Below, piece by piece: positions 1-64,000 of a stretch of DNA of 64,000 nt (position 1 is the stretch's first letter; the number at the start of each line of letters is the position of its first letter). Location: the NCBI RefSeq assembly GCF_000520995.1, contig NZ_JACA01000001.1, positions 434,001-498,000 of the forward strand, given 5' to 3'. The notes beneath the pieces are model-generated. The model was not told where the DNA came from and ran no database searches. It saw only the letters and a program-made list of their open reading frames with translations. A program made the translations under genes and the position numbers. This stretch comes from Aquimarina macrocephali JAMB N27 (GTDB taxonomy: Bacteria > Bacteroidota > Bacteroidia > Flavobacteriales > Flavobacteriaceae).

Positions 1-111
1 ATCATCATTCAAATAGATAATGACCTCTTCTTGTGAGTAAGTAGAAGCCAGACCTATTAGGCTAAATATTACTATCAAATTAGCGAATCTCAGGATATTC
101 AAAATTTTCAT
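1..111 (-). CDS. Secreted protein, N-terminal 37 residues only (cut by window edge)
   Basis: An open frame starts with ATG at 109-111 on the minus strand and runs without a stop to base 1. Its first 26 residues form a signal peptide: a Lys/Arg-containing start, a hydrophobic core (IVIFSLIGLA) and a cleavage-like STYSQ. The start lies inside the 3' end of the preceding lipoprotein gene, a 32-bp overlap, which suggests translational coupling at the end of the same operon. Nothing can be said about the mature protein because only about 11 residues of it are visible. It could be another part of the toxin/immunity cassette. The coding call rests on the signal peptide and the operon position. Confidence 0.6.
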   Translation of the reverse strand, partial: MKILNILRFANLIVIFSLIGLASTYSQEEVIIYLNDD

Positions 112-586
112 TATCTGGATACATCGATTTCATCACCTTAAAATATTCACGAATGAACCTGCTTCTATCAGAGAGATTATAAGAATAAAGCATTATCGTA
201 TCAGTCGGTTTTATCACTCTTAGAAGCCACTGTCCCCCTTCTTTTTTTTCTGCTCTGTGCAAATTGCTTTTTATCAAAGCAGTTAGCCTATCCTCCAAAT
301 ATTCTCTTTTTTCTAAATTAACGATCGTGAAATCATCGTCAATCCCTTCTGCCTTCTGCTTTATACTCCCTGTTATGGTATTCTTTGAAACCTTTAATTC
401 ATCCACTCGAATAGCCCATTCCATTGTCAGGTTAAAAATATATGTGACAGCTTTATTTTTAGTCTCTTGTTTTCGCTCCAATTGCTCATTGTCGGTATTA
501 TTCAACTCGATTTTCTCATCTTTTGAATGTTGCTTACAGCTAATCGAAAACAGCAAACATATTATTATTAAGCACCTCGTAACCAT
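80..586 (-). CDS. Small lipoprotein of unknown function, possible immunity or accessory protein to the RHS/JAB protein
   Basis: A 168-residue protein with a lipoprotein signal peptide: hydrophobic segment CLIIICLLF followed by lipobox SISC, so it should be anchored to a membrane after cleavage. The mature part is charged, mostly polar and has no motif I recognise. Its start codon follows directly on the stop of the RHS/JAB gene with no gap, so the two are probably translated together. In polymorphic toxin loci the gene just downstream of the toxin often encodes immunity. That role is inferred only from position. A protein acting on the same secreted partner is equally possible. Confidence 0.7.
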   Translation of the reverse strand: MVTRCLIIICLLFSISCKQHSKDEKIELNNTDNEQLERKQETKNKAVTYIFNLTMEWAIRVDELKVSKNTITGSIKQKAEGIDDDFTIVNLEKREYLEDRLTALIKSNLHRAEKKEGGQWLLRVIKPTDTIMLYSYNLSDRSRFIREYFKVMKSMYPDNENFEYPEIR

Positions 587-1675
587 TTATTTTGTATTTA
601 ATGTTCCAAAGAAGAAACGTTTATAATTTCCTTTTGTGTTTCTTATAAAACTTGCACCATTATTGCCATTTGACATGATATTTCCTGAGTTTGGAAAATA
701 CGTATAATATGAGAAATTTATGCCTTTATTACTAAGAGATGTCCTTCTCCAACTATCTCCTAACAAGCTTCCTCTTTCTTCTTGTGAAGTTGCTGGAATG
801 TTAGGGTGCGAATGAATTTCTGAAATCACATTTTTTGCATCGAACAGTCCTACATAACCAGGGCTTACCGATCTATTATGATATGTCCCTATACCAAATT
901 GATTCTCACCATTTACATTGGCTCTTGCTACTGACCATTCTACATTACTGTTGTTTGCAGCAAAATTGAATATTTTGAATATATCATTTTGGCTCTTTTC
1001 ACCTCTTGTCGCAGAACTTAACTTTTTTGTTCCATGATATGAACTTTCACTTGTCTCTTTCACTTCTGCCAATTCAGGAAGAATTGTCTGGTCATTGATG
1101 GTCTCTGAATCACTGGCATTTACTTCGCCATCACCATTGGTATCCACTTTATCGCCATTATCATCAACTGCATATAACCTATCAAAATTATCATCTGTCT
1201 CTTGAATAAGAGCGATATTTCCATTCTTATCAATTCCATAATCATCTAATAATCCTTGCGGAGCTAGCCCTGTCGGGTCGGTAAAAAATATAGGGTTATT
1301 ATTAGTAAAATTATAAGGTGATTTATCAGGAAACTCCTCACTCAGTGGGTCTGGCGACATCCATCGACTTACAATGTCTGGTTTAAGATCGGCTTCGGAT
1401 AGCCCTAAATTCTCTGTAACAACAACCCCCGTCACCTGCTTGGATAATACGTTATAAGTAAAACCCCCTATCTGCACGATAGTATCAGGAAAAGCCTCTC
1501 GGTATTTACCTTTACTCAATGTAGCTATTTTGGGCTTATATCCAAGCTCCCTGAACGGGTTTACCTCATCGATATAGCGTTGCTGTCTTTCTTCTTTGGT
1601 TTCTTTTTTCTGGTCGGTCTGTGCCTGTACTCCTAATAACATAAAGGCACATAACACGGTTAATAGATGCTTCAT
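587..1675 (-). CDS. Secreted RHS-core protein with C-terminal JAB-like (JAMM-type) toxin domain
   Basis: The 362-residue protein starts with a signal peptide ending VQAQ (residues 1-19). Residues about 105-136 carry the RHS-repeat-associated core signature: SPDPLSEEFP, then YNFTNNNPI, then DPTG at 133-136. That block normally closes an RHS shell just before a variable toxic tip. Residues 173-186 contain a calcium-loop-like stretch (DTNGDGEVNASD). The tip (about 205-362) has E286-I-H288-S-H290-P followed by S297 and acidic residues E300 and D307. This fits a metalloprotease-like JAMM motif and the JAB-like toxin family of polymorphic toxins. There are no RHS/YD repeats upstream, so this is a short orphan cassette, not a full RHS shell. 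Toxicity and target are inferred. A non-toxic deubiquitinase-like peptidase is an alternative. Confidence 0.75.
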   Translation of the reverse strand: MKHLLTVLCAFMLLGVQAQTDQKKETKEERQQRYIDEVNPFRELGYKPKIATLSKGKYREAFPDTIVQIGGFTYNVLSKQVTGVVVTENLGLSEADLKPDIVSRWMSPDPLSEEFPDKSPYNFTNNNPIFFTDPTGLAPQGLLDDYGIDKNGNIALIQETDDNFDRLYAVDDNGDKVDTNGDGEVNASDSETINDQTILPELAEVKETSESSYHGTKKLSSATRGEKSQNDIFKIFNFAANNSNVEWSVARANVNGENQFGIGTYHNRSVSPGYVGLFDAKNVISEIHSHPNIPATSQEERGSLLGDSWRRTSLSNKGINFSYYTYFPNSGNIMSNGNNGASFIRNTKGNYKRFFFGTLNTK

Positions 1676-1677
1676 TC

Positions 1678-2757
1678 TTATTTTGATGATTTAAAAGTCG
1701 TTATTTTCTTATTCGTATATTTCTCCTGTTCTTCTTTGAGGGATACCAGCCAATCCAAATACATCTCCTTTGGCATCTGACGGTAACCCATTTCATGAAT
1801 TGCCCTCACCTGACGATTCAGGTCAATCCACGCTTCCTTCCCTTTGGGGTCATCCATGATCTCATTAATTTCTTTATTCTTACTCTTGGCATATGCCTGT
1901 AGCTGGTTCTTTTTGGTTTCCAGCCTGAGCAATCGCGCATTGATATAGTTAGGATAATATACAAGGGCTTTCTCAACACATTGCAGGATGAATGTACCGT
2001 CATTCTCAGGAAAACGTTTATCAAAGCCCTGTGCCAAATCTATCAGTAGTAAGGCAAGACTCTCCTTATCATCCAGTGCCTTCATATAGAGTCCGTTCCT
2101 GATACCATCTAAATGCACATAACCACTCGCCATAATCCACGCATCTATCGGGAAATACCCACTAGTAAGCTCGGTATTATACCAGCCATCTTTCTCATTA
2201 CGGTGTTTGATATAGACATGATTCGGTGCAAGGGCTAAATGTGCTTTAGTACCGATTTCCTCTGCCAATATCTTGTATAAGTACGGCAATGAATGGCAAT
2301 TACCTTTATGCGTGTCGAGTAGTTTTGACACAAACATATTCGACCATTCCTCATCCCCCCATATATCCTCAAAATCATACGTAAAGCCTGACCACTTACC
2401 CTGCCCTTCACTAAAATTGACCGTAATGCTATCTTTCATCACCGTATAGAGTGCTGCATATTGTTCTACTTTCTTACGGTCTGAATGCGGATAATCTTTT
2501 AATGTTCTCGATTCAATCACCGACTTGGTAAGCTGTGCCATCGTTTTAATGGCTGCAAAATAATAGGTCGTATCAAGTGTGCCTTGCTTATAAGCATTCT
2601 CTACCTCAAATACTGCCTTTTTGAAGCTATAAGGTGTTTCGTCGTTAAGCATTGCCTCAATGCTCTTATAGGCTTCTTCATAGAGATAATCCTGTGCCTG
2701 TACCGATGTACTTAACAACATGAATGTGATAATAGTAATCTGTATATATGCCCTCAT
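1678..2757 (-). CDS. Secreted transglutaminase-like protein (copy 2)
   Basis: I place the start at ATG 2755-2757, giving 359 residues beginning with a clean signal peptide (MRAYIQITIITFMLL...VQAQ). A longer frame exists upstream but lacks a signal. The stop of the preceding gene and this start overlap as TAATG, a translational coupling arrangement. The core resembles the transglutaminase/cysteine-protease fold: Cys154 in GNCHSLP, His180 in APNHVY and the WYNTE stretch (194-196) sit in the order of the Cys-His-Asp/Asn triad. It is a clear paralogue of the gene upstream (shared blocks MFVSKLL, ILAEEIG, APNH, ELTSG). The substrate is unknown. It could process or cross-link peptides outside the cytoplasm, perhaps linked to the RHS/JAB protein encoded just downstream. 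Confidence 0.75.
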   Translation of the reverse strand: MRAYIQITIITFMLLSTSVQAQDYLYEEAYKSIEAMLNDETPYSFKKAVFEVENAYKQGTLDTTYYFAAIKTMAQLTKSVIESRTLKDYPHSDRKKVEQYAALYTVMKDSITVNFSEGQGKWSGFTYDFEDIWGDEEWSNMFVSKLLDTHKGNCHSLPYLYKILAEEIGTKAHLALAPNHVYIKHRNEKDGWYNTELTSGYFPIDAWIMASGYVHLDGIRNGLYMKALDDKESLALLLIDLAQGFDKRFPENDGTFILQCVEKALVYYPNYINARLLRLETKKNQLQAYAKSKNKEINEIMDDPKGKEAWIDLNRQVRAIHEMGYRQMPKEMYLDWLVSLKEEQEKYTNKKITTFKSSK

Positions 2758-4076
2758 TAATCCTTGATAATGTGTTGTTGTAATCCTTTTAATGTTTCCG
2801 TGTTCTGTTTCTCTTTTTCCTGTTTGAGCGATTCCAGCCATGCCTCATAGCGCTCTTTTGGTATATCCTCAAAACCTAACTCCTGTAGTTTTCTTTGCTG
2901 CTGCTGCAATGACTGATATATGGCGTAGGCTTTGGGATAGGCTTGTAAATCCTGCACGCTCCTTGCGCCAATCTGCTGTGCAACATGGTACAGCTCTGCA
3001 CGCTTCATATTAAACTGGTGGATATTCTGGTTAATACCATCTGGATGTAGTTCCAATGCCTTATCGATCACCTGCTGTACAAAATCATCACGGCCATATT
3101 TGCTGATATAGCCTGATACTAAATCATTGAGCAATTGTGCCATGACCTGCCGCTTGGTAAGCCCTGTCATATAATTACCGTTCTGTACCGTTTCTGATTT
3201 GATAAAGCCGGAACTCAGCATCAGGAAATCAGACATAATTGCGCCACTGGTCAGCTCCGCATTATGCCATTCGCCCATAAGGTCTTTAAAACGGATAAAA
3301 GAGTGATTCGGGGCAAATGCCAGATAACTCTGCGCGCCAATTTCTTCTGCTAGCATCATATAGAGTCGTGGCATGGAGTTACATTGACCGCTTCCCTCAT
3401 AGAGTAGCTTTGAGACAAACATATTATCCCAGTTTTCTTTACCCATATAATCGTTAAAATCATACGTATATGGCTTGTGTGTTACATTCCCTACTGTGAG
3501 GGTATCTGACATATATTGATAAATGGTCAGATTCTTGGCAAGATCACTGGATGTATCTAACCCCTGTTGCTGCATCGCCTGTTGAATGAATGCTCCTGTA
3601 TTCTTAATGATACGCTCAAAATCCGCATAGGATTTCGTGTTATTGTAAAAGGCATTTTCAATCAGGAAGGTCGCCCTACTCATTGAAAAATTATCAGGAT
3701 TCGTTTTTCTCAGACTATCAAAGGCTTTACGGTAGAATACTGCTCCTGCTGCATTATGATAGGATGGTAGGTTATATCGAATGGATGAAATGCTATTGTT
3801 TATATCTTGCGCTATGGCTTTACGTTGTTGCTCCATTCTGGCAACTTCTTGCATATCTGCTTCAATCATCTGCATTTGCTGTTGCTGCCTATTACCCTGA
3901 AAAGAGGATGGAAGCACAGGGCTTCTATATGTTGTTATCATGGTTGGAGTCACCACATTGAAGCCACTTGCCTGTGGCGTTTTAGGTATCACATCCGGCA
4001 ACGTCTGAGCCTGTGTATTTCCACACAAAAGCAAGGAAACCACAAAAAATAACGCATATAAATGATTGATGCTCAT
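2757..4076 (-). CDS. Secreted transglutaminase-like protein (copy 1), first gene of the toxin-like operon
   Basis: A 439-residue protein with signal peptide (MSINHLYALFFVVSLLLCG, then NTQAQ). Residues 60-100 are Gln-rich and likely helical. The putative catalytic residues are Cys232 (GQCNSMP), His258 (APNHSF) and Asn272/Glu274 (WHNAELTSG). This pattern matches the transglutaminase-like superfamily and lines up with the next gene. Residues about 300-430 are helical, Gln/Lys-rich and shared in outline with the paralogue (both end in a KERYEAWLESLK-type helix). It heads a leftward operon with the second copy, the RHS/JAB protein and a lipoprotein. The real reaction is unknown. A structural, non-catalytic role cannot be excluded. 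Confidence 0.72.
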   Translation of the reverse strand: MSINHLYALFFVVSLLLCGNTQAQTLPDVIPKTPQASGFNVVTPTMITTYRSPVLPSSFQGNRQQQQMQMIEADMQEVARMEQQRKAIAQDINNSISSIRYNLPSYHNAAGAVFYRKAFDSLRKTNPDNFSMSRATFLIENAFYNNTKSYADFERIIKNTGAFIQQAMQQQGLDTSSDLAKNLTIYQYMSDTLTVGNVTHKPYTYDFNDYMGKENWDNMFVSKLLYEGSGQCNSMPRLYMMLAEEIGAQSYLAFAPNHSFIRFKDLMGEWHNAELTSGAIMSDFLMLSSGFIKSETVQNGNYMTGLTKRQVMAQLLNDLVSGYISKYGRDDFVQQVIDKALELHPDGINQNIHQFNMKRAELYHVAQQIGARSVQDLQAYPKAYAIYQSLQQQQRKLQELGFEDIPKERYEAWLESLKQEKEKQNTETLKGLQQHIIKD

Positions 4077-4442
4077 AAGCCCGCCAAATTATCTTGCGAG
4101 CAAATGTAGAAAATAATCATACCACCACATTACAGTTTTCTGTAATTTGAATGTATTAAATGAAATTTACGGGAAACCCGTAAATCGCTTAGTGCCAAGA
4201 TTTAATGTTTATTGAGCTAAATCCTATGTCGCGTTATGTACCTTTATGGGATTAGACCCCAACACCGTTTCCAAGCTCATGGCCATTTTACTAAATAACG
4301 TGCTCGTTACCCCTAAATATAACTTCTTAATAATTCGTTAACCAATTCTGTGTTAAGGTGCTTGTTCAAATTGTATTTCATCTGAAATACTAGTGTCGTA
4401 ACGAGAAAAGTTCTCCCACGGCAAATATATAAAACTTAAAAA
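4077..4442. other. 366-bp intergenic region with two strong hairpins
   Basis: No convincing gene is seen. It separates the divergent toxin-like operon (minus) from a membrane-protein gene (plus), so it must hold both promoters. Two perfect inverted repeats lie close together: 4130-4145 (TTACAG, loop TTTT, CTGTAA) and 4165-4185 (ATTTACGGG, loop AAA, CCCGTAAAT). Neither is followed by a clear T-run, so operators or RNA structures are more likely than terminators. A short open stretch around 4246-4342 does not look coding. Confidence 0.6.
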
Positions 4443-4889
4443 ATGAGTACTTACTTTAATTTTTTTGAAATAGATCTTGGACTAGTCGTATTATACACTG
4501 TGAATACTGTGTATTTTGGATTAGCAGTGATTTTAGTATATCTGTTAGCAGCACCTTACTTACACTATGCTCTGATTGCACCATACAAAACTATATTTTG
4601 TATCGGAGATGTTGAGTATACTATATACAAAGAAGGTTCTAAGATTAAAGATGGAACTAAGATTTCCTCTGAAGAAGGCCATACCTTAACTGTTAAAAAA
4701 GATATATACTTTCCATACGGAAAGGTGAAGAATATTCCTGTTGAATTCGAAGTAGATGCAGATACATGGGTAGCAAAACAAAAAGCTACCTTTATTTATC
4801 AGGGAACTGATAGCAATCACTTTAATAAATGGGTTGCAGGGAAATATTCAATTACCAGAATTTCTCTAGGTTTTTGGTTTATTAAATGA
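4443..4889 (+). CDS. Membrane protein of unknown function
   Basis: 148 residues. The first 50 are hydrophobic, with one or two membrane segments (LGLVVLYTVNTVYFGLAVILVYLLAAPYL split around residue 25). The remaining ~95 residues are polar and beta-like, with alternating Val/Lys/Asp and aromatic residues (KDIYFPYGKVKNIPVEFEV). I do not recognise a family. It stands alone on the plus strand and is followed at once by a strong terminator, so it is probably a single-gene unit. It lies inside the integrated element. Confidence 0.6.
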   Translation: MSTYFNFFEIDLGLVVLYTVNTVYFGLAVILVYLLAAPYLHYALIAPYKTIFCIGDVEYTIYKEGSKIKDGTKISSEEGHTLTVKKDIYFPYGKVKNIPVEFEVDADTWVAKQKATFIYQGTDSNHFNKWVAGKYSITRISLGFWFIK

Positions 4890-4904
4890 TCAAAACATTT
4901 ATTT

Positions 4905-4931
4905 AAAGGAGCTTCCCAAGCTCCTTTTTTT
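4905..4931 (+). terminator. Rho-independent terminator after the orphan membrane-protein gene
   Basis: A 10-bp perfect stem (AAAGGAGCTT / AAGCTCCTTT) with a CCC loop is followed by a run of T. It begins 16 bp after the stop of the upstream plus-strand gene. Confidence 0.9.
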
Positions 4932-4952
4932 ATTCAAAATAAGTAAAAATGC

Positions 4953-5585
4953 TTAATCTTTACCACTAACGAATGAAACGGTGCTATCCAAACGTGATCT
5001 TGTTTTTGTTTCAATCTTTTCCCAAATATTATACGCATCTTGTAAATTTTCATCCGCCCGTTTACACGCTTGGTACAACTCATACTTTTTTCTTTCTTGG
5101 TCTAATGAGGGATTTAAAGAAAGCATTGTAATATTACTACTGTGCTTTCGAATATATTTTGAATAGTTCTTTATATGTTCGGGACTAACTGGTCTAAAAA
5201 ATATATTCAAACAAGATACCCCTACCAAAACTATAGCTGAAACATACGATAATACCTGCTCAAATTTTTCTTTAAACTCTTCACTCTTCATCGTTATAGG
5301 AAACTTCACTATAATTGCTAATAAACCGATAACCCCAAGTATTCCACCTACTACTCTATATAGAAGACCTCTTTTTTCTGCCAATTTTGTTAGCTCGGAA
5401 GCTGCAATAGCACACTCCTTTGCTTTATTGTTTGCAAAAGCAAAAAGATTATCTGCTTCACATCGACTATTATCAACGTCAATAGCTGCTAGCGTGTATT
5501 GTTGTGAATAAATTGATGAAAAAGTGCCTATGAAGAAACATAGCACTAGCAAATGGCGACTCGCCAAGCCCTTTATTAGTGTCAT
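4953..5585 (-). CDS. Membrane protein of unknown function with N-terminal signal segment and two further membrane segments
   Basis: 210 residues. Residues 1-28 resemble a signal peptide (HLLVLCFFIGTFSSIYSQQ). Two further hydrophobic helices lie at about 76-96 (VVGGILGVIGLLAIIVKFP) and 111-131 (VLSYVSAIVLVGVSCLNIFF). A charged helical tail of about 80 residues follows, rich in Lys, Glu and Arg. The two-helix-plus-charged-tail layout recalls 2TM effector proteins of the SLATT kind, but the signal-like N-terminus and lack of recognisable motifs make that only a loose comparison. It stands convergent to the upstream orphan gene and downstream of the integrase in the same orientation. Confidence 0.6.
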   Translation of the reverse strand: MTLIKGLASRHLLVLCFFIGTFSSIYSQQYTLAAIDVDNSRCEADNLFAFANNKAKECAIAASELTKLAEKRGLLYRVVGGILGVIGLLAIIVKFPITMKSEEFKEKFEQVLSYVSAIVLVGVSCLNIFFRPVSPEHIKNYSKYIRKHSSNITMLSLNPSLDQERKKYELYQACKRADENLQDAYNIWEKIETKTRSRLDSTVSFVSGKD

Positions 5586-5700
5586 TTGTATGTAATATTG
5601 ATTAATTGCTTTTACTTACAGGGGAAATTTACACATAAAACAGGTGATCGCAAAATGGTACACTGTTAAAAAAGCTAGCAAATTATTGATAATCTTATAA

Positions 5701-7026
5701 TTATGAGTTTAGTGGTTTAGTAATTTTAGCATTAATCTCATCGAGGATTTGGGTTTGTATCTTCTGTGCGTAATGCTTCTCTGTGACGTGAACACCAGAA
5801 TGCCCCAGACCAGACGATATTTTACGTATATCAATGCCTAAATCTAACCCGATATTCGTCCACGTATCCCGAATCGTATAGGTCGTTATCTTTTTATCGA
5901 TCTCCGCTAGTTCAGCAATACGGTTAGCGTATTTATTAAACAATTTTACTTTGTCCTTATTGACTCGGTGCAATCGTTCAGGTGTAGCATCATTGGGTAT
6001 GATCGGGAACAGATAATCATCTGGTGCCTGGTCATTCAAATAATGGCTGATAATCGTTAGTGATTCCTCACTTTGCAACACACTGAAATAATCACCCTCT
6101 TTAAGTGTCTTCTTGCGGAAATAGGTAATGCGCTCCCCATCAAACTGAGAGCGTTTAATGATCGCCATATCAAAATGGTTCATCCCCATATTGTTAAACA
6201 TAAACAGCAAATAATTACGTGTATTCCAAATCGGCGTATGTGGTGTTAGCTCCAAGTGACGTATTGCTCCTATCTCTTCTAACGTAAGCGGTTTAGGTAC
6301 ATTCTCAACACTCTGCTTTTCAATGCGGGATAACGGATTGTGACCTTGTAAATCAGCAAATGCCTGTGCAGCATCATTCATAATCGCCTGAATACTCCGC
6401 AAATGAATCAACGGCGTGTTTTTAGAAGCGAATCGTTTACTCATATAGGCTTTAAAGTCCTTCCCAAAACTATAATCAAATGCCCGTATTTGCATATCGT
6501 ATGCGGTATAATCAGCCAGCACAGTGAGTGCATTGGCTTCTTTTTTGTACAAAGTTTTAATAATCGTTTGATCATCCTCACCTTTCAGCTTCATTCGGTA
6601 TTTCACCCATATTTTAAGCGCGCTCTCATAGGAATCTGCCGTTGCATATTGCCCCTCTAAGAGCAAACGATGCAGATACACACCGCCATAATTGAGCAAG
6701 GTACGTGATGGTTGTTTCTTAAAAAACCGTTGTTCGATCTCGCGCTTTAACTGGTCGATCTCCCAATGCCTGATCGTCCCCGCCTCTTCATCAATCCATA
6801 AATCAATATCTCCGTAGATTTTCTTGGTACGTTTACTGTGGCGCACTGAATTGGTAATGCCTGTGATTTTTCCCGTATCGGGGTCAAATTGATCCGCGTG
6901 CAAATGGATGTTAAATGAAATGTCGCGTGTTTTACTCTTGTGACCAATACGCAGAACTAATGCAAATTTATTATCTTTGGTGATGTGATCCTTACGTTTA
7001 TCAAGGGTAACTTTGACTGTAGCCAT
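5701..7026 (-). CDS. Tyrosine recombinase / site-specific integrase (Bacteroidetes type)
   Basis: 441 residues: an N-terminal arm-DNA-binding region (about 1-90), a SAM-like core-binding domain (about 100-220) and a C-terminal catalytic domain (about 235-430). Arg386 (YTIRDTW), His409 (GLGHSG) and Tyr419 (EKHYAQ) supply box II and the nucleophile; a beta-hairpin Lys is present in YFRKKT. The usual box I Arg is not evident: the segment reads NNMGMNHFDM. Related Bacteroidetes integrases such as IntDOT are also reported to lack this Arg. The gene is transcribed away from the tRNA-derived attachment site, about 140 bp from it, as expected for the end of an element. It should catalyse integration and excision of the element. 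Confidence 0.92.
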   Translation of the reverse strand: MATVKVTLDKRKDHITKDNKFALVLRIGHKSKTRDISFNIHLHADQFDPDTGKITGITNSVRHSKRTKKIYGDIDLWIDEEAGTIRHWEIDQLKREIEQRFFKKQPSRTLLNYGGVYLHRLLLEGQYATADSYESALKIWVKYRMKLKGEDDQTIIKTLYKKEANALTVLADYTAYDMQIRAFDYSFGKDFKAYMSKRFASKNTPLIHLRSIQAIMNDAAQAFADLQGHNPLSRIEKQSVENVPKPLTLEEIGAIRHLELTPHTPIWNTRNYLLFMFNNMGMNHFDMAIIKRSQFDGERITYFRKKTLKEGDYFSVLQSEESLTIISHYLNDQAPDDYLFPIIPNDATPERLHRVNKDKVKLFNKYANRIAELAEIDKKITTYTIRDTWTNIGLDLGIDIRKISSGLGHSGVHVTEKHYAQKIQTQILDEINAKITKPLNS

Positions 7027-7047
7027 GTTTGATAGGTTTTAATTTTT

Positions 7048-7068
7048 GGCGTGCTTTCGGCGTGCTTT
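7048..7068. repeat. Tandem direct repeat upstream of the integrase gene
   Basis: Two exact copies of GGCGTGCTTT (7048-7057 and 7059-7068), separated by one base. They lie between the integrase start and the attachment site, where arm-type integrase sites or autoregulatory sites are expected. The role is inferred. Confidence 0.5.
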
Positions 7069-7164
7069 TTTTGGTTTTAACTTGCTTAATATAGGCTAAT
7101 CTAGAAAAATATTGCTGATTACCAGCCATTTAAAAACGTTAAAATTCACATAAAGTCACTTTCA

Positions 7165-7211
7165 ATTGACTGGCAGTCAAGAGGTCGTGGGTTCGAGTCC
7201 CATCTTCTCCA
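7165..7211 (+). other. 3' half of a tRNA gene = element attachment site (probably tRNA-Ala, anticodon GGC)
   Basis: The stretch folds as the 3' half of a tRNA. The anticodon loop CTGGCAG (7170-7176) reads anticodon GGC. A 5-nt variable loop follows, then a T-arm with stem GTGGG/CCCAT and loop TTCGAGT (7187-7203), the acceptor 3' strand CTTCTCC and discriminator A at 7211. U at position 70 would allow the G3:U70 pair of alanine tRNAs. The needed 5' partner (GGxGAAG-like) and D-arm are absent upstream, so this is a fragment and not a working gene. It matches a duplicated attachment site beside the integrase. A tmRNA 3' end is a less likely alternative. Confidence 0.75.
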
Positions 7212-7224
7212 CAAAGAAACAGAG

Positions 7225-7250
7225 GTCTGCACTGTAGTGCAGGCTTTTTG
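7225..7250 (+). terminator. Terminator of the original tRNA locus
   Basis: GTCTGCAC and GTGCAGGC form an 8-bp stem (one G-T pair) around loop TGTA and are followed by TTTTTG and more T. It starts 13 bp after the tRNA fragment, as expected for the native terminator of the disrupted tRNA gene. That also marks the return to core chromosome. Confidence 0.8.
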
Positions 7251-7301
7251 TTTTTCTAGAAAACTCAGAAATAATAAAAGACATTATACCTATATTAGAA
7301 T

Positions 7302-10300
7302 CTAGTGATTAGCTTCAATACATACTAATCCCTCATTATTTCTAGCAAAAAGAATCACTTCTTTTCCTTTAAATTTAAAAGGTCGTATTGCTTTTACATC
7401 TCCTTTAATTAAGGTGCCACTTTTAACTGCGGGAATAGGACCAAAATTATTCTTTCCATTATTTTTAAGTACCAATCCATAACCAGCATCATTTCTAGGA
7501 GTTTCAATTTCTGATTGAAATAGGTTTCCGGCAATAAGAATATCTTTTAATCCATCATCATCAAAATCATCAATATGAATATCGTTTATAGAAGATAGCT
7601 GTGCTTGTTTTGGAAGTTCTATAATTTTGAATTTTCCATTTCCTAAATTTTCTATAAAAATCGAAGCAAATGTATATGCCTTTGCATGTAATGCTTTCTC
7701 TAGTTTTTCTTGCCCATACACCTGAATTAGGTCGGCAGAACCAAAACCTTCATAGGTTGGAAATTTTTCTTTTATAAATGGCATTTGGAGCGAGGTACAT
7801 TCTCGACCGCGAAGCGGAAATAAATCTCCATTGTTATAATATCCTAATACAATATCATTGGTCCCATTATCATCAAAATCATTTGTATAAATCTCGAAAG
7901 GTTCTTTGGCAGAAGCTTTATATTTATAATTTAAGCCTAAGTTACCCACTACATAATCCATATCTCCGTCCTGATCAAAATCAGCACTATTAATCGAATT
8001 CCACCAACCATCAGTATTCTTAAACAAAGTGGTATCTTTTTTAAAAGTTTTATCTGTGTTTCTAAATACCGTTATAGGCATCCATTCTCCAACTATAACC
8101 AAATCAGATGAACCATCCTGATCAATATCTGTCCATATTGCATCTGTGACCATCCCGATTTCAGATAATTCTGGAGCAATAGTTTTAGTAATATCTTTAA
8201 AAACACCGTTGTCATTTTCTAATAGATAATTTGCTCCGGGATACAGATATTTTTGTGGTGTATGCCTACTTCCAACAAATACATCCAGATCTCCATCCTG
8301 ATCATAATCAAATGGTTTTATACAACTACCACTGGATACTATCTTTGGTAATCTATTGTTTTCTTTAATAAAGTTTCCGTTAGTATTTATATACAAACGA
8401 TCCTGATACATAGTATGATTTGCTGGCCATTCATTCCCACCACTTACCACATATAAATCTAAATCGTTATCCCCATCTGCATCAAAAAATTGCGCAGACA
8501 CATCTTCAAATGCTTTTTCTTTTTCCCATAGCGTACTGCACGAAGATTGAAAAGAACCGCCTGGTTGTTGTGTATACAATGCAGCCGGGTGGTTTTTTGC
8601 TCCGCCAATATAAAAATCATCCAATCCATCCTTGTTTACATCTCCAACAGCAAGTGCAGGACCAAACTGAGACATTTTATGCGGCAATAAACTTTCTTTT
8701 TCAAAATCATCATACATATTTTCTACATGCCTGTGGGATATGTTTATGCCTTTTGTAATATTCTTAAATAGCGGTACTACAGGATTCTTCTTTTTTTGAT
8801 TTGTAAAAGAAGCATCGTTGTAATTAATAATGACTCTTTTGTTAATTTCTGGATTGTTAATTACCTCTACCTTATCATCTGGCCAGGTTACTATAATTTC
8901 TTGTACCGTTGTGTTACTATTCAATCCGATATGTATAATTGGTTCTACCGCAGATTGATATCCTCTTGTGGGATAGTTTTCGAATATTTGAGTTGTTTTT
9001 TCTGTTTGTACGGCAATACGTGTACCTATTCCAAATGGGTTTTGGGAATCTCCTTTAAATTGAAACTGTATATAATTCTTATTTCTGGTATTATTTTTTA
9101 GAATAGTAGCTTCCTGATCAATATTATTAATAACCAGATCCAAATCCCCATCGTTGTCTAAATCTGCATAAGATGCACCATTAGAAAAAGTAGGAGCATC
9201 AATTCCCCAGGATGTGGATGTCTTTGAAAAAGTTAAGTCCCCATTGTTTTTAAAAAAGTAATTTCGGGTTTTTCGTTGTGGAGTTTTAAGAACTAGCTCT
9301 TCGATTACTTTTTTTATATTTTCCTTATTCTTTTGAGCCTGCTCTAATCGTTTTACTTTATATTTTCTAAAATCATTATTTCTAAAATCTCTTTTAAGAC
9401 CATTAGTAATAAATACATCTTTTAATCCATCATTATCAAAATCTGCAAACAATGGTGCCCAACTCCAATCGGTATTTGATATTCCTGCGAGATGTGCGAT
9501 CTCGCTAAAACATTCGTCAGAATTGTTAAGCTGTAACGCATTAAACATATACTGATAATGAAACCCATTATCAACAGCATGATTAAATGCCTTTGGGTTC
9601 ATCCCACTCATACTGGTTTTGATCCCATAATTATCCTCGGCTACCATATCCAATGAAATGATATCCAACAACCCATCATTATTAAAATCTGCAATATCGG
9701 TTCCCATCGAAAAATTAGACGTATGCCCGATAGATGATTTTATTTTTTCTGTAAATGTGCCATTTCCGTTATTAAAATAAAGGTAATCATGCTCGATATA
9801 ATCGTTTGCTACATATATATCGGGCCAACCATCTTGATTAAGATCCCCTATAGAAACCCCTAAACCAAAACCTAAAGGATTTTGTATGATTCCTGCCTGA
9901 TCAGAAACATCTGTAAATTTTCCTAAGTTATTTTGATACAATCGATCTCCTACCAGGTCATTTTTCTCGCTTTTATAGTCTTCTGGGTTATTGGTATTAA
10001 CAGGAGACACATTATGATTTAATAAAAACATGTCGACATCTCCATCTTTATCATAATCAAAAAATGCAGCTTGCGTACTATATCCAGAAAAATTAAGTCC
10101 ATATTGGGCAGCCGACTCAGTAAACGTACCATTTTTGTTGTTTATAAAAAGTTCGTTTTCTCTATTTATCGCTTTTCCTTTACCTGACTTACACACATAA
10201 AGGTCTAACCAACCATCTGCATTGATATCTACCATGGTGACTCCAGTTGTCCACCCAAAAGAGCCTTTTACTTTTGCTTTCTCTGTGTGATTTTCAAATT

Positions 10301-10628
10301 GAAAATTCCCTTTATTGATATAAAGTCTGTTTTCTTTGAGATTGGAAGTAAAATAAATATCGGATAATCCATCATTATTAACATCTCCTATAGCAACACC
10401 TCCACCATTATAGAAATATTCATACACCATACTATTCATGGCACTACTCTCTGGTATTTGGTTTATGAAATGAATCCCCGAATGATCTGATAAAACTGAA
10501 GTAAATAATGTTTTATTTTTATCAGAATTTAGGTTTTGTTGAGTAGCTTCATTGTTGCGACATGATATGATTAGGAATATACTTATTAGTACTCCAAGTA
10601 TTTTTATTCTTTTACTATCTGTGATCAT
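7302..10628 (-). CDS. VCBS/FG-GAP repeat lipoprotein with ASPIC/UnbV domain (PUL-associated)
   Basis: 1108 residues. The lipoprotein signal peptide ends in a LIISC lipobox near residue 23. Many FG-GAP/VCBS blades follow, each with a calcium-loop motif such as DVNNDGLSDIY, DINADGWLDLY or DFDDDGLKDIL, giving one or two beta-propellers. The region near residues 510-590 (FGIGTRIAV ... QEIIVTWPD) is the ASPIC/UnbV domain. It is the third gene of the leftward SusC-SusD operon. Proteins of this type are common companions of SusCD pairs and are thought to sit on the cell surface and bind or process ligands. Enzymatic activity is not established. A short hairpin separates it from SusD and may lower its expression. 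Confidence 0.88.
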   Translation of the reverse strand: MITDSKRIKILGVLISIFLIISCRNNEATQQNLNSDKNKTLFTSVLSDHSGIHFINQIPESSAMNSMVYEYFYNGGGVAIGDVNNDGLSDIYFTSNLKENRLYINKGNFQFENHTEKAKVKGSFGWTTGVTMVDINADGWLDLYVCKSGKGKAINRENELFINNKNGTFTESAAQYGLNFSGYSTQAAFFDYDKDGDVDMFLLNHNVSPVNTNNPEDYKSEKNDLVGDRLYQNNLGKFTDVSDQAGIIQNPLGFGLGVSIGDLNQDGWPDIYVANDYIEHDYLYFNNGNGTFTEKIKSSIGHTSNFSMGTDIADFNNDGLLDIISLDMVAEDNYGIKTSMSGMNPKAFNHAVDNGFHYQYMFNALQLNNSDECFSEIAHLAGISNTDWSWAPLFADFDNDGLKDVFITNGLKRDFRNNDFRKYKVKRLEQAQKNKENIKKVIEELVLKTPQRKTRNYFFKNNGDLTFSKTSTSWGIDAPTFSNGASYADLDNDGDLDLVINNIDQEATILKNNTRNKNYIQFQFKGDSQNPFGIGTRIAVQTEKTTQIFENYPTRGYQSAVEPIIHIGLNSNTTVQEIIVTWPDDKVEVINNPEINKRVIINYNDASFTNQKKKNPVVPLFKNITKGINISHRHVENMYDDFEKESLLPHKMSQFGPALAVGDVNKDGLDDFYIGGAKNHPAALYTQQPGGSFQSSCSTLWEKEKAFEDVSAQFFDADGDNDLDLYVVSGGNEWPANHTMYQDRLYINTNGNFIKENNRLPKIVSSGSCIKPFDYDQDGDLDVFVGSRHTPQKYLYPGANYLLENDNGVFKDITKTIAPELSEIGMVTDAIWTDIDQDGSSDLVIVGEWMPITVFRNTDKTFKKDTTLFKNTDGWWNSINSADFDQDGDMDYVVGNLGLNYKYKASAKEPFEIYTNDFDDNGTNDIVLGYYNNGDLFPLRGRECTSLQMPFIKEKFPTYEGFGSADLIQVYGQEKLEKALHAKAYTFASIFIENLGNGKFKIIELPKQAQLSSINDIHIDDFDDDGLKDILIAGNLFQSEIETPRNDAGYGLVLKNNGKNNFGPIPAVKSGTLIKGDVKAIRPFKFKGKEVILFARNNEGLVCIEANH

Positions 10629-10650
10629 GACATATATTGTATACTAGCAT

Positions 10651-10684
10651 AAACACCTAAAAATAATAAAATTCTTAGGTGTTT
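10651..10684 (-). terminator. Intercistronic hairpin between susD-like and VCBS genes
   Basis: A perfect 10-bp stem (AAACACCTAA / TTAGGTGTTT) around a 14-nt AT-rich loop. There is no good T-run on the minus strand, so it is more likely an mRNA-stability or partial attenuation element than a full terminator. Confidence 0.5.
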
Positions 10685-10720
10685 ACTAGCTTTAATAACT
10701 AACTCAACTTTCGGGTTTTT

Positions 10721-12241
10721 TTACCATCCAGGATTCGGTTTAAGATTAGTATTAATATTTATCTCCTGTAATGGTATAGGGTATAAAATATGTTTATCCT
10801 GAAAATTCTCTGCGAATGGTTTGTTATGATTTTCTAGCGTTGTTTTTATCGATTCTGTGACTGTACTTCCTCTTTGCCACCTATAAAGATCAAACCAACG
10901 AATACCAAATTCCATAGCTAACTCAACCGGGCGTTCATGATGTCGAATTTGATCCCTTAGCTGGCTTTGCGTCATTACTCCTAATGGAGCTGCTTTCCCT
11001 CGTTCTCTAACTTTATTTATCTCTATTATCGCTTGATCTGTTTTACCATTTTCATTTAAAGCTTCGGCATACATTAATAAAACATCTGCATATCGAATTA
11101 AAGCAATGTTTGTTCCGTTATAAAAGCTTACATCCTGATTAAAAGCATATTTTTTGAAGTATTTAGGATGGTTAAGATCACCAGATACAGCACTATATGC
11201 AATAACTGCATCTGCATCTCTACTATACATTTCAGAATTAGGATCGTCAAAGAAAATACTCTCATATACTCTTTCACTAATTTCTCCTCCGGTAGTTAAA
11301 TCTGTTTTCATTTCTTCAACTAACCAATCAGAGGGATAGAATAATTCCCACCCACCAAAGGCATAGGGAGAAACCTGAAAGTTAAAAACCTGTCGTTCAT
11401 CATTACCATTAGCACGATCTCCCGAAAATTGAATTTCAAATATACTTTCATTCCCGTTTTCTGCAGCTCCATTAAAATTATCTGCATAATTAGTTAATAA
11501 AGAGTATCCCATACCGGTTACTTCTCCTAATTTGACTTCTGCCTGGCTCCATTTTTCCTGAAACAAATATGCTTTACCCAATAATGCTTTTGCAGCACCT
11601 TGTGTAGCTCTTCCTTTCCATTCTGATGAATGTTCTGTCAATAAATCTGGTTCTGCTTCGGCAAGATCTTTTTCTATCTGCTCCCATATTTTATCAGGAG
11701 TTACCTGAGACACAAAAAGACGATCTAATTCTGTTTCATAAGTAGTTACCAGAGGTACATTTTCAAAACCGGTTACCAGCCAAAAATAGTATAGTGCTCT
11801 TAAGAATTTTGCTTCGGCCACAATCGTATTCTTATCTTCCTGAGATAGAGCTTCCATTTCTGGTATTCTTTGTATGATCTGATTAGCTCGACCTATACCT
11901 GCATAGCTACTTTGCCAAATATTGTATGGGCCTGTATCTTCTGTAGTATTAGAGAAACTTGCCAGTGATCGACTATATGTTTCTGCCGTATTATTGGTCA
12001 CATCATCAGCTCGGTATGCCATTGCAGTATACACCTCTTCAAAGAAAGCCCATTTACTTCCACTTGCACTATGCATTGCTCCATAAGTAGCTGTTAGCGC
12101 TTGTAACGCATGTTCTTCTGTTTGCCAAAAACTAGAATCAGTCAAATTCTCCTTGTTTGCAACATCCAAAAAATCGTCACTACAAGAATTTAGTATTCCT
12201 ATACTTAGAACTATAATTAATAAATAACTAATTTTTTTCAT
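10721..12241 (-). CDS. SusD/RagB-family surface glycan-binding lipoprotein (PUL 1)
   Basis: 506 residues. The signal peptide has lipobox LNSC near residue 20, followed by SDDFLD, the usual SusD start. Tetratricopeptide-like helices follow, with typical SusD motifs: AEAKFLRALYYFWLV, ATQGAAKALLGKAYL, LIRYADVLLMYAEALNE and the C-terminal RWFDLYRW and HILYPIPLQEI. It forms the lid over the SusC barrel encoded immediately upstream (30-bp gap) and captures ligand at the cell surface. Specificity cannot be read from sequence. The divergent operon points to a galactose- and glucose-containing, possibly hydroxylysine-linked glycan. Confidence 0.95.
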   Translation of the reverse strand: MKKISYLLIIVLSIGILNSCSDDFLDVANKENLTDSSFWQTEEHALQALTATYGAMHSASGSKWAFFEEVYTAMAYRADDVTNNTAETYSRSLASFSNTTEDTGPYNIWQSSYAGIGRANQIIQRIPEMEALSQEDKNTIVAEAKFLRALYYFWLVTGFENVPLVTTYETELDRLFVSQVTPDKIWEQIEKDLAEAEPDLLTEHSSEWKGRATQGAAKALLGKAYLFQEKWSQAEVKLGEVTGMGYSLLTNYADNFNGAAENGNESIFEIQFSGDRANGNDERQVFNFQVSPYAFGGWELFYPSDWLVEEMKTDLTTGGEISERVYESIFFDDPNSEMYSRDADAVIAYSAVSGDLNHPKYFKKYAFNQDVSFYNGTNIALIRYADVLLMYAEALNENGKTDQAIIEINKVRERGKAAPLGVMTQSQLRDQIRHHERPVELAMEFGIRWFDLYRWQRGSTVTESIKTTLENHNKPFAENFQDKHILYPIPLQEININTNLKPNPGW

Positions 12242-12271
12242 TGTTCTGTTTTTTAATTTTTTTTCTAACTA

Positions 12272-15200
12272 TTACATCGATACACTAATACCGAAAATAA
12301 AAGATCTGGTTAATGGGTAGAATCCTCTGTCAACTCCTCTATTAAATGTTCCTCCATTTCCTAGACCTGGATCAAAACCTGAATAATCTGTAATGGTAAA
12401 TAGATTATTGGCGGTTGCATAAACTCTGATTCTCGAAACAGGAATCTTACTTATTGCAGATTCTGGAATCGAATATCCTATCTGTAGGTTCTTTAATCTT
12501 AAATATGATCCATCTTCCAGAAAATAGCTAGAAGGTCTAATATTATTGTTAGGATCACCAAATGCGTTTCTTGGAATATCTGTATTCGTATTTTGTGGTG
12601 TCCAAGCATTAACTAAATCAGAAGACACATTATTTCTATCTGTTCTATACAGCCACATTTTTACGCCATTGTAGATTTTATTCCCCTGAGTCCCTTGAAA
12701 GAATGCACTAAAATCAAAGTTTTTATATTTAGCATTAAGGGTTAATCCATATTCAAAATCAGGAAGACCACTACCCATATACTTTTTATCATCATCGTTT
12801 AATTGACCATCCCCGTTTACATCAGTAAATCGTAAATCTCCCGGAGCCGCATCTGGCTGAACTGCATGCGCATCAATCTCTGCTTGATTTTGAAATATCC
12901 CATTGGCTTCAAACAGATAAAATCGTCCAATTTCTCCTCCCACTTCGGTACGAGTGGTAGGAAAATTATTAAACTCTATAAAACCATCAACACGAGCTTC
13001 GCCTTCTACTCCCAGTTTTGTGATCTTATTTTTTGAAGTACTTAAGTTTGCAGTAATATCAAAAGAAAAATCTTTGTACTCTTTACTACTATATGTAGCA
13101 GAAAACTCCCATCCTTTATTTTCTAAATCTCCTGCATTGGTTAAAGGATCTGTTGTAATCCCAGAACTACCAGGAACCTTAGTAAATACCAACATATCAC
13201 TTGTTTTAGCATTAAAATAGTCAAAGGAAGCTTTGATTCTATTATCTAATATCCCAAGATCAATACCAACATTGGTGGTTGCCGTTTCTTCCCATCGAAT
13301 ATCGGGTGTTGGTAGTGAAGTAGCAATTGCTCCAGATAGTACTGCTTGTGTTACATCTTCACCAAAAGGATAGTTTAATTGTTGTCCTCCAGAACCAATC
13401 CTTGCTAAAAATAAATGATTAGGGATAAGCTGATTTCCTAATGTTCCGTAGCTAAATCGAGGTTTTAGTTGAGTAAACAAATCCGTCTTAAAAAAGTTTT
13501 CATTGTGAACTGCCCAACCCAATGAAACAGAATAGAAAGTACCATATTGGTTTTTAGAGCTAAAACGTGAAGAACCATCTCTTCTGGCACTGGCTTGTAC
13601 ATAATATCTATTGGCATAATCATAACTTAAACGACCAAAAACAGATTGTAATGTACTGGAAACATTTCTACCAAAAGAAGAAGCATCTCCTATCCCGGCA
13701 CTCAGAGCTTGTATAGCATCAGATGGTAGTCTATTATTACTACCGCCCACCGAGTTAAATACATTTTCTTCTTTAGAGCCACCAACAAGGATATCAAAAT
13801 CATGATCTCCAAATGATTTGACATAATTCAAAGTATTGTTTAATGTCCAACTGGTAGTCCTTGTTCTGGTTTCAGATAAAAAAGGATCTTCATTAATAGA
13901 TTGTGGTCCAAAATCATATGCTGGCTGAAAGAAAAAGAAATGTTCATTTTCTACATTTAATCCATATTGAAATTGATAACTTAATCCATCAAATAATTTT
14001 AAGTTGGCCGCAATATTAAATTGAGTGTATTCATCACGATCAATACGATCAGTTAATTCTCCCTGGCCTATTGGATTCCCAGAACCTAAACCAGTTGCAG
14101 GTGTAGCAAATCCATTTAACGAATTTGCATCATATATTGCCTTATGAGGTAATTGAGAATAGATATTTAGAAATGGAGAAAAACTAGCATTACCTCCATC
14201 AAGTGGTTCAAAAATACTTCGCCTTTTTTCTTTGGCATATGCCAAACCAGGAGAAATCTTCAGTCGGTTATTCAACAATTTAATATCCATATTTAACCGG
14301 GTATTAAATCTGTTGAAATCTGTATTAATAACAGTTCCTGAATTGGTAAAATAACCTGCAGAAAAATTATAGGTAGTATTTTCTGAACCTCCCGAAACTC
14401 CAATATCATGTTTCTGCTCAAAAGCGTTTTCATAATAAGCATCAGCCCAATCAGAATCTGCATACTGTTCTCCATTAGTAAGATATGGAGCAGGAGTTTC
14501 TCCTACATTAGCATATGCTTGGAGTTTTATCTGATCGTGTTGAGCTCTATTTGCTACCTCTATATTATCATTAATAGAATGTGTACTTATATATGAGTTT
14601 ACTACAACCTGTGGGTCTCCTCTTTTTCCTCTTTTTGTAGTAACGATAACTACTCCATTAGAAGCTCTAGAACCATAAATAGTAGCAGCAGACGCATCTC
14701 TAAGAATACTTATATTTTGGATATCGGCAGGATTTACATAAGATAAATCTCCCGGGACCCCATCAATTACAAATAAAGGATCATTATTATTTACGGTACC
14801 CATACCACGAATCCTAATTACCGGAGCACTCCCCGGAGCACCACTGGCTATTGCTACATTAAGCCCAGCTACTTGCCCTTGCAAAGATGTTGCTATATCG
14901 GCAGTAGGAATTTTTTGTATCTCCTCTATGTTTACCGAAGTAATTGCGGCAGTTAATTCTGATTTTTTTTGCGTTCCATAACCTACCAGAACAACCTCTC
15001 CCAGGCTCTGCGCATCTTCCTCAAGGCTAACATTGATTACCGTTTGATTACCAACTAAGATTTCTTTGGTAACAAATCCTAAATATCGATATACTAATGT
15101 TGTTTGCTGGCCCGAAACTTCAATTGAGTAATTTCCATCAAAATCAGTTTGTGTTCCTTGAGTTTGATCTCCCATAATTGTAATTGTAACTCCCGGTAAA

Positions 15201-15340
15201 GGAGAACCGCTACTATTTTCTGAAACATTACCTGTTATTACTGCATTTTGCGCATAAGTATTAGCGAATCCAAATAGAGTAAGCCCAAGTAGAGTTAAAA
15301 AAAATGAATACCATTGGTTTTTCTTTTTTTTTGCTTCCAT
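12272..15340 (-). CDS. SusC/RagA TonB-linked outer-membrane receptor (PUL 1)
   Basis: I choose ATG at 15338-15340 (1022 residues). A GTG two codons upstream is the alternative. The signal peptide ends near ANTYAQ. A carboxypeptidase-regulatory-like domain (about 35-110, with TDFDGNYSIEV) is followed by a TonB plug (about 115-235, VVLVGYGTQKKS, then RGMGTVNNNDPLFVIDG) and a 22-strand barrel to the C-terminus, which ends in an aromatic, hydrophobic strand (SFIFGISVSM). It imports ligand across the outer membrane using TonB energy, together with the downstream SusD. The frame is intact, unlike the SusC gene of PUL 2. Its promoter lies in the 140-bp divergent region shared with the GntR-type regulator. 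Confidence 0.95.
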   Translation of the reverse strand: MEAKKKKNQWYSFFLTLLGLTLFGFANTYAQNAVITGNVSENSSGSPLPGVTITIMGDQTQGTQTDFDGNYSIEVSGQQTTLVYRYLGFVTKEILVGNQTVINVSLEEDAQSLGEVVLVGYGTQKKSELTAAITSVNIEEIQKIPTADIATSLQGQVAGLNVAIASGAPGSAPVIRIRGMGTVNNNDPLFVIDGVPGDLSYVNPADIQNISILRDASAATIYGSRASNGVVIVTTKRGKRGDPQVVVNSYISTHSINDNIEVANRAQHDQIKLQAYANVGETPAPYLTNGEQYADSDWADAYYENAFEQKHDIGVSGGSENTTYNFSAGYFTNSGTVINTDFNRFNTRLNMDIKLLNNRLKISPGLAYAKEKRRSIFEPLDGGNASFSPFLNIYSQLPHKAIYDANSLNGFATPATGLGSGNPIGQGELTDRIDRDEYTQFNIAANLKLFDGLSYQFQYGLNVENEHFFFFQPAYDFGPQSINEDPFLSETRTRTTSWTLNNTLNYVKSFGDHDFDILVGGSKEENVFNSVGGSNNRLPSDAIQALSAGIGDASSFGRNVSSTLQSVFGRLSYDYANRYYVQASARRDGSSRFSSKNQYGTFYSVSLGWAVHNENFFKTDLFTQLKPRFSYGTLGNQLIPNHLFLARIGSGGQQLNYPFGEDVTQAVLSGAIATSLPTPDIRWEETATTNVGIDLGILDNRIKASFDYFNAKTSDMLVFTKVPGSSGITTDPLTNAGDLENKGWEFSATYSSKEYKDFSFDITANLSTSKNKITKLGVEGEARVDGFIEFNNFPTTRTEVGGEIGRFYLFEANGIFQNQAEIDAHAVQPDAAPGDLRFTDVNGDGQLNDDDKKYMGSGLPDFEYGLTLNAKYKNFDFSAFFQGTQGNKIYNGVKMWLYRTDRNNVSSDLVNAWTPQNTNTDIPRNAFGDPNNNIRPSSYFLEDGSYLRLKNLQIGYSIPESAISKIPVSRIRVYATANNLFTITDYSGFDPGLGNGGTFNRGVDRGFYPLTRSFIFGISVSM

Positions 15341-15402
15341 AATCACATTGTTTTTTGGTGATAATCCCCAATTTTACGAGGGGTTTAACGTAAAATATTG
15401 GC

Positions 15403-15450
15403 GCAATATAGAATTTTAGTTTTTAAAAAAGCAACTAGTACCTACCAGTT
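15403..15450. promoter_or_regulatory. Shared operator/promoter region between susC and the GntR-type regulator
   Basis: An 18-bp near-palindrome lies at 15433-15450: AACTAGTA, CC, TACCAGTT (7 of 8 half-site bases symmetrical). On the minus strand a TTG at 15432-15434 is followed after 21 bp by TATATTGC (15403-15410), close to the Bacteroidetes -33/-7 pattern, so the palindrome overlaps the susC -33 box. On the plus strand TATATTTG at 15471-15478 fits TAnnTTTG but is only 5 bp from the regulator ATG. The likely reader is the adjacent GntR/PBP1 protein. Binding is inferred. Confidence 0.5.
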
Positions 15451-15482
15451 TTTTTAAAGAAAAAATATGATATATTTGTAGT

Positions 15483-16481
15483 ATGAAAACAATTAATGTG
15501 GTAGAAAACATAGGTGTACCTAAATACAAACAGATCATTTCATCAATTGAAAGTGCTATTTTGTCTGGAGAGTATAAGCGTGGAGATAAATTACCATCAA
15601 TCAACAGTGTAAAGCTTCGATTCTCTCTCTCGAGAGATACAGTATTGCTCGCTTACAATGATTTAAAAGTAAGAGGAATTGTAAATTCTGTTCCTGGTAA
15701 AGGGTATTATGTAAAAAGTGAAAGTATAGAAATCGCTCAAAAGATTTTTTTATTATTTGATGAACTAAATGCCTTTAAAGAAGATTTGTATAATTCTTTT
15801 TTAAAAAGTTTAAATACGAATATCGAAGTAGATATTTATTTTCATCATTTCAATTATGATGTATTTAGCAAATTAATTTACGACAATATTGGCAGCTATA
15901 ATTATTATATTATTATGCCTGCAAATTTAAATGACATCCCCGCAATACTAGATGTCTTACCTCAAGATAGAGTATATATACTGGATCAAACTCGTCCCGA
16001 GCTTTCACAATACCCTACCATTCATCAAAATTTTAAGAAAGATATTTTAACCGGTTTGGTCAAAGGGCTTCATCTTCTAAAAAAATACCAAAAACTAGTA
16101 CTACTTTTTCAAGAGCAGAAACAGCCTGCAGGAATGTTTGAAGGTTTTAAAATGTTCTGTAACACCTATCGATTTGATAATGAAGTGATCGATTCTCTAG
16201 AAGGGAGAACGCTGGTTAAAGGAGAAGTTTACATAATTCCTGATGATAGGAGTCTTATTCGCATTATTAAAAAAATAAAAGAAGTAGAGTTTACTCTTGC
16301 AAAAGATATTGGTATCATATCCTATAATGATACACTTCTTAAAGAAATCGTAGAAGGAGGCATAACTACTATTTCTACCGATTTTAATAAAATGGGAGAA
16401 CGCCTGGCCGAAATGATTACGAATAAGGAACAGATTAGAATCGAAAACGTAAATAATTTAATTTTAAGAAATTCTCTTTAG
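15483..16481 (+). CDS. GntR-type regulator with periplasmic-binding-protein-like sensor domain
   Basis: 332 residues. Residues about 8-75 are a GntR winged helix-turn-helix (KYKQIISSIESAILSGEY, RGDKLPSIN, SLSRDTVLLAYNDLKVRG, PGKGYYV). Residues about 85-330 resemble a LacI/GalR-type sugar-binding (PBP1) domain rather than FadR or HutC types; blocks include FEGFKMFC and KDIGIISYNDTLLKEIVEGGITTISTDF. This fusion is typical of Bacteroidetes sugar-catabolic regulators. It is the first gene of the rightward galactose operon and is divergent from susC, so it probably represses both until a sugar ligand binds. Galactose or a galactoside is the natural guess. Confidence 0.92.
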   Translation: MKTINVVENIGVPKYKQIISSIESAILSGEYKRGDKLPSINSVKLRFSLSRDTVLLAYNDLKVRGIVNSVPGKGYYVKSESIEIAQKIFLLFDELNAFKEDLYNSFLKSLNTNIEVDIYFHHFNYDVFSKLIYDNIGSYNYYIIMPANLNDIPAILDVLPQDRVYILDQTRPELSQYPTIHQNFKKDILTGLVKGLHLLKKYQKLVLLFQEQKQPAGMFEGFKMFCNTYRFDNEVIDSLEGRTLVKGEVYIIPDDRSLIRIIKKIKEVEFTLAKDIGIISYNDTLLKEIVEGGITTISTDFNKMGERLAEMITNKEQIRIENVNNLILRNSL

Positions 16482-16484
16482 CTT

Positions 16485-17390
16485 TTGTATCAAATAAACC
16501 ACATAAAAGGGCAAAAAAGTCCTAAGCACCACATCGAACTTTTAAAAGCAGATCAAAGTTCAAGTGCCATAATAGCTTTAAATTTAGGAGGAAGCATACA
16601 AGGGTTATCAATTAATGGTAAGCACATAATAGCTGGGCTTGAATTATTAGATTATAATACCACATATGCCTCTGCTGTTTTATTCCCTTTTGCCAATAGA
16701 ATAAAAAATGGAAAGTATATTTTTAAAGACAAACAATATGTTTTAGACCTTAATGTAAAAAAAGAAAACAATGCTTTACATGGCCTGATATATAATAAGA
16801 CTTTTACCTATATAAAAGAAGAAGTTAGTCTCAATCATGCTTCTGTAACTATTGGTTATGAAGAAACCAAAAAAGTAAAAGGATTTCCTTTTAAATACGC
16901 TATACATTTAACATACACTCTATCTGCCAATACTTTAGAACTCTCTGTAGTTGTAGTCAATAATGACCAAGTTCCTTTTCCTTTCACTATTGGATGGCAT
17001 CCATATTTTTTAAGTAGTGATTTACATGAGAGTTTTCTTACTGTTGAAAGCAATAAAAAATTAGTATTCGATAAGGATATGATCCCTATGAAGATCAAAG
17101 ATATTACCATAAAAGAACCTATCCAGATCAAAGACAGGCTTTTTGATGATTGTTATATTCTTAACAATAATTCAGCAAAATTTAATACTCCAGAGTATTG
17201 TTTGATTCTTGAGTCTTCTTCAGAAGAAAATTATCTGCAAGTATTTACACCCGAAAAGAGAAATATAATAGCCATCGAACCCAAAACAGGGCCATCTAAT
17301 AGTTTTAATAACAAACTCGGATTAAGTACTCTGAACCCAAAAGAAACCTACAAGATAAATTGGAAAATTAAACTTCGGAACAATGAATAA
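16485..17390 (+). CDS. galM: Aldose 1-epimerase (galactose mutarotase)
   Basis: 301 residues from a TTG start 3 bp after the regulator stop. No usable ATG lies near, and the N-terminus at this TTG fits the family. Motifs of the GalM beta-sandwich are present: FANRIKNGKY, NALHGLIYN (substrate His), GWHPYF (catalytic His) and IAIEPKTGPSNSFNN (catalytic Glu). It interconverts beta- and alpha-galactose so that galactokinase, encoded downstream, receives its preferred anomer. There is no signal peptide, so it is cytoplasmic. Its last 8 bp overlap the next gene, showing tight operon packing. Confidence 0.9.
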   Translation: MYQINHIKGQKSPKHHIELLKADQSSSAIIALNLGGSIQGLSINGKHIIAGLELLDYNTTYASAVLFPFANRIKNGKYIFKDKQYVLDLNVKKENNALHGLIYNKTFTYIKEEVSLNHASVTIGYEETKKVKGFPFKYAIHLTYTLSANTLELSVVVVNNDQVPFPFTIGWHPYFLSSDLHESFLTVESNKKLVFDKDMIPMKIKDITIKEPIQIKDRLFDDCYILNNNSAKFNTPEYCLILESSSEENYLQVFTPEKRNIIAIEPKTGPSNSFNNKLGLSTLNPKETYKINWKIKLRNNE

Positions 17391-19386
17391 GCATGCTCTA
17401 TTTATAATGATTTCGGTTCTCATATTGTGTTTTGGTTGTAAAAAGCATACAAAGGTAGCAGCACCAAACATTACCAAAAAAGAATACCTCTCTTATAGTA
17501 AAAATATTCTCAACTATGGAGTTACTCCAAAAGACTCTATAGATAAATCCGGATTGATGTTTTCAGATCAAGGTGCATGGTTTGCCTATAGTTTTCCTGA
17601 TTCTATTAGTCCTTCTCCCGGGTTCTCAGGGCCTTTTTTAATGACTCAGCAAAATGGAATCTGGAGTAGTGAGATGCTCATAAAACTAAATATTAGAGAC
17701 ATTTCCTGGAGTGAATATAAAACAACCGCATATAACAGTCATTTAGAACAAACCTTTGCAAACAAAGATGTAGTTCTAAAACAAAAACTGGTATTTGCCT
17801 CTGGACATTCTGCATTAATACAATATACGTTTACCAATAAAACGGATAAAGCAATTGAGTTGGAGTATAACTGGAAAAACCAGCCACTTTTAACAGAAAC
17901 TCTAAGATTAGAATCAGCAGAAAATAAAATTACCATACACTCTTCAAAATCTAATGCCATTGGTCATATTGTATTTCCAAACGAAACAAAAATCACAAGC
18001 ACCGACAGCTCTTATTCTACTAATAATCAGCAGCTACATTTAAAACCAAAAACGACTAAAGAGATTGTGGTTTCTCAGACTTTTATTTTTCCCGAATATT
18101 CCTGGGAAGAGGAACAAAAAACTATCGCTACCATTGATTTTGATACTATCTTAAGTAAACGCAGCGTCGAAAAGGAAACGCAGCTAAAATCTTTAATTAA
18201 GGCAAGAAAAGAAAAATTTCAAGATGACAAATATGCTACGGTACTTACCAAAGCTCATCTTACCTTACAAAACAACTGGCGTATTCCTGCTGGAGAAATA
18301 CAACACGAAGGATTGTTCCCCAGCTATCACTACAAGTGGTTTAATGGGTTTTGGTCATGGGACTCATGGAAACATGCTGTTGGATTATCCTATTACAATA
18401 CAGAATTAGCTAAAAAACAGATGCGATTGATGTTCGAATTTCAGAACGAAGATGGTTTTGTAGCAGATTGTGTATACAGAGATACAAGCATAGAAGACCA
18501 TAACTATCGAGATACAAAACCACCATTATCTGCATGGGCAGTAGTTAAAATTTATGAAAAAGATAATGATCTTGATTTTGTAAAAGAATTGTACTCTAAA
18601 CTTAAAAAATACCATTATTGGTGGTATCAAAAACGAGATCATGATAAAGACGGACTATGTGAGTATGGGTCTACCGATGGAAGTCTTGTTGCTGCCAAAT
18701 GGGAAAGTGGTATGGATAATGCCATTCGTTTTGACGATTCTAAAATTCTTAAAAATGAAGAAGGAGCCTATTCTTTGGATCAGGAAAGTGTTGATCTTAA
18801 TGCATACCTCTATGCAGAAAAACTGTATTTAGAAAAACTTGCAGAAGCTATTCAAAAAGATGATGATGCAAAACAATACCAGGCAGAAGCAAAAAAACTG
18901 AAAGAAATAATTCAAAAGCAATTCTATGATCCTGTTGATGGTTGGTTTTATGATACTAATCTAAACGGAACAACATTTATAAAAGGAGAAGGCAGTGAGG
19001 GTTGGACGTCTCTTTGGGCAAATGTAGCAACCCAAAAACAAGCAGAGGCTGTAAAAAATAAGATGATGAATCCCAATAAATTCTATACCAAAATACCTTT
19101 TCAAACCATGTCTGCAGATCATCCAAAATTTGATCCTTTAAAAGGCTATTGGAGAGGCCCTAACTGGTTAGATCAATCGTATTTTGGAGTAAAAGGACTG
19201 CGTAATTATGGATTTGATAAAGAAGCAGATCAGGCTACTGTACAAATCATCCAAGGAGCAGAAGGGTTATTAGAGAAAGGAAAAGCAATTCGAGAAAATT
19301 ATCACCCAATAACAGGCCAGGGCTTACATGCACAAAATTTTAGTTGGAGTGCAGCACACATTATAATGCTATTAATAAAAGAATAG
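17383..19386 (+). CDS. GH63-type exo-alpha-glucosidase lipoprotein
   Basis: 667 residues. The lipoprotein signal has lipobox LCFGC near residue 19, so the enzyme acts in the periplasm or on the outer membrane. After an N-terminal beta-sandwich (about 40-270) comes an (alpha/alpha)6 barrel with GH63/YgjK-like motifs: WSWDSWKHA with Asp327 as likely general acid, GFVADCVYRD, and IRENYHPITGQG...FSWSAA with Glu638 as likely base. Family members are inverting enzymes that remove alpha-linked glucose; E. coli YgjK prefers glucosyl-galactose. Next to beta-galactosidase and galactose genes, a Glc(alpha)-Gal substrate is plausible. GH63 mannosyl- or glucosylglycerate hydrolase activity is the main alternative. 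Confidence 0.85.
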   Translation: MNKHALFIMISVLILCFGCKKHTKVAAPNITKKEYLSYSKNILNYGVTPKDSIDKSGLMFSDQGAWFAYSFPDSISPSPGFSGPFLMTQQNGIWSSEMLIKLNIRDISWSEYKTTAYNSHLEQTFANKDVVLKQKLVFASGHSALIQYTFTNKTDKAIELEYNWKNQPLLTETLRLESAENKITIHSSKSNAIGHIVFPNETKITSTDSSYSTNNQQLHLKPKTTKEIVVSQTFIFPEYSWEEEQKTIATIDFDTILSKRSVEKETQLKSLIKARKEKFQDDKYATVLTKAHLTLQNNWRIPAGEIQHEGLFPSYHYKWFNGFWSWDSWKHAVGLSYYNTELAKKQMRLMFEFQNEDGFVADCVYRDTSIEDHNYRDTKPPLSAWAVVKIYEKDNDLDFVKELYSKLKKYHYWWYQKRDHDKDGLCEYGSTDGSLVAAKWESGMDNAIRFDDSKILKNEEGAYSLDQESVDLNAYLYAEKLYLEKLAEAIQKDDDAKQYQAEAKKLKEIIQKQFYDPVDGWFYDTNLNGTTFIKGEGSEGWTSLWANVATQKQAEAVKNKMMNPNKFYTKIPFQTMSADHPKFDPLKGYWRGPNWLDQSYFGVKGLRNYGFDKEADQATVQIIQGAEGLLEKGKAIRENYHPITGQGLHAQNFSWSAAHIIMLLIKE

Positions 19387-25576
<6,190 letters not shown>

Positions 25577-25582
25577 GAAACT

Positions 25583-27163
25583 ATGCAGTTCATTACATTT
25601 ATAGGGTTTACATTATTAGTGGCAATAATAGCTTATGTAAAAAGCAGAAAAACAGATGAATCTTCTTCTGATGGATATTTTCTGGGAGGAAGAAGTTTAA
25701 CAGGGGTCGTTATTGCAGGTTCGTTATTACTAACCAATTTATCAACCGAACAAATCGTGGGGTTAAACGGGGCCGCCTTTAAAGAAGGGATCCTGGTTAT
25801 GGCATGGGAAACGCTGGCGGCAATTGCCATGGTGGTTACAGCCGTATTTTTATTACCCCGATATCTAAAAGGAGGAATAACCACCGTTCCACAATTTTTG
25901 CAAAGACGATACGATAAAACCACCAAAACAATCACCTCTGCATTATTTCTAAGTGGATACGTGGTGGTGTTATTACCTATCGTTTTATATTCTGGAGCAT
26001 TGGCAATTAATACAATGTTTGATCTACCTGGTATATTAAATGTTAACGAAACCACTGCTTTATGGATAACCGTTTTTGGAATCGGTATCATAGGATCTAT
26101 TTATGCCATTTTTGGAGGTTTAAAAGCGGTAGCCGTATCAGATACCATTAATGCTATAGGGTTACTGATCGGTGGGTTGTTAATACCAATATTCGGATTA
26201 ATGGCCATAGGTGATGGTAGTATTTTTGAAGGAATCGCTACACTAACGCAATCTCACCCCGAAAAACTCAAAGCATTAGGAGGGCCAGAATCTTCAATTC
26301 CGATAGGAACTATATTCACTGGTATGATGCTCGTTCAATTATTTTATTGGGGAACCAATCAAGCAATTATCCAAAGAGCTTTAGGAGCCAAAAACTTAAA
26401 AGAAGGACAAAAAGGATTGTTATTAGCTTCTTTTATAAAAATACTGGGACCACTAATTGTTGTATTACCGGGGTTAATTGCTTTTCACATGTTCGGGAAC
26501 ACATTGGATAACCCAGATGAAGCATATCCAATGTTAGTGACCAAGGTGCTACCCGCAGCTTGGGTAGGATTTTTTGCAGCAGTATTGTTTGGTGCTATTT
26601 TAAGTTCATTTAATAGTGCTTTAAACAGTTCGGTCACTTTATTCGGAATTGACATATACCAATCACATTTTAAACCTGATGCTACAGAACGGCAAACGGT
26701 AAAAGCAGGAAAAAGTTTTGGCATCATATTAGCAATTTTAGCCATGTGTATTGCTCCATTAATCGCATACGCTCCTGATGGGCTATTTGGGTATTTACAA
26801 AAAGTAAACGGATGTTATAGTATTCCTATCTTAACCATTATTGTAGTGGGATACCTAACAAAATATGTTCCTGCAATTGCAGCAAAAATTGCTATCATTT
26901 CTGGTGTGGTTTTATATGTTGCTTATATTTTATTAGATGAATTTGTTTTTGTTGAGCAATTCCCTCACTTCTTACATGTTATGGCAATATTATTCGTGCT
27001 CAATGTACTTATCATGTTACTTATTGGCAAATTCAGACCAAGAACAGAAGCTTATGAGCAACACTATACAGAGCAGGTTGATATCACTCCCTGGAAACAC
27101 CTTAACGTTGTAGGGATCACTATTTGTTTGATTGTTTTAGGAATCTATATATACTTTGCATAA
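25583..27163 (+). CDS. Sodium:solute symporter (SSS/SLC5), probable galactose/glucose importer
   Basis: 526 residues with about 14 hydrophobic helices and the LeuT-like SSS fold. Characteristic blocks are SSDGYFLGGRSL, SLLLTNLSTEQIVGLNG, YAIFGGLKAVAVSDTINAIG and FYWGTNQAIIQRALGAKNL. The closest functional group I can name is the vSGLT-like sodium/galactose transporter subfamily. It follows the beta-galactosidase by 6 bp and precedes galactokinase directly, which fits import of freed galactose across the inner membrane. A strongly similar paralogue serves the other PUL at 33875-35461. Confidence 0.92.
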   Translation: MQFITFIGFTLLVAIIAYVKSRKTDESSSDGYFLGGRSLTGVVIAGSLLLTNLSTEQIVGLNGAAFKEGILVMAWETLAAIAMVVTAVFLLPRYLKGGITTVPQFLQRRYDKTTKTITSALFLSGYVVVLLPIVLYSGALAINTMFDLPGILNVNETTALWITVFGIGIIGSIYAIFGGLKAVAVSDTINAIGLLIGGLLIPIFGLMAIGDGSIFEGIATLTQSHPEKLKALGGPESSIPIGTIFTGMMLVQLFYWGTNQAIIQRALGAKNLKEGQKGLLLASFIKILGPLIVVLPGLIAFHMFGNTLDNPDEAYPMLVTKVLPAAWVGFFAAVLFGAILSSFNSALNSSVTLFGIDIYQSHFKPDATERQTVKAGKSFGIILAILAMCIAPLIAYAPDGLFGYLQKVNGCYSIPILTIIVVGYLTKYVPAIAAKIAIISGVVLYVAYILLDEFVFVEQFPHFLHVMAILFVLNVLIMLLIGKFRPRTEAYEQHYTEQVDITPWKHLNVVGITICLIVLGIYIYFA

Positions 27164-28315
27164 ATGACAAATGAATCATTACTAGAAAAGGTGAAATCTA
27201 CTTTTCTGAAACGATTTAGCACCAAACCTGTATTATCCTTTTCTCCAGGAAGGATCAATCTAATCGGAGAACATACCGATTATAATGGTGGGTTTGTCTT
27301 TCCTGCAGCAATCAATAAAGGGATAGTTTCAGGAATCCAGAAAAACAACAATATGTATTGTTCGGTCTATGCCATAGATACCGATGAGGTTTTAGAATTT
27401 TCGCTACAAAATATTCAACCTGCCAAAAATGGAGGATGGAAAAATTATGTATTGGGAGTAGTTGCCGAAATTATTAAAAGAGATATCACAATCTGTAGTT
27501 TTGATTTGGTCTTTGCTGGTAATATCCCTCTTGGAGCCGGATTATCATCCTCTGCTGCCCTGGAAAACAGTATCGTTTTTGGATTAAATGAATTGTTCGA
27601 ACTTGGACTAACCAAAGAAGAAATGATTTATATCTCTCAAAAAGCAGAGCACAATTATGTAGGAGTACAGTGTGGTATTATGGATCAATATGCGAGTATG
27701 TTTGGAAAAGAAGGCAAGGCTTTATTATTAGATTGCAGAAATCTTAAAGCGACCTACTTTTCTATTGATTTTAAAGAATATGATATTATTTTAATCAATA
27801 CTAATGTAAAGCACAGTCTTACAGAAAGTGCCTATAATGAAAGGCGCTCGGTATGTGAAGCGGTAGCTGCGCGCTTAGAAGTATCTGCTCTAAGAGATGC
27901 CACATATGAAGCCTTATTTACTATTAAAAAAGAAATTACTGAAGACCACTACCAAAAAGCTTTATTTATCTTACAAGAAAATGAAAGAGTTTTAAAAGCT
28001 GCTATTGCCTTAGATAAAAAGGATTACATAACTTTTGGTAAACTACTTTTTGAGTCGCATAACGGGCTGCAAAACCAGTATAAAGTAAGCTGTACTGAAT
28101 TGGATTTTTTGATAGATCATGCCAAACAGAATCCAGATGTATTAGGTGCACGAATGATGGGAGGTGGCTTTGGCGGTTGTACCATCAATATCATTAAAAA
28201 AGGAGCTACAGATACATTTATTAATACGGTTGCACCGTTATATCATAAACAATTCAATAAAACCTTAAGTCGATATGATGTACAAATTGCAGAAGGAACA
28301 TATAAAATCAAATAA
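27164..28315 (+). CDS. galK: Galactokinase
   Basis: 383 residues, GHMP kinase family. The galactokinase signature PGRINLIGEHTDYNGG is near residue 28, the ATP-binding loop PLGAGLSSSAALE is intact, and GHMP motif 3 reads MMGGGFGGC. The catalytic Asp lies in GIMDQYASM. The start codon follows the symporter stop with no gap. It phosphorylates alpha-galactose to galactose-1-phosphate, the substrate of GalT encoded two genes downstream. It is cytoplasmic. Length and motif order are standard, with no sign of damage. Confidence 0.97.
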   Translation: MTNESLLEKVKSTFLKRFSTKPVLSFSPGRINLIGEHTDYNGGFVFPAAINKGIVSGIQKNNNMYCSVYAIDTDEVLEFSLQNIQPAKNGGWKNYVLGVVAEIIKRDITICSFDLVFAGNIPLGAGLSSSAALENSIVFGLNELFELGLTKEEMIYISQKAEHNYVGVQCGIMDQYASMFGKEGKALLLDCRNLKATYFSIDFKEYDIILINTNVKHSLTESAYNERRSVCEAVAARLEVSALRDATYEALFTIKKEITEDHYQKALFILQENERVLKAAIALDKKDYITFGKLLFESHNGLQNQYKVSCTELDFLIDHAKQNPDVLGARMMGGGFGGCTINIIKKGATDTFINTVAPLYHKQFNKTLSRYDVQIAEGTYKIK

Positions 28316-28316
28316 T

Positions 28317-28760
28317 ATGATAATGAGATATCTATATATATTGGGAATACTAATGGGATTGGCCAGCTGTCATCAAGAAATAAAAGTAGATGAGAAAGCC
28401 GATAAACAGCAAATCATTGAAGTACTGAAAGCACAAGAACAAGCCTGGTCAAATCATGACCTGGAAGAGTATATGCAAGGGTATTGGAAGTCGGATTCTT
28501 TAAAGTTTTATGGTAGCAGAGGATTAACGTATGGTTGGGATAAAACATTATCTAATTATAAAAAAGGATATCCCTCTAGAGCACATACCGGCACATTAAA
28601 TTTTGTCATCAATGACATTTCACGAATTGATTATGAATCCTATTTTGTGATGGGAGAATATCATTTAATACGTAGCGTAGGTAATGCTGACGGTACTTTT
28701 ATGATCATTTTCAAAAAGATAAATGGTCATTGGAAAATTGTAGCAGATTCCTCATGTTAA
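28317..28760 (+). CDS. DUF4440/SnoaL-like lipoprotein between galK and galT
   Basis: I place the start at ATG 28317, just after the galK stop (147 residues). This gives a lipoprotein signal with lipobox LASC near residue 16. The rest is an NTF2-like alpha+beta fold of the DUF4440 type (KAQEQAWSNHDLEEYMQGYW, then TFMIIFKKINGHWKIVADSS). Such proteins can be small hydrolases, isomerases or ligand binders; no catalytic residues can be assigned. It overlaps galT by 7 bp, so it is a genuine operon member. Its envelope location contrasts with its cytoplasmic neighbours, so it more likely works with the GH63 and GH2 lipoproteins. Confidence 0.85.
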   Translation: MIMRYLYILGILMGLASCHQEIKVDEKADKQQIIEVLKAQEQAWSNHDLEEYMQGYWKSDSLKFYGSRGLTYGWDKTLSNYKKGYPSRAHTGTLNFVINDISRIDYESYFVMGEYHLIRSVGNADGTFMIIFKKINGHWKIVADSSC

Positions 28761-29779
28761 ATACAGATTTACAAGAGTATTCCCACAGGCGTTATAATCC
28801 ACTTACAGGAGAATGGGTATTGGTATCCCCGCACAGAGCAAAAAGACCTTGGCAAGGCCAGGAAGAAGAAATCAATACACAATCATTACCATCTTATGAT
28901 AAAGATTGTTATTTATGCTCGGGAAATAGTAGAGCAGGAGGAAAGAAAAATCCAGACTATCAGGATGTTTTTGTTTTTGAAAACGACTTTGCCGCATTAC
29001 AAAACGAATCTCCTTCTTTTGCTATAGAAGAAGAATTGTTTAAAGTGAAAAGTGAAACTGGGATCTGCAAGGTAATATGTTTTAACCCAGATCATTCTAA
29101 AAGCTTAGCCAATATGTCTGTAGAGGCCATTGAAAAAGTAATTAAAGTATGGCAAGAAGAATATCAAAAATTAGGTGCACTACCAGAGATTAATTACGTG
29201 CAGATCTTTGAAAACAAAGGTGCTGTTATGGGGTGTAGCAATCCTCATCCTCACGGACAGATCTGGAGTCAGTTTCATCTACCCAATGAGATCTTAAAAA
29301 AAGACAACAATCAACGACACTATTTTTCTAAACATAGTACATCATTATTAGAAGATTATGTGATTCTGGAATTAGAAAAGAAAGAACGCATTATATTTCA
29401 AAATGAACACTTCGTTGTATTAGTTCCTTTTTGGGCTATTTGGCCATTTGAAACGATGATTATTCCAAAAAAGAGACAGTCATCGATTATAGAAATGAAT
29501 CCAAATGAGCGAATTGCTTATTCAGAATGTATTTCTGTATTAACTCGAGCATATGATCAATTATTTAATTGTTCTTTTCCCTATTCTAGTGGGATTCATC
29601 AAGCGCCAACTCATAATCTTGATCATACCCATTGGCATTGGCATATGAGTTTTTACCCTCCATTATTACGAAGTGCTACTGTTAAAAAATTTATGGTTGG
29701 TTATGAAATGTTCGGGATGCCACAACGAGATGTTACAGCAGAAACCGCTGCAAAAATGCTTTATGACTTAATCCAATAA
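28754..29779 (+). CDS. galT: Galactose-1-phosphate uridylyltransferase
   Basis: I place the start at ATG 28754 (341 residues), overlapping the upstream stop as ATGTTAA. HIT-fold transferase with RRYNPLTGEWVLVSPHR at the N-terminus, zinc-binding CYLCSGN, the active-site NPHPHGQIW with nucleophilic His, and C-terminal HWHWHMSFYPP. It exchanges galactose-1-phosphate with UDP-glucose in the Leloir pathway. No UDP-glucose 4-epimerase gene lies in the window, so galE must be elsewhere. It is the last gene of the rightward operon; no strong terminator follows at once, only a weak 5-bp stem (CCCAG/CTGGG) near 29840-29860. Confidence 0.97.
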   Translation: MLNTDLQEYSHRRYNPLTGEWVLVSPHRAKRPWQGQEEEINTQSLPSYDKDCYLCSGNSRAGGKKNPDYQDVFVFENDFAALQNESPSFAIEEELFKVKSETGICKVICFNPDHSKSLANMSVEAIEKVIKVWQEEYQKLGALPEINYVQIFENKGAVMGCSNPHPHGQIWSQFHLPNEILKKDNNQRHYFSKHSTSLLEDYVILELEKKERIIFQNEHFVVLVPFWAIWPFETMIIPKKRQSSIIEMNPNERIAYSECISVLTRAYDQLFNCSFPYSSGIHQAPTHNLDHTHWHWHMSFYPPLLRSATVKKFMVGYEMFGMPQRDVTAETAAKMLYDLIQ

Positions 29780-29954
29780 TAATAATAGGGTTAAGTATAA
29801 ATATGTAAACTTTTTTTAGGACAAGACAGGATAAGCCATCCCAGTTTCGTTTTTCTGGGCTGAGAAAAAAAATGAAAGTTTTTTTGAAAAGAGATAAAGA
29901 GGTTTTGGGTTTCAGGTCACCGGTTACTAGGTTTTGGGCTAACCGTTCTTTTAG

Positions 29955-30227
29955 CTACCCTATAAAAGGAGTAATGATATTCTTTTTTTGACCTTTTTTA
30001 TAGAACCCAAAAGTAAATCCTACCGGTTCGGAGTACACAAAACTCTGTGTGAGCGTGTCGAATTCTACAGGTGCATTCAATTCTTTCATAACACAAAGCG
30101 TACGATATAATTTGGTTTTGGAGATGCCTAACTTTTCCGCCAGTTCTATGGGAGATCCTGTAGCTTGCAAACGAATAAGTTGATCAATTCGCTCTATCAA
30201 TTGTATTTGCTTTAACATGATATTCAT
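29955..30227 (-). CDS. Small DeoR-like helix-turn-helix protein
   Basis: 90 residues. The first 60 form a winged-helix DNA-binding domain (IERIDQLIRLQATGSPIELA, KLGISKTKLYRTLCVMKEL), followed by a short beta tail with FGFYKKG. There is no sensor domain. Similar short HTH proteins are common in Flavobacteriaceae, and I know of no assigned role. It is a single gene between the two PULs, on the opposite strand to both flanking genes. It could regulate the secreted enzyme gene that starts 690 bp away. Confidence 0.75.
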   Translation of the reverse strand: MNIMLKQIQLIERIDQLIRLQATGSPIELAEKLGISKTKLYRTLCVMKELNAPVEFDTLTQSFVYSEPVGFTFGFYKKGQKKNIITPFIG

Positions 30228-30918
30228 AACTATGGATTAAAAACGCATACTGCACTGCGAAAAATGATAATTGCTGTTTTTTGATTATGTTCTTTACGGC
30301 TATTGGTATAGTAACAAAAAGCGAAATTATGGTTTTTCCGTATTTAATGTGTAAGGAAAACCGTAAACTAAATTTTTAATTCATGGTGTTATAGTTTTCA
30401 GGTTTACATTTGATATCAAAGTGTATTTTAACGAGTAATCCTCCTATCGAAAAAAGCGAGTGTTTTTGTAATGAATTTGGTTTGGATAAAGCATATGTAC
30501 TCGTTTTATAAACCGTACTCATAGAATAGTACTATCCAGTATTTCTTTGGTTTCAGAATTATCTAAAACGGGCGCCATTAGGTATTAAATCAGTAAAAAA
30601 AGCATCAATACAGTGACAATAGTTGCGTAAATCTATACATCATATATACATTAATATGTTAAAAAACAGAGGCTTACCTTATAGATGCCTATTTGTAAAA
30701 CTTTGATTTTCATGATGTTATATTATTTTCGTGTTTTCACTCAAAAAAAGGAGATTCCTATTACAAATACATCATCTAACTTTATGAAAGTATTAAAATA
30801 GTAAAGAAACTACCTGCACTTCATCTTTATTAATTCGATACAAAAATTAAACAACGCAAAACAAGTAAGGTCGTTTTTTTTGCTCAAAAATCTAGTATTA
30901 ACTTAACTATTATTAAGT
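30228..30918. other. 691-bp gene-free region upstream of the secreted enzyme gene
   Basis: No open frame with coding character is seen on either strand. It contains the promoters of the small HTH gene (leftward) and of the secreted enzyme gene (rightward). An imperfect inverted repeat lies at 30331-30362 (GGTTTTTCC ... GGAAAACC). The stretch is AT-rich with several A and T runs. A long leader or small RNA is possible but not shown. Confidence 0.6.
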
Positions 30919-33795
30919 ATGACAAAATTTGTACAATTACTATTATTTGTTCTATTTACAAATGGAATACACGCACAAAAAGTTTATGAAGATTTTAATT
31001 CGAATACTGCTCAACTTCAATGGATTGCTTCTAATGGCATTTATGCCTTAGAAAGTAATCCTGAAAATAGTCAATCACAAATAGGCGCGTATACAAAATC
31101 ATCTTCGCATCCCTATAGCCTGTTCTTTGCATCCATAAATCAAGGTATAAACCTAACTACTTTTAATCAAATCAGAATTAAAATATATAGTAGTTCGCTA
31201 AGATCATTTACTATAAAACTCGAAGGAAACAATGGTGCCATAGAGAAAACAACGACGATTACAGAAATCAATAAGTGGGTCGAATACGAATTTGATTTTA
31301 GTGATAATAGCTCTATGTCAGGGTTAAACAAAATAATCTTGTTTTTTGATCCCGGTTCTAATCGCGGAGAAAAATTTTACTTTGATGATATTGTTGCTTA
31401 TGCTGCCAACCAGGCAAACACTCAAATCGTTGATACTTTTGAAATTGGTGGCACAAGCTGGAACGGTACTAATGGAGTTTTTAATAAAGTTAATAACCCA
31501 CAGCCTTCACAAGCATTGAATACAAGTGCTACTTGTGGTTTGTTTACAAAAAACAATGCTGCTTATTCCTTTGTTTCAACTACTATCGGAACTATTGATT
31601 ATAGTACTCACAATGAATTACAAATCAAAATTCTACAAAATCAAAATCCCGGGAACGATCAATATTCCAGATTTACAGTAAAATTAGAAAACTCGGTTAC
31701 CCAAGAATCTATCGAAAGAAGAGGGTTTATCGGCAATACAAATACATGGACTACATACTCTTTTGATTTTAGTTCGATTCCTCAAAATACTACATATGAT
31801 AAACTATTCATCTTTTTTGGACACAACGATACTTCTAATACTAATTCCTTTTATTTTGATGATGTACTTTTTAGAACAAAACGTACCTATCCTGTAAATA
31901 CTAATCGTACTATAGATCAATTAACTCAGAATTCATACGAAGTGTTCAAATTACTTAGAACCAATAAAGGTGCCTATCGGGATGCTAAGTTGATTTCTAA
32001 TAATAATGATTATCACCCGGGATCTACTGCATCTACAGGGATGGGATTGATCGCTTTATGTATAGCCAATGAGAAAAACTGGGAGTCTAATGCTCCTGAT
32101 TTGGTTATAAAAACATTAGAAACAATGACAGGGCATACTTCTGGATTTAATTTGGATACAAATGCCAGTGGTTTTGCCAGGCACTTTTTTGACCTAAATA
32201 GTGGACAGAGAGCCTGGAATTCTGAATATAGCTCTATAGATACCGCTATCCTTATGTCTGGAGCACTATTTGCAAAGGAGTATTTTTTAGACCCTTCTGC
32301 ACCTAACAGAGCTACTACACAACAAAAAGACCGAATTACAACCCTTGTGAATCAATTATGGAATTCTATAACCTGGGATGAAGCTATAGAAAATGCAAAT
32401 AATGGTACCATATATAGAGATTTAGATAGTGCAGGAAAAGGTATTCCCGGTACAACTACTTTACCATATAACGAGTATATTATTGTAGCCGATTTGATAT
32501 ACCGATCGGGATCTGCATCGGGTAAAACACTTTGGGACAAATTTTATAAAAACCCATATAATACAGATGGTAACGGACAATATTTACTTCCCAGAGCAAC
32601 TGCAACCTACACTGCTCCCAATAGCACAGTAATCAACAATGAAACACTTACGGATAGTAGTGGCAATTTCGTTTCTAGTTTTTTAGTTCAATTTTCATAT
32701 TACCTAATTCATGATTTTGCATCTAGTACTTCTTATGTTAACTATATGAAAAATGCGAAAAATGCTGATAAAAACTGGTGGAAACATGTTTCTGAAGATC
32801 AATATTCCAATCCTATTTCCAGAGCATCTTTTGAATGGGGTACAGGAGCTGGTGCTGCCAATGCAATAAACGGTTATCATGCAGATAAAATTTATAATAA
32901 TGATAACGACAATTGGACTAAGATTGTATCACCACATATTATTGCTGGTTTTTTACCAGTCGATCAAAATAATGAGATTAAAAACGATATTCTTAATTTA
33001 TATACATCGGGAAAAGGAATCTATACGCTACCTAATACTTCTCAAACTGAAATTTTATGGAGATATAGTAAAGAGGATATTAATTGGAAAGCAGAAACTA
33101 TTCAAGGTGTAGATTTTTCTACTATGCTTTTTGGTCTATATCATTTAGAAAACCCAGGGTTCTTTAAGAAAAATAATAACTATACTATTACAGGAACGCC
33201 TTCTACAAATGATGTAAAACTGCGTATTACTTTTGATAATTATCCAGACGAAACCTCATGGGAAATTAAAAATGCGAACAATCAGACAGTACACTATGGA
33301 GGGTCATATGGCTCTCAAGCAAATGGCTCTACTCTTACTATAACTAAAACTCTGGATGCAGATTGTTATACATTAGTAGTTAAGGATACATTTGGTGATG
33401 GGATTTGCTGTGGCTATGGTAATGGTTCGTATGAGTTAACCAATAGTGTTTCGGGTGCTGTATTAGCCTCTGGGGGATCATTTACTTCTGAAGATACTAT
33501 AAATTTCTGTACAAGGAATACCACAATGCATAACTTTAATACAGATGAGAAAACAGATTTAGAAAGTTCTAACATTATTATTCATCCTATTCCTGCAAAA
33601 GACTTTATCCTGATTCGAATGAACAATGCCAAGGATTCAAATTATAGCATCATTAACCATATCGGTCAGATCGTAAGAAATGGGAAAGTATCTGAAAACA
33701 GAGTAGAATTAAACAATTTACCAGATGGAATGTATTTCCTTTCGGTTATATCAAATGATAAAACACTAACCAAGAAGTTTATTATCAAGCAATAA
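30919..33795 (+). CDS. T9SS-secreted modular enzyme with glucoamylase-like (alpha/alpha)6 domain, probable glucan hydrolase
   Basis: 958 residues. The signal peptide ends HAQ (residue 20). Two beta-sandwich modules of about 140-150 residues follow (about 20-160 and 170-325), each ending in a KxxxFFxP/GH...FYFDD pattern. The catalytic-type domain (about 330-745) has motifs STGMGLIAL, SSIDTAILMSGALFAKEYF, NEYIIVADLIY and WGTGAGAANAINGYHAD, like the glucoamylase-related (GH144-like) proteins. Next come a DGICCGYGNG module and a type IX sorting domain (about 885-958, with IIHPIPAKDF and LPDGMYFLSV). It is therefore exported to the surface or medium. Its binding modules match those of the lipoprotein at 35623-37653, tying it to PUL 2. 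Exact bond specificity is uncertain. Confidence 0.8.
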   Translation: MTKFVQLLLFVLFTNGIHAQKVYEDFNSNTAQLQWIASNGIYALESNPENSQSQIGAYTKSSSHPYSLFFASINQGINLTTFNQIRIKIYSSSLRSFTIKLEGNNGAIEKTTTITEINKWVEYEFDFSDNSSMSGLNKIILFFDPGSNRGEKFYFDDIVAYAANQANTQIVDTFEIGGTSWNGTNGVFNKVNNPQPSQALNTSATCGLFTKNNAAYSFVSTTIGTIDYSTHNELQIKILQNQNPGNDQYSRFTVKLENSVTQESIERRGFIGNTNTWTTYSFDFSSIPQNTTYDKLFIFFGHNDTSNTNSFYFDDVLFRTKRTYPVNTNRTIDQLTQNSYEVFKLLRTNKGAYRDAKLISNNNDYHPGSTASTGMGLIALCIANEKNWESNAPDLVIKTLETMTGHTSGFNLDTNASGFARHFFDLNSGQRAWNSEYSSIDTAILMSGALFAKEYFLDPSAPNRATTQQKDRITTLVNQLWNSITWDEAIENANNGTIYRDLDSAGKGIPGTTTLPYNEYIIVADLIYRSGSASGKTLWDKFYKNPYNTDGNGQYLLPRATATYTAPNSTVINNETLTDSSGNFVSSFLVQFSYYLIHDFASSTSYVNYMKNAKNADKNWWKHVSEDQYSNPISRASFEWGTGAGAANAINGYHADKIYNNDNDNWTKIVSPHIIAGFLPVDQNNEIKNDILNLYTSGKGIYTLPNTSQTEILWRYSKEDINWKAETIQGVDFSTMLFGLYHLENPGFFKKNNNYTITGTPSTNDVKLRITFDNYPDETSWEIKNANNQTVHYGGSYGSQANGSTLTITKTLDADCYTLVVKDTFGDGICCGYGNGSYELTNSVSGAVLASGGSFTSEDTINFCTRNTTMHNFNTDEKTDLESSNIIIHPIPAKDFILIRMNNAKDSNYSIINHIGQIVRNGKVSENRVELNNLPDGMYFLSVISNDKTLTKKFIIKQ

Positions 33796-33810
33796 CATAA
33801 ATTCAATTAT

Positions 33811-33852
33811 AAAAAAGGCCCTGATATCAAATTTGATATCAGGGCCTTTTTT
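33811..33852. terminator. Bidirectional terminator, perfect 42-bp palindrome
   Basis: Two 21-base arms, from AAAAAAGGCCCTGATATCAAA through its exact complement, meet with no spacer. A-runs and T-runs at the ends give a terminator on both strands. It lies between the convergent secreted-enzyme and symporter genes. Confidence 0.95.
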
Positions 33853-33874
33853 TATATTCCTCTAACTTGGTTAA

Positions 33875-35461
33875 TTAAGAGAAATATATATAAACAGCTA
33901 TAACAAGCAGACAAATTATCCCTCCTGTTACTTTTACATATTTCCAGGGAGTGATATCCACTTGTTTTGTGTACTCTTGCTTATACTCTTCTTTTCTGGG
34001 ATAGAATCTACCTATAATTAACATGATTATAATATTTAGCATAAATAATATTGCCATTACATGTAGAAAGTGCGGGTAGTCTTCTGTTCCAATTACAAAG
34101 GGTTTTAGTATAAATTGACTAACAATATATAATAAGGATCCTAAAATAATCCCAATTTTTGCTGCAATAGCAGGAACACGCTTGGTTATATATCCTACAA
34201 CAATAATGGTTAGAATCGGTATACTATAAATTCCATTTGCTTCTTGCAAATATCCAAACAATCCATTTGTTGCATGCGCTAAAAGAGGAGCGATACACAT
34301 TGATATTAATGCCAAAAATATTCCGAAGGTTTTTCCGGCCTTAACAACTTTTTTTTCGCTTGCTTCTTTATGTATATATTCTTTGTAAATGTCTATCCCG
34401 AATAAAGTGACCGAACTATTTAAAGCACTATTAAATGAGCTTAAAATAGCTCCAAATAATACTGCAGCAAAAAAACCTACCAATGATACGGGTAATACTT
34501 TACTTACCAGCATAGGATATGCTTCATCGGGGTTTGCAAGTTCTCCTTTAAACATATGAAATGCTATGATTCCTGGCAGTACTACAATAACAGGTCCTAA
34601 AATCTTAATAAAAGACCCCAGCAAAAGACCCTTTTGACCTTCTTTTAAATTTTTTGCTCCTAATGCTCTTTGAATGATCGCTTGATTGGTACCCCAATAA
34701 AACAATTGCACCAGCATCATCCCTGTAAAAATAGTTGAAAAAGGTACCGAAGCTTCTGGAGAACCTATAGCATTAAATTTTTCGGGATGAGATTTTAATA
34801 ATACATCAACTCCTCCTAATAAACTCCCATCTCCTATGGCATATAACCCAAATATAGGAATCATTAAACCACCTATTAACAATCCAACAGCATTTATGGT
34901 ATCTGATACGGCTACTGCTTTTAAACCCCCAAAAATCGCATAAATTGAGCCTATACACCCTATCGCCCATACAGTAATCCATAATGCTGTAGTATCTGAT
35001 ACCCCCATAAGCTCAGGAATATCAAACATTGTATTTATAGCTAACGCACCCGAATACAAAACTGTTGGTAACAAAATAACCGCATATCCCGTTAAAAACA
35101 GTCCAGATGCAATTGCTTTGGTCGTTCTATCGTATCTCCTTTGTAAGAATTGGGGCATGGTAGTTATTCCTCCTTTAAGATATCTGGGTAATAAAAATAT
35201 TGCAGTGATTACCATAGCAACTGCTGCTAGTGTCTCCCATACCATTACCAGGATTCCTTCTTTATACGCAGCTCCATTTAAACCAACAATTTGCTCTGTG
35301 GACAGATTAGTTAATAATAGCGATCCAGCTATTACTGATGCTGTTAAACTACGTCCTCCTAAAAAATATCCATCTGATGATTTTTCATTAGTATTTCGAG
35401 TTAGCATATATGAAATAAAGCCAACGATAGCGGTAAAAGCTATAAATATAAGTACTCCCAT
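33875..35461 (-). CDS. Sodium:solute symporter (SSS/SLC5), PUL 2 sugar importer
   Basis: 528 residues, about 14 membrane helices. Long identical blocks are shared with the symporter at 25583-27163 (SSDGYFLGGRSL, SLLLTNLSTEQIVGLNGAA, FYWGTNQAIIQRALGAKNL), so the two are recent paralogues. It should import a sugar, most likely the glucose released by the GH3 and GH97 enzymes of this locus, using sodium. A terminator lies between it and the surface lipoprotein gene upstream, so it may have its own promoter in the remaining 65 bp or depend on read-through. Confidence 0.9.
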   Translation of the reverse strand: MGVLIFIAFTAIVGFISYMLTRNTNEKSSDGYFLGGRSLTASVIAGSLLLTNLSTEQIVGLNGAAYKEGILVMVWETLAAVAMVITAIFLLPRYLKGGITTMPQFLQRRYDRTTKAIASGLFLTGYAVILLPTVLYSGALAINTMFDIPELMGVSDTTALWITVWAIGCIGSIYAIFGGLKAVAVSDTINAVGLLIGGLMIPIFGLYAIGDGSLLGGVDVLLKSHPEKFNAIGSPEASVPFSTIFTGMMLVQLFYWGTNQAIIQRALGAKNLKEGQKGLLLGSFIKILGPVIVVLPGIIAFHMFKGELANPDEAYPMLVSKVLPVSLVGFFAAVLFGAILSSFNSALNSSVTLFGIDIYKEYIHKEASEKKVVKAGKTFGIFLALISMCIAPLLAHATNGLFGYLQEANGIYSIPILTIIVVGYITKRVPAIAAKIGIILGSLLYIVSQFILKPFVIGTEDYPHFLHVMAILFMLNIIIMLIIGRFYPRKEEYKQEYTKQVDITPWKYVKVTGGIICLLVIAVYIYFS

Positions 35462-35525
35462 GTTTTTAAGTTTTTGTTTTTGTTCTGCTTTTCGTTATCC
35501 CATCATCAAAGTTTGGTAGCATATT

Positions 35526-35555
35526 AAAAAGGGAGAGGAAAAATCCTCTCCCTTT
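35526..35555 (-). terminator. Terminator after the four-repeat surface lipoprotein gene
   Basis: A perfect 12-bp stem (AAAGGGAGAGGA / TCCTCTCCCTTT) with an AAAA loop; on the minus strand it is followed by a run of T. It ends the leftward transcript coming from the lipoprotein gene. Confidence 0.88.
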
Positions 35556-35622
35556 ATTAAATAACTCCAAATTATTCAGTTTAAATGGGATACAACTGAA
35601 TTAAGAATTTATTCTTCCGGGG

Positions 35623-37653
35623 CTATGGAGTTACAAATTTTAAATCATCGATATGATAAGTATCGGTAGCTGTACCATCCGTCATACCTGCATTAAAAAA
35701 CAAGACTACTTTAGTATTTCCATTACCTGCTGCTGCACTGAAATCAAAAGTGTAGGTTTTCCATTCTCCAACTACATCAATACTTCCCATTATTTCTACA
35801 AATGTACCGCCCTCAAGTTTAGCTAATAAGGGGACTGTTTTATCAGAACGTACTTTAATACTCAATTGCGAGTTAACCGATAAATCGATAACACCGCCAA
35901 AATCAACAGCCAGATTATCCCATGCATTGGTTCCATCATCAGTATATTCTCCAACATTAGAACTTCTATTTAAACAACTAACATCTGGGTTTGCAACTAT
36001 GGGTACAAATCCGGGGCTGTCTCCTAACTGAAAATTTTGTTGACAATCAAAATCACTCATAATACTAAGATCAGGAGTAACCCCCGTGCAATCTTCGACG
36101 ATTATACTGCAATCCTTAGATGTAAATCTTATATCATCGATATAATAGATATCAGTGGCTGTACCGTCTGATTGTCCTCCATTAAAAAACAAGACTACTT
36201 TAGTATTTCCATTACCTGCCGCTGCACTGAAATCAAAAGTGTAGTTTTTCCATTCTCCGGTTACATCAATATTCCCCCATATTTCTGCAGATGTACCACC
36301 CTCAAGTTTGGCTAATAAAGGAACTGTTTTACTAGAATGTATTTTGATATTCAATTGTGAGTTAACCGATAAATCGATAGCTCCCCCAAAGTCAATAGCC
36401 ACATTATCCCATGCATTGGTTCCATCATCGGTATATTCTCCTACGGATTCACTTGTGTTAATTCCACTTTTATTTGGATTTTCTACTACAGGTACAAATC
36501 CAGGACTATTGCCTAATTGAAAATTTTGTTGACATTCAAAATCACTTACAATACTTAAATCTGCAATGGTGCCTGCACAAGGATCTATAAATTCTCTAAA
36601 TCTAATATCATCTATATAATAAATATCTTCTGCTGTACCATCTGTCATACCTGCATTAAAAAACAACAGTACATTTGTGTTTCCTGCTCCAACAGCCGTT
36701 CTAAAATCAAAAGTATATTCTACCCATTGATCTATCGTACTTATTGTTTTTGTTATTTCAATAGGCGTACCTCCATCAAGTTTTACAGTTAATGGGCCTG
36801 TCTTCTTGGCAAGAACCTTTATACTCAATTGTGAATTGACAGATAAATCTATTGGTGATTCTAAGTCGATAAACAAATTATCAAAAGGCTCGGTACCATT
36901 ATCTTTATATTCTCCTACAAATTGGCTTGTGTTGATTCCACTTTTATTTGGATTCGCTATAACGGGAGCTGTAGTATCCATAGTAGGGTCTCCAAGGAAT
37001 ACATTTTGTTGACAGTCAAAGTCACTTAATATGCTTGAATCCTTTTGGACATTTTCACACGGATCAGGAATAATAATTGACACATCAAAAAAGAGATCAT
37101 CTAAAAAATATACTTCTTTTGTTCCATCATTTTCTATACCCTGATTAAAGAATATTAAAATTTTTGTATGATTTTGATCCTTTTGATCACCAAAATCAAA
37201 TTGATACTCTATCCATTTATTATTACCATCAAGAGAGACTGTTATTTCTACAGGAGCTGAAGAACCTCCTTCTAATCTAACTTTTACTGTTGCCGAAATA
37301 TCAGTTTTAATTTTAATTTTAAACAGTGCATGAGTAGATAAATCTATTGGTTTGCCAAAATCTATAACCAAAGCATCCTGGGTCCCAGTACCATCAGTAT
37401 ACTTCCCAATAAACTTACTTTTATTAATACCTATCTCATTTGGGTTTCTAATCGCCTCTACATTAGATAAAGTTTGGTTCGATTGACATTCAAAATCTGT
37501 AACGATATTAAGGTTTGCAACAACATTATCATCTTCGCATTGAGCATACTTTATGGTTTGTAGCTCCTCTAGATCATCTTCACATGATAAATTCAACACT
37601 AACACCATAAAAAGGATGCAATGTATACTCGAAAAAAACTTTACTATTTTCAT
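35623..37653 (-). CDS. Surface lipoprotein with four tandem carbohydrate-binding-like modules
   Basis: 676 residues. The lipoprotein signal has lipobox LNLSC near residue 24, followed by EDDLEE, an acidic run typical of surface-exposed flavobacterial lipoproteins. Four modules of about 155-163 residues follow, each starting with a SDFxCQ-like motif and ending KxxLFFNxG...YxxDDxxF. Modules 3 and 4 are the most alike, including at DNA level. The fold looks like the beta-sandwich modules in the secreted enzyme at 30919-33795. In position and form it corresponds to the SusE/SusF-type surface glycan-binding proteins. It lies 15 bp upstream in transcription order from nothing but the terminator, and just after GH97. 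Ligand binding is inferred. Confidence 0.8.
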   Translation of the reverse strand: MKIVKFFSSIHCILFMVLVLNLSCEDDLEELQTIKYAQCEDDNVVANLNIVTDFECQSNQTLSNVEAIRNPNEIGINKSKFIGKYTDGTGTQDALVIDFGKPIDLSTHALFKIKIKTDISATVKVRLEGGSSAPVEITVSLDGNNKWIEYQFDFGDQKDQNHTKILIFFNQGIENDGTKEVYFLDDLFFDVSIIIPDPCENVQKDSSILSDFDCQQNVFLGDPTMDTTAPVIANPNKSGINTSQFVGEYKDNGTEPFDNLFIDLESPIDLSVNSQLSIKVLAKKTGPLTVKLDGGTPIEITKTISTIDQWVEYTFDFRTAVGAGNTNVLLFFNAGMTDGTAEDIYYIDDIRFREFIDPCAGTIADLSIVSDFECQQNFQLGNSPGFVPVVENPNKSGINTSESVGEYTDDGTNAWDNVAIDFGGAIDLSVNSQLNIKIHSSKTVPLLAKLEGGTSAEIWGNIDVTGEWKNYTFDFSAAAGNGNTKVVLFFNGGQSDGTATDIYYIDDIRFTSKDCSIIVEDCTGVTPDLSIMSDFDCQQNFQLGDSPGFVPIVANPDVSCLNRSSNVGEYTDDGTNAWDNLAVDFGGVIDLSVNSQLSIKVRSDKTVPLLAKLEGGTFVEIMGSIDVVGEWKTYTFDFSAAAGNGNTKVVLFFNAGMTDGTATDTYHIDDLKFVTP
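35692..36258. repeat. Intragenic DNA repeat within the surface lipoprotein gene
   Basis: Blocks 35692-35769 and 36181-36258 are almost identical (about two differences in 78 bp) and lie 489 bp, that is 163 codons, apart. They encode the same part of modules 4 and 3. This points to recent duplication or gene conversion of one module. Confidence 0.85.
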
Positions 37654-37668
37654 GATAAAAAATTTACA

Positions 37669-39774
37669 TTAATAATTAGCTACTTCTTTTATATGTATTG
37701 CCATGCCTCCTCCAGAAGCTAGTGACACATTTAATAAAGTAGTATGATTTACTTTTATTATTTTATTTTTAAAAGCTGTCGGATTGTTTAGATAATGCGC
37801 TTTATCTCCATCCAGATACAATTCTGCTATATATTTTTTGTTGTGATCCAAATACTCAAAAGAAAGTTCTAAATCTCTACTTTCTTGATTGGTAATACTA
37901 CCAATAAACCAGCTTGATGAGTTTTTATCCTTTCTTGCTATGGTAAGGTATTCCCCAATCTTTCCATTAACTACTATTGTTTTATCCCAATCTACTGGTA
38001 CATCTTTTATAAACTGAAATGCTCTTAGATTATCCTCATAATTTTCTGGTAAATCGGCTACCATTTGCAATGGACTATACAAAATGATATATAGTGCCAA
38101 TTGTTTGGCTAGCGTAGTCCTTACGTATTGATCGGTACGATACTCATCAAATTTTATATCAAAAATACCTGGTGTATAATCAATAGGACCTGCTAATCCT
38201 CGCGTAAAAGGAATAATAAGTGTATGTTCGGGAGAATTACCGCCTCCCCACGCGTTAAATTCCATTCCTCTAACTCCCTCTCGGGTCATCATATTGGGAT
38301 ACGTTCTTCGTATTCCTGTAGGTTTTATCGGTTCATGAACATCTAATGTTATTTGATATTTTGCTGCTGTTTCTACAACTTTTCGGTAGTGATTCACCAT
38401 ATATTGACCGTGATGAAATTCTTTATTATCAATAAGATGATTTGCATACCCTGTCTTTACCGTATTAATTCCCAATGTGCTATAAAATGCAAATGCACTA
38501 TCTAATCTTTTTTCATACGTAATAACATCACCCGAAGTTTCATGATGCCCTATAATCGTAACTCCTTTTTCTTTAGCATATGCTACTACTTCTTTTATAT
38601 CAAAATCAGGGCTTGGAGTTACATAATCAAAAAAATCTGTAGCACCCTTTACTCCCCAATATTCCCATCCTGTATTCCAACCCTCTATCAATACTCCTTT
38701 GATCCCATGTTTTGCATTAAAATCTATATACTTTTTTGCATTTATAGTCGTTGCTCCGTGAGATGTGCTATTGCCAGACCAGCCTCCTTCATTTTTGTTT
38801 GCCCAGGAGCTTTTTCCCAAATGCATTTCCCACCAAATACCCGAGTATTTCATTGGCTCAATCCATGAAATATCTTTTATTTCTGAAGGTTCATTTAGAT
38901 TAAGAATAAGAGTATTCGTTAACAGTTCTTTTGAATTTTCTGCTATTTGGATCGTTCTCCATGGTGTAACAAAAGGGGTTTTTATACGCACTTTATCTCC
39001 GTTACTCCAGGGCACTAATTCTGATTGCAATACATGATCTTCTTTTATAGCTAATGTCATATCAGAATAATCAGTAAGATTAGCTTCGCTAAAGCATAAG
39101 TAAATACTGTTCTTTGTTTTAACTGTTAACGGTGTGTTTACAGCATGTATATTTGGTATTCTATTTTTCTTTGTATTGTCATAACCTTCATTCTCTTTAG
39201 CATCTATTTTACTTAAAATTGTGTGGCTATAGATATGTTCATAACTATCATAATCAGCAGGAATCCACCATGCATCAGCGTCATCTGTAAGTTTAAATTG
39301 AGTTTCTTCTCTGGTAATCACCAGCTCATCCAGGTGCTCTTGTTTTGGAAACTGATATCGAAAACCAAGACCATCATCATAGATTCTAAAAACAATTTTA
39401 AAATTACGTTTAAGATTCGAAGTTTCTTTCAGTGTAATTATTGCTTCATTATACTTGTTTTCAATACTTTTTTGTTGACCCCAAACCGGTTTCCAGTTTG
39501 TATGTACTGTATCGGTTACTATAGATATAATTTCCAGATCTTCTTTTATTGCAGGGTTATTTTTAAACTGAAACCCAACAAACGAGGTATCTATAATAGT
39601 TTCGGTTTTATGATGAACCATATACCAAGGCTCTCCATTAGAGTTCACACTAAAATGCATAGAGATTTTAGTGTTTGGCGACTTTAATTCTATTACAGAT
39701 TCTTTTCTTTTATCGCAAGACGACAAAAGAAGTATCATGATAAGTATAAGAATATATTTTACGCTTGTTAACAT
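37669..39774 (-). CDS. GH97 inverting alpha-glucosidase (SusB-like) lipoprotein
   Basis: 701 residues. The lipoprotein signal has lipobox LLSSC near residue 20. An N-terminal beta-sandwich is followed by a TIM barrel with GH97 motifs: WWIPADYDSYEHIY, SGIWWEMHLG, GVLIEGWNTGW, GHHETSGD, TVKTGYANHL and DVHEPIKPTG. Glu residues occupy the HHET and HEP positions, and the Asp nucleophile of retaining GH97 alpha-galactosidases is missing at VKTG. This matches the inverting SusB-type alpha-glucosidases. It is downstream of GH3, separated by a hairpin, and upstream of the surface lipoprotein. An alpha-specific enzyme is unexpected beside beta-glucan enzymes, so the natural substrate may be mixed-linkage. 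Confidence 0.9.
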   Translation of the reverse strand: MLTSVKYILILIMILLLSSCDKRKESVIELKSPNTKISMHFSVNSNGEPWYMVHHKTETIIDTSFVGFQFKNNPAIKEDLEIISIVTDTVHTNWKPVWGQQKSIENKYNEAIITLKETSNLKRNFKIVFRIYDDGLGFRYQFPKQEHLDELVITREETQFKLTDDADAWWIPADYDSYEHIYSHTILSKIDAKENEGYDNTKKNRIPNIHAVNTPLTVKTKNSIYLCFSEANLTDYSDMTLAIKEDHVLQSELVPWSNGDKVRIKTPFVTPWRTIQIAENSKELLTNTLILNLNEPSEIKDISWIEPMKYSGIWWEMHLGKSSWANKNEGGWSGNSTSHGATTINAKKYIDFNAKHGIKGVLIEGWNTGWEYWGVKGATDFFDYVTPSPDFDIKEVVAYAKEKGVTIIGHHETSGDVITYEKRLDSAFAFYSTLGINTVKTGYANHLIDNKEFHHGQYMVNHYRKVVETAAKYQITLDVHEPIKPTGIRRTYPNMMTREGVRGMEFNAWGGGNSPEHTLIIPFTRGLAGPIDYTPGIFDIKFDEYRTDQYVRTTLAKQLALYIILYSPLQMVADLPENYEDNLRAFQFIKDVPVDWDKTIVVNGKIGEYLTIARKDKNSSSWFIGSITNQESRDLELSFEYLDHNKKYIAELYLDGDKAHYLNNPTAFKNKIIKVNHTTLLNVSLASGGGMAIHIKEVANY

Positions 39775-39819
39775 TATAAGTTATAGTTTAAATTGTAACC
39801 TATTTTTTTTAAAACCGAT

Positions 39820-39860
39820 AAAAGAACACTAACATCCTTTTTTACTTGATGTTAGTGTTC
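39820..39860 (-). terminator. Hairpin between GH3 and GH97 genes, probable partial terminator
   Basis: A perfect 13-bp stem (GAACACTAACATC / GATGTTAGTGTTC) around an 11-nt loop. On the minus strand it is followed by TTTTA. It may attenuate transcription into GH97 and beyond. Confidence 0.7.
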
Positions 39861-39871
39861 ATAAACTAAAG

Positions 39872-42112
39872 TTAGTGATCAGAAAATGAGAACTGATGTG
39901 TGAATTTTTGATCTGAACTACCTCCTACAAAAAGGTCGTAATCTCCTTTTTCGTTCACAAAATTTATAGTACTGTCATAAAACTTTAAATCATTAGCAGT
40001 TAGGATAAATTCTATTGTTTTTGTTTCTCCTTTTTCTAGGAATACTTTTTTAAATCCTTTTAGCTCTTTAACTGGTCTGGTAATACTTCCAAATCTATCT
40101 TTGATATATAATTGAGCAATTTCTTCTCCATCATAATCCCCTGTATTTGTAATACTGGCTGTAATCGTGATTTTAGAGTCTGGTGTAAGTACATCAGAAT
40201 CTAAAGTCACATCACTATATTGAAAGGTTGTATAACTTAACCCATATCCAAATGGAAACAATGGTGAATTATCGACATCTAAGTATCTGGAAACAAATTT
40301 TGGATTTGCTCCTTCGAGATCGACAGGTCTTCCTGTATTTTTCATATTATAAAAAACAGGTATTTGTCCAATATTTCTCGGAAACGTAACAGTTAGTTTC
40401 CCCGAAGGGTTATAATCACCAAACAATACATCTGCAATCGCATGACCGCCACTTGTACCCGGGAACCACGCTTCTACAATGGCATCTACAGTTTCATTCT
40501 CCCATGATAAATCCAGAGGCCTCCCATTTAATAAGACCAGTACTATTGGTTTTCCTGTTTTTTTTATTTCGGCAATTAATTCTTGTTGATGACCAGGGAG
40601 TTTAATACTTGTTCTACTAGCTGCCTCACCACTCATATTTTCTAGTTCTCCCATAACCATAACTACCACATCAGCATTCTGTGCAGTCTTTACTGCTTCT
40701 GCAAAATTTGATGTATCTCCTTCTACAATCTCACAACCTTTGGTATATGTAAACGTGCTTTCTCTTGCTTCAAGACCTTCTTTTACGCTTACTGCAATCC
40801 CTTCTCTATTACCATGCGCAGCCCAATTACCAATGATATGAAACTCATCACTTGCCAATGGACCAATAAGAGCAATCTTTTTTACCTTATTTAAGGGTAG
40901 TACCTCATCTTTATTTTTTAATAAAACGATAGATTTCCTGGCAGCATCTCTAGCTGCTTCTAGGTGATCATCATTAAGAATCACTTTGGCTTCCTTATCT
41001 TCATTACAATATTTATATGGGTCGTCAAAGAGGCCTAGTTTATATTTTAGTTTTAGAATATCTTTTACAGCTTTGTTCAATCTATTTTCTTCTATTTTAC
41101 CTTCTTTTATAGATTGCTGCATATAATTTTTATATACTCCTCCCTGCATATCCATATCTACTCCGGCATTCATTGCTAATTCTCCTGCATGTTTTAAGTC
41201 TTCTGCATAGCCATGAGGGATCATTTCATTTATAGATGTGTAATCGGTTACTACAAAACCATTAAATCCCCATTCTTTTCGCAAAACCTGATCGAGTAAA
41301 AAGGTATTCCCTGTTGCTGGTATCCCATTAAGTTCGTTAAATGAAGTCATAAAAGTAGCTACCCCAGCATCTACCGCTGCTTTAAAAGGTGGTAAATACA
41401 CATTTCTTAGTGTATTCATAGACATATCAACAGTATGGTAATCTCTACCGGCTTGTGCTGCGCCATATGCAGCATAATGCTTGGCGCAAGCCAAAATGGT
41501 ATTCTTACTAGAAAGATCATTTCCCTGAAACCCTTTAACTCTTGCTTTGGCAATTAAACTCCCCAAATAAGTATCTTCTCCGGCACCTTCTGAGATTCTA
41601 CCCCATCTTGGATCTCTGGCAATATCTACCATAGGAGCAAAGGTCCAATGTAATCCTTCTACAGAAGCTTCTATAGCAGCAATGCGGGCACTTTTTTCCA
41701 TGAGTTCTAAATCCCAACTGGAAGCTTCTCCCATAGGGATAGGGAAAATAGTTTTATATCCATGAATTACATCATACCCAAAGAGTAATGGAATTCCTAA
41801 ACGTGTTTTTTCTACTGCTATTTTTTGAAGCTTTCTTGTATAAGCAGAACCAGTAGCATTAAAAATAGCTCCTACTTGTCCTTTTTTAAGATATTCTACA
41901 TAATTTTTATCCAGTACAGGTCCTGTAATATCTGCTCCACTAGAGTATAAGACGGTTTGCCCTATTTTTTCTTCTAATGTCATTAAAGCCATTAAAGAGT
42001 CTATTTTATGTTCTATTTGGGTATCCTGATTTGATAAATCAGATGATTTTGTTTTGTTTTTACAACTAAAACAGAATACTCCAAGTGATATGATCAATAT
42101 TATTTTTTTCAT
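39872..42112 (-). CDS. GH3 beta-glucosidase (BglX-like) lipoprotein
   Basis: I use ATG at 42110-42112 (746 residues); one codon upstream is only TTG. The lipoprotein signal has lipobox FSC near residue 17. GH3 N-terminal TIM barrel (about 40-370) with RDPRWGRISEGAGEDTYL and nucleophile Asp in GFVVTDYTS; C-terminal alpha/beta sandwich with acid/base Glu in MSGEAASRTS; and a fibronectin-like C-terminal domain. It removes beta-linked glucose from oligosaccharide ends. Next to a GH144-type endo-enzyme, sophoro-oligosaccharides (beta-1,2) are the likely substrate, as known for GH3 partners of beta-1,2-glucanases. Other beta-glucosides are possible. Confidence 0.92.
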   Translation of the reverse strand: MKKIILIISLGVFCFSCKNKTKSSDLSNQDTQIEHKIDSLMALMTLEEKIGQTVLYSSGADITGPVLDKNYVEYLKKGQVGAIFNATGSAYTRKLQKIAVEKTRLGIPLLFGYDVIHGYKTIFPIPMGEASSWDLELMEKSARIAAIEASVEGLHWTFAPMVDIARDPRWGRISEGAGEDTYLGSLIAKARVKGFQGNDLSSKNTILACAKHYAAYGAAQAGRDYHTVDMSMNTLRNVYLPPFKAAVDAGVATFMTSFNELNGIPATGNTFLLDQVLRKEWGFNGFVVTDYTSINEMIPHGYAEDLKHAGELAMNAGVDMDMQGGVYKNYMQQSIKEGKIEENRLNKAVKDILKLKYKLGLFDDPYKYCNEDKEAKVILNDDHLEAARDAARKSIVLLKNKDEVLPLNKVKKIALIGPLASDEFHIIGNWAAHGNREGIAVSVKEGLEARESTFTYTKGCEIVEGDTSNFAEAVKTAQNADVVVMVMGELENMSGEAASRTSIKLPGHQQELIAEIKKTGKPIVLVLLNGRPLDLSWENETVDAIVEAWFPGTSGGHAIADVLFGDYNPSGKLTVTFPRNIGQIPVFYNMKNTGRPVDLEGANPKFVSRYLDVDNSPLFPFGYGLSYTTFQYSDVTLDSDVLTPDSKITITASITNTGDYDGEEIAQLYIKDRFGSITRPVKELKGFKKVFLEKGETKTIEFILTANDLKFYDSTINFVNEKGDYDLFVGGSSDQKFTHQFSFSDH

Positions 42113-42158
42113 CAAAAAAATGATTCTTATATTTATAATTGTTTGATTGAATTCTTTT

Positions 42159-43529
42159 CTAGAATCCTAATTTTGATAGCCCATCTTTTATTTCCTGATC
42201 CTTCATAAAAAGTGACCATAGAAGTTGTGTTCTATAATTTTCTATCATTGCTACAATAGGTCCTTGATCAATCGCCAAATACCCATCAGAATACCAATCT
42301 TGTTGTTCTGAGTAGGCATCATAGAAACCATACTCGCCCCATAACTTGTCGTTTAGTTTATAATAGAAATATTCTAATGCTTTTTTTGACTCTTCTGGAG
42401 TATAAGGAAAAGAGGAAAGTGCTGCCGTTGGAGTGATAACGCCATTATCTTCTGTTGGACTGTGTACACCATATCCACTAGGTTGATCACTTGCAGTAAG
42501 TCCCCAACTATTTTCTCCATACCCTTTAAAACCTTTTGGGTTTTCGATACAGTATTCATAATTGACAAGTGCATGTGCTTTATTCTGATCAAAATAATTC
42601 GCATATTGATCTTCTAATCCTCTTGGGTCTAAACCAATAAAGGAATACTGTGAGAAAAATAAGGGTCCTCCAAAATCCGGACCTAGAGGTAATACTGTAC
42701 CAAAAAATGATTTTCCATTTTTCATTCCTCCATTAGAGGCCCATCCATTATCATATGTTTCTTTGTCTATAGAATAAGTAGGGGATGACGCTCCTAATAC
42801 ATAGATGATAAGTGCTTCATTCCATCCTCGTATCTTTAGGTTTATATCAAAATTATGGTTGGGTGACCAATGCCATGTAAGTAACTTTTCTCCCCGAGTA
42901 TACCAATCCCATTCTACAGCTTCCCATAGTGCCGTTATTCTATCTCTAATATCCTTTTCCTCTGTAGTATTGGCAGAAAAATATTGTCTGTTTATTAATA
43001 ATCCTTGTATTAAAAATGCGGTTTCAACAAGATCTCCACCATCATCCTGTGCGCTGAAAGGTCTTGTTTTGGCTGTATCGCCATAGTACCAATGCGAAAA
43101 AGCGCCGTGATAAGAATCTGCTCCCTCCAGGAAAGTCAATATTTTTTGTATCCGTTCTATGGCTTCTGATTTGGTTATCCACCCTCTTTCGACTGCGGCA
43201 GGAAAACATGCTATTCCAAACCCAGATCCTCCTGTGGTTACTACTCTTTTAGATTGCCCTTCGAATGCGTCTTCTTGTGAACGCTCTCTTGCCAAACCGC
43301 TATTGGGCTCGGCAAAATCCCAGAAATAATTAAAGGTGCGTTGCTGAACCAAATCCAATAATTCTTCAAAAGGAATTTCTGGTATTGGATTTTCTTCTTC
43401 GAATATCGCTACCACATCAGGTGGTGGCGGTGTAACATCGTCTGTATTACAGCTATTAAAAAATAGTATCGAAGAACAGATAAATGAGAGTAAAAACATT
43501 TTTTCTTTAATTATTATTAATGATTTCAT
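42159..43529 (-). CDS. GH144-type glucoamylase-like lipoprotein, probable endo-beta-1,2-glucanase
   Basis: 456 residues. The lipoprotein signal has lipobox FNSC near residue 27, then acidic and Pro-rich residues. The mature part is an (alpha/alpha)6 domain of the glucoamylase-related family: RTFNYFWDFAEPNSGLARER, TTGGSGFGI, HWYYGDT, DDGGDLVETAFLIQGLL, WHWSPNHNFD, GWNEALIIYVLGASSPT and AIDQGPIVAMIENY. Family members with this full motif set include GH144 endo-beta-1,2-glucanases. Its position between SusD and GH3 supports a beta-1,2-glucan (sophoran) locus. The substrate assignment rests on family and context. Confidence 0.85.
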   Translation of the reverse strand: MKSLIIIKEKMFLLSFICSSILFFNSCNTDDVTPPPPDVVAIFEEENPIPEIPFEELLDLVQQRTFNYFWDFAEPNSGLARERSQEDAFEGQSKRVVTTGGSGFGIACFPAAVERGWITKSEAIERIQKILTFLEGADSYHGAFSHWYYGDTAKTRPFSAQDDGGDLVETAFLIQGLLINRQYFSANTTEEKDIRDRITALWEAVEWDWYTRGEKLLTWHWSPNHNFDINLKIRGWNEALIIYVLGASSPTYSIDKETYDNGWASNGGMKNGKSFFGTVLPLGPDFGGPLFFSQYSFIGLDPRGLEDQYANYFDQNKAHALVNYEYCIENPKGFKGYGENSWGLTASDQPSGYGVHSPTEDNGVITPTAALSSFPYTPEESKKALEYFYYKLNDKLWGEYGFYDAYSEQQDWYSDGYLAIDQGPIVAMIENYRTQLLWSLFMKDQEIKDGLSKLGF

Positions 43530-43588
43530 AGGATTATATTTTTATTTCTGAAGTCAGAAAATTTCTTCTAATTGAGTTTAGGGATATT

Positions 43589-45031
43589 TTAATATCCAGG
43601 ATTTTGGATAAGAAGCCCTCCACTTTTTTGGATTTGATCATTAGGTATAGGAAACACTTCGTGTTTTCCATCAACAAAGGACTTACCATGTGCTCTAAGA
43701 ATAGTACCTGCTCTTCCTTGTCGTACCAAATCAAAATACCGATCATGCTCAAAAGCAAGTTCATGCCTTCTCTCGTTCCAAACGGCCATTTGATTTACAC
43801 TAATAGCATCACTTAGACCTGCTCTATTTCTAACTTGGTTTAATGGGATTGCGGCATCTCCTCCAACTTGTAAAGCTGCTTCGGCATTGATCAATAGTAT
43901 TTCTGCAAAACGTAGTACTCGTATATTTTTACCGGTTTCCCAGGCATCTGATAATGCACTGGAGTATGCTTTCTGATTATACATTGGGTTTACTACCGTA
44001 TTTGCGACTAGTCTACCATCAAATAAAGTTTCACCTCTAAATATTATAGTACCATCTCTTCTTGTATCTCCTGCTTCGTATGAATCGGCAAGATCTTGAG
44101 TAGGAGTATTAAATCCCCAGCCCCAACCACCTTCGCCTCTGGCTCCTTGACTTACACTATATCCTTGTACTCCTGCAGTAGGTGTTTCTCCACGAGCTTG
44201 TATTTCAAAAATAGATTCGGTGTTATTTTCTCCAATCTCTTTCCAGATATCTTCATAGTTGGCAGTAAGGCCATATTCTCCAGATCCTATAATTTCATTA
44301 GTAAGCTCATATGCTTTTGTCCATTTATTTTGATACATACTCACTTTGGCCAGCAATGCTTTTGCTGCTCCATTGGTTGCTCTACCCAAATCAGAACTGT
44401 CATATTCACTCTTTTTGGGTAATGCCAGTATAGCCTCTTGTAAATCTGTTTCGATAAAAGCATAGATTTCTTCTTTTGTAGCTCTTTTTAGAAGTTCATT
44501 CGGATTTGAATTAAGATCTGGAACATCTCCAATTAAGGGTACACCTCCAAACATTTTAACCAATCTAAAATATAGTAATGCTCTTAAGAATTTTGTTTCT
44601 CCAATAAGTCTACTTTTTAACGTATCGTCTAATTCATTAAAAGATTCTAACCTACTTAATGCTTGGTTTGCTCTTTGTATACCGTCATAGTGGGCTTCCC
44701 ATATTTCATTAAATGATATTGAGGTAGCATCAAAAGTAAGCGCATCTAATAGATGTTTATCTGTTCCTGTATCTCCCGGATCACTACCTTTATCTGCATC
44801 ATCCGAAGTAATACTAGAAATCCCGTTCCATGAAAATGAATTCATTGGCCATTGTAAAAAACTATTATAAACGGCATTTACAAGCTCTGAAGCATTCTCT
44901 ACAGTTATGGCTCCTTCTGTTTCCTGATTTGACTCTACTTCGAGAAAATCTTCACTGCATCCTAGTAGTAGGATGAGCATAAAAAACAAAGAAAGATGAT
45001 ATCGCATTGCGCTTTTTATTGAATTTTTCAT
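43589..45031 (-). CDS. SusD/RagB-family surface glycan-binding lipoprotein (PUL 2)
   Basis: 480 residues. The lipoprotein signal has lipobox LLGC near residue 25 and is followed by SEDFLEVES. Typical SusD helices and motifs are GETKFLRALLYFRLVKMFGGVPLI, ATNGAAKALLAKVSMYQ, RFAEILLINAEAALQ and the C-terminal HELAFEHDRYFDLVRQG and VFPIPNDQI. It follows the frameshifted susC-like gene by 10 bp. It would bind the glucan at the surface and cap the SusC channel. Whether it still functions depends on whether the upstream break in SusC is real. Confidence 0.94.
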   Translation of the reverse strand: MKNSIKSAMRYHLSLFFMLILLLGCSEDFLEVESNQETEGAITVENASELVNAVYNSFLQWPMNSFSWNGISSITSDDADKGSDPGDTGTDKHLLDALTFDATSISFNEIWEAHYDGIQRANQALSRLESFNELDDTLKSRLIGETKFLRALLYFRLVKMFGGVPLIGDVPDLNSNPNELLKRATKEEIYAFIETDLQEAILALPKKSEYDSSDLGRATNGAAKALLAKVSMYQNKWTKAYELTNEIIGSGEYGLTANYEDIWKEIGENNTESIFEIQARGETPTAGVQGYSVSQGARGEGGWGWGFNTPTQDLADSYEAGDTRRDGTIIFRGETLFDGRLVANTVVNPMYNQKAYSSALSDAWETGKNIRVLRFAEILLINAEAALQVGGDAAIPLNQVRNRAGLSDAISVNQMAVWNERRHELAFEHDRYFDLVRQGRAGTILRAHGKSFVDGKHEVFPIPNDQIQKSGGLLIQNPGY

Positions 45032-45041
45032 ATTAATTTTT

Positions 45042-48028
45042 TTAAAAAGAAGTGTTTATACCAAAATAAAATGACCTGAGTGTGGGATATGCATTTAGCT
45101 CAATCCCGGCTGTCCCCAGAGGGTCTCCCGGAAGTTCTGGCGTATACCCCGAAAATCTCTTGAAAATAAAAGGGTTTTTTGCCGATGCATAGATTCTAAC
45201 TTTAGAGAAAATACTTATAACATCTTTTGGCAAAGAATACCCTAATGTGATATTATTAATTCTAAAAAAATCTCCCGATTCTAAATAATAATTAGAAGAC
45301 AGTGGTACATCATTTGAAGCAATTGGAGTAGTATTACTCGGTCTACCAGAAGTCCATCTATTGTTAAATACAGATTCTTCTATATTTTCATTTCCGAACC
45401 GTTGTGCTTTTTTCCCGTTATAGACTTTGTTACCTAAATTGCCAAAAGTATCTACAGAAAAGTCAAAGTTTTTATATTCAACTCCTAGATTAAGTCCAAA
45501 GAAATATTTTGGAATATAAGATCCAAAGAATTTTCTGTCTCCTTCGTCGGTAATACCATTATTATTTACATCTTCATATACTAATTCTCCTCTGTCATCA
45601 ATACCAATTGCATTATATAAGAAGAAACTTCCTAAAGGCTGTCCTACGGCTACTTTTTTGGTATACTGCCCATTATCGATATTTCCTCCTTGTTGTTCAT
45701 TAAAAAACGGGCTGGTTACTTTGGTAAGTTCATTTTCATTAAAGGAGAAACTTCCTCCCAAATTATACTTTACCGCTCCTATAGTATCTGCCCAGTTTAA
45801 TGTTACTTCTGCTCCTTTATTTACAATTTCTCCTACATGAGAATTAAAAGGATCAAAACCAAAAACATCTGGAAGTTGTACTTCTAAAGTAGCATTGGTA
45901 TTGGTTCTTTGATAGTAATCTAACTCTCCACTTAATTTATGATTTAAAAGAGCAAATTCTAATCCTACGTCAAATTCATTTGTTCTCTCCCAGGTCAGAT
46001 CTTCATTGATGGTACCTGTAACTGTGATCCCTTGCTGTAGCTCCTGATTAGGTCCGAAAGGGAAAAACCCGCCACTACCTGTTGTTGCTGTTACTACATT
46101 AAAAGGTACATTTTGATTACCCAACTCCCCATAACTTGCTCTAAGTTTTAGTTTATCAAACCATCCATCTTGCATAAAATCTTCTTTGGTCAATACCCAA
46201 CCTACACTTACTGCATAAAAATTACCAAATCTTTTTCCGGGTTGAAATTTACTTGAGCCATCTCTTCTAAAAGAAGCATTAAATAAATATTTATTATCAT
46301 AATCATAATTTACTCTGGCTATATATGAGTACAGTTTATCTGACACACTAAATGATCCAGATGAAAGTTGAGTGTCATCTTCGTCACCAGTATTTAGGTT
46401 AAATCTAAGGTTAGAATCCAGGGGGACATTATTTCGTACTCCTGTTAAAAACTCTCCACCACTTTCTTCAGAGGTAATACCTAATGTCGTTTTAATTGTA
46501 TGAGATTCACCAAATGTTTTATTGAAGGTGAAATAATTATCTAAAAACCACCTATAGTTATTGGTATGTGTAACAGTCAACCTGGTTTTTGCGGGGTTTT
46601 CTATCCCTCCCTCAAAATTACTTTCAAGATTTGCAGGATTGTTTGCTAAAAAAGAGCCTAATCTATCTTCAAAATTATAAAACCTCCCATATTCTGTTTC
46701 TACAGAAAAACGAGATGTAAACGTTAATGGTTCTATTATTTTATAGTCTAATTTAAATGCTCCTTGTAGTTTAAAGAATTTTTGCTTTTCGTCTTGAAAA
46801 AATAAATCTTTTACCGGGTTGGATACATTATTAAATGCTGATGATGATCCAAACCGTCCTTCTTCATCTCTTATAGGTACAATAGGGGATTGCTTATACG
46901 CATTTGTAAATGCATTAAATCCTTTTGGAGTTATATTAGCTAATTGTGCATTTACATTGTGAGAAAAATTTAATTTTTCGCTGATCTTATAGTCAACATT
47001 ACTACGTAATGTAAGTCTATCAAAATTGTTACCTATTAATATCCCTTCTTCTTTATTAAAGCCTGCACTAAAAAAAGAATGGATTTTTTCTGACCCTCCT
47101 GATATCGATAGGTTGTAGTTAGATATACGACCTGTTCTTGTTATTGCATCTAGCCAATTTGTATTATATTTTTGATTGGAAAAGAAAAAACCACTGGTAT
47201 CATTATCATTATTTGGATCATCATCGTTTCTCAAATCTCTCAGGGCTGCCTCGTTATTATAAGTCACAAAAGACCCAGCATCTGCCAGTTTAACTCTACT
47301 TAATATATCTCGATACCCAGTATAGGAGTCAAAAGAAATTTCCATCTTTCCAGTTTTTCCCCTTTTAGTAGTAATTATAATAACTCCATTAGCTCCTCTG
47401 TTTCCATAAATAGCTAGGGATGCAGCATCTTTTAAGATATTCATAGTAAGAATATCTAGTGTATTGATGTTATTAATATTGTTGGTCAATACACCATCAA
47501 CTACATATAATGGCTCTCTACCACCTTGAATAGTTCCTAATCCTCTAATAATAACTGTTGAAGCTTGCCCAGGTGCGTCTGAAGCAATTACTTGCACACC
47601 TGCAGCTTTTCCTTGTAGTGCCTGAGAAGCGTTAATAATTGGTTCTCTGGATAATTCGCCTCCCTTAACAGTAGTTACTGCACTTGTAAGAATAGATTTT
47701 CTTTTTGTGTTCCATATCCTACAACCACCACCTGCTCTAGTTCTGAAGCGTTAGACTCCATATATATAGTATAGTCAATACTTTTTGTTATTACGATTTC
47801 TTTGGTTTTGAAACCTAAATAACTTACCACAAGAGTATCTCCTATTTGAGTATTTATTGTGAATCTTCCATCAAAATCTGTTAATGCCCCTTTGGATGTT
47901 CCTTTTACTAAAACATTACATCCTGGTAGTGGCATATTGTTATCAGAATATATTGTTCCGGTAATAGTTTGCTGTGCCATTACACTATTATAGATCAACA
48001 GTAAGCAAATGAGAATTTGATTTTTCAT
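45042..48028 (-). pseudogene. SusC/RagA TonB-linked receptor (PUL 2), interrupted by a single-base frameshift
   Basis: The 5' part (48028 to about 47700) encodes a signal peptide (ending VMAQ), the carboxypeptidase-regulatory-like domain (LTDFDGRFTI) and the start of the plug (VVVVGYGTQKE), then runs into a stop at 47675. In the next frame the reading continues without a gap as SILTSAVTTVKGGEL, then QALQGKAAGVQV, RGLGTIQGG and the full barrel to 45042. The whole span is 2987 bp; adding one base gives a regular 995-residue SusC. The lost base lies in an A-rich run at about 47696-47706. Everything else looks intact, so the break is either recent, reversible by slippage or a sequencing error. 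Confidence 0.88.
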
Positions 48029-48149
48029 CTAAAAATTAATTATTTGTTAACACTAGGTTAAAATTACTTATTGCCGTTGTAAAAATTTTTGTAGTATCAA
48101 TAAATTCTTACATCACCAAACATAAACACCTCTTTTTCATTTATTTACA

Positions 48150-48188
48150 AAATAAAATACATCAATATTTTAACATATTGATGTATTT
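48150..48188 (-). terminator. Terminator after the Y_Y_Y/LuxR regulator gene
   Basis: A perfect 13-bp stem (AAATACATCAATA / TATTGATGTATTT) with an 8-nt loop at 48155-48188; on the minus strand TATTTTG follows. It separates the regulator from the susC-like gene. Confidence 0.75.
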
Positions 48189-48223
48189 AAGATGTAATTA
48201 TTTTTAGAAAACAAATGAGGTAT

Positions 48224-50978
48224 TTAGAGTTTCATTAAGAAACTTGATAGGCTATCTTTAGCATTAAGCTCTAGTTTTTTTCTTAATCGATAGCGTTGTA
48301 ACTCTACACCTCTTACACTTATCCCTAATAATGGAGCTATATCTTTAGTAATTAATCCTATTTTAATATAGGCACAAAGTTTAAGATCTTTGGTAGTTAG
48401 TTTTGGGAATTTTGATATTAATGATTTGAAGAAATCCTCATGTAATTCATTGAAATTAGATTCAAAAATTTTCCAATTATCATTACTATTAATATGCTTT
48501 TTAGACGTGTCTAGTAGTCGTTTAGTTCTATACTCATTTGTAGAAAACCTTTTTAACCTATTAAGTTCATTTCTTAGCTCTATAATCATTTCATTTTTGT
48601 TCGTGACTGATAAAGTAGAATTGGTAAGCTCTCGTTTTTTATTTCTTATTTCTTTTTCGAGGTTTCTCTTTTCAATTTCATTTATTTTCTTTTGCGTCTC
48701 TCGCATGTACTCTTCTTGAAGTGCCAATTGTTGTTTTCTTATCTTTATTTTATTGATTTTATAAATCATAAATAGTAATCCCATTGCCAGAAGTGAGTAC
48801 AAAAATTTCATAACATTAGACAAGTACCAAGGAGGTAGTACCTTTAAATCTATCTGTTTTATTGAATTTTCTCCCTTTTGATTATTATTTTCTAATGCTA
48901 ATGTATAATTTCCATAAGGAAGATTTTGTAGGACCAACTTCCCTTCTTTAACAAAATCCTTTTGATCTACTTCTCCTGATAACGTATAACTAAAATCATT
49001 TCCATAAGATTTTGGCATGTATATTTCAAATGCTAAATATTTAGCATCTTCAAACGGTATATGAATAAGTGTATCATATATTGAGAATTGTTTTTTTCTA
49101 GAATATATTTTATCTATTACCAGAGTTTGTGAACTCTTTTTATCATTTCGTAACGCATTTATATTATACATTGCAAAACCATCATTAAGATTGATCATCC
49201 TTAAGGAATCATTTTTGAATATAATCTTTTCATATTTTGCAACAAGACGTTGCTTAATGCCGGCAACATTAATTTTATAGATTTCCTTATAGTTACCATC
49301 TGTAAGGGTTAATGTATTTTCACTTTTTCTATCTATAAACCAAGCTTCATTTTTTTCTTTATGAATAAGTACCTTGTCGTCAAAATCTTTAAACTTCTCA
49401 AAACTACCAATACTGTCTTTTTGTTGAAAATACTGAAACCATTTTCCTGAATTATAAAATACTATATCAGAATCAATCTTAAAGATATTGGTCTGATATT
49501 GTTTGAAATTCTTATTCTCCCCATAAGGAGTAACTTTTATTGCTTTGGTATAATCTTCATTCAGTTCTATTCTAAAAACTCCTTTATACGAATGTGTAAC
49601 CCAAATCACTTTATCAGATTCAAAAACAATAGTATTCATCAAAAAAGAAAGATTTTCAATTACATGAGAATACCAATCGTTTCCATCCTTTCTTAAGAGA
49701 TTAATTCCGTAATATGTTCCTTGTAAATACAAATTTGGTTGTCCTGGTACTTTTACAGTACAATAGACTCCTCCTGATGTTAGTTTTCGGGATAATTTAT
49801 TATCCTCGATCAAAAAGCTACCATCATTGTGTCCTGCAATAATTTGGTTTTCTATACTACTTAAACCCCACACCTGTCCTTCTGACCCTTCGATAAATTG
49901 TAGTTTTTTATCATTAGAATAGGTATAAATCCCGGTATTACTCGCCAGGTAATATTTTTCATTTAAAAAGGCAACATCATATACTGTTCCTATGGTTCCT
50001 GTAAAATCTTTATAATACAAAAAAGGTGTTTTGAAATCAATCCTGCCAAGTCCATTATCCAAAGCTGCCCAAAGATTCCCTTCATGAACTTTTAGCCCCA
50101 AAACTGTATTGTTTTGCAAACCCGATTCCTTATTAATATATTGAAATGTTTTTGTGTTTAGATTATAAATTATAATCCCATTCTTAATTGTTCCTAAAGC
50201 CAGATGATCTTCATCTAAAAAAACAGCTTTGTTAAGTACGTGAGTATTTAAAAATAAATTGACTTCTTCAGGTAGTGGTAACAACCTATTAGCATCGTAA
50301 ATAAATCCTCCTTTCATTTAAATCAAAAAAGAATAATTTATCTGAAATTACTGCAAGATTATTTACTGAGCTAATACTATATGAATTCTCAGAAAAATCA
50401 AAAGATATTAACTCCTTTTCTTTTAATTCCTGAATTCCTTTATTTCTATTAGCAACTATTAATCTGCCTTCATAGATAGCAATATCATACACACCCAAAC
50501 TATCTTCTACATATTGAATTTGGTTACCATCATAGATATAAACTCCTCCTGCAAAGGATTCAAAAATAATACGATCTTTATACTCAATTATCTTCCAAAA
50601 TTGTTCGTTCTTAAATTGGTGATTGACATCAAAAGAAGGAACTAATGAGGTATACTTATAATTCCCGAAAATATCTTTTTCCCAAAATCCAAATTCTTCA
50701 TAAGAACCCGTATAAATCCTATTTCTTACACATAAAACTGACCTAACAATCGTTTTGTTTGGTAATTCAAATAATTGCCAAGATTGCCCATTATATCGTA
50801 GTAAACCTTTATTGTTAGCTACATAAACAACTCCATTAGAATCAATATCAATGCCCCAATTTTGATTATCGGCTTTATAATCGGCTATAGTATAGTTCTC
50901 TATTTCGGGGTGAAATGTCTGACCAAACGAAATACTATATACTACAATAAAAAAGGTATGGAGTAATAATTTTTTCAT
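48224..50978 (-). pseudogene. Y_Y_Y-domain / LuxR-type membrane regulator of PUL 2, interrupted by a single-base frameshift
   Basis: The 5' part (start MKKLLLHTF at 50978) has a signal peptide and beta-propeller blades (NWGIDIDSNGVVYVANNKG) and goes out of frame near 50300. The reading then continues in another frame with GGFIYDANRLLPLP. The second part holds more blades, a Y_Y_Y domain (DKVLIHKE... to LPYGNYTLAL), one membrane helix (FLYSLLAMGLLFMIYKI), a long coiled coil and a C-terminal LuxR-type HTH (LTTKDLKLCAYIKIGLITKD, ISVRGVELQRYRLRKKLEL). Removing one base around GAAAGGAGG restores a protein of about 917 residues. Such regulators sense glycan breakdown products in the periplasm and activate the neighbouring susC operon. 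Confidence 0.85.
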
Positions 50979-51058
50979 ATGAATTGTCAACATTAATTAG
51001 CTAACATATGAATTGATTTTCAATAATTAACAATTATTTTGTAAGAATTAAAACATAG

Positions 51059-51098
51059 AAAACCTGGGGCCTTAGTCGTTTCTAACTACTACCCCAGG
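51059..51098 (-). terminator. Probable terminator after the first S41 peptidase gene
   Basis: CCTGGGG and CCCCAGG pair over a loop of about 22 nt; on the minus strand TTTTC follows. It lies between the peptidase stop and the regulator start. Confidence 0.55.
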
Positions 51099-51165
51099 CA
51101 ACTACTCCCCCGAACCTAACTACATTTAATGCTTTATATAGAGATATCTACACGATATTTTCCTA

Positions 51166-52215
51166 CTATTTCAATTCTAATATTGCTCTTTCGATCACCT
51201 CATCCTTTGCAGTATCTTCCAAATTAAGTACTACAGGGATATCGGGTTCAACACCATCATCCAGGTGTTTTCCCTGAGCGTCGATAAATTCACTTGTAGA
51301 CAGGCTCCAATACCAACCGTTAGCCAAATATCCATCTGCCACAGATCCACTTCCTCCTCCTGTTCTTTGTCCTACAGTTTTTATACTTTCTACCGGATCT
51401 ATAGAATACAAAAAAGTGGTAGATGCACTATATACATTTCTATCTGTAAGCACCATCACAGGCTTCAAATATTTGTTTGCACTACCTGATGGTTGAAGAG
51501 TAACATGACTATCCGAAAAATCCTTTGGTCCCGGACCTGTTTTAAATCTTTCAAAACCTGTATAAATAGGTTTATCTGTAAAATAAGACGCAAATTTGGT
51601 TGCCAAAGCCGGATCGCCTCCGGTATTAGTACGCATATCAAAAATAAGACCTTTGGTATCTTTTAAATCCAAGAATATTCGCTCAATTTCATCATCAGAA
51701 ATCTCAACATTCCAAGAAGGAATCCATAAATATCCGATTTTTCTATCTTGTGGTAAAGTACCCCATACAGCTCTAAATCCCTGTCCTCCTGATAATGTCT
51801 TTATTTCAGAATTAACTGTAGTACCAATATAATTATTCACTAAGATTGCTGCGTCTATTCCTGCTGGATACCCTTCTTCAAGATCAAAACCAACAGACAT
51901 ACCATTTGGATTACTCTGGTCTTCGATAAGGCTAGAATGCCCATCTCTTAAACTTTTGGTAACCTCTCCTATAATTTCAAAAAATTCTTTTTGAGTTGTA
52001 GCATTATTAATCTTTCCTCTCAGGTTATTCCTCAACGTGTTTATGTTCACGTTCTTAAATTCCAGCATAGCATATTTCTCTTGTACCAGAGTCGTATACT
52101 CATCAAATACAGCAAGTGCATCTGTTTTTGGATTTGGTTCCATCAACGCTTTTTCGCAAGAACTGAACACAGCCAAAAATAGAAGCAGATATATTTTTAT
52201 TTTTAGATATTTCAT
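51166..52215 (-). CDS. S41-family peptidase lipoprotein
   Basis: 349 residues. The lipoprotein signal has lipobox FSSC near residue 20. A helical N-terminal region with SLRDGHSSL is followed by the S41 tail-specific protease core: IGYLWIPSW, GLIFDMRTNTGGD, then the catalytic-serine segment VMVLTDRNVYSASTTFLY and TVGQRTGGGSG. No PDZ domain is evident. The arrangement resembles C-terminal processing peptidase relatives that act in the envelope. It is downstream of a beta-barrel gene and has its own likely terminator. The substrate is unknown. Confidence 0.88.
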   Translation of the reverse strand: MKYLKIKIYLLLFLAVFSSCEKALMEPNPKTDALAVFDEYTTLVQEKYAMLEFKNVNINTLRNNLRGKINNATTQKEFFEIIGEVTKSLRDGHSSLIEDQSNPNGMSVGFDLEEGYPAGIDAAILVNNYIGTTVNSEIKTLSGGQGFRAVWGTLPQDRKIGYLWIPSWNVEISDDEIERIFLDLKDTKGLIFDMRTNTGGDPALATKFASYFTDKPIYTGFERFKTGPGPKDFSDSHVTLQPSGSANKYLKPVMVLTDRNVYSASTTFLYSIDPVESIKTVGQRTGGGSGSVADGYLANGWYWSLSTSEFIDAQGKHLDDGVEPDIPVVLNLEDTAKDEVIERAILELK

Positions 52216-52255
52216 TACAATGTTTTATTAAAAAATTAATTAAAATGCATCACTC

Positions 52256-53029
52256 TTACTTAGTGCGTTTGAAAATGTTATATCGGATAGAGAGCGAATG
52301 TGTACCACACGTTACCGGATACTTCTTAACCTCAGAAAACTTTCTCAGGCGCCATTTATATCCTACAGAAAACCTGTTTGATAATTGATATCGTATGCTC
52401 GTTCTTACCTGAAAATGTCTGGGTATAGTTCTTAATTCATAGTACTTAAAGGCAAAAGGGCTATCAATTTTATCATTTTGATAATCAAAATCTCCATTTT
52501 CGAGTACATTCTGTGATGCCGAAAAAGCAAACCCTGTGCTTTCTTTGAAATAAGAAATCAATCCTAAATCTAAACCGAAACGAAACTTTTTATAATCATA
52601 TATCGCCGAGGCCCATAATGTGCTTCCTGTAATATTGTATGCACTATTATTACCTAAACCATCAAAGTTTTTTGCATATAGATCCAGCACATCCCATGTT
52701 GCACCAACAAATAGATTTTCTCTAATACGATGAAGATATTTGGCCTGTAACATAGGGTTGTAAGTACTTACCGTATTGTCGTGAGTAGCAGCTTTTTCTG
52801 TGGTTATTATTCCTTGTAAATTAACTCCCCAAATTGCTTTTTCATTTTCTTTTAGATATCCTAATCCAAACACACCACCAAATCCATTATACCTTACATT
52901 AGAGTATTTTACATCCTGAAAGGAGGAAAAACCACCACCAATATCAACATAAAAAGATGATGTTTTTTGTGCATAAAGCTGTACTAGGCTAACTGCAAAA
53001 AAGAGCACAATTAAATAGGTTTTTTTCAT
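52256..53029 (-). CDS. Outer-membrane beta-barrel protein of unknown function
   Basis: I place the start at ATG 53027-53029 (257 residues), which gives a clear signal peptide (MKKTYLIVLFFAVSLVQLYAQ). The mature chain alternates aromatic and polar residues in many short strands (YVDIGGGFSSF, FGLGYLKENEKAIWGVNLQGI, FGLDLGLISYF, HSLSIRYNIF), as in small outer-membrane barrels. It ends in a short basic tail after the last strand. It is transcribed after the small secreted protein gene, 28 bp away. Transport or structural roles cannot be distinguished. Confidence 0.75.
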   Translation of the reverse strand: MKKTYLIVLFFAVSLVQLYAQKTSSFYVDIGGGFSSFQDVKYSNVRYNGFGGVFGLGYLKENEKAIWGVNLQGIITTEKAATHDNTVSTYNPMLQAKYLHRIRENLFVGATWDVLDLYAKNFDGLGNNSAYNITGSTLWASAIYDYKKFRFGLDLGLISYFKESTGFAFSASQNVLENGDFDYQNDKIDSPFAFKYYELRTIPRHFQVRTSIRYQLSNRFSVGYKWRLRKFSEVKKYPVTCGTHSLSIRYNIFKRTK

Positions 53030-53057
53030 GTTTTCGTTTTTATGAATTAATTCACTA

Positions 53058-53522
53058 TTATATTGCTCGTTTAAAAATGTAACGTGTAATAAATATCCCA
53101 TTACTATCTCCTTCACCAGCATCACTTTCTACTGCGCTGGTTACAAAAACAAGATCCCAACCTTCTGCCAACATTGTGGTTATCTTTGATGAAATCACCG
53201 CATCATTTGCTGCAATATTTTGAAAACGAATCCCTACCAGGTTATAAAAGTTTAAAAGTTTGGTCTCCTCAAAATCCTTAACACGAATTGCTTTTCTTTT
53301 TGATTTATTACGTGTATTATCATCTTCTGTTTGTGTAGAGGTGAACTCCTTATAATCTCTTTCTGCATTTGCTGAAATAAGTCTTGAACGTCCTAAACCA
53401 CTTGGAACTATAGATTCTACACTTGTAATAACTTTTACTTCATATTTTGGAGTTGAAGTTTGTGCAGTACTCGTTACGATTGATGCGATAATAAATGCGC
53501 TTAATAAAATTACTTTCTTCAT
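53058..53522 (-). CDS. Small secreted protein of unknown function
   Basis: 154 residues with a signal peptide (ILLSAFIIASIVTSTAQ). The mature part contains VKVITSVESIVPSGLGRSRLI and a C-terminal segment MLAEGWDLVFVTSAVE...GIFITRYIFKR, recalling small proteins with a DUF4177-like fold. I cannot assign a family firmly. It is upstream of, and in line with, the beta-barrel gene. Confidence 0.7.
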   Translation of the reverse strand: MKKVILLSAFIIASIVTSTAQTSTPKYEVKVITSVESIVPSGLGRSRLISANAERDYKEFTSTQTEDDNTRNKSKRKAIRVKDFEETKLLNFYNLVGIRFQNIAANDAVISSKITTMLAEGWDLVFVTSAVESDAGEGDSNGIFITRYIFKRAI

Positions 53523-53617
53523 TTTTCTTACTTTTTATTATTTACTATTAATTTCAGTGTTCTTCCTTCTTACACAACAGTAAACTTCTAGAACACCCTA
53601 TTTTTATTGTCTAAATA

Positions 53618-55513
53618 TTATTTTACTTCTTTTATCAATTGTTTTGCTTTTTCTAAAACAGCATCTTTTCCACTGATAAACTCTTTAATTGTCGGGTATA
53701 CTTTATGATGCTGTACAGTACCACTACCTTCTGGAAATAATCTCTTATCAACGTCTTGCTCATTAATCACAATGAAGATGGAAAAGATCAGTTTAGAATT
53801 GGGTAGATTATAAAACAGCGGGATAGATCCTGTATGCCTGTAATATCCTCCTCCAGTTTCTTCTCCTATAAAAATGGCATTACTTTTATCTCTCACTAGT
53901 GCACTAAACAAACCTCCTCCAGAAAAAACTCTACCACTCGTCAAGACAAATACATTTCCTTTAAACTTATTTTTTGCCGGATCACGATGAATAACTTTAT
54001 CTTCTCTCCAATAATACGCCCCATCATCTCCTTTTATCATTTCTTCTTTCACCATCTTTTTCATTGTTTTCTGTATAGTTTCAGGGTTACTATCTGCATC
54101 CAGTTCCATCATATCATACCATTGCGATAGTAAATACTGTGGATATGGTGGTAAATTATCAATGGTGCTTAATTTTCTATACTTATTCTCTTTAAAATGC
54201 ATATCAATTAAGTACGAGGCTAATTCCATGTCATTTCCATCATCTCCACCTGTATTTTCTCTGATATCCAAAATCAAATTCTTAATTCCTTTTTTACCTA
54301 TTTCGCTAAAAGAATTTTTGAGGAACTTGAAGAATTTTTTTTGATTTTTTCGGGTTTCAGTAGAAAATGTATTTACCGTTAATAAAGCCGTATTATCATC
54401 CACATATTCTAAGTAATATGGTTTTTCATAATGACTTTCTGTAATTGTATTTTCTAATTCAGATTTCGGAATTCCCGGTAACTCTACCGTACAACTTTCT
54501 TTATCTGAATTATGTAAATATGCTATGGTAAATTTCTCTTGTGGACCAAAAGCCAAAAAGTAATTGGTCGAAAAATCATCCTCTAATTGCCTGTATTTAA
54601 AAGTAATATTATACCCATCAGAACTTAATAATTTAAAAGTCTCTGTAGTTACCTTTTTGGTTGTATTTCCGTTAATACTTAAAATCTGATCCCCTTTCTT
54701 TAGTTTTCCATAGTCCTGTGCAGCAATCAATGTATCTTTTAAGAATTTTACTTTGAAAGGGAAAAAGGCATTGGTAGTATTATTTTTTAATTCTGAAAAA
54801 ATATCTCCCGAGGCATAAAAACTAGAATGCCCACAATTTATTTTAGTATGAATTCCTGCAATTAGGTTATAAAATTCCCGAATATTTTGAAGCTTTGGCA
54901 GTCTTTCATTTGCTTTTTTAAATATCGAATCAAAGGTTTCTTTAGCAGTGTACAAATACATTCCGCTATGTGCCGTTTCTATAATATCACGATAGATTTT
55001 TAAATCTTCTTTTAATACTAAAGGATCAAATGGTTGCTTAGGCAATGCTGGTGTAAATACTATTTCTTGTCCATCTTGATTAATAAAGACAAACTGCGTT
55101 TTGGTTAGTTTTTTAACAGCTCGAGTATTGACTTCTTTAGTAGTACTATTTACATAACTTATCGTTTTGCTATCACTATTATAGGTCCATTTCTCTTCAG
55201 TAATATCTCCATTTATCTCTGTATTTAATGTATAGTCTGAATTGAATTTGAATCTGGCGTTAGACACCAACTCTTTAATAGATAATAGTATTTCCTGTTT
55301 ATTAGATTTCAGTTCTTTACCTTCTTTTTTATCTCCTTTTTTTTCTGCTTCGGTCAATATTTTCACATATAAACCCTCTGCCACAGATTCTATTCCCGAT
55401 GGATCGTATTTCCATTCCCGGTCTAATAAATATTCTAAATCTTGAATCTTCTGGCTATATACAGAAATACTTATAAAAAATAAGAAGCTGATTATGTATG
55501 TTGGTTTTTTCAT
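53618..55513 (-). CDS. Secreted S41-family peptidase with PDZ-like domain
   Basis: 631 residues with a signal peptide (YIISFLFFISISVYSQ). An N-terminal region of about 140 residues resembles lipocalin-like or META-like strands. A helical CGHSSF-containing region follows, then a PDZ-like stretch (GKLKKGDQILSINGN) and the S41 core: LILDIRENTGGDDGN, NVFVLTSGRVFSGGGLFSAL with the catalytic Ser, and IGEETGGGYY. It should act in the periplasm or outside. Its start overlaps the stop of a 67-residue membrane protein gene by 4 bp (ATGA), so the two are coupled. The substrate is unknown. Confidence 0.9.
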   Translation of the reverse strand: MKKPTYIISFLFFISISVYSQKIQDLEYLLDREWKYDPSGIESVAEGLYVKILTEAEKKGDKKEGKELKSNKQEILLSIKELVSNARFKFNSDYTLNTEINGDITEEKWTYNSDSKTISYVNSTTKEVNTRAVKKLTKTQFVFINQDGQEIVFTPALPKQPFDPLVLKEDLKIYRDIIETAHSGMYLYTAKETFDSIFKKANERLPKLQNIREFYNLIAGIHTKINCGHSSFYASGDIFSELKNNTTNAFFPFKVKFLKDTLIAAQDYGKLKKGDQILSINGNTTKKVTTETFKLLSSDGYNITFKYRQLEDDFSTNYFLAFGPQEKFTIAYLHNSDKESCTVELPGIPKSELENTITESHYEKPYYLEYVDDNTALLTVNTFSTETRKNQKKFFKFLKNSFSEIGKKGIKNLILDIRENTGGDDGNDMELASYLIDMHFKENKYRKLSTIDNLPPYPQYLLSQWYDMMELDADSNPETIQKTMKKMVKEEMIKGDDGAYYWREDKVIHRDPAKNKFKGNVFVLTSGRVFSGGGLFSALVRDKSNAIFIGEETGGGYYRHTGSIPLFYNLPNSKLIFSIFIVINEQDVDKRLFPEGSGTVQHHKVYPTIKEFISGKDAVLEKAKQLIKEVK

Positions 55514-55713
55514 TTCTTTTTTGATATTGTAATAATTTGATCAATCACATAAATTGTTATTCCAATCAGGATGGGTAGTATAAGAACCAAATCAACTCGT
55601 ATTGATGGACCAGTTATGGTTTTTTCCCATTTGGTTATTTGTAATTCCCAGATAATAAAACTGGACCACACCACAATTAAAAAAACTAGTAATATTATAA
55701 CTACACGTTTCAT
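55510..55713 (-). CDS. Small two-helix membrane protein coupled to the S41 peptidase
   Basis: 67 residues. Hydrophobic helices lie at about 4-24 (VVIILLVFLIVVWSSFIIW) and 43-60 (LVLILPILIGITIYVIDQI). It has a short polar loop and a Lys-rich end. The ATGA overlap with the peptidase start argues that it is a real gene. An anchor, partner or regulator of the peptidase is possible. I recognise no family. Confidence 0.7.
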   Translation of the reverse strand: MKRVVIILLVFLIVVWSSFIIWELQITKWEKTITGPSIRVDLVLILPILIGITIYVIDQIITISKKK

Positions 55714-55793
55714 TTTTGGATAGTTTAATTTTTAACGCTGTACAAAGATTTGTTAAAAGGAAAAAGACAGCCAAGAAATTCAATAGAGTAGCG

Positions 55794-55866
55794 GTTCGGA
55801 TTTCAGAAATCCGAACGGAAATAGTTGTAAAATCAAAGGTTTCATTCCTGTTTCAGGAATCCGGAC
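55794..55866. promoter_or_regulatory. Two palindrome-containing repeats upstream of the S41 operon, putative regulator sites
   Basis: Read on the minus strand, GTTCGGATTTCTGAAAT (from 55816) and GTCCGGATTCCTGAAAC (from 55866) match at 14 of 17 bases and start 50 bp apart, about five helical turns. Each is also the arm of a hairpin (55794-55816, and 55844-55860). They lie between the AraC-type gene and the small membrane protein gene. The adjacent AraC protein is the obvious candidate reader. Confidence 0.5.
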
Positions 55867-55881
55867 TTTAAAAAAAGAAGA

Positions 55882-56985
55882 TTATGCGCTGTTTTTAAAA
55901 CGAGAAGGAGTAGTACCTGTATATTTTCTAAAGGCATCATAAAATGTACTTTTACTTTGAAAACCTACTTCATTACCAATACCTTCGACACTTAAATTAT
56001 TTGCAATATCGCTTCTTAGAAGTTCTTTTGCTTTTTCAATTCTAAAACTATTGATATAGGTGTTGAAATTTTGATTAAGTTGAGAATTTATGACACCAGA
56101 AATACGTTTGGGATGTGCTCCTATCTTTTCTGCAATATCAATGATAGTTAAATCGGGTACAGTATATACCTTTTCATCCTGAATATATTTCTTTATTTCT
56201 TGCAATAATTTTACTGTGTTTTCACTATTTATCGAAGAATCATTGTTTTTGTCGCTTTTGTCAACAGTTTTTTCACTATTCTCAATAGGAATTAAAGTTG
56301 CTACATTTTGTTGAAGAATACCTCGAACAGATATCCAATACAATAACATAACATTAATGGTAGAAATAGTTAAATCAAAGTAAAAACCAGTGTCAAAAAA
56401 CTCAGAAGCTATTGCAGTAAAAGTAAGGAGGAGTCCAAAACCAACAAATCCTCTTGCCCAACGTAACTCTCTATATTCTGTAGACGTATATTGATCTTTT
56501 AACTCCTTAGTATGTTTTTTAATAAAATTTAAGGTTTTAAAACCAATAAAGAAAGAAAAAAGAATTCCTCCCAAAAGTATCAAATCATACCAAAGAGATT
56601 CTTCTATTTCCATTTTCGAATCATTATCCTGAAAAAATACAACTATTGCGATAATGAATTCTAATACTCCAGGAATTAGTGTCCAGTAACTAAGTTTGTT
56701 TTTAGAAAGTATTGAAACCTGCTGAACGTAGATATAAAATAAAGGAAACATCAACCAGGTAAAATCAAAAGGCAATAAGTCATATTGCGGGGAATACGTT
56801 ATAATATTTAAATCTTCTAAAATGACGGGAAGCAAGTTTAATGCATATACAATTATAAACAAGCCCAAAAATAAAGTAGATTTATCCTTTTTTCTATTTA
56901 TGATAATGAGTAACAGACCAAGAATAACACCTTGTATTAACCCAAGAGTATCTATAAAGGATACAATATTATAATTTATTTCCAT
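55882..56985 (-). CDS. AraC-family regulator with N-terminal membrane domain
   Basis: 367 residues. Residues about 1-225 contain roughly seven membrane helices (GLIQGVILGLLLIIINRK at the start, TISTINVMLLYWISVRG at the end). Residues about 262-367 are an AraC DNA-binding domain with two HTH motifs (IIDIAEKIGAHPKRISGVIN, and LSVEGIGNEVGFQSKSTFYDAFRKYTG split as helix pairs). This build is common in Bacteroidetes. It lies directly upstream of the small membrane protein/S41 pair and is followed by the paired 17-bp repeats, so it may control them. Confidence 0.88.
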   Translation of the reverse strand: MEINYNIVSFIDTLGLIQGVILGLLLIIINRKKDKSTLFLGLFIIVYALNLLPVILEDLNIITYSPQYDLLPFDFTWLMFPLFYIYVQQVSILSKNKLSYWTLIPGVLEFIIAIVVFFQDNDSKMEIEESLWYDLILLGGILFSFFIGFKTLNFIKKHTKELKDQYTSTEYRELRWARGFVGFGLLLTFTAIASEFFDTGFYFDLTISTINVMLLYWISVRGILQQNVATLIPIENSEKTVDKSDKNNDSSINSENTVKLLQEIKKYIQDEKVYTVPDLTIIDIAEKIGAHPKRISGVINSQLNQNFNTYINSFRIEKAKELLRSDIANNLSVEGIGNEVGFQSKSTFYDAFRKYTGTTPSRFKNSA

Positions 56986-57071
56986 TATCTAAATGTATAG
57001 AAATTTGTAGATGAAGCGTTGTTACAATAATGACTCCAAAAAGTATTAATTTATAAAATTATTTTGGTTGA

Positions 57072-57902
57072 TTAAAATTCACTCGGGTTCTTACCTGTAT
57101 ATTTTTTAAATAATTTATTAAAATGACTGGAGTCTGTAAAACCTGTTTTTTGAGCTATTTCAGAAATATTCAAATTTGTTTGTTTCAATAATCGTTCTGC
57201 CATTTTGATTTTTGTCTGAATTACATATTGCTGTATTGAAATGCCTGCATGTTTTTTAATAAATACACTTACATAACTAGGAGACATATTAAATGTTGCA
57301 GCAATTTCCTTTATTCTAATAGTATCTTTATCCAAAACATTCTGCCGTATATACGTAAGTATATCACTCACCTTTTCTTCTTCAGAAATAGTATGTATAG
57401 CAGCATTTTTATTAAGATTTCTTGATATTATAATTAATAATGCACCTAATAACTCTAATAAAATTGATCGGCTATAAAGTGAGGGAGTTATATACTCTTT
57501 TTTAATAATTCGAAATAATTCAAACACATGAGATCTGTCTGTAGTATTAGAAACAATATTTTCGGGAATACTATTGGCATGTAATACAACGGCATCTAAA
57601 TTCTTTCGCCATTTTAAATCAGAAACAAGTTCTGTTTTTTCTATGAAAAGCTGCTCTGTGAATTTAATAAAACCAAAGTCTGTATGATCTCTAATCCTAA
57701 ATTCGTGCTCATCTTTTGGGGTCAACAAGAAGATGTCCCCTTCGGTATATTCAAAAACACTTTCATTTAAAACATGTTGCCCAGTTCCTTTCAGAATAAA
57801 AATTAACTCGAAAAAATTATGAGAATGCTTTGGATACTCCCACTTATCAAGCGACAGCTCAAATACATTTAAAGACTTTGCACTAAAAAAACGTTTTGAC
57901 AC
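57072..57902 (-). CDS. AraC-family regulator with cupin sensor domain
   Basis: 276 residues from a GTG start at 57902; no in-frame ATG lies nearby and a stop sits close upstream. N-terminal cupin (about 15-95, KHSHNFFELIFILKGTGQHVL and GDIFLLTPKDEHEFRI) and C-terminal AraC domain (about 175-276, IKEIAATFNMSPSYVSVFIK, then ISEIAQKTGFTDSSHFNKLFK). It is divergent from the deacetylase operon, with 90 bp between them, which suggests that it controls that operon. The ligand is unknown. Confidence 0.9.
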   Translation of the reverse strand: MSKRFFSAKSLNVFELSLDKWEYPKHSHNFFELIFILKGTGQHVLNESVFEYTEGDIFLLTPKDEHEFRIRDHTDFGFIKFTEQLFIEKTELVSDLKWRKNLDAVVLHANSIPENIVSNTTDRSHVFELFRIIKKEYITPSLYSRSILLELLGALLIIISRNLNKNAAIHTISEEEKVSDILTYIRQNVLDKDTIRIKEIAATFNMSPSYVSVFIKKHAGISIQQYVIQTKIKMAERLLKQTNLNISEIAQKTGFTDSSHFNKLFKKYTGKNPSEF

Positions 57903-57992
57903 AACTATACTAACATAGATTTATACAAATATACAATGAATATATACCAAAAAAATACTTCTTCCTTCACATAAATTTGCATTATAAATCAA

Positions 57993-58988
57993 ATGGCAAA
58001 CCCAATGAAACTAATAAAAGTATTTTTTTTAATACTATCTACAAGCGTATGTATAGTTCTATTTTCTAGCCATACTTCAGAAAAAGAGTTTATAAAAACG
58101 ACAGCAATAGAAAACGACAGTATAGCAGATCGTTTCTGGCCAAATGATGCGCGACTGGTAATCTCATTCTCAATGCAATTTGAAACTGGTGGACAGCCTG
58201 AGGGTGCAGAAAGTCCTTTTGCTGCAAAACCATTACCAAAAGGAAGTCCAGATCTTCCTGCAGAAAGTTGGTTTCGTTATGGTGCCAAAGAAGGCATTTA
58301 CAGAATGCTGGATTTGTGGGATAAACACAATATCAAAGTTAGTTCTCATATCGTTGGTGCTGCTGCTATCAAATATCCCGAAGTTGCCAAAGCTATAGCA
58401 AATCGTGGTCATGAAATTGCTGCACACGGTATCGCCTGGAACGATCAATGGGATATGACTTATAAACAGGAATTAGCATTTATAAAAACCGGTATTGACA
58501 CAGTTGAAACCATTACCGGACAACGCGGCAGAGGTTATAATGCCAATTGGTTACGACGTAGTCCCAACACATTAAAGGTTCTACAAGAACTTGATTTCTT
58601 ATATCATATAGATGATTTAAGTCATGACGAACCATTTATCACAGAGGTTAGGGGAAAAGATTTTGTAGTCATGCCGTATACCCTTCGTAATAATGATATC
58701 GTAAATATTGAAGGCAAAAATTGGTCTCCTGATCAGTTTTTAAATCAATTAAAAATGGAGTTTGATCAATTATATGATGAAGCGGGAAGTAAAAGAAGAA
58801 TGATGTCTGTGAGTTTACACGATAGAATCGGTGGAGCACCATCAATTGTTCGTGTAGTAGATCTATTCATACAGTATGCTAAGAAGCATAAAGGCGTTGT
58901 ATTTATGCGTAAAGATGATATCGCAAAAATGATAAAAGATGACCCAAAAACTCCAAGAGATAATTCTGAATTAATGTATAACAAATGA
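57993..58988 (+). CDS. Exported polysaccharide-deacetylase-family (NodB-like) protein
   Basis: 331 residues. An N-terminal signal segment (MKLIKVFFLILSTSVCIVLFSS, from the second ATG at 58005) precedes a NodB-homology domain related to the allantoinase/PuuE-type branch: ARLVISFSMQFETGG, SSHIVGAAAIKYPEVAKAI, GHEIAAHGIAW and SVSLHDRIGG. The His of HEIAAHG and the C-terminal His are kept; the early Asp pair of classical deacetylases is replaced by SMQFE, so the substrate may be a small amide, not a polysaccharide. It overlaps the DoxX gene by 4 bp (ATGA). Confidence 0.82.
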   Translation: MANPMKLIKVFFLILSTSVCIVLFSSHTSEKEFIKTTAIENDSIADRFWPNDARLVISFSMQFETGGQPEGAESPFAAKPLPKGSPDLPAESWFRYGAKEGIYRMLDLWDKHNIKVSSHIVGAAAIKYPEVAKAIANRGHEIAAHGIAWNDQWDMTYKQELAFIKTGIDTVETITGQRGRGYNANWLRRSPNTLKVLQELDFLYHIDDLSHDEPFITEVRGKDFVVMPYTLRNNDIVNIEGKNWSPDQFLNQLKMEFDQLYDEAGSKRRMMSVSLHDRIGGAPSIVRVVDLFIQYAKKHKGVVFMRKDDIAKMIKDDPKTPRDNSELMYNK

Positions 58989-59398
58989 AAAGTACAACTT
59001 CAAAAAATCATGCCTATTTTCTACTACGATTAGTAATAGGGATCAACCTTTTAGCGCATGGATTAGCAAGGGTTCCAAAAATAAAAACCTTTAGCAACTG
59101 GATGGTAAACCTTTATAAAGAAACAATACTACCCGAAATATTTATTTCTCCTTTTGCAAAAATATTACCCTTTGTAGAACTTACTATTGGTGTATTCCTT
59201 GTTTTTGGATTGTATACTTATCGTACCTGTCTCACCGGCGGAATACTAATGACCATCCTCATTTTTGGTTCTTGTTTAGCCGAACAATGGGAATGGGTTG
59301 GATTTCAAATGGTCTACGTACTGTTCTTTTACCTTTTGATTAGTACATCGCAAAACAATCATTTTTCAATTGACAATCTCTTACAAAATAAATCATGA
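58985..59398 (+). CDS. DoxX-family membrane protein
   Basis: 137 residues, four membrane helices. Typical DoxX features are LLRLVIGINLLAHGLARVPK at the start, PFVELTIGVFLVFGLYT in the middle, then GGILMTILIFGSCLAEQWEW. DoxX proteins are found with redox enzymes and are thought to pass electrons or bind small thiols/quinones. It overlaps both neighbours by 4 bp (ATGA), so it is tightly coupled to the deacetylase and the old yellow enzyme. Confidence 0.9.
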   Translation: MKSTTSKNHAYFLLRLVIGINLLAHGLARVPKIKTFSNWMVNLYKETILPEIFISPFAKILPFVELTIGVFLVFGLYTYRTCLTGGILMTILIFGSCLAEQWEWVGFQMVYVLFFYLLISTSQNNHFSIDNLLQNKS

Positions 59399-60501
59399 AA
59401 ACTACACTATATACAAAATACCAAATGAATGGACTTTCATTAGAAAATCGTTTTTTAATGGCACCCATGACACGCTCCAGAGCAGAAGAATCTGGAAACA
59501 TACCTAATGCTTTAATGGCAAAATATTACGAACAAAGAGCTTCTGCCGGGATTATTATTAGTGAGGCTACTCAAATTTCTGTACAAGGAATGGGCTATGC
59601 AAAAACCCCTGGAATCTATTCTCAGAAACAAATCGAAGGCTGGAAACTCGTTACCGACGCAGTGCATAAAAATGGAAGTAAAATCTTTTTACAACTATGG
59701 CATGTAGGACGTGTAAGCTCTTCGAAAGTAAATGGATTGCAACCAATCGCTCCTTCTGCCGAAATAGCAAAAGATACACAGGTATATATTTTTGATGGTG
59801 CTCCTAATGGTGATGCTACATTTGTTCCTGTCGAAAAGCCTCGGGAAATGACCAAAGGTGATATTACCCAGGTTATAGAAGAATTTAGGACAGGAGCAAA
59901 GAATGCTATCGAAGCTGGCTTTGATGGGGTAGAAATTCATGGGGCAAATGGGTATCTAATTGATCAGTTTTTGCGAAGTAATAGCAATCATAGAACAGAT
60001 GAATATGGCGGAACCAAAGAAAACAGAATTCGTATTCTTAAAGAAATTACTCAAGCTGTGGCAGATGAGATAGGTGTTGATAAAACAGGAGTGAGATTAT
60101 CCCCTTTTATAAGCTTTAAGGATATGAATGATCCCGAAATTTTAGAAACCATTATGATTGCTGCAAAAACATTAAACGAAATAGGAGTAACCTATATTCA
60201 TTTATGCGAAGCCGACTGGGATGATGCTCCCACAATTCCAGAAGATTTCAGAATTAAATTGAGAGCTAATTTTACACATACAATTATAGCTACAGGAAAT
60301 AAAACTCCTAAAGAAGCTAACGATCTATTGGACAAAAATTTAGTTGATCTTGTGGGGTTTGGAAGAAAATTCCTAACCAATCCTGATTATCCTAAACGAG
60401 TACAACTAAATGCTATAATGAACGACATTTCTGATACCCATACTCTTTTTGGTGGTGGTGACGCAAGAGGGTATACCGATTATCCATTTCTAGAAGTATA
60501 A
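59395..60501 (+). CDS. Old yellow enzyme family alkene reductase (NemA-like)
   Basis: 368 residues, FMN-binding TIM barrel. Motifs include RFLMAPMTRSRAEESGNIP, QLWHVGRVS, AGFDGVEIHGANGYLIDQFLR (substrate-binding HGAN), NHRTDEYGGTKENR and LVGFGRKFLTNPDYP. It reduces activated C=C bonds with NADPH. It has no signal peptide and is cytoplasmic. It is the third gene of the operon with the deacetylase, DoxX and a cupin, suggesting breakdown or detoxification of an unsaturated carbonyl or amide compound. Confidence 0.94.
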   Translation: MKTTLYTKYQMNGLSLENRFLMAPMTRSRAEESGNIPNALMAKYYEQRASAGIIISEATQISVQGMGYAKTPGIYSQKQIEGWKLVTDAVHKNGSKIFLQLWHVGRVSSSKVNGLQPIAPSAEIAKDTQVYIFDGAPNGDATFVPVEKPREMTKGDITQVIEEFRTGAKNAIEAGFDGVEIHGANGYLIDQFLRSNSNHRTDEYGGTKENRIRILKEITQAVADEIGVDKTGVRLSPFISFKDMNDPEILETIMIAAKTLNEIGVTYIHLCEADWDDAPTIPEDFRIKLRANFTHTIIATGNKTPKEANDLLDKNLVDLVGFGRKFLTNPDYPKRVQLNAIMNDISDTHTLFGGGDARGYTDYPFLEV

Positions 60502-60505
60502 ACCT

Positions 60506-60883
60506 ATGATGATAAAAGAAATTAATCCCGTCGGTAGTTTTAAAAATTGGGATAACACTAAAATACTAGAGCTACAAAACAGCAATGACAGTGATCGTGT
60601 TGGAGATACTCTTTTATTTGAAGATGATAGTATTAAAGTTTGGTCTATTATTTTAAAACCCGGAGATAGGTTGCCTTTTCATAAGCATACAAAAAACTAT
60701 ACCTGGGTTTGTTTAACCCAAGGAACCGCCATATCGCATTATGAAAATGGTAGAATTGTCGAAATACAGTATCAAAAAGGAGATGTATCATATTACGATC
60801 ACGATACTAAAGGTGATTTTGTCCATAATTTAGAAAACATCGGTGATCTGTTATTAAAGTTTAATACGGTAGAATATAAATAA
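60506..60883 (+). CDS. Cupin-domain protein
   Basis: 125 residues, a single small cupin barrel. PGDRLPFHKHTKNYTWVCL and KGDVSYYDHDTKGDFVHNLENIG give the two conserved cupin motifs with His residues for a metal ion. Last gene of the deacetylase operon; its stop is only 7 bp from the convergent stop of the cation transporter gene. It may be a dioxygenase, isomerase or binding protein; no reaction can be named. Confidence 0.85.
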   Translation: MMIKEINPVGSFKNWDNTKILELQNSNDSDRVGDTLLFEDDSIKVWSIILKPGDRLPFHKHTKNYTWVCLTQGTAISHYENGRIVEIQYQKGDVSYYDHDTKGDFVHNLENIGDLLLKFNTVEYK

Positions 60884-60890
60884 CCTCCTA

Positions 60891-61769
60891 TTACTCGGTT
60901 AACATACACACCTCACCATCCAATTCTGTTTCAATAGTACAATGGCTAAAATGATATATCATTAAAATCTTTTTAACCTCTGATTTTATATCAATAATCT
61001 GATCGGTTTCTGTAATGTCTTTTAGCTTAACATGTGCCGTAAAAACATGATGTTCTCCTTCTAATGACCAAACATGTAAGTGATGTATAGAATCAATATG
61101 TGGTACTTGTAATATTTTTGATTTTATTTCTTCTATATTAATATCTTTTGGGATCCCTTGTAGAAATACAAATAGTGTTTCTTTTAGTCGCTTAATAACA
61201 TTATATAGAATATAAAGTGTTATTAAAAGAGAAAGGGCAGGGTCGAGATACTGAACATCTGTAAAATATATTGCAATTGCTGCAAAAAGCACAGCAACCC
61301 AACCCAATACATCTTCCATCAAGTGCCAGGAAACCACTTTCTCATTCAATGATTTCCCACTACTTACTTTCCATGCAGCATAACCATTGACTGCTATTCC
61401 TATGAGTGCAAAAACAATCATTCCTCCGGCATCAGAATGTTCGGGTTCTAATAATCGACCTATGGCTTCATAAATCACATAAATAGATCCTAAAATCAAA
61501 ACAATGCTATTAATCAATGCCCCCAAAAGCGAGAAACGCCTGTAACCAAACGAGAATTTAGCATCGGCTTCTTTTTTCGATTTCCCTTCGAGATACCAGG
61601 CAGTACCCAAAGAAAGTGAATCTCCTAAATCATGAATAGCATCAGAAATAATAGCAATGCTATTTACATAAAAACCTCCGATGATTTCTAAAATCGTAAA
61701 ACCTAGATTTAGAAAAAATGCAATTTTTAAATTCTTTCCTGCGTGGTCGTGTGAATGGTCGTGTCCCAT
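60891..61769 (-). CDS. Cation diffusion facilitator (CzcD/ZitB-type zinc exporter)
   Basis: 292 residues. It opens with a His-rich MGHDHSHDHAG. Six membrane helices follow with metal-site residues in helix 2 (SDAIHDLGDS) and helix 5 (SWHLMEDVLGW), a 2-His/2-Asp pattern typical of zinc and cobalt exporters. The C-terminal cytoplasmic domain (about 205-292) has IDSIHHLHVWSLEGEHHVFTAHV. It exports divalent metal by proton antiport. Last gene of a leftward metal-efflux operon, 2 bp after the DUF3703 gene. Confidence 0.95.
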   Translation of the reverse strand: MGHDHSHDHAGKNLKIAFFLNLGFTILEIIGGFYVNSIAIISDAIHDLGDSLSLGTAWYLEGKSKKEADAKFSFGYRRFSLLGALINSIVLILGSIYVIYEAIGRLLEPEHSDAGGMIVFALIGIAVNGYAAWKVSSGKSLNEKVVSWHLMEDVLGWVAVLFAAIAIYFTDVQYLDPALSLLITLYILYNVIKRLKETLFVFLQGIPKDINIEEIKSKILQVPHIDSIHHLHVWSLEGEHHVFTAHVKLKDITETDQIIDIKSEVKKILMIYHFSHCTIETELDGEVCMLTE

Positions 61770-61771
61770 AA

Positions 61772-62140
61772 TTACTTTTGGTATGATTCTAATTTCATTT
61801 TTAAATCATGAGGTATAGGCATTGTTTTTAAAGGAGGTATATTAGCACCTCCTGTATTACCAATAGGAACCCTATTGATAAATGATTTCCAACCACCCAC
61901 AATCAAACGAATAACTTGTCCAAAAATTTCTCTGGTATCTCTGCAAAGAACACCATATTTGAGCATCAAATAATGTGTATAAGAATGCTCCCTGGGATAT
62001 GATTGTCCCAAAATATGGCTGTGCTCTAAATGATCCCAAGCCTTGGGTAAATCGTTATTGGATAATGCTGTTTTATAAAGCGACAATTCTTTATCATATT
62101 CAATTTTAAGCTTTGACGGCATTGTTATATTAAACTTCAT
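61772..62140 (-). CDS. DUF3703-family protein of the metal-efflux operon
   Basis: I place the start at ATG 62138-62140 (122 residues), because the longer reading adds an unlikely N-terminus that overlaps the Fur-type gene. The core YDKELSLYKTALSNNDLPKAWDHLEHSHILGQSYPREHSYTHYLML and GNTGGANIPPLKTMPIPHDL are the family hallmarks (written here only in part of their length as short blocks: DHLEHSHILGQ, HSYTHYLML, GNTGGANIPPLKTMPI). No known activity; the family repeatedly travels with metal exporters. Several His residues could bind metal. Confidence 0.85.
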   Translation of the reverse strand: MKFNITMPSKLKIEYDKELSLYKTALSNNDLPKAWDHLEHSHILGQSYPREHSYTHYLMLKYGVLCRDTREIFGQVIRLIVGGWKSFINRVPIGNTGGANIPPLKTMPIPHDLKMKLESYQK

Positions 62141-62195
62141 ACGGTTATTTCTTTTGTACAAAAATATGTATAGTAGCCATGCAACAGAAGTGCAT

Positions 62196-62612
62196 TTATT
62201 GACCACTACAATGCTCACATATACCTTTTACTACCAAATTCATATCTTCGGCTACATATCCATCTGGTAAATTGATTTGAGGAATTTTATGTTCTGTAAG
62301 ACATATCGTTTCTCTACAATTATTACAATGAAAATGTAAATGCAAATCTCTATCAATATCACAATTACAACCAGCTTCGCAAAGCGCATATTTTATAGTG
62401 CCCGTTCCATCATCTATCTGGTGTACAATCCCTTTTTCTTCAAATGTCTTTAAGGTTCTATACAGTGTTGTTCTATCTGCTTTTGCAAAAGCATTTTCAA
62501 TATCTCCAAGTGTTTTAGCTACATTACTCTGGGTCATATATTTATAGACCAGCATTCGCATCGCTGTTGGACGCACTTTCTTTGATTCTAAAAAAACTTC
62601 AATGGTGTTCAT
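62196..62612 (-). CDS. Fur-family metal-sensing repressor
   Basis: 138 residues. Winged helix (about 10-80) with KADRTTLYRTLKTFEEKGIV, then a metal-binding dimerisation domain with LHLHFHCNNCRETICL (hinge His cluster and CxxC) and C-terminal CEHC, a structural zinc site. It looks like a zinc- or other metal-responsive Fur/Zur relative. Placed within the efflux operon between the adaptor and DUF3703 genes, 2 bp after the adaptor stop, so it may repress its own operon. Confidence 0.93.
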   Translation of the reverse strand: MNTIEVFLESKKVRPTAMRMLVYKYMTQSNVAKTLGDIENAFAKADRTTLYRTLKTFEEKGIVHQIDDGTGTIKYALCEAGCNCDIDRDLHLHFHCNNCRETICLTEHKIPQINLPDGYVAEDMNLVVKGICEHCSGQ

Positions 62613-62614
62613 TG

Positions 62615-63808
62615 CTAATGCCCGTGACCGTGACCTCCTTCTTCACTGTTTTTTGCCTTCCCCAATATGGTAAAAGCATCTTTTATTACTAATCGAGTAG
62701 TACTAATGTCTTTATTTTTATCCTCTAATGTAATCGCTACAAATCCTTCTTCTTCGGTTCCTTTGGTAATAGGTATCATTTCAAAATCCGTAACTATTGC
62801 TTCTCCCTCACTTCTTTTCTCACCTGCTGCAAAAACATAATGGTTTCCATCAAAACGCACTATGGCTTCCTCTGGAACAGCATAAGCTTCGTGAGCATCA
62901 ACTTCAATTTTTGCGTTTACAAACATTCCCGGAAGCAACTCCTGGTTTTTCTCTTTTAAATGCCCATGAATAGTTATAGATCTATCATCACTAACATTGT
63001 TACCTATTAAGAAAATCTCTGCTTCCATCCATTTATCAGGTTCATTTGCTAAACGAAAACGAATACGTTGCTCATTTTTTATTAATGGGATATCATCTTC
63101 ATATACTTTGAGCTCGACATGCAAATCTTCAGCATTGGTAATATCCATTAATACATCTTCTGAACCAAAATATTTTCCGGTATTTACATATACTTCTCTC
63201 ACTACTCCATTAATAGGAGAATACACATTTACTATAGAAGATACTCTTCCGTTAGTTACATTAGAAGGGTTGATTCCTACCATTTTTAATTTACTTTCTA
63301 AAGCTTGAATATTTGCTTTATTAATCAAGTAATCGCTTTTTGCTTTTTGAAATACTTTTGTCGAAGAGACACTTTCTTTATTTAATGTTTCCTGACGTTC
63401 ATAATCTGCTTTCAGATATTCATTTTTTGCAACTGCTTCCAGATAATCTCTTTGAAATTCTATAAAATCAGGATTCTCTACTCGAGCTACAAGTTGTCCT
63501 TTTTTTAATCGTGTCCCGGGAAGCATATCGGTAAATTTCAAAAACCCACCATAAGGAACTGTAATAGAAAGGTTACTTTGAGGAGGAACATCGATCATTC
63601 CGTTTACACTTAACTCATTTCCTATTTTACGCTTCTGGGCTTTACCTATTTCTATTTGAGTTTGCTTCATTTGTTCATCTGTCAACTCGATATGATTTTC
63701 GTTAGCTTCTTCATGTTTTTCTTCAGAAGTTACTGCAGGTTTATTAGCACACCCTAAGATAAGCAGAAGTACGAATATGGCTATTAATTTATATATGTTT
63801 GTTTTCAT
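62615..63808 (-). CDS. RND efflux periplasmic adaptor (CzcB/CusB-like) lipoprotein
   Basis: 397 residues. The lipoprotein signal has lipobox LILGC near residue 20. Lipoyl/barrel-sandwich halves flank a helical hairpin (about 130-190: YLEAVAKNEYLKADYERQETL), with a beta-barrel (DLHVELKVYEDDIPLI) and a membrane-proximal domain (YAVPEEAIVRFDGNHYVFAAG). The C-terminus is His-rich (GGHGHGH), a likely metal-binding tail. It joins an inner-membrane RND pump, not in this window, to the outer-membrane factor encoded just upstream. Metal-type RND (Czc/Cus) is favoured by the neighbours. Confidence 0.92.
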   Translation of the reverse strand: MKTNIYKLIAIFVLLLILGCANKPAVTSEEKHEEANENHIELTDEQMKQTQIEIGKAQKRKIGNELSVNGMIDVPPQSNLSITVPYGGFLKFTDMLPGTRLKKGQLVARVENPDFIEFQRDYLEAVAKNEYLKADYERQETLNKESVSSTKVFQKAKSDYLINKANIQALESKLKMVGINPSNVTNGRVSSIVNVYSPINGVVREVYVNTGKYFGSEDVLMDITNAEDLHVELKVYEDDIPLIKNEQRIRFRLANEPDKWMEAEIFLIGNNVSDDRSITIHGHLKEKNQELLPGMFVNAKIEVDAHEAYAVPEEAIVRFDGNHYVFAAGEKRSEGEAIVTDFEMIPITKGTEEEGFVAITLEDKNKDISTTRLVIKDAFTILGKAKNSEEGGHGHGH

Positions 63809-63810
63809 TT

Positions 63811-64000
63811 TTATTGAATTGCGTTTATACTTTCAATTTCGATAAGAGTTTGATTGTAAGCGTTTATGAATTCTAAATATTTGGTTTGAATTTCTAGTGC
63901 CCGATTGAGTCCTTGTACATATTCTATATATCCAATAGCTCCTTCTGTAAAACCTCGCTGAGATTGTTTTAATAACAGTTCGGATTGTGAAAGCGCATTT
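63811..64000 (-). CDS. TolC/CusC-type outer-membrane factor, C-terminal end only (cut by window edge)
   Basis: The minus-strand frame is open from the window edge to a stop at 63811-63813. The 62 visible residues read as the last helices of an outer-membrane efflux protein: SELLLKQSQRGFTEGAIGYIEYVQ and LEIQTKYLEFINAYNQTLIEIE in shortened form (QRGFTEGAIGYIEYVQ; KYLEFINAYNQTLIEIE). Its stop is 2 bp before the adaptor start. It forms the exit duct of the metal-efflux pump. Confidence 0.85.
   Translation of the reverse strand, partial: NALSQSELLLKQSQRGFTEGAIGYIEYVQGLNRALEIQTKYLEFINAYNQTLIEIESINAIQ

What the first reader, a model, noticed from the sequence alone, without database searches (positions are those of the whole stretch)
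7302..29779. Candidate locus for use of collagen-type glucosyl-galactosyl-hydroxylysine
Seen: one compact operon holds a GH63-type alpha-glucosidase, a GH2 beta-galactosidase, a sodium sugar symporter, galM, galK and galT, plus a fusion of a hydroxylysine-kinase-like domain with an AGXT2-like phospho-lyase; a SusC/SusD/VCBS operon diverges from it. Known: collagen hydroxylysine carries Glc(alpha1-2)Gal(beta)-O; GH63 enzymes remove alpha-glucose (YgjK prefers glucosyl-galactose); hydroxylysine is broken down by kinase then phospho-lyase. Inference: the locus imports and dismantles glycosylated hydroxylysine or glycopeptides from animal collagen. Each bond and each product except glucose has a matching gene. 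I know of no described PUL for this.
Basis: partly seen in the sequence, partly recalled or inferred. Interest (0 to 1): 0.88.

Follow-up and report, generated by a model that had tools for sequence, protein, structure and literature searches.

The report
Bacterial locus for collagen's sugared hydroxylysine
A marine bacterium appears to carry a gene set that strips the sugars off collagen's hallmark modified lysine and then burns both the sugars and the amino acid, and in many related bacteria the same genes sit among genes for the other collagen-specific amino acids.

Summary
The genes are as described, with one omission: the kinase/phospho-lyase fusion has a third, middle domain, an M23 metallopeptidase with all its catalytic residues. 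The substrate inference is strongly supported by comparative genomics. Of 68 loci encoding the fusion, 42 hold the GH63, 46 a GH2, and 21 hold 4-hydroxyproline epimerase and/or 3-hydroxyproline dehydratase genes, 17 of those 21 with prolyl-peptidase-like genes. In 249 Flavobacteriaceae genomes the fusion lies within 20 kb of the epimerase in 20 of 50 genomes having both; a related fusion lacking M23 in 0 of 27. One genome has GH63+GH2 inside a 3-/4-hydroxyproline cluster without the fusion. In Wocania the fusion follows the dehydrogenase for the expected product. The GH63's nearest solved fold, YgjK, was crystallised with Glc-alpha-1,2-Gal, collagen's disaccharide. The genome also holds both hydroxyproline clusters, that dehydrogenase and a collagenase. 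No enzyme was assayed and the fusion's substrate rests on context. Best reading: catabolism of collagen glucosyl-galactosyl-hydroxylysine; no bacterial route showed in the open-access listings I searched.

The parts
7302..10628 (-). Lipoprotein-type protein with FG-GAP repeats and UnbV_ASPIC domain, last gene of the SusCD operon
   Evidence: Pfam FG-GAP_3 259 bits, UnbV_ASPIC 67.7 bits
10721..12241 (-). SusD-type outer-membrane lipoprotein
   Evidence: Pfam SusD_RagB 127.5 bits, SusD-like_3 88.9 bits
12272..15346 (-). SusC-type TonB-dependent transporter
   Evidence: NCBIfam TIGR04056 888 bits, cut-off 368.25
15434..15449 (+). Probable GntR operator, near-palindrome between the divergent operons
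   Evidence: Pattern ACYAGTANCYACYAGT is exact upstream of GntR in 15 of the 15 loci with a plus-strand GntR gene; the only other 2 of 113 loci with a match are the window's own site and a site inside an ORF. Not matched: L045 (partial minus-strand GntR) and L087 (GntR 56% identical). In the window alone, up to 2 mismatches, chance is not excluded (8 of 100 shuffles)
15483..16481 (+). GntR-family regulator with periplasmic-binding-protein-like C-terminus
   Evidence: Pfam GntR 46.6 bits; Peripla_BP_3 24.9 bits, below its cut-off of 26.5
16485..17390 (+). Aldose 1-epimerase (galM-like)
   Evidence: Pfam Aldose_epim 154 bits; below the galM equivalog cut-offs
17383..19386 (+). YgjK-like GH63 alpha-glucosidase with lipoprotein-type start, predicted Glc-alpha-1,2-Gal hydrolase
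   Evidence: Pfam MGH1-like_GH 226 bits, Glyco_hydro_63 36 bits; PDB YgjK 249 bits; YgjK D324/D501/E727 correspond to D327/D445/E638, invariant in 30 of 30 aligned relatives; nearest fold YgjK, including 3w7w with Glc-alpha-1,2-Gal
19387..22428 (+). Three-domain enzyme, no signal sequence seen: APH-type kinase, M23 metallopeptidase, AGXT2-like PLP phospho-lyase
   Evidence: Pfam; NCBIfam PRK06148 1132.2 bits, cut-off 1128; nearest solved PLP relatives are two phospho-lyases, 6tor and 5g4i; M23 residues H441, D445, H495, H531, H533 invariant in 40 of 40
22433..25576 (+). GH2 LacZ-type beta-galactosidase with lipoprotein-type start
   Evidence: NCBIfam Bga2A 1004.3 bits, cut-off 999; PDB beta-galactosidases
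25583..27163 (+). Sodium:solute symporter, predicted galactose uptake
   Evidence: NCBIfam PRK10484 783.7 bits, cut-off 401; nearest solved relative by sequence 2xq2 (sodium/glucose cotransporter, vSGLT), 215 bits; recalled sugar contacts partly kept
27164..28315 (+). Galactokinase
   Evidence: NCBIfam TIGR00131 315.5 bits, cut-off 226.65
28317..28760 (+). Small DUF4440-like lipoprotein of unknown role, recurrent neighbour
   Evidence: Pfam DUF4440 25.1 bits, cut-off 25.2; homologue in 27 of 68 related loci
28754..29779 (+). Galactose-1-phosphate uridylyltransferase
   Evidence: NCBIfam TIGR00209 474.7 bits, cut-off 102.1

Best explanation
This is a catabolic locus for the hydroxylysine-linked disaccharide of animal collagen. 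Proposed steps: a secreted collagenase and other peptidases make glycopeptides; SusCD may bring them, or glucosyl-galactosyl-hydroxylysine, across the outer membrane; the lipoproteins GH63 and GH2 remove first the alpha-1,2-glucose and then the beta-galactose; the symporter takes up galactose, which the galM-like epimerase, galK and galT metabolise; hydroxylysine or a short hydroxylysine peptide enters by an unidentified carrier; the three-domain enzyme phosphorylates the 5-hydroxyl and eliminates phosphate and ammonia to give aminoadipate semialdehyde (= piperideine-6-carboxylate), which the dehydrogenase encoded elsewhere in the genome oxidises to 2-aminoadipate. A GntR regulator acting at a conserved operator controls the divergent operons. 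Shown here: gene content, domain architecture, catalytic-residue conservation, conserved synteny, linkage to hydroxyproline catabolism, the conserved operator-like site. Inferred: every substrate, the transport steps, the regulation and the order of events.
For: Synteny: GH63 in 42, GH2 in 46, both in 38 of 68 fusion loci. In 249 genomes GH63 is in 26, of which 23 have the M23-type fusion versus 40 of 223 without GH63; the two start within 3.5 kb of each other in 18 of 23; GH2 lies within 5 kb of the fusion in 20 of 26 genomes with the GH2 orthologue. Collagen link: 4-hydroxyproline epimerase and/or 3-hydroxyproline dehydratase in 21 of 68 loci, with the discriminating Cys/Cys in 15 of 15 and Cys/Thr in 15 of 15, plus Pyr2C reductase, D-amino-acid dehydrogenase-like, DapA-like and aldehyde-dehydrogenase genes and M24/S37 peptidase genes (one representative per cluster). 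Fusion within 20 kb of the epimerase in 20 of 50 genomes with both; the M23-less relative in 0 of 27. L079: GH63+GH2 in a 3-/4-hydroxyproline cluster without the fusion. Product: L-piperidine-6-carboxylate dehydrogenase over its cut-off next to the fusion in Wocania (817 bits) and one gene away in Aestuariivivens (812 bits). Own genome: both hydroxyproline clusters, that dehydrogenase (829 bits), an M9 collagenase with a type-IX sorting tail. GH63: YgjK solved with Glc-alpha-1,2-Gal. Each gene-context label changes at least 10 times on the fusion tree, so the association is not one frozen inheritance.
Against: No activity was measured. The nearest solved phospho-lyase is human ethanolamine-phosphate phospho-lyase (451 bits); no hydroxylysine-phosphate lyase is named in the 60 of 190 rows shown, so sequence does not separate the two. 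The GH63 is about 25% identical to YgjK and misses the YgjK equivalog cut-off (353 of 625 bits). 10 of 68 loci show none of the associated genes, some of them cut by contig ends. 13 of 63 fusion genomes lack the epimerase (11 of 61 without the two, G030 and G223, whose match covers only kinase and M23). In 30 of the 50 genomes with both, fusion and epimerase are not within 20 kb; in the window's own genome the hydroxyproline clusters are on other contigs. SusC/SusD differ widely between loci (often 31-38% identity). Of seven alphaproteobacterial plasmid loci fetched with the fusion, only two near-identical Sinorhizobium ones have glycosidases beside it.
Confidence: 0.82

Rival explanations
1. 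The fusion is an ethanolamine (or other amino-alcohol) kinase / phospho-lyase and the locus uses an ethanolamine- or lipid-linked glucosyl-galactoside.
For: Nearest solved relatives of the PLP domain are human ethanolamine-phosphate phospho-lyase (451 bits) and the Arthrobacter phospholyase A1RDF1 (316 bits). One genome (L096) has a succinic-semialdehyde-type aldehyde dehydrogenase (546 of 730 bits) two genes from the fusion.
Against: Does not explain linkage to 3- and 4-hydroxyproline and prolyl-peptide genes or the piperideine-6-carboxylate dehydrogenase beside the fusion. Among the 17 recurrent neighbour clusters of which one representative each was annotated none is an ethanolamine-utilisation gene; the recurrent aldehyde dehydrogenase (11 of 68 loci) is nearest to 2,5-dioxovalerate dehydrogenase, although at a low score (134 of 750 bits).
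Confidence: 0.08
2. A generic lactose/galactoside utilisation operon (GH2, SSS, galM/K/T) that has captured an unrelated amino-acid gene.
For: LacZ-type GH2, vSGLT-like symporter and Leloir genes are ordinary galactose genes.
Against: The amino-acid gene, GH63 and GH2 stay together (42 and 46 of 68 loci) while the galactose genes come and go (galK in 15, galT in 14, galM in 16, SSS in 17 of 68).
Confidence: 0.05
3. A variant of the best explanation: the locus takes free galactosyl- or glucosyl-galactosyl-hydroxylysine from animal tissue turnover rather than collagen peptides.
For: No secreted endopeptidase in the operon; the fusion's kinase and lyase domains act on a free amino acid if the vertebrate reactions hold (recalled).
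Against: Peptidase-like M24 or S37 genes in 21 of 68 loci, an M23 domain inside the fusion and an M9 collagenase in the genome fit peptide use.
Confidence: 0.15

Closest known systems
Vertebrate hydroxylysine pathway: hydroxylysine kinase (HYKK/AGPHD1) and 5-phosphohydroxy-lysine phospho-lyase (PHYKPL/AGXT2L2)
   Same: Same two domain families, kinase then phospho-lyase; predicted same reactions (recalled; the 2012 identification paper was seen only as a reference in PMC8154272)
   Different: Fused in one bacterial chain with an M23 peptidase domain between them, and encoded with glycosidases
Human PGGHG, collagen Glc-Gal-hydroxylysine alpha-glucosidase
   Same: Predicted same reaction on Glc-alpha-1,2-Gal-hydroxylysine (PMC8626586, passages read)
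   Different: PGGHG is GH65; this enzyme is GH63, so the activity would have arisen independently
E. coli YgjK (GH63)
   Same: Same fold and same three acidic positions; YgjK E727A was solved with Glc-alpha-1,2-Gal (3w7w)
   Different: About 25% identical; below the YgjK equivalog cut-off; a lipoprotein in a conserved amino-acid catabolic context
Bacterial trans-4- and trans-3-hydroxyproline degradation clusters
   Same: Linked in many relatives and present elsewhere in this genome
   Different: Such clusters are not known to me to include glycosidases or hydroxylysine genes (recalled)
Bacteroidota polysaccharide utilisation loci
   Same: SusC/SusD pair, lipoproteins, glycosidases, own regulator
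   Different: Predicted target is a glycosylated amino acid of a protein, not a polysaccharide

Membership tests
NCBIfam PRK06148 (APH-M23-class III PLP fusion) | Score over the curated cut-off across all three domains | tested here: met
   1132.2 bits against 1128, residues 6-1005
Hydroxylysine kinase + 5-phosphohydroxylysine phospho-lyase | APH-type kinase residues and PLP lysine present | tested here: met
   D205, N210, D227 and K850 identical in 11 of 11 aligned proteins including alphaproteobacterial and M23-less ones; roles recalled
Hydroxylysine kinase + 5-phosphohydroxylysine phospho-lyase | Activity on 5-hydroxylysine and its phosphate | not testable with these tools
   Needs enzyme assays; context evidence only
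Ethanolamine-phosphate phospho-lyase | Activity on phosphoethanolamine | not testable with these tools
   Nearest solved homologue, but the gene context does not fit
YgjK equivalog (PRK10137) | Score over the equivalog cut-off | tested here: not met
   353 of 625 bits
Glycoside hydrolase family 63 | GH63/MGH1-like catalytic domain with the acidic residues | tested here: met
   PF03200 36.3 bits (cut-off 22.4), PF22422 225.8 bits (cut-off 27); D327, D445, E638 invariant in 30 of 30
GH2 LacZ-type beta-galactosidase Bga2A | Score over the equivalog cut-off | tested here: met
   1004.3 bits against 999
M23 metallopeptidase | Zinc and catalytic residues HxxxD, H, HxH (roles recalled) | tested here: met
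   H441, D445, H495, H531, H533 invariant in 40 of 40 and in the 7 alphaproteobacterial fusions aligned; nearest solved relatives LytM and lysostaphin. Peptidase activity not tested
Linked trans-3-hydroxyproline dehydratase | Second catalytic Cys replaced by Thr (recalled criterion) | tested here: met
   15 of 15
Linked trans-3-hydroxyproline dehydratase | NCBIfam NF045511 equivalog cut-off | tested here: not met
   Best family, but 371 of 540 bits for the one representative scanned
Linked trans-4-hydroxyproline epimerase | PRK13971 cut-off and two catalytic Cys | tested here: met
   573 bits against 376 for one representative; Cys/Cys in 15 of 15
SusCD-type utilisation locus | SusC-SusD pair with linked glycosidases and regulator | tested here: met
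vSGLT-like galactose symporter | Galactose-contact residues | tested here: inconclusive
   N64, Q69, E88, Y263, Q428 kept, and K where the 2xq2 sequence has Ala294; N260 is Q, S91 is A, N142 is L; contact list recalled

The most novel reading that the evidence does not exclude
Marine Bacteroidota carry a collagen catabolon covering the collagen-specific residues: GH63+GH2 for the Glc-Gal glycan, a peptidase-kinase-phospho-lyase enzyme whose lysostaphin-like M23 domain frees hydroxylysine from hydroxylysyl-glycine peptides before the other two domains degrade it in the same chain, and the 3- and 4-hydroxyproline pathways; in Wocania hydroxylysine carbon then runs through an unrecognised route (P6C dehydrogenase, KamA-family aminomutase, aminotransferase, CoA transferase, 3-oxoadipyl-CoA thiolase) from 2-aminoadipate to 3-oxoadipate and on to succinyl-CoA plus acetyl-CoA.
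Probability: 0.35. Interest if true: 0.9.

Novelty: new variant of a known kind. Interest (0 to 1): 0.84.

Why it matters
Collagen is among the most abundant animal proteins, and no bacterial degradation route for its hydroxylysine glycan showed in the listings I searched (open-access PubMed Central papers only, most seen as listings). If true, this assigns substrates to a large group of genes of unassigned function in marine Bacteroidota and gives a genomic marker for collagen use; the named relatives include species called spongiicola, onchidii and aiptasiae and several Tenacibaculum species (that some of these live on fish is recalled). It would also offer enzymes that trim the collagen glycan and pose the question why a peptidase is fused between the kinase and the lyase.

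Tried and rejected
A chance adjacency was rejected by synteny counts. A generic galactoside operon was rejected because the Leloir and symporter genes are the variable part. An operator-defined regulon joining this locus to the hydroxyproline loci was sought and not found: the only other exact copy in the genome is inside an ORF, and matches with up to 2 mismatches (51) are fewer than for the reversed control pattern (78). The KamA-family protein of Wocania was not found in the window's genome at E 1e-20. Alphaproteobacterial fusions (39% identity) were examined as an independent test. In S. meliloti (L113, L121), Sinorhizobium sp. M103 (L118) and Ensifer adhaerens (L120) the fusion lies beside an MGH1-like glycosidase, a GH42 beta-galactosidase and amino-acid and sugar ABC transporters; S. 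terangae (L119) has the sugar half without the fusion; Paracoccus, two Phyllobacterium, Shinella and S. fredii loci (L112, L114-L117) have no match to those glycosidases. L119-L121 were fetched by the glycosidase, not by the fusion. Suggestive only. The kinase domain matched no solved structure by sequence. Foldseek of the whole fusion listed only its PLP-domain relatives among the 50 rows shown. The 2012 hydroxylysine kinase paper is not held.

Caveats on counts. Fisher tests ignore phylogeny. The tree is a quick one; 16 of 54 inner branches have support under 80. It used 56 of 68 loci plus the window; 12 were dropped for short flanks or short proteins. Loci cut by contig ends were kept in the 68-locus counts. 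Neighbour clusters were annotated from one representative each, 17 clusters in all. Four GH2 neighbours (L040, L041, L042, L065) are only 37-39% identical to the window's GH2; one search leaves out one genome (G054) and two second copies below 50% identity. The 63 'full' fusion genomes include fragments at contig ends and two genomes (G030, G223) whose match covers only kinase and M23; leaving these two out gives 23 of 26 against 38 of 223, and 50 of 61 with the epimerase. The epimerase places are the 136 over the family cut-off. Paper searches: searches listed 20 of 59 and 20 of 23 papers.

Full report
The observation. Every gene named in the finding is where it was said to be. The plus-strand genes from 15483 to 29779 abut or overlap; the SusC-SusD-FG-GAP operon diverges from them. 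Pfam and NCBIfam confirm the families. The main correction is that the 'kinase / phospho-lyase fusion' is a three-domain protein: APH kinase, Peptidase_M23, class-III PLP domain, with no signal sequence that I can see at its N-terminus. It passes the NCBIfam PRK06148 cut-off (1132.2 against 1128 bits), a family named only 'hypothetical protein'. GH63 and GH2 begin with lipoprotein-type signal sequences (read by eye), so they should act outside the cytosol and the fusion inside it.

Where it is. The window lies in a 6.06-Mb, 99.99% complete genome closest to Aquimarina (fusion 97% identical to Aquimarina sp. Aq78).

Conserved core. A scan of genome contigs with the fusion gave 68 loci, mostly named as Flavobacteriaceae. 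Clustering their neighbours showed GH2 in 46 and GH63 in 42 of 68 loci, far more than the Leloir genes (galK 15, galT 14, galM 16) or the symporter (17). Four of the 46 GH2 neighbours are distant (37-39% identity). In 249 genomes of the family (202 genera) the GH63 occurs in 26, and 23 of those carry the M23-type fusion, against 40 of the 223 genomes without GH63; in 18 of 23 the two genes start within 3.5 kb of each other. The GH2 orthologue occurs in 26 genomes and lies within 5 kb of the fusion in 20. The 63 fusion genomes include two (G030, G223) in which only kinase and M23 match; without them the contrast is 23 of 26 against 38 of 223.

The collagen link. The other recurrent neighbours are what decides the matter. 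One representative of each cluster was scanned. They are trans-4-hydroxyproline epimerase (573 bits, cut-off 376), a trans-3-hydroxyproline dehydratase-type protein (371 bits to NF045511, its best family, below that model's cut-off of 540), Pyr2C/Pip2C reductase (386 bits, cut-off 322), D-amino-acid dehydrogenase-like, DapA-like and aldehyde-dehydrogenase proteins (curated cut-offs not met), Xaa-Pro peptidase-like proteins (best NCBIfam families, cut-offs not met) and S37-type peptidases (Pfam cut-off met) (one further neighbour is M24 by Pfam). The two proline-racemase-fold clusters separate cleanly at the second catalytic position: Cys in 15 of 15 epimerases, Thr in 15 of 15 dehydratases (criterion recalled). 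3- and 4-hydroxyproline, like hydroxylysine, are collagen hallmarks (established knowledge). The epimerase or dehydratase is within the fetched flanks in 21 of 68 loci (both in 9); 17 of the 21 also have an M24- or S37-type gene, and 14 also have GH63 or GH2 (12 GH63, 11 GH2, two of the GH2 being distant ones). In the 249 genomes the fusion is within 20 kb of the epimerase in 20 of 50 genomes that have both, where about 1% would be expected in a 4-Mb genome (40 kb out of 4 Mb); a related kinase-lyase fusion lacking the M23 domain, found without the full form in 30 genomes, is near it in 0 of 27. Some clusters are continuous: L126 reads S37 peptidase / Pyr2C reductase, 3-hydroxyproline dehydratase, GH63, fusion, small lipoprotein, GNAT / M24, M24, D-amino-acid dehydrogenase. 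L079, with its neighbour L123, carries GH63 and GH2 within a 3-/4-hydroxyproline cluster in a genome where only the M23-less fusion was found, elsewhere. On a tree of 57 fusions the hydroxyproline context changes at least 10 times and the glycosidase context at least 10 times.

The product. In Wocania arenilitoris the gene just upstream of the fusion, on the same strand, is L-piperidine-6-carboxylate dehydrogenase (816.9 bits, cut-off 730), the enzyme for the compound expected from 5-phosphohydroxylysine; before it come a 3-oxoadipyl-CoA thiolase, a class-III aminotransferase, both CoA-transferase subunits, a ferredoxin and a KamA-family radical-SAM protein (best family glutamate 2,3-aminomutase, 89 of 650 bits). 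Aestuariivivens has the same dehydrogenase one gene away (812 bits). This is hard to reconcile with ethanolamine, whose phosphate would give acetaldehyde (established knowledge). The set suggests a route from 2-aminoadipate through 3-aminoadipate to 3-oxoadipate; this is inference from one genus.

The window's own genome. It holds DapA-like, aldehyde dehydrogenase, DUF885, epimerase and D-amino-acid dehydrogenase genes in a row on one contig; two M24-type genes, dehydratase, reductase and S37 on another; the piperidine-6-carboxylate dehydrogenase (829 bits); and one M9 collagenase with M9_N, PKD and a secretion-sorting tail (0 of 14 control genomes matched M9). The pieces of the proposed pathway are thus present but split over loci.

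Enzymes. The GH63 model (pLDDT 79) matches E. coli YgjK first; one of those entries, 3w7w, is YgjK E727A with 2-O-alpha-glucosyl-galactose, the collagen disaccharide. YgjK D324, D501 and E727 correspond to D327, D445 and E638, all invariant in 30 of 30 relatives. In animals the same reaction is done by PGGHG, a GH65 enzyme (PMC8626586, passages read). The fusion model (pLDDT 84) matches first the two phospho-lyases 6tor and 5g4i, ahead of transaminases. All five M23 residues are invariant in 40 of 40 relatives and in 7 of 7 alphaproteobacterial fusions aligned; the nearest solved M23 proteins are LytM and lysostaphin, which cut glycyl-glycine bonds. Because collagen hydroxylysine is usually followed by glycine (established knowledge), I suggest, as inference, that this domain releases hydroxylysine from small peptides.

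Regulation. A near-palindrome, ACYAGTANCYACYAGT, lies upstream of the GntR gene in 15 of the 15 loci with a plus-strand GntR gene and at 15434-15449 in the window, between the divergent operons. Two further loci with a GntR relative lack an exact copy (L045, partial and on the minus strand; L087, 56% identical). It defines no wider regulon in this genome.

Limits. No enzyme was assayed. The fusion's substrate rests on context. No hydroxylysine carrier is identified. SusCD pairs differ between loci. 10 of 68 loci show none of the associated genes. Fisher tests ignore phylogeny. Alphaproteobacterial fusions give a mixed picture (see Tried and rejected). Literature searches covered open-access papers only and were read mostly as listings (passages of PMC8154272 and PMC8626586); none listed appeared to describe a bacterial route for this glycoside.

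Verdict.

Noticed in passing
L053:2379-9805 (Wocania arenilitoris): Operon-like run of KamA-family radical SAM protein, ferredoxin, CoA-transferase A/B, class-III aminotransferase, 3-oxoadipyl-CoA thiolase and piperidine-6-carboxylate dehydrogenase just before the fusion: a possible new route from 2-aminoadipate to 3-oxoadipate.
   Followed up: partly
window 20704-20997 (M23 domain inside the fusion): A lysostaphin-type M23 peptidase domain with all catalytic residues sits between kinase and phospho-lyase in an enzyme without a visible signal sequence, in Bacteroidota and Alphaproteobacteria.
   Followed up: partly
L113, L118, L120, L121 (Sinorhizobium and Ensifer plasmids): A 39% identical fusion (to the window's) or its close relative beside amino-acid and sugar ABC transporters, an MGH1-like glycosidase and a GH42 beta-galactosidase; S. 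terangae (L119) keeps only the sugar half in the stretch fetched.
   Followed up: partly
L088-L093 (unnamed Flavobacteriaceae genomes): A shorter kinase-lyase fusion of about 755 residues without the M23 domain, found without the full form in 30 of 249 genomes; 0 of the 27 that also have 4-hydroxyproline epimerase have it within 20 kb. Substrate unknown.
   Followed up: partly
L094:6852-8609 (G030) and G223:C1:277768-279489: Proteins of about 585 residues that match only the kinase and M23 part of the fusion (40% identity), without the phospho-lyase domain.
   Followed up: no
window 28317-28760: Small DUF4440-like lipoprotein between galK and galT; homologues in 27 of 68 fusion loci, also where galK and galT are missing, for example L025.
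   Followed up: no
window 33875-47597: A second carbohydrate locus on the minus strand: SSS symporter, GH97, GH3 and a TonB-dependent receptor whose listed ORF begins inside the plug domain, with a SusD-like ORF beside it by eye.
   Followed up: no
window 5701-7026: Tyrosine-recombinase (phage integrase family) gene next to the SusCD operon; ARAGORN found no tRNA gene in the window.
   Followed up: no
L040:4822 and L041:6562: Short GH63-like matches (about a tenth of the protein) just before a GH2 gene, perhaps remnants of a lost GH63.
   Followed up: no
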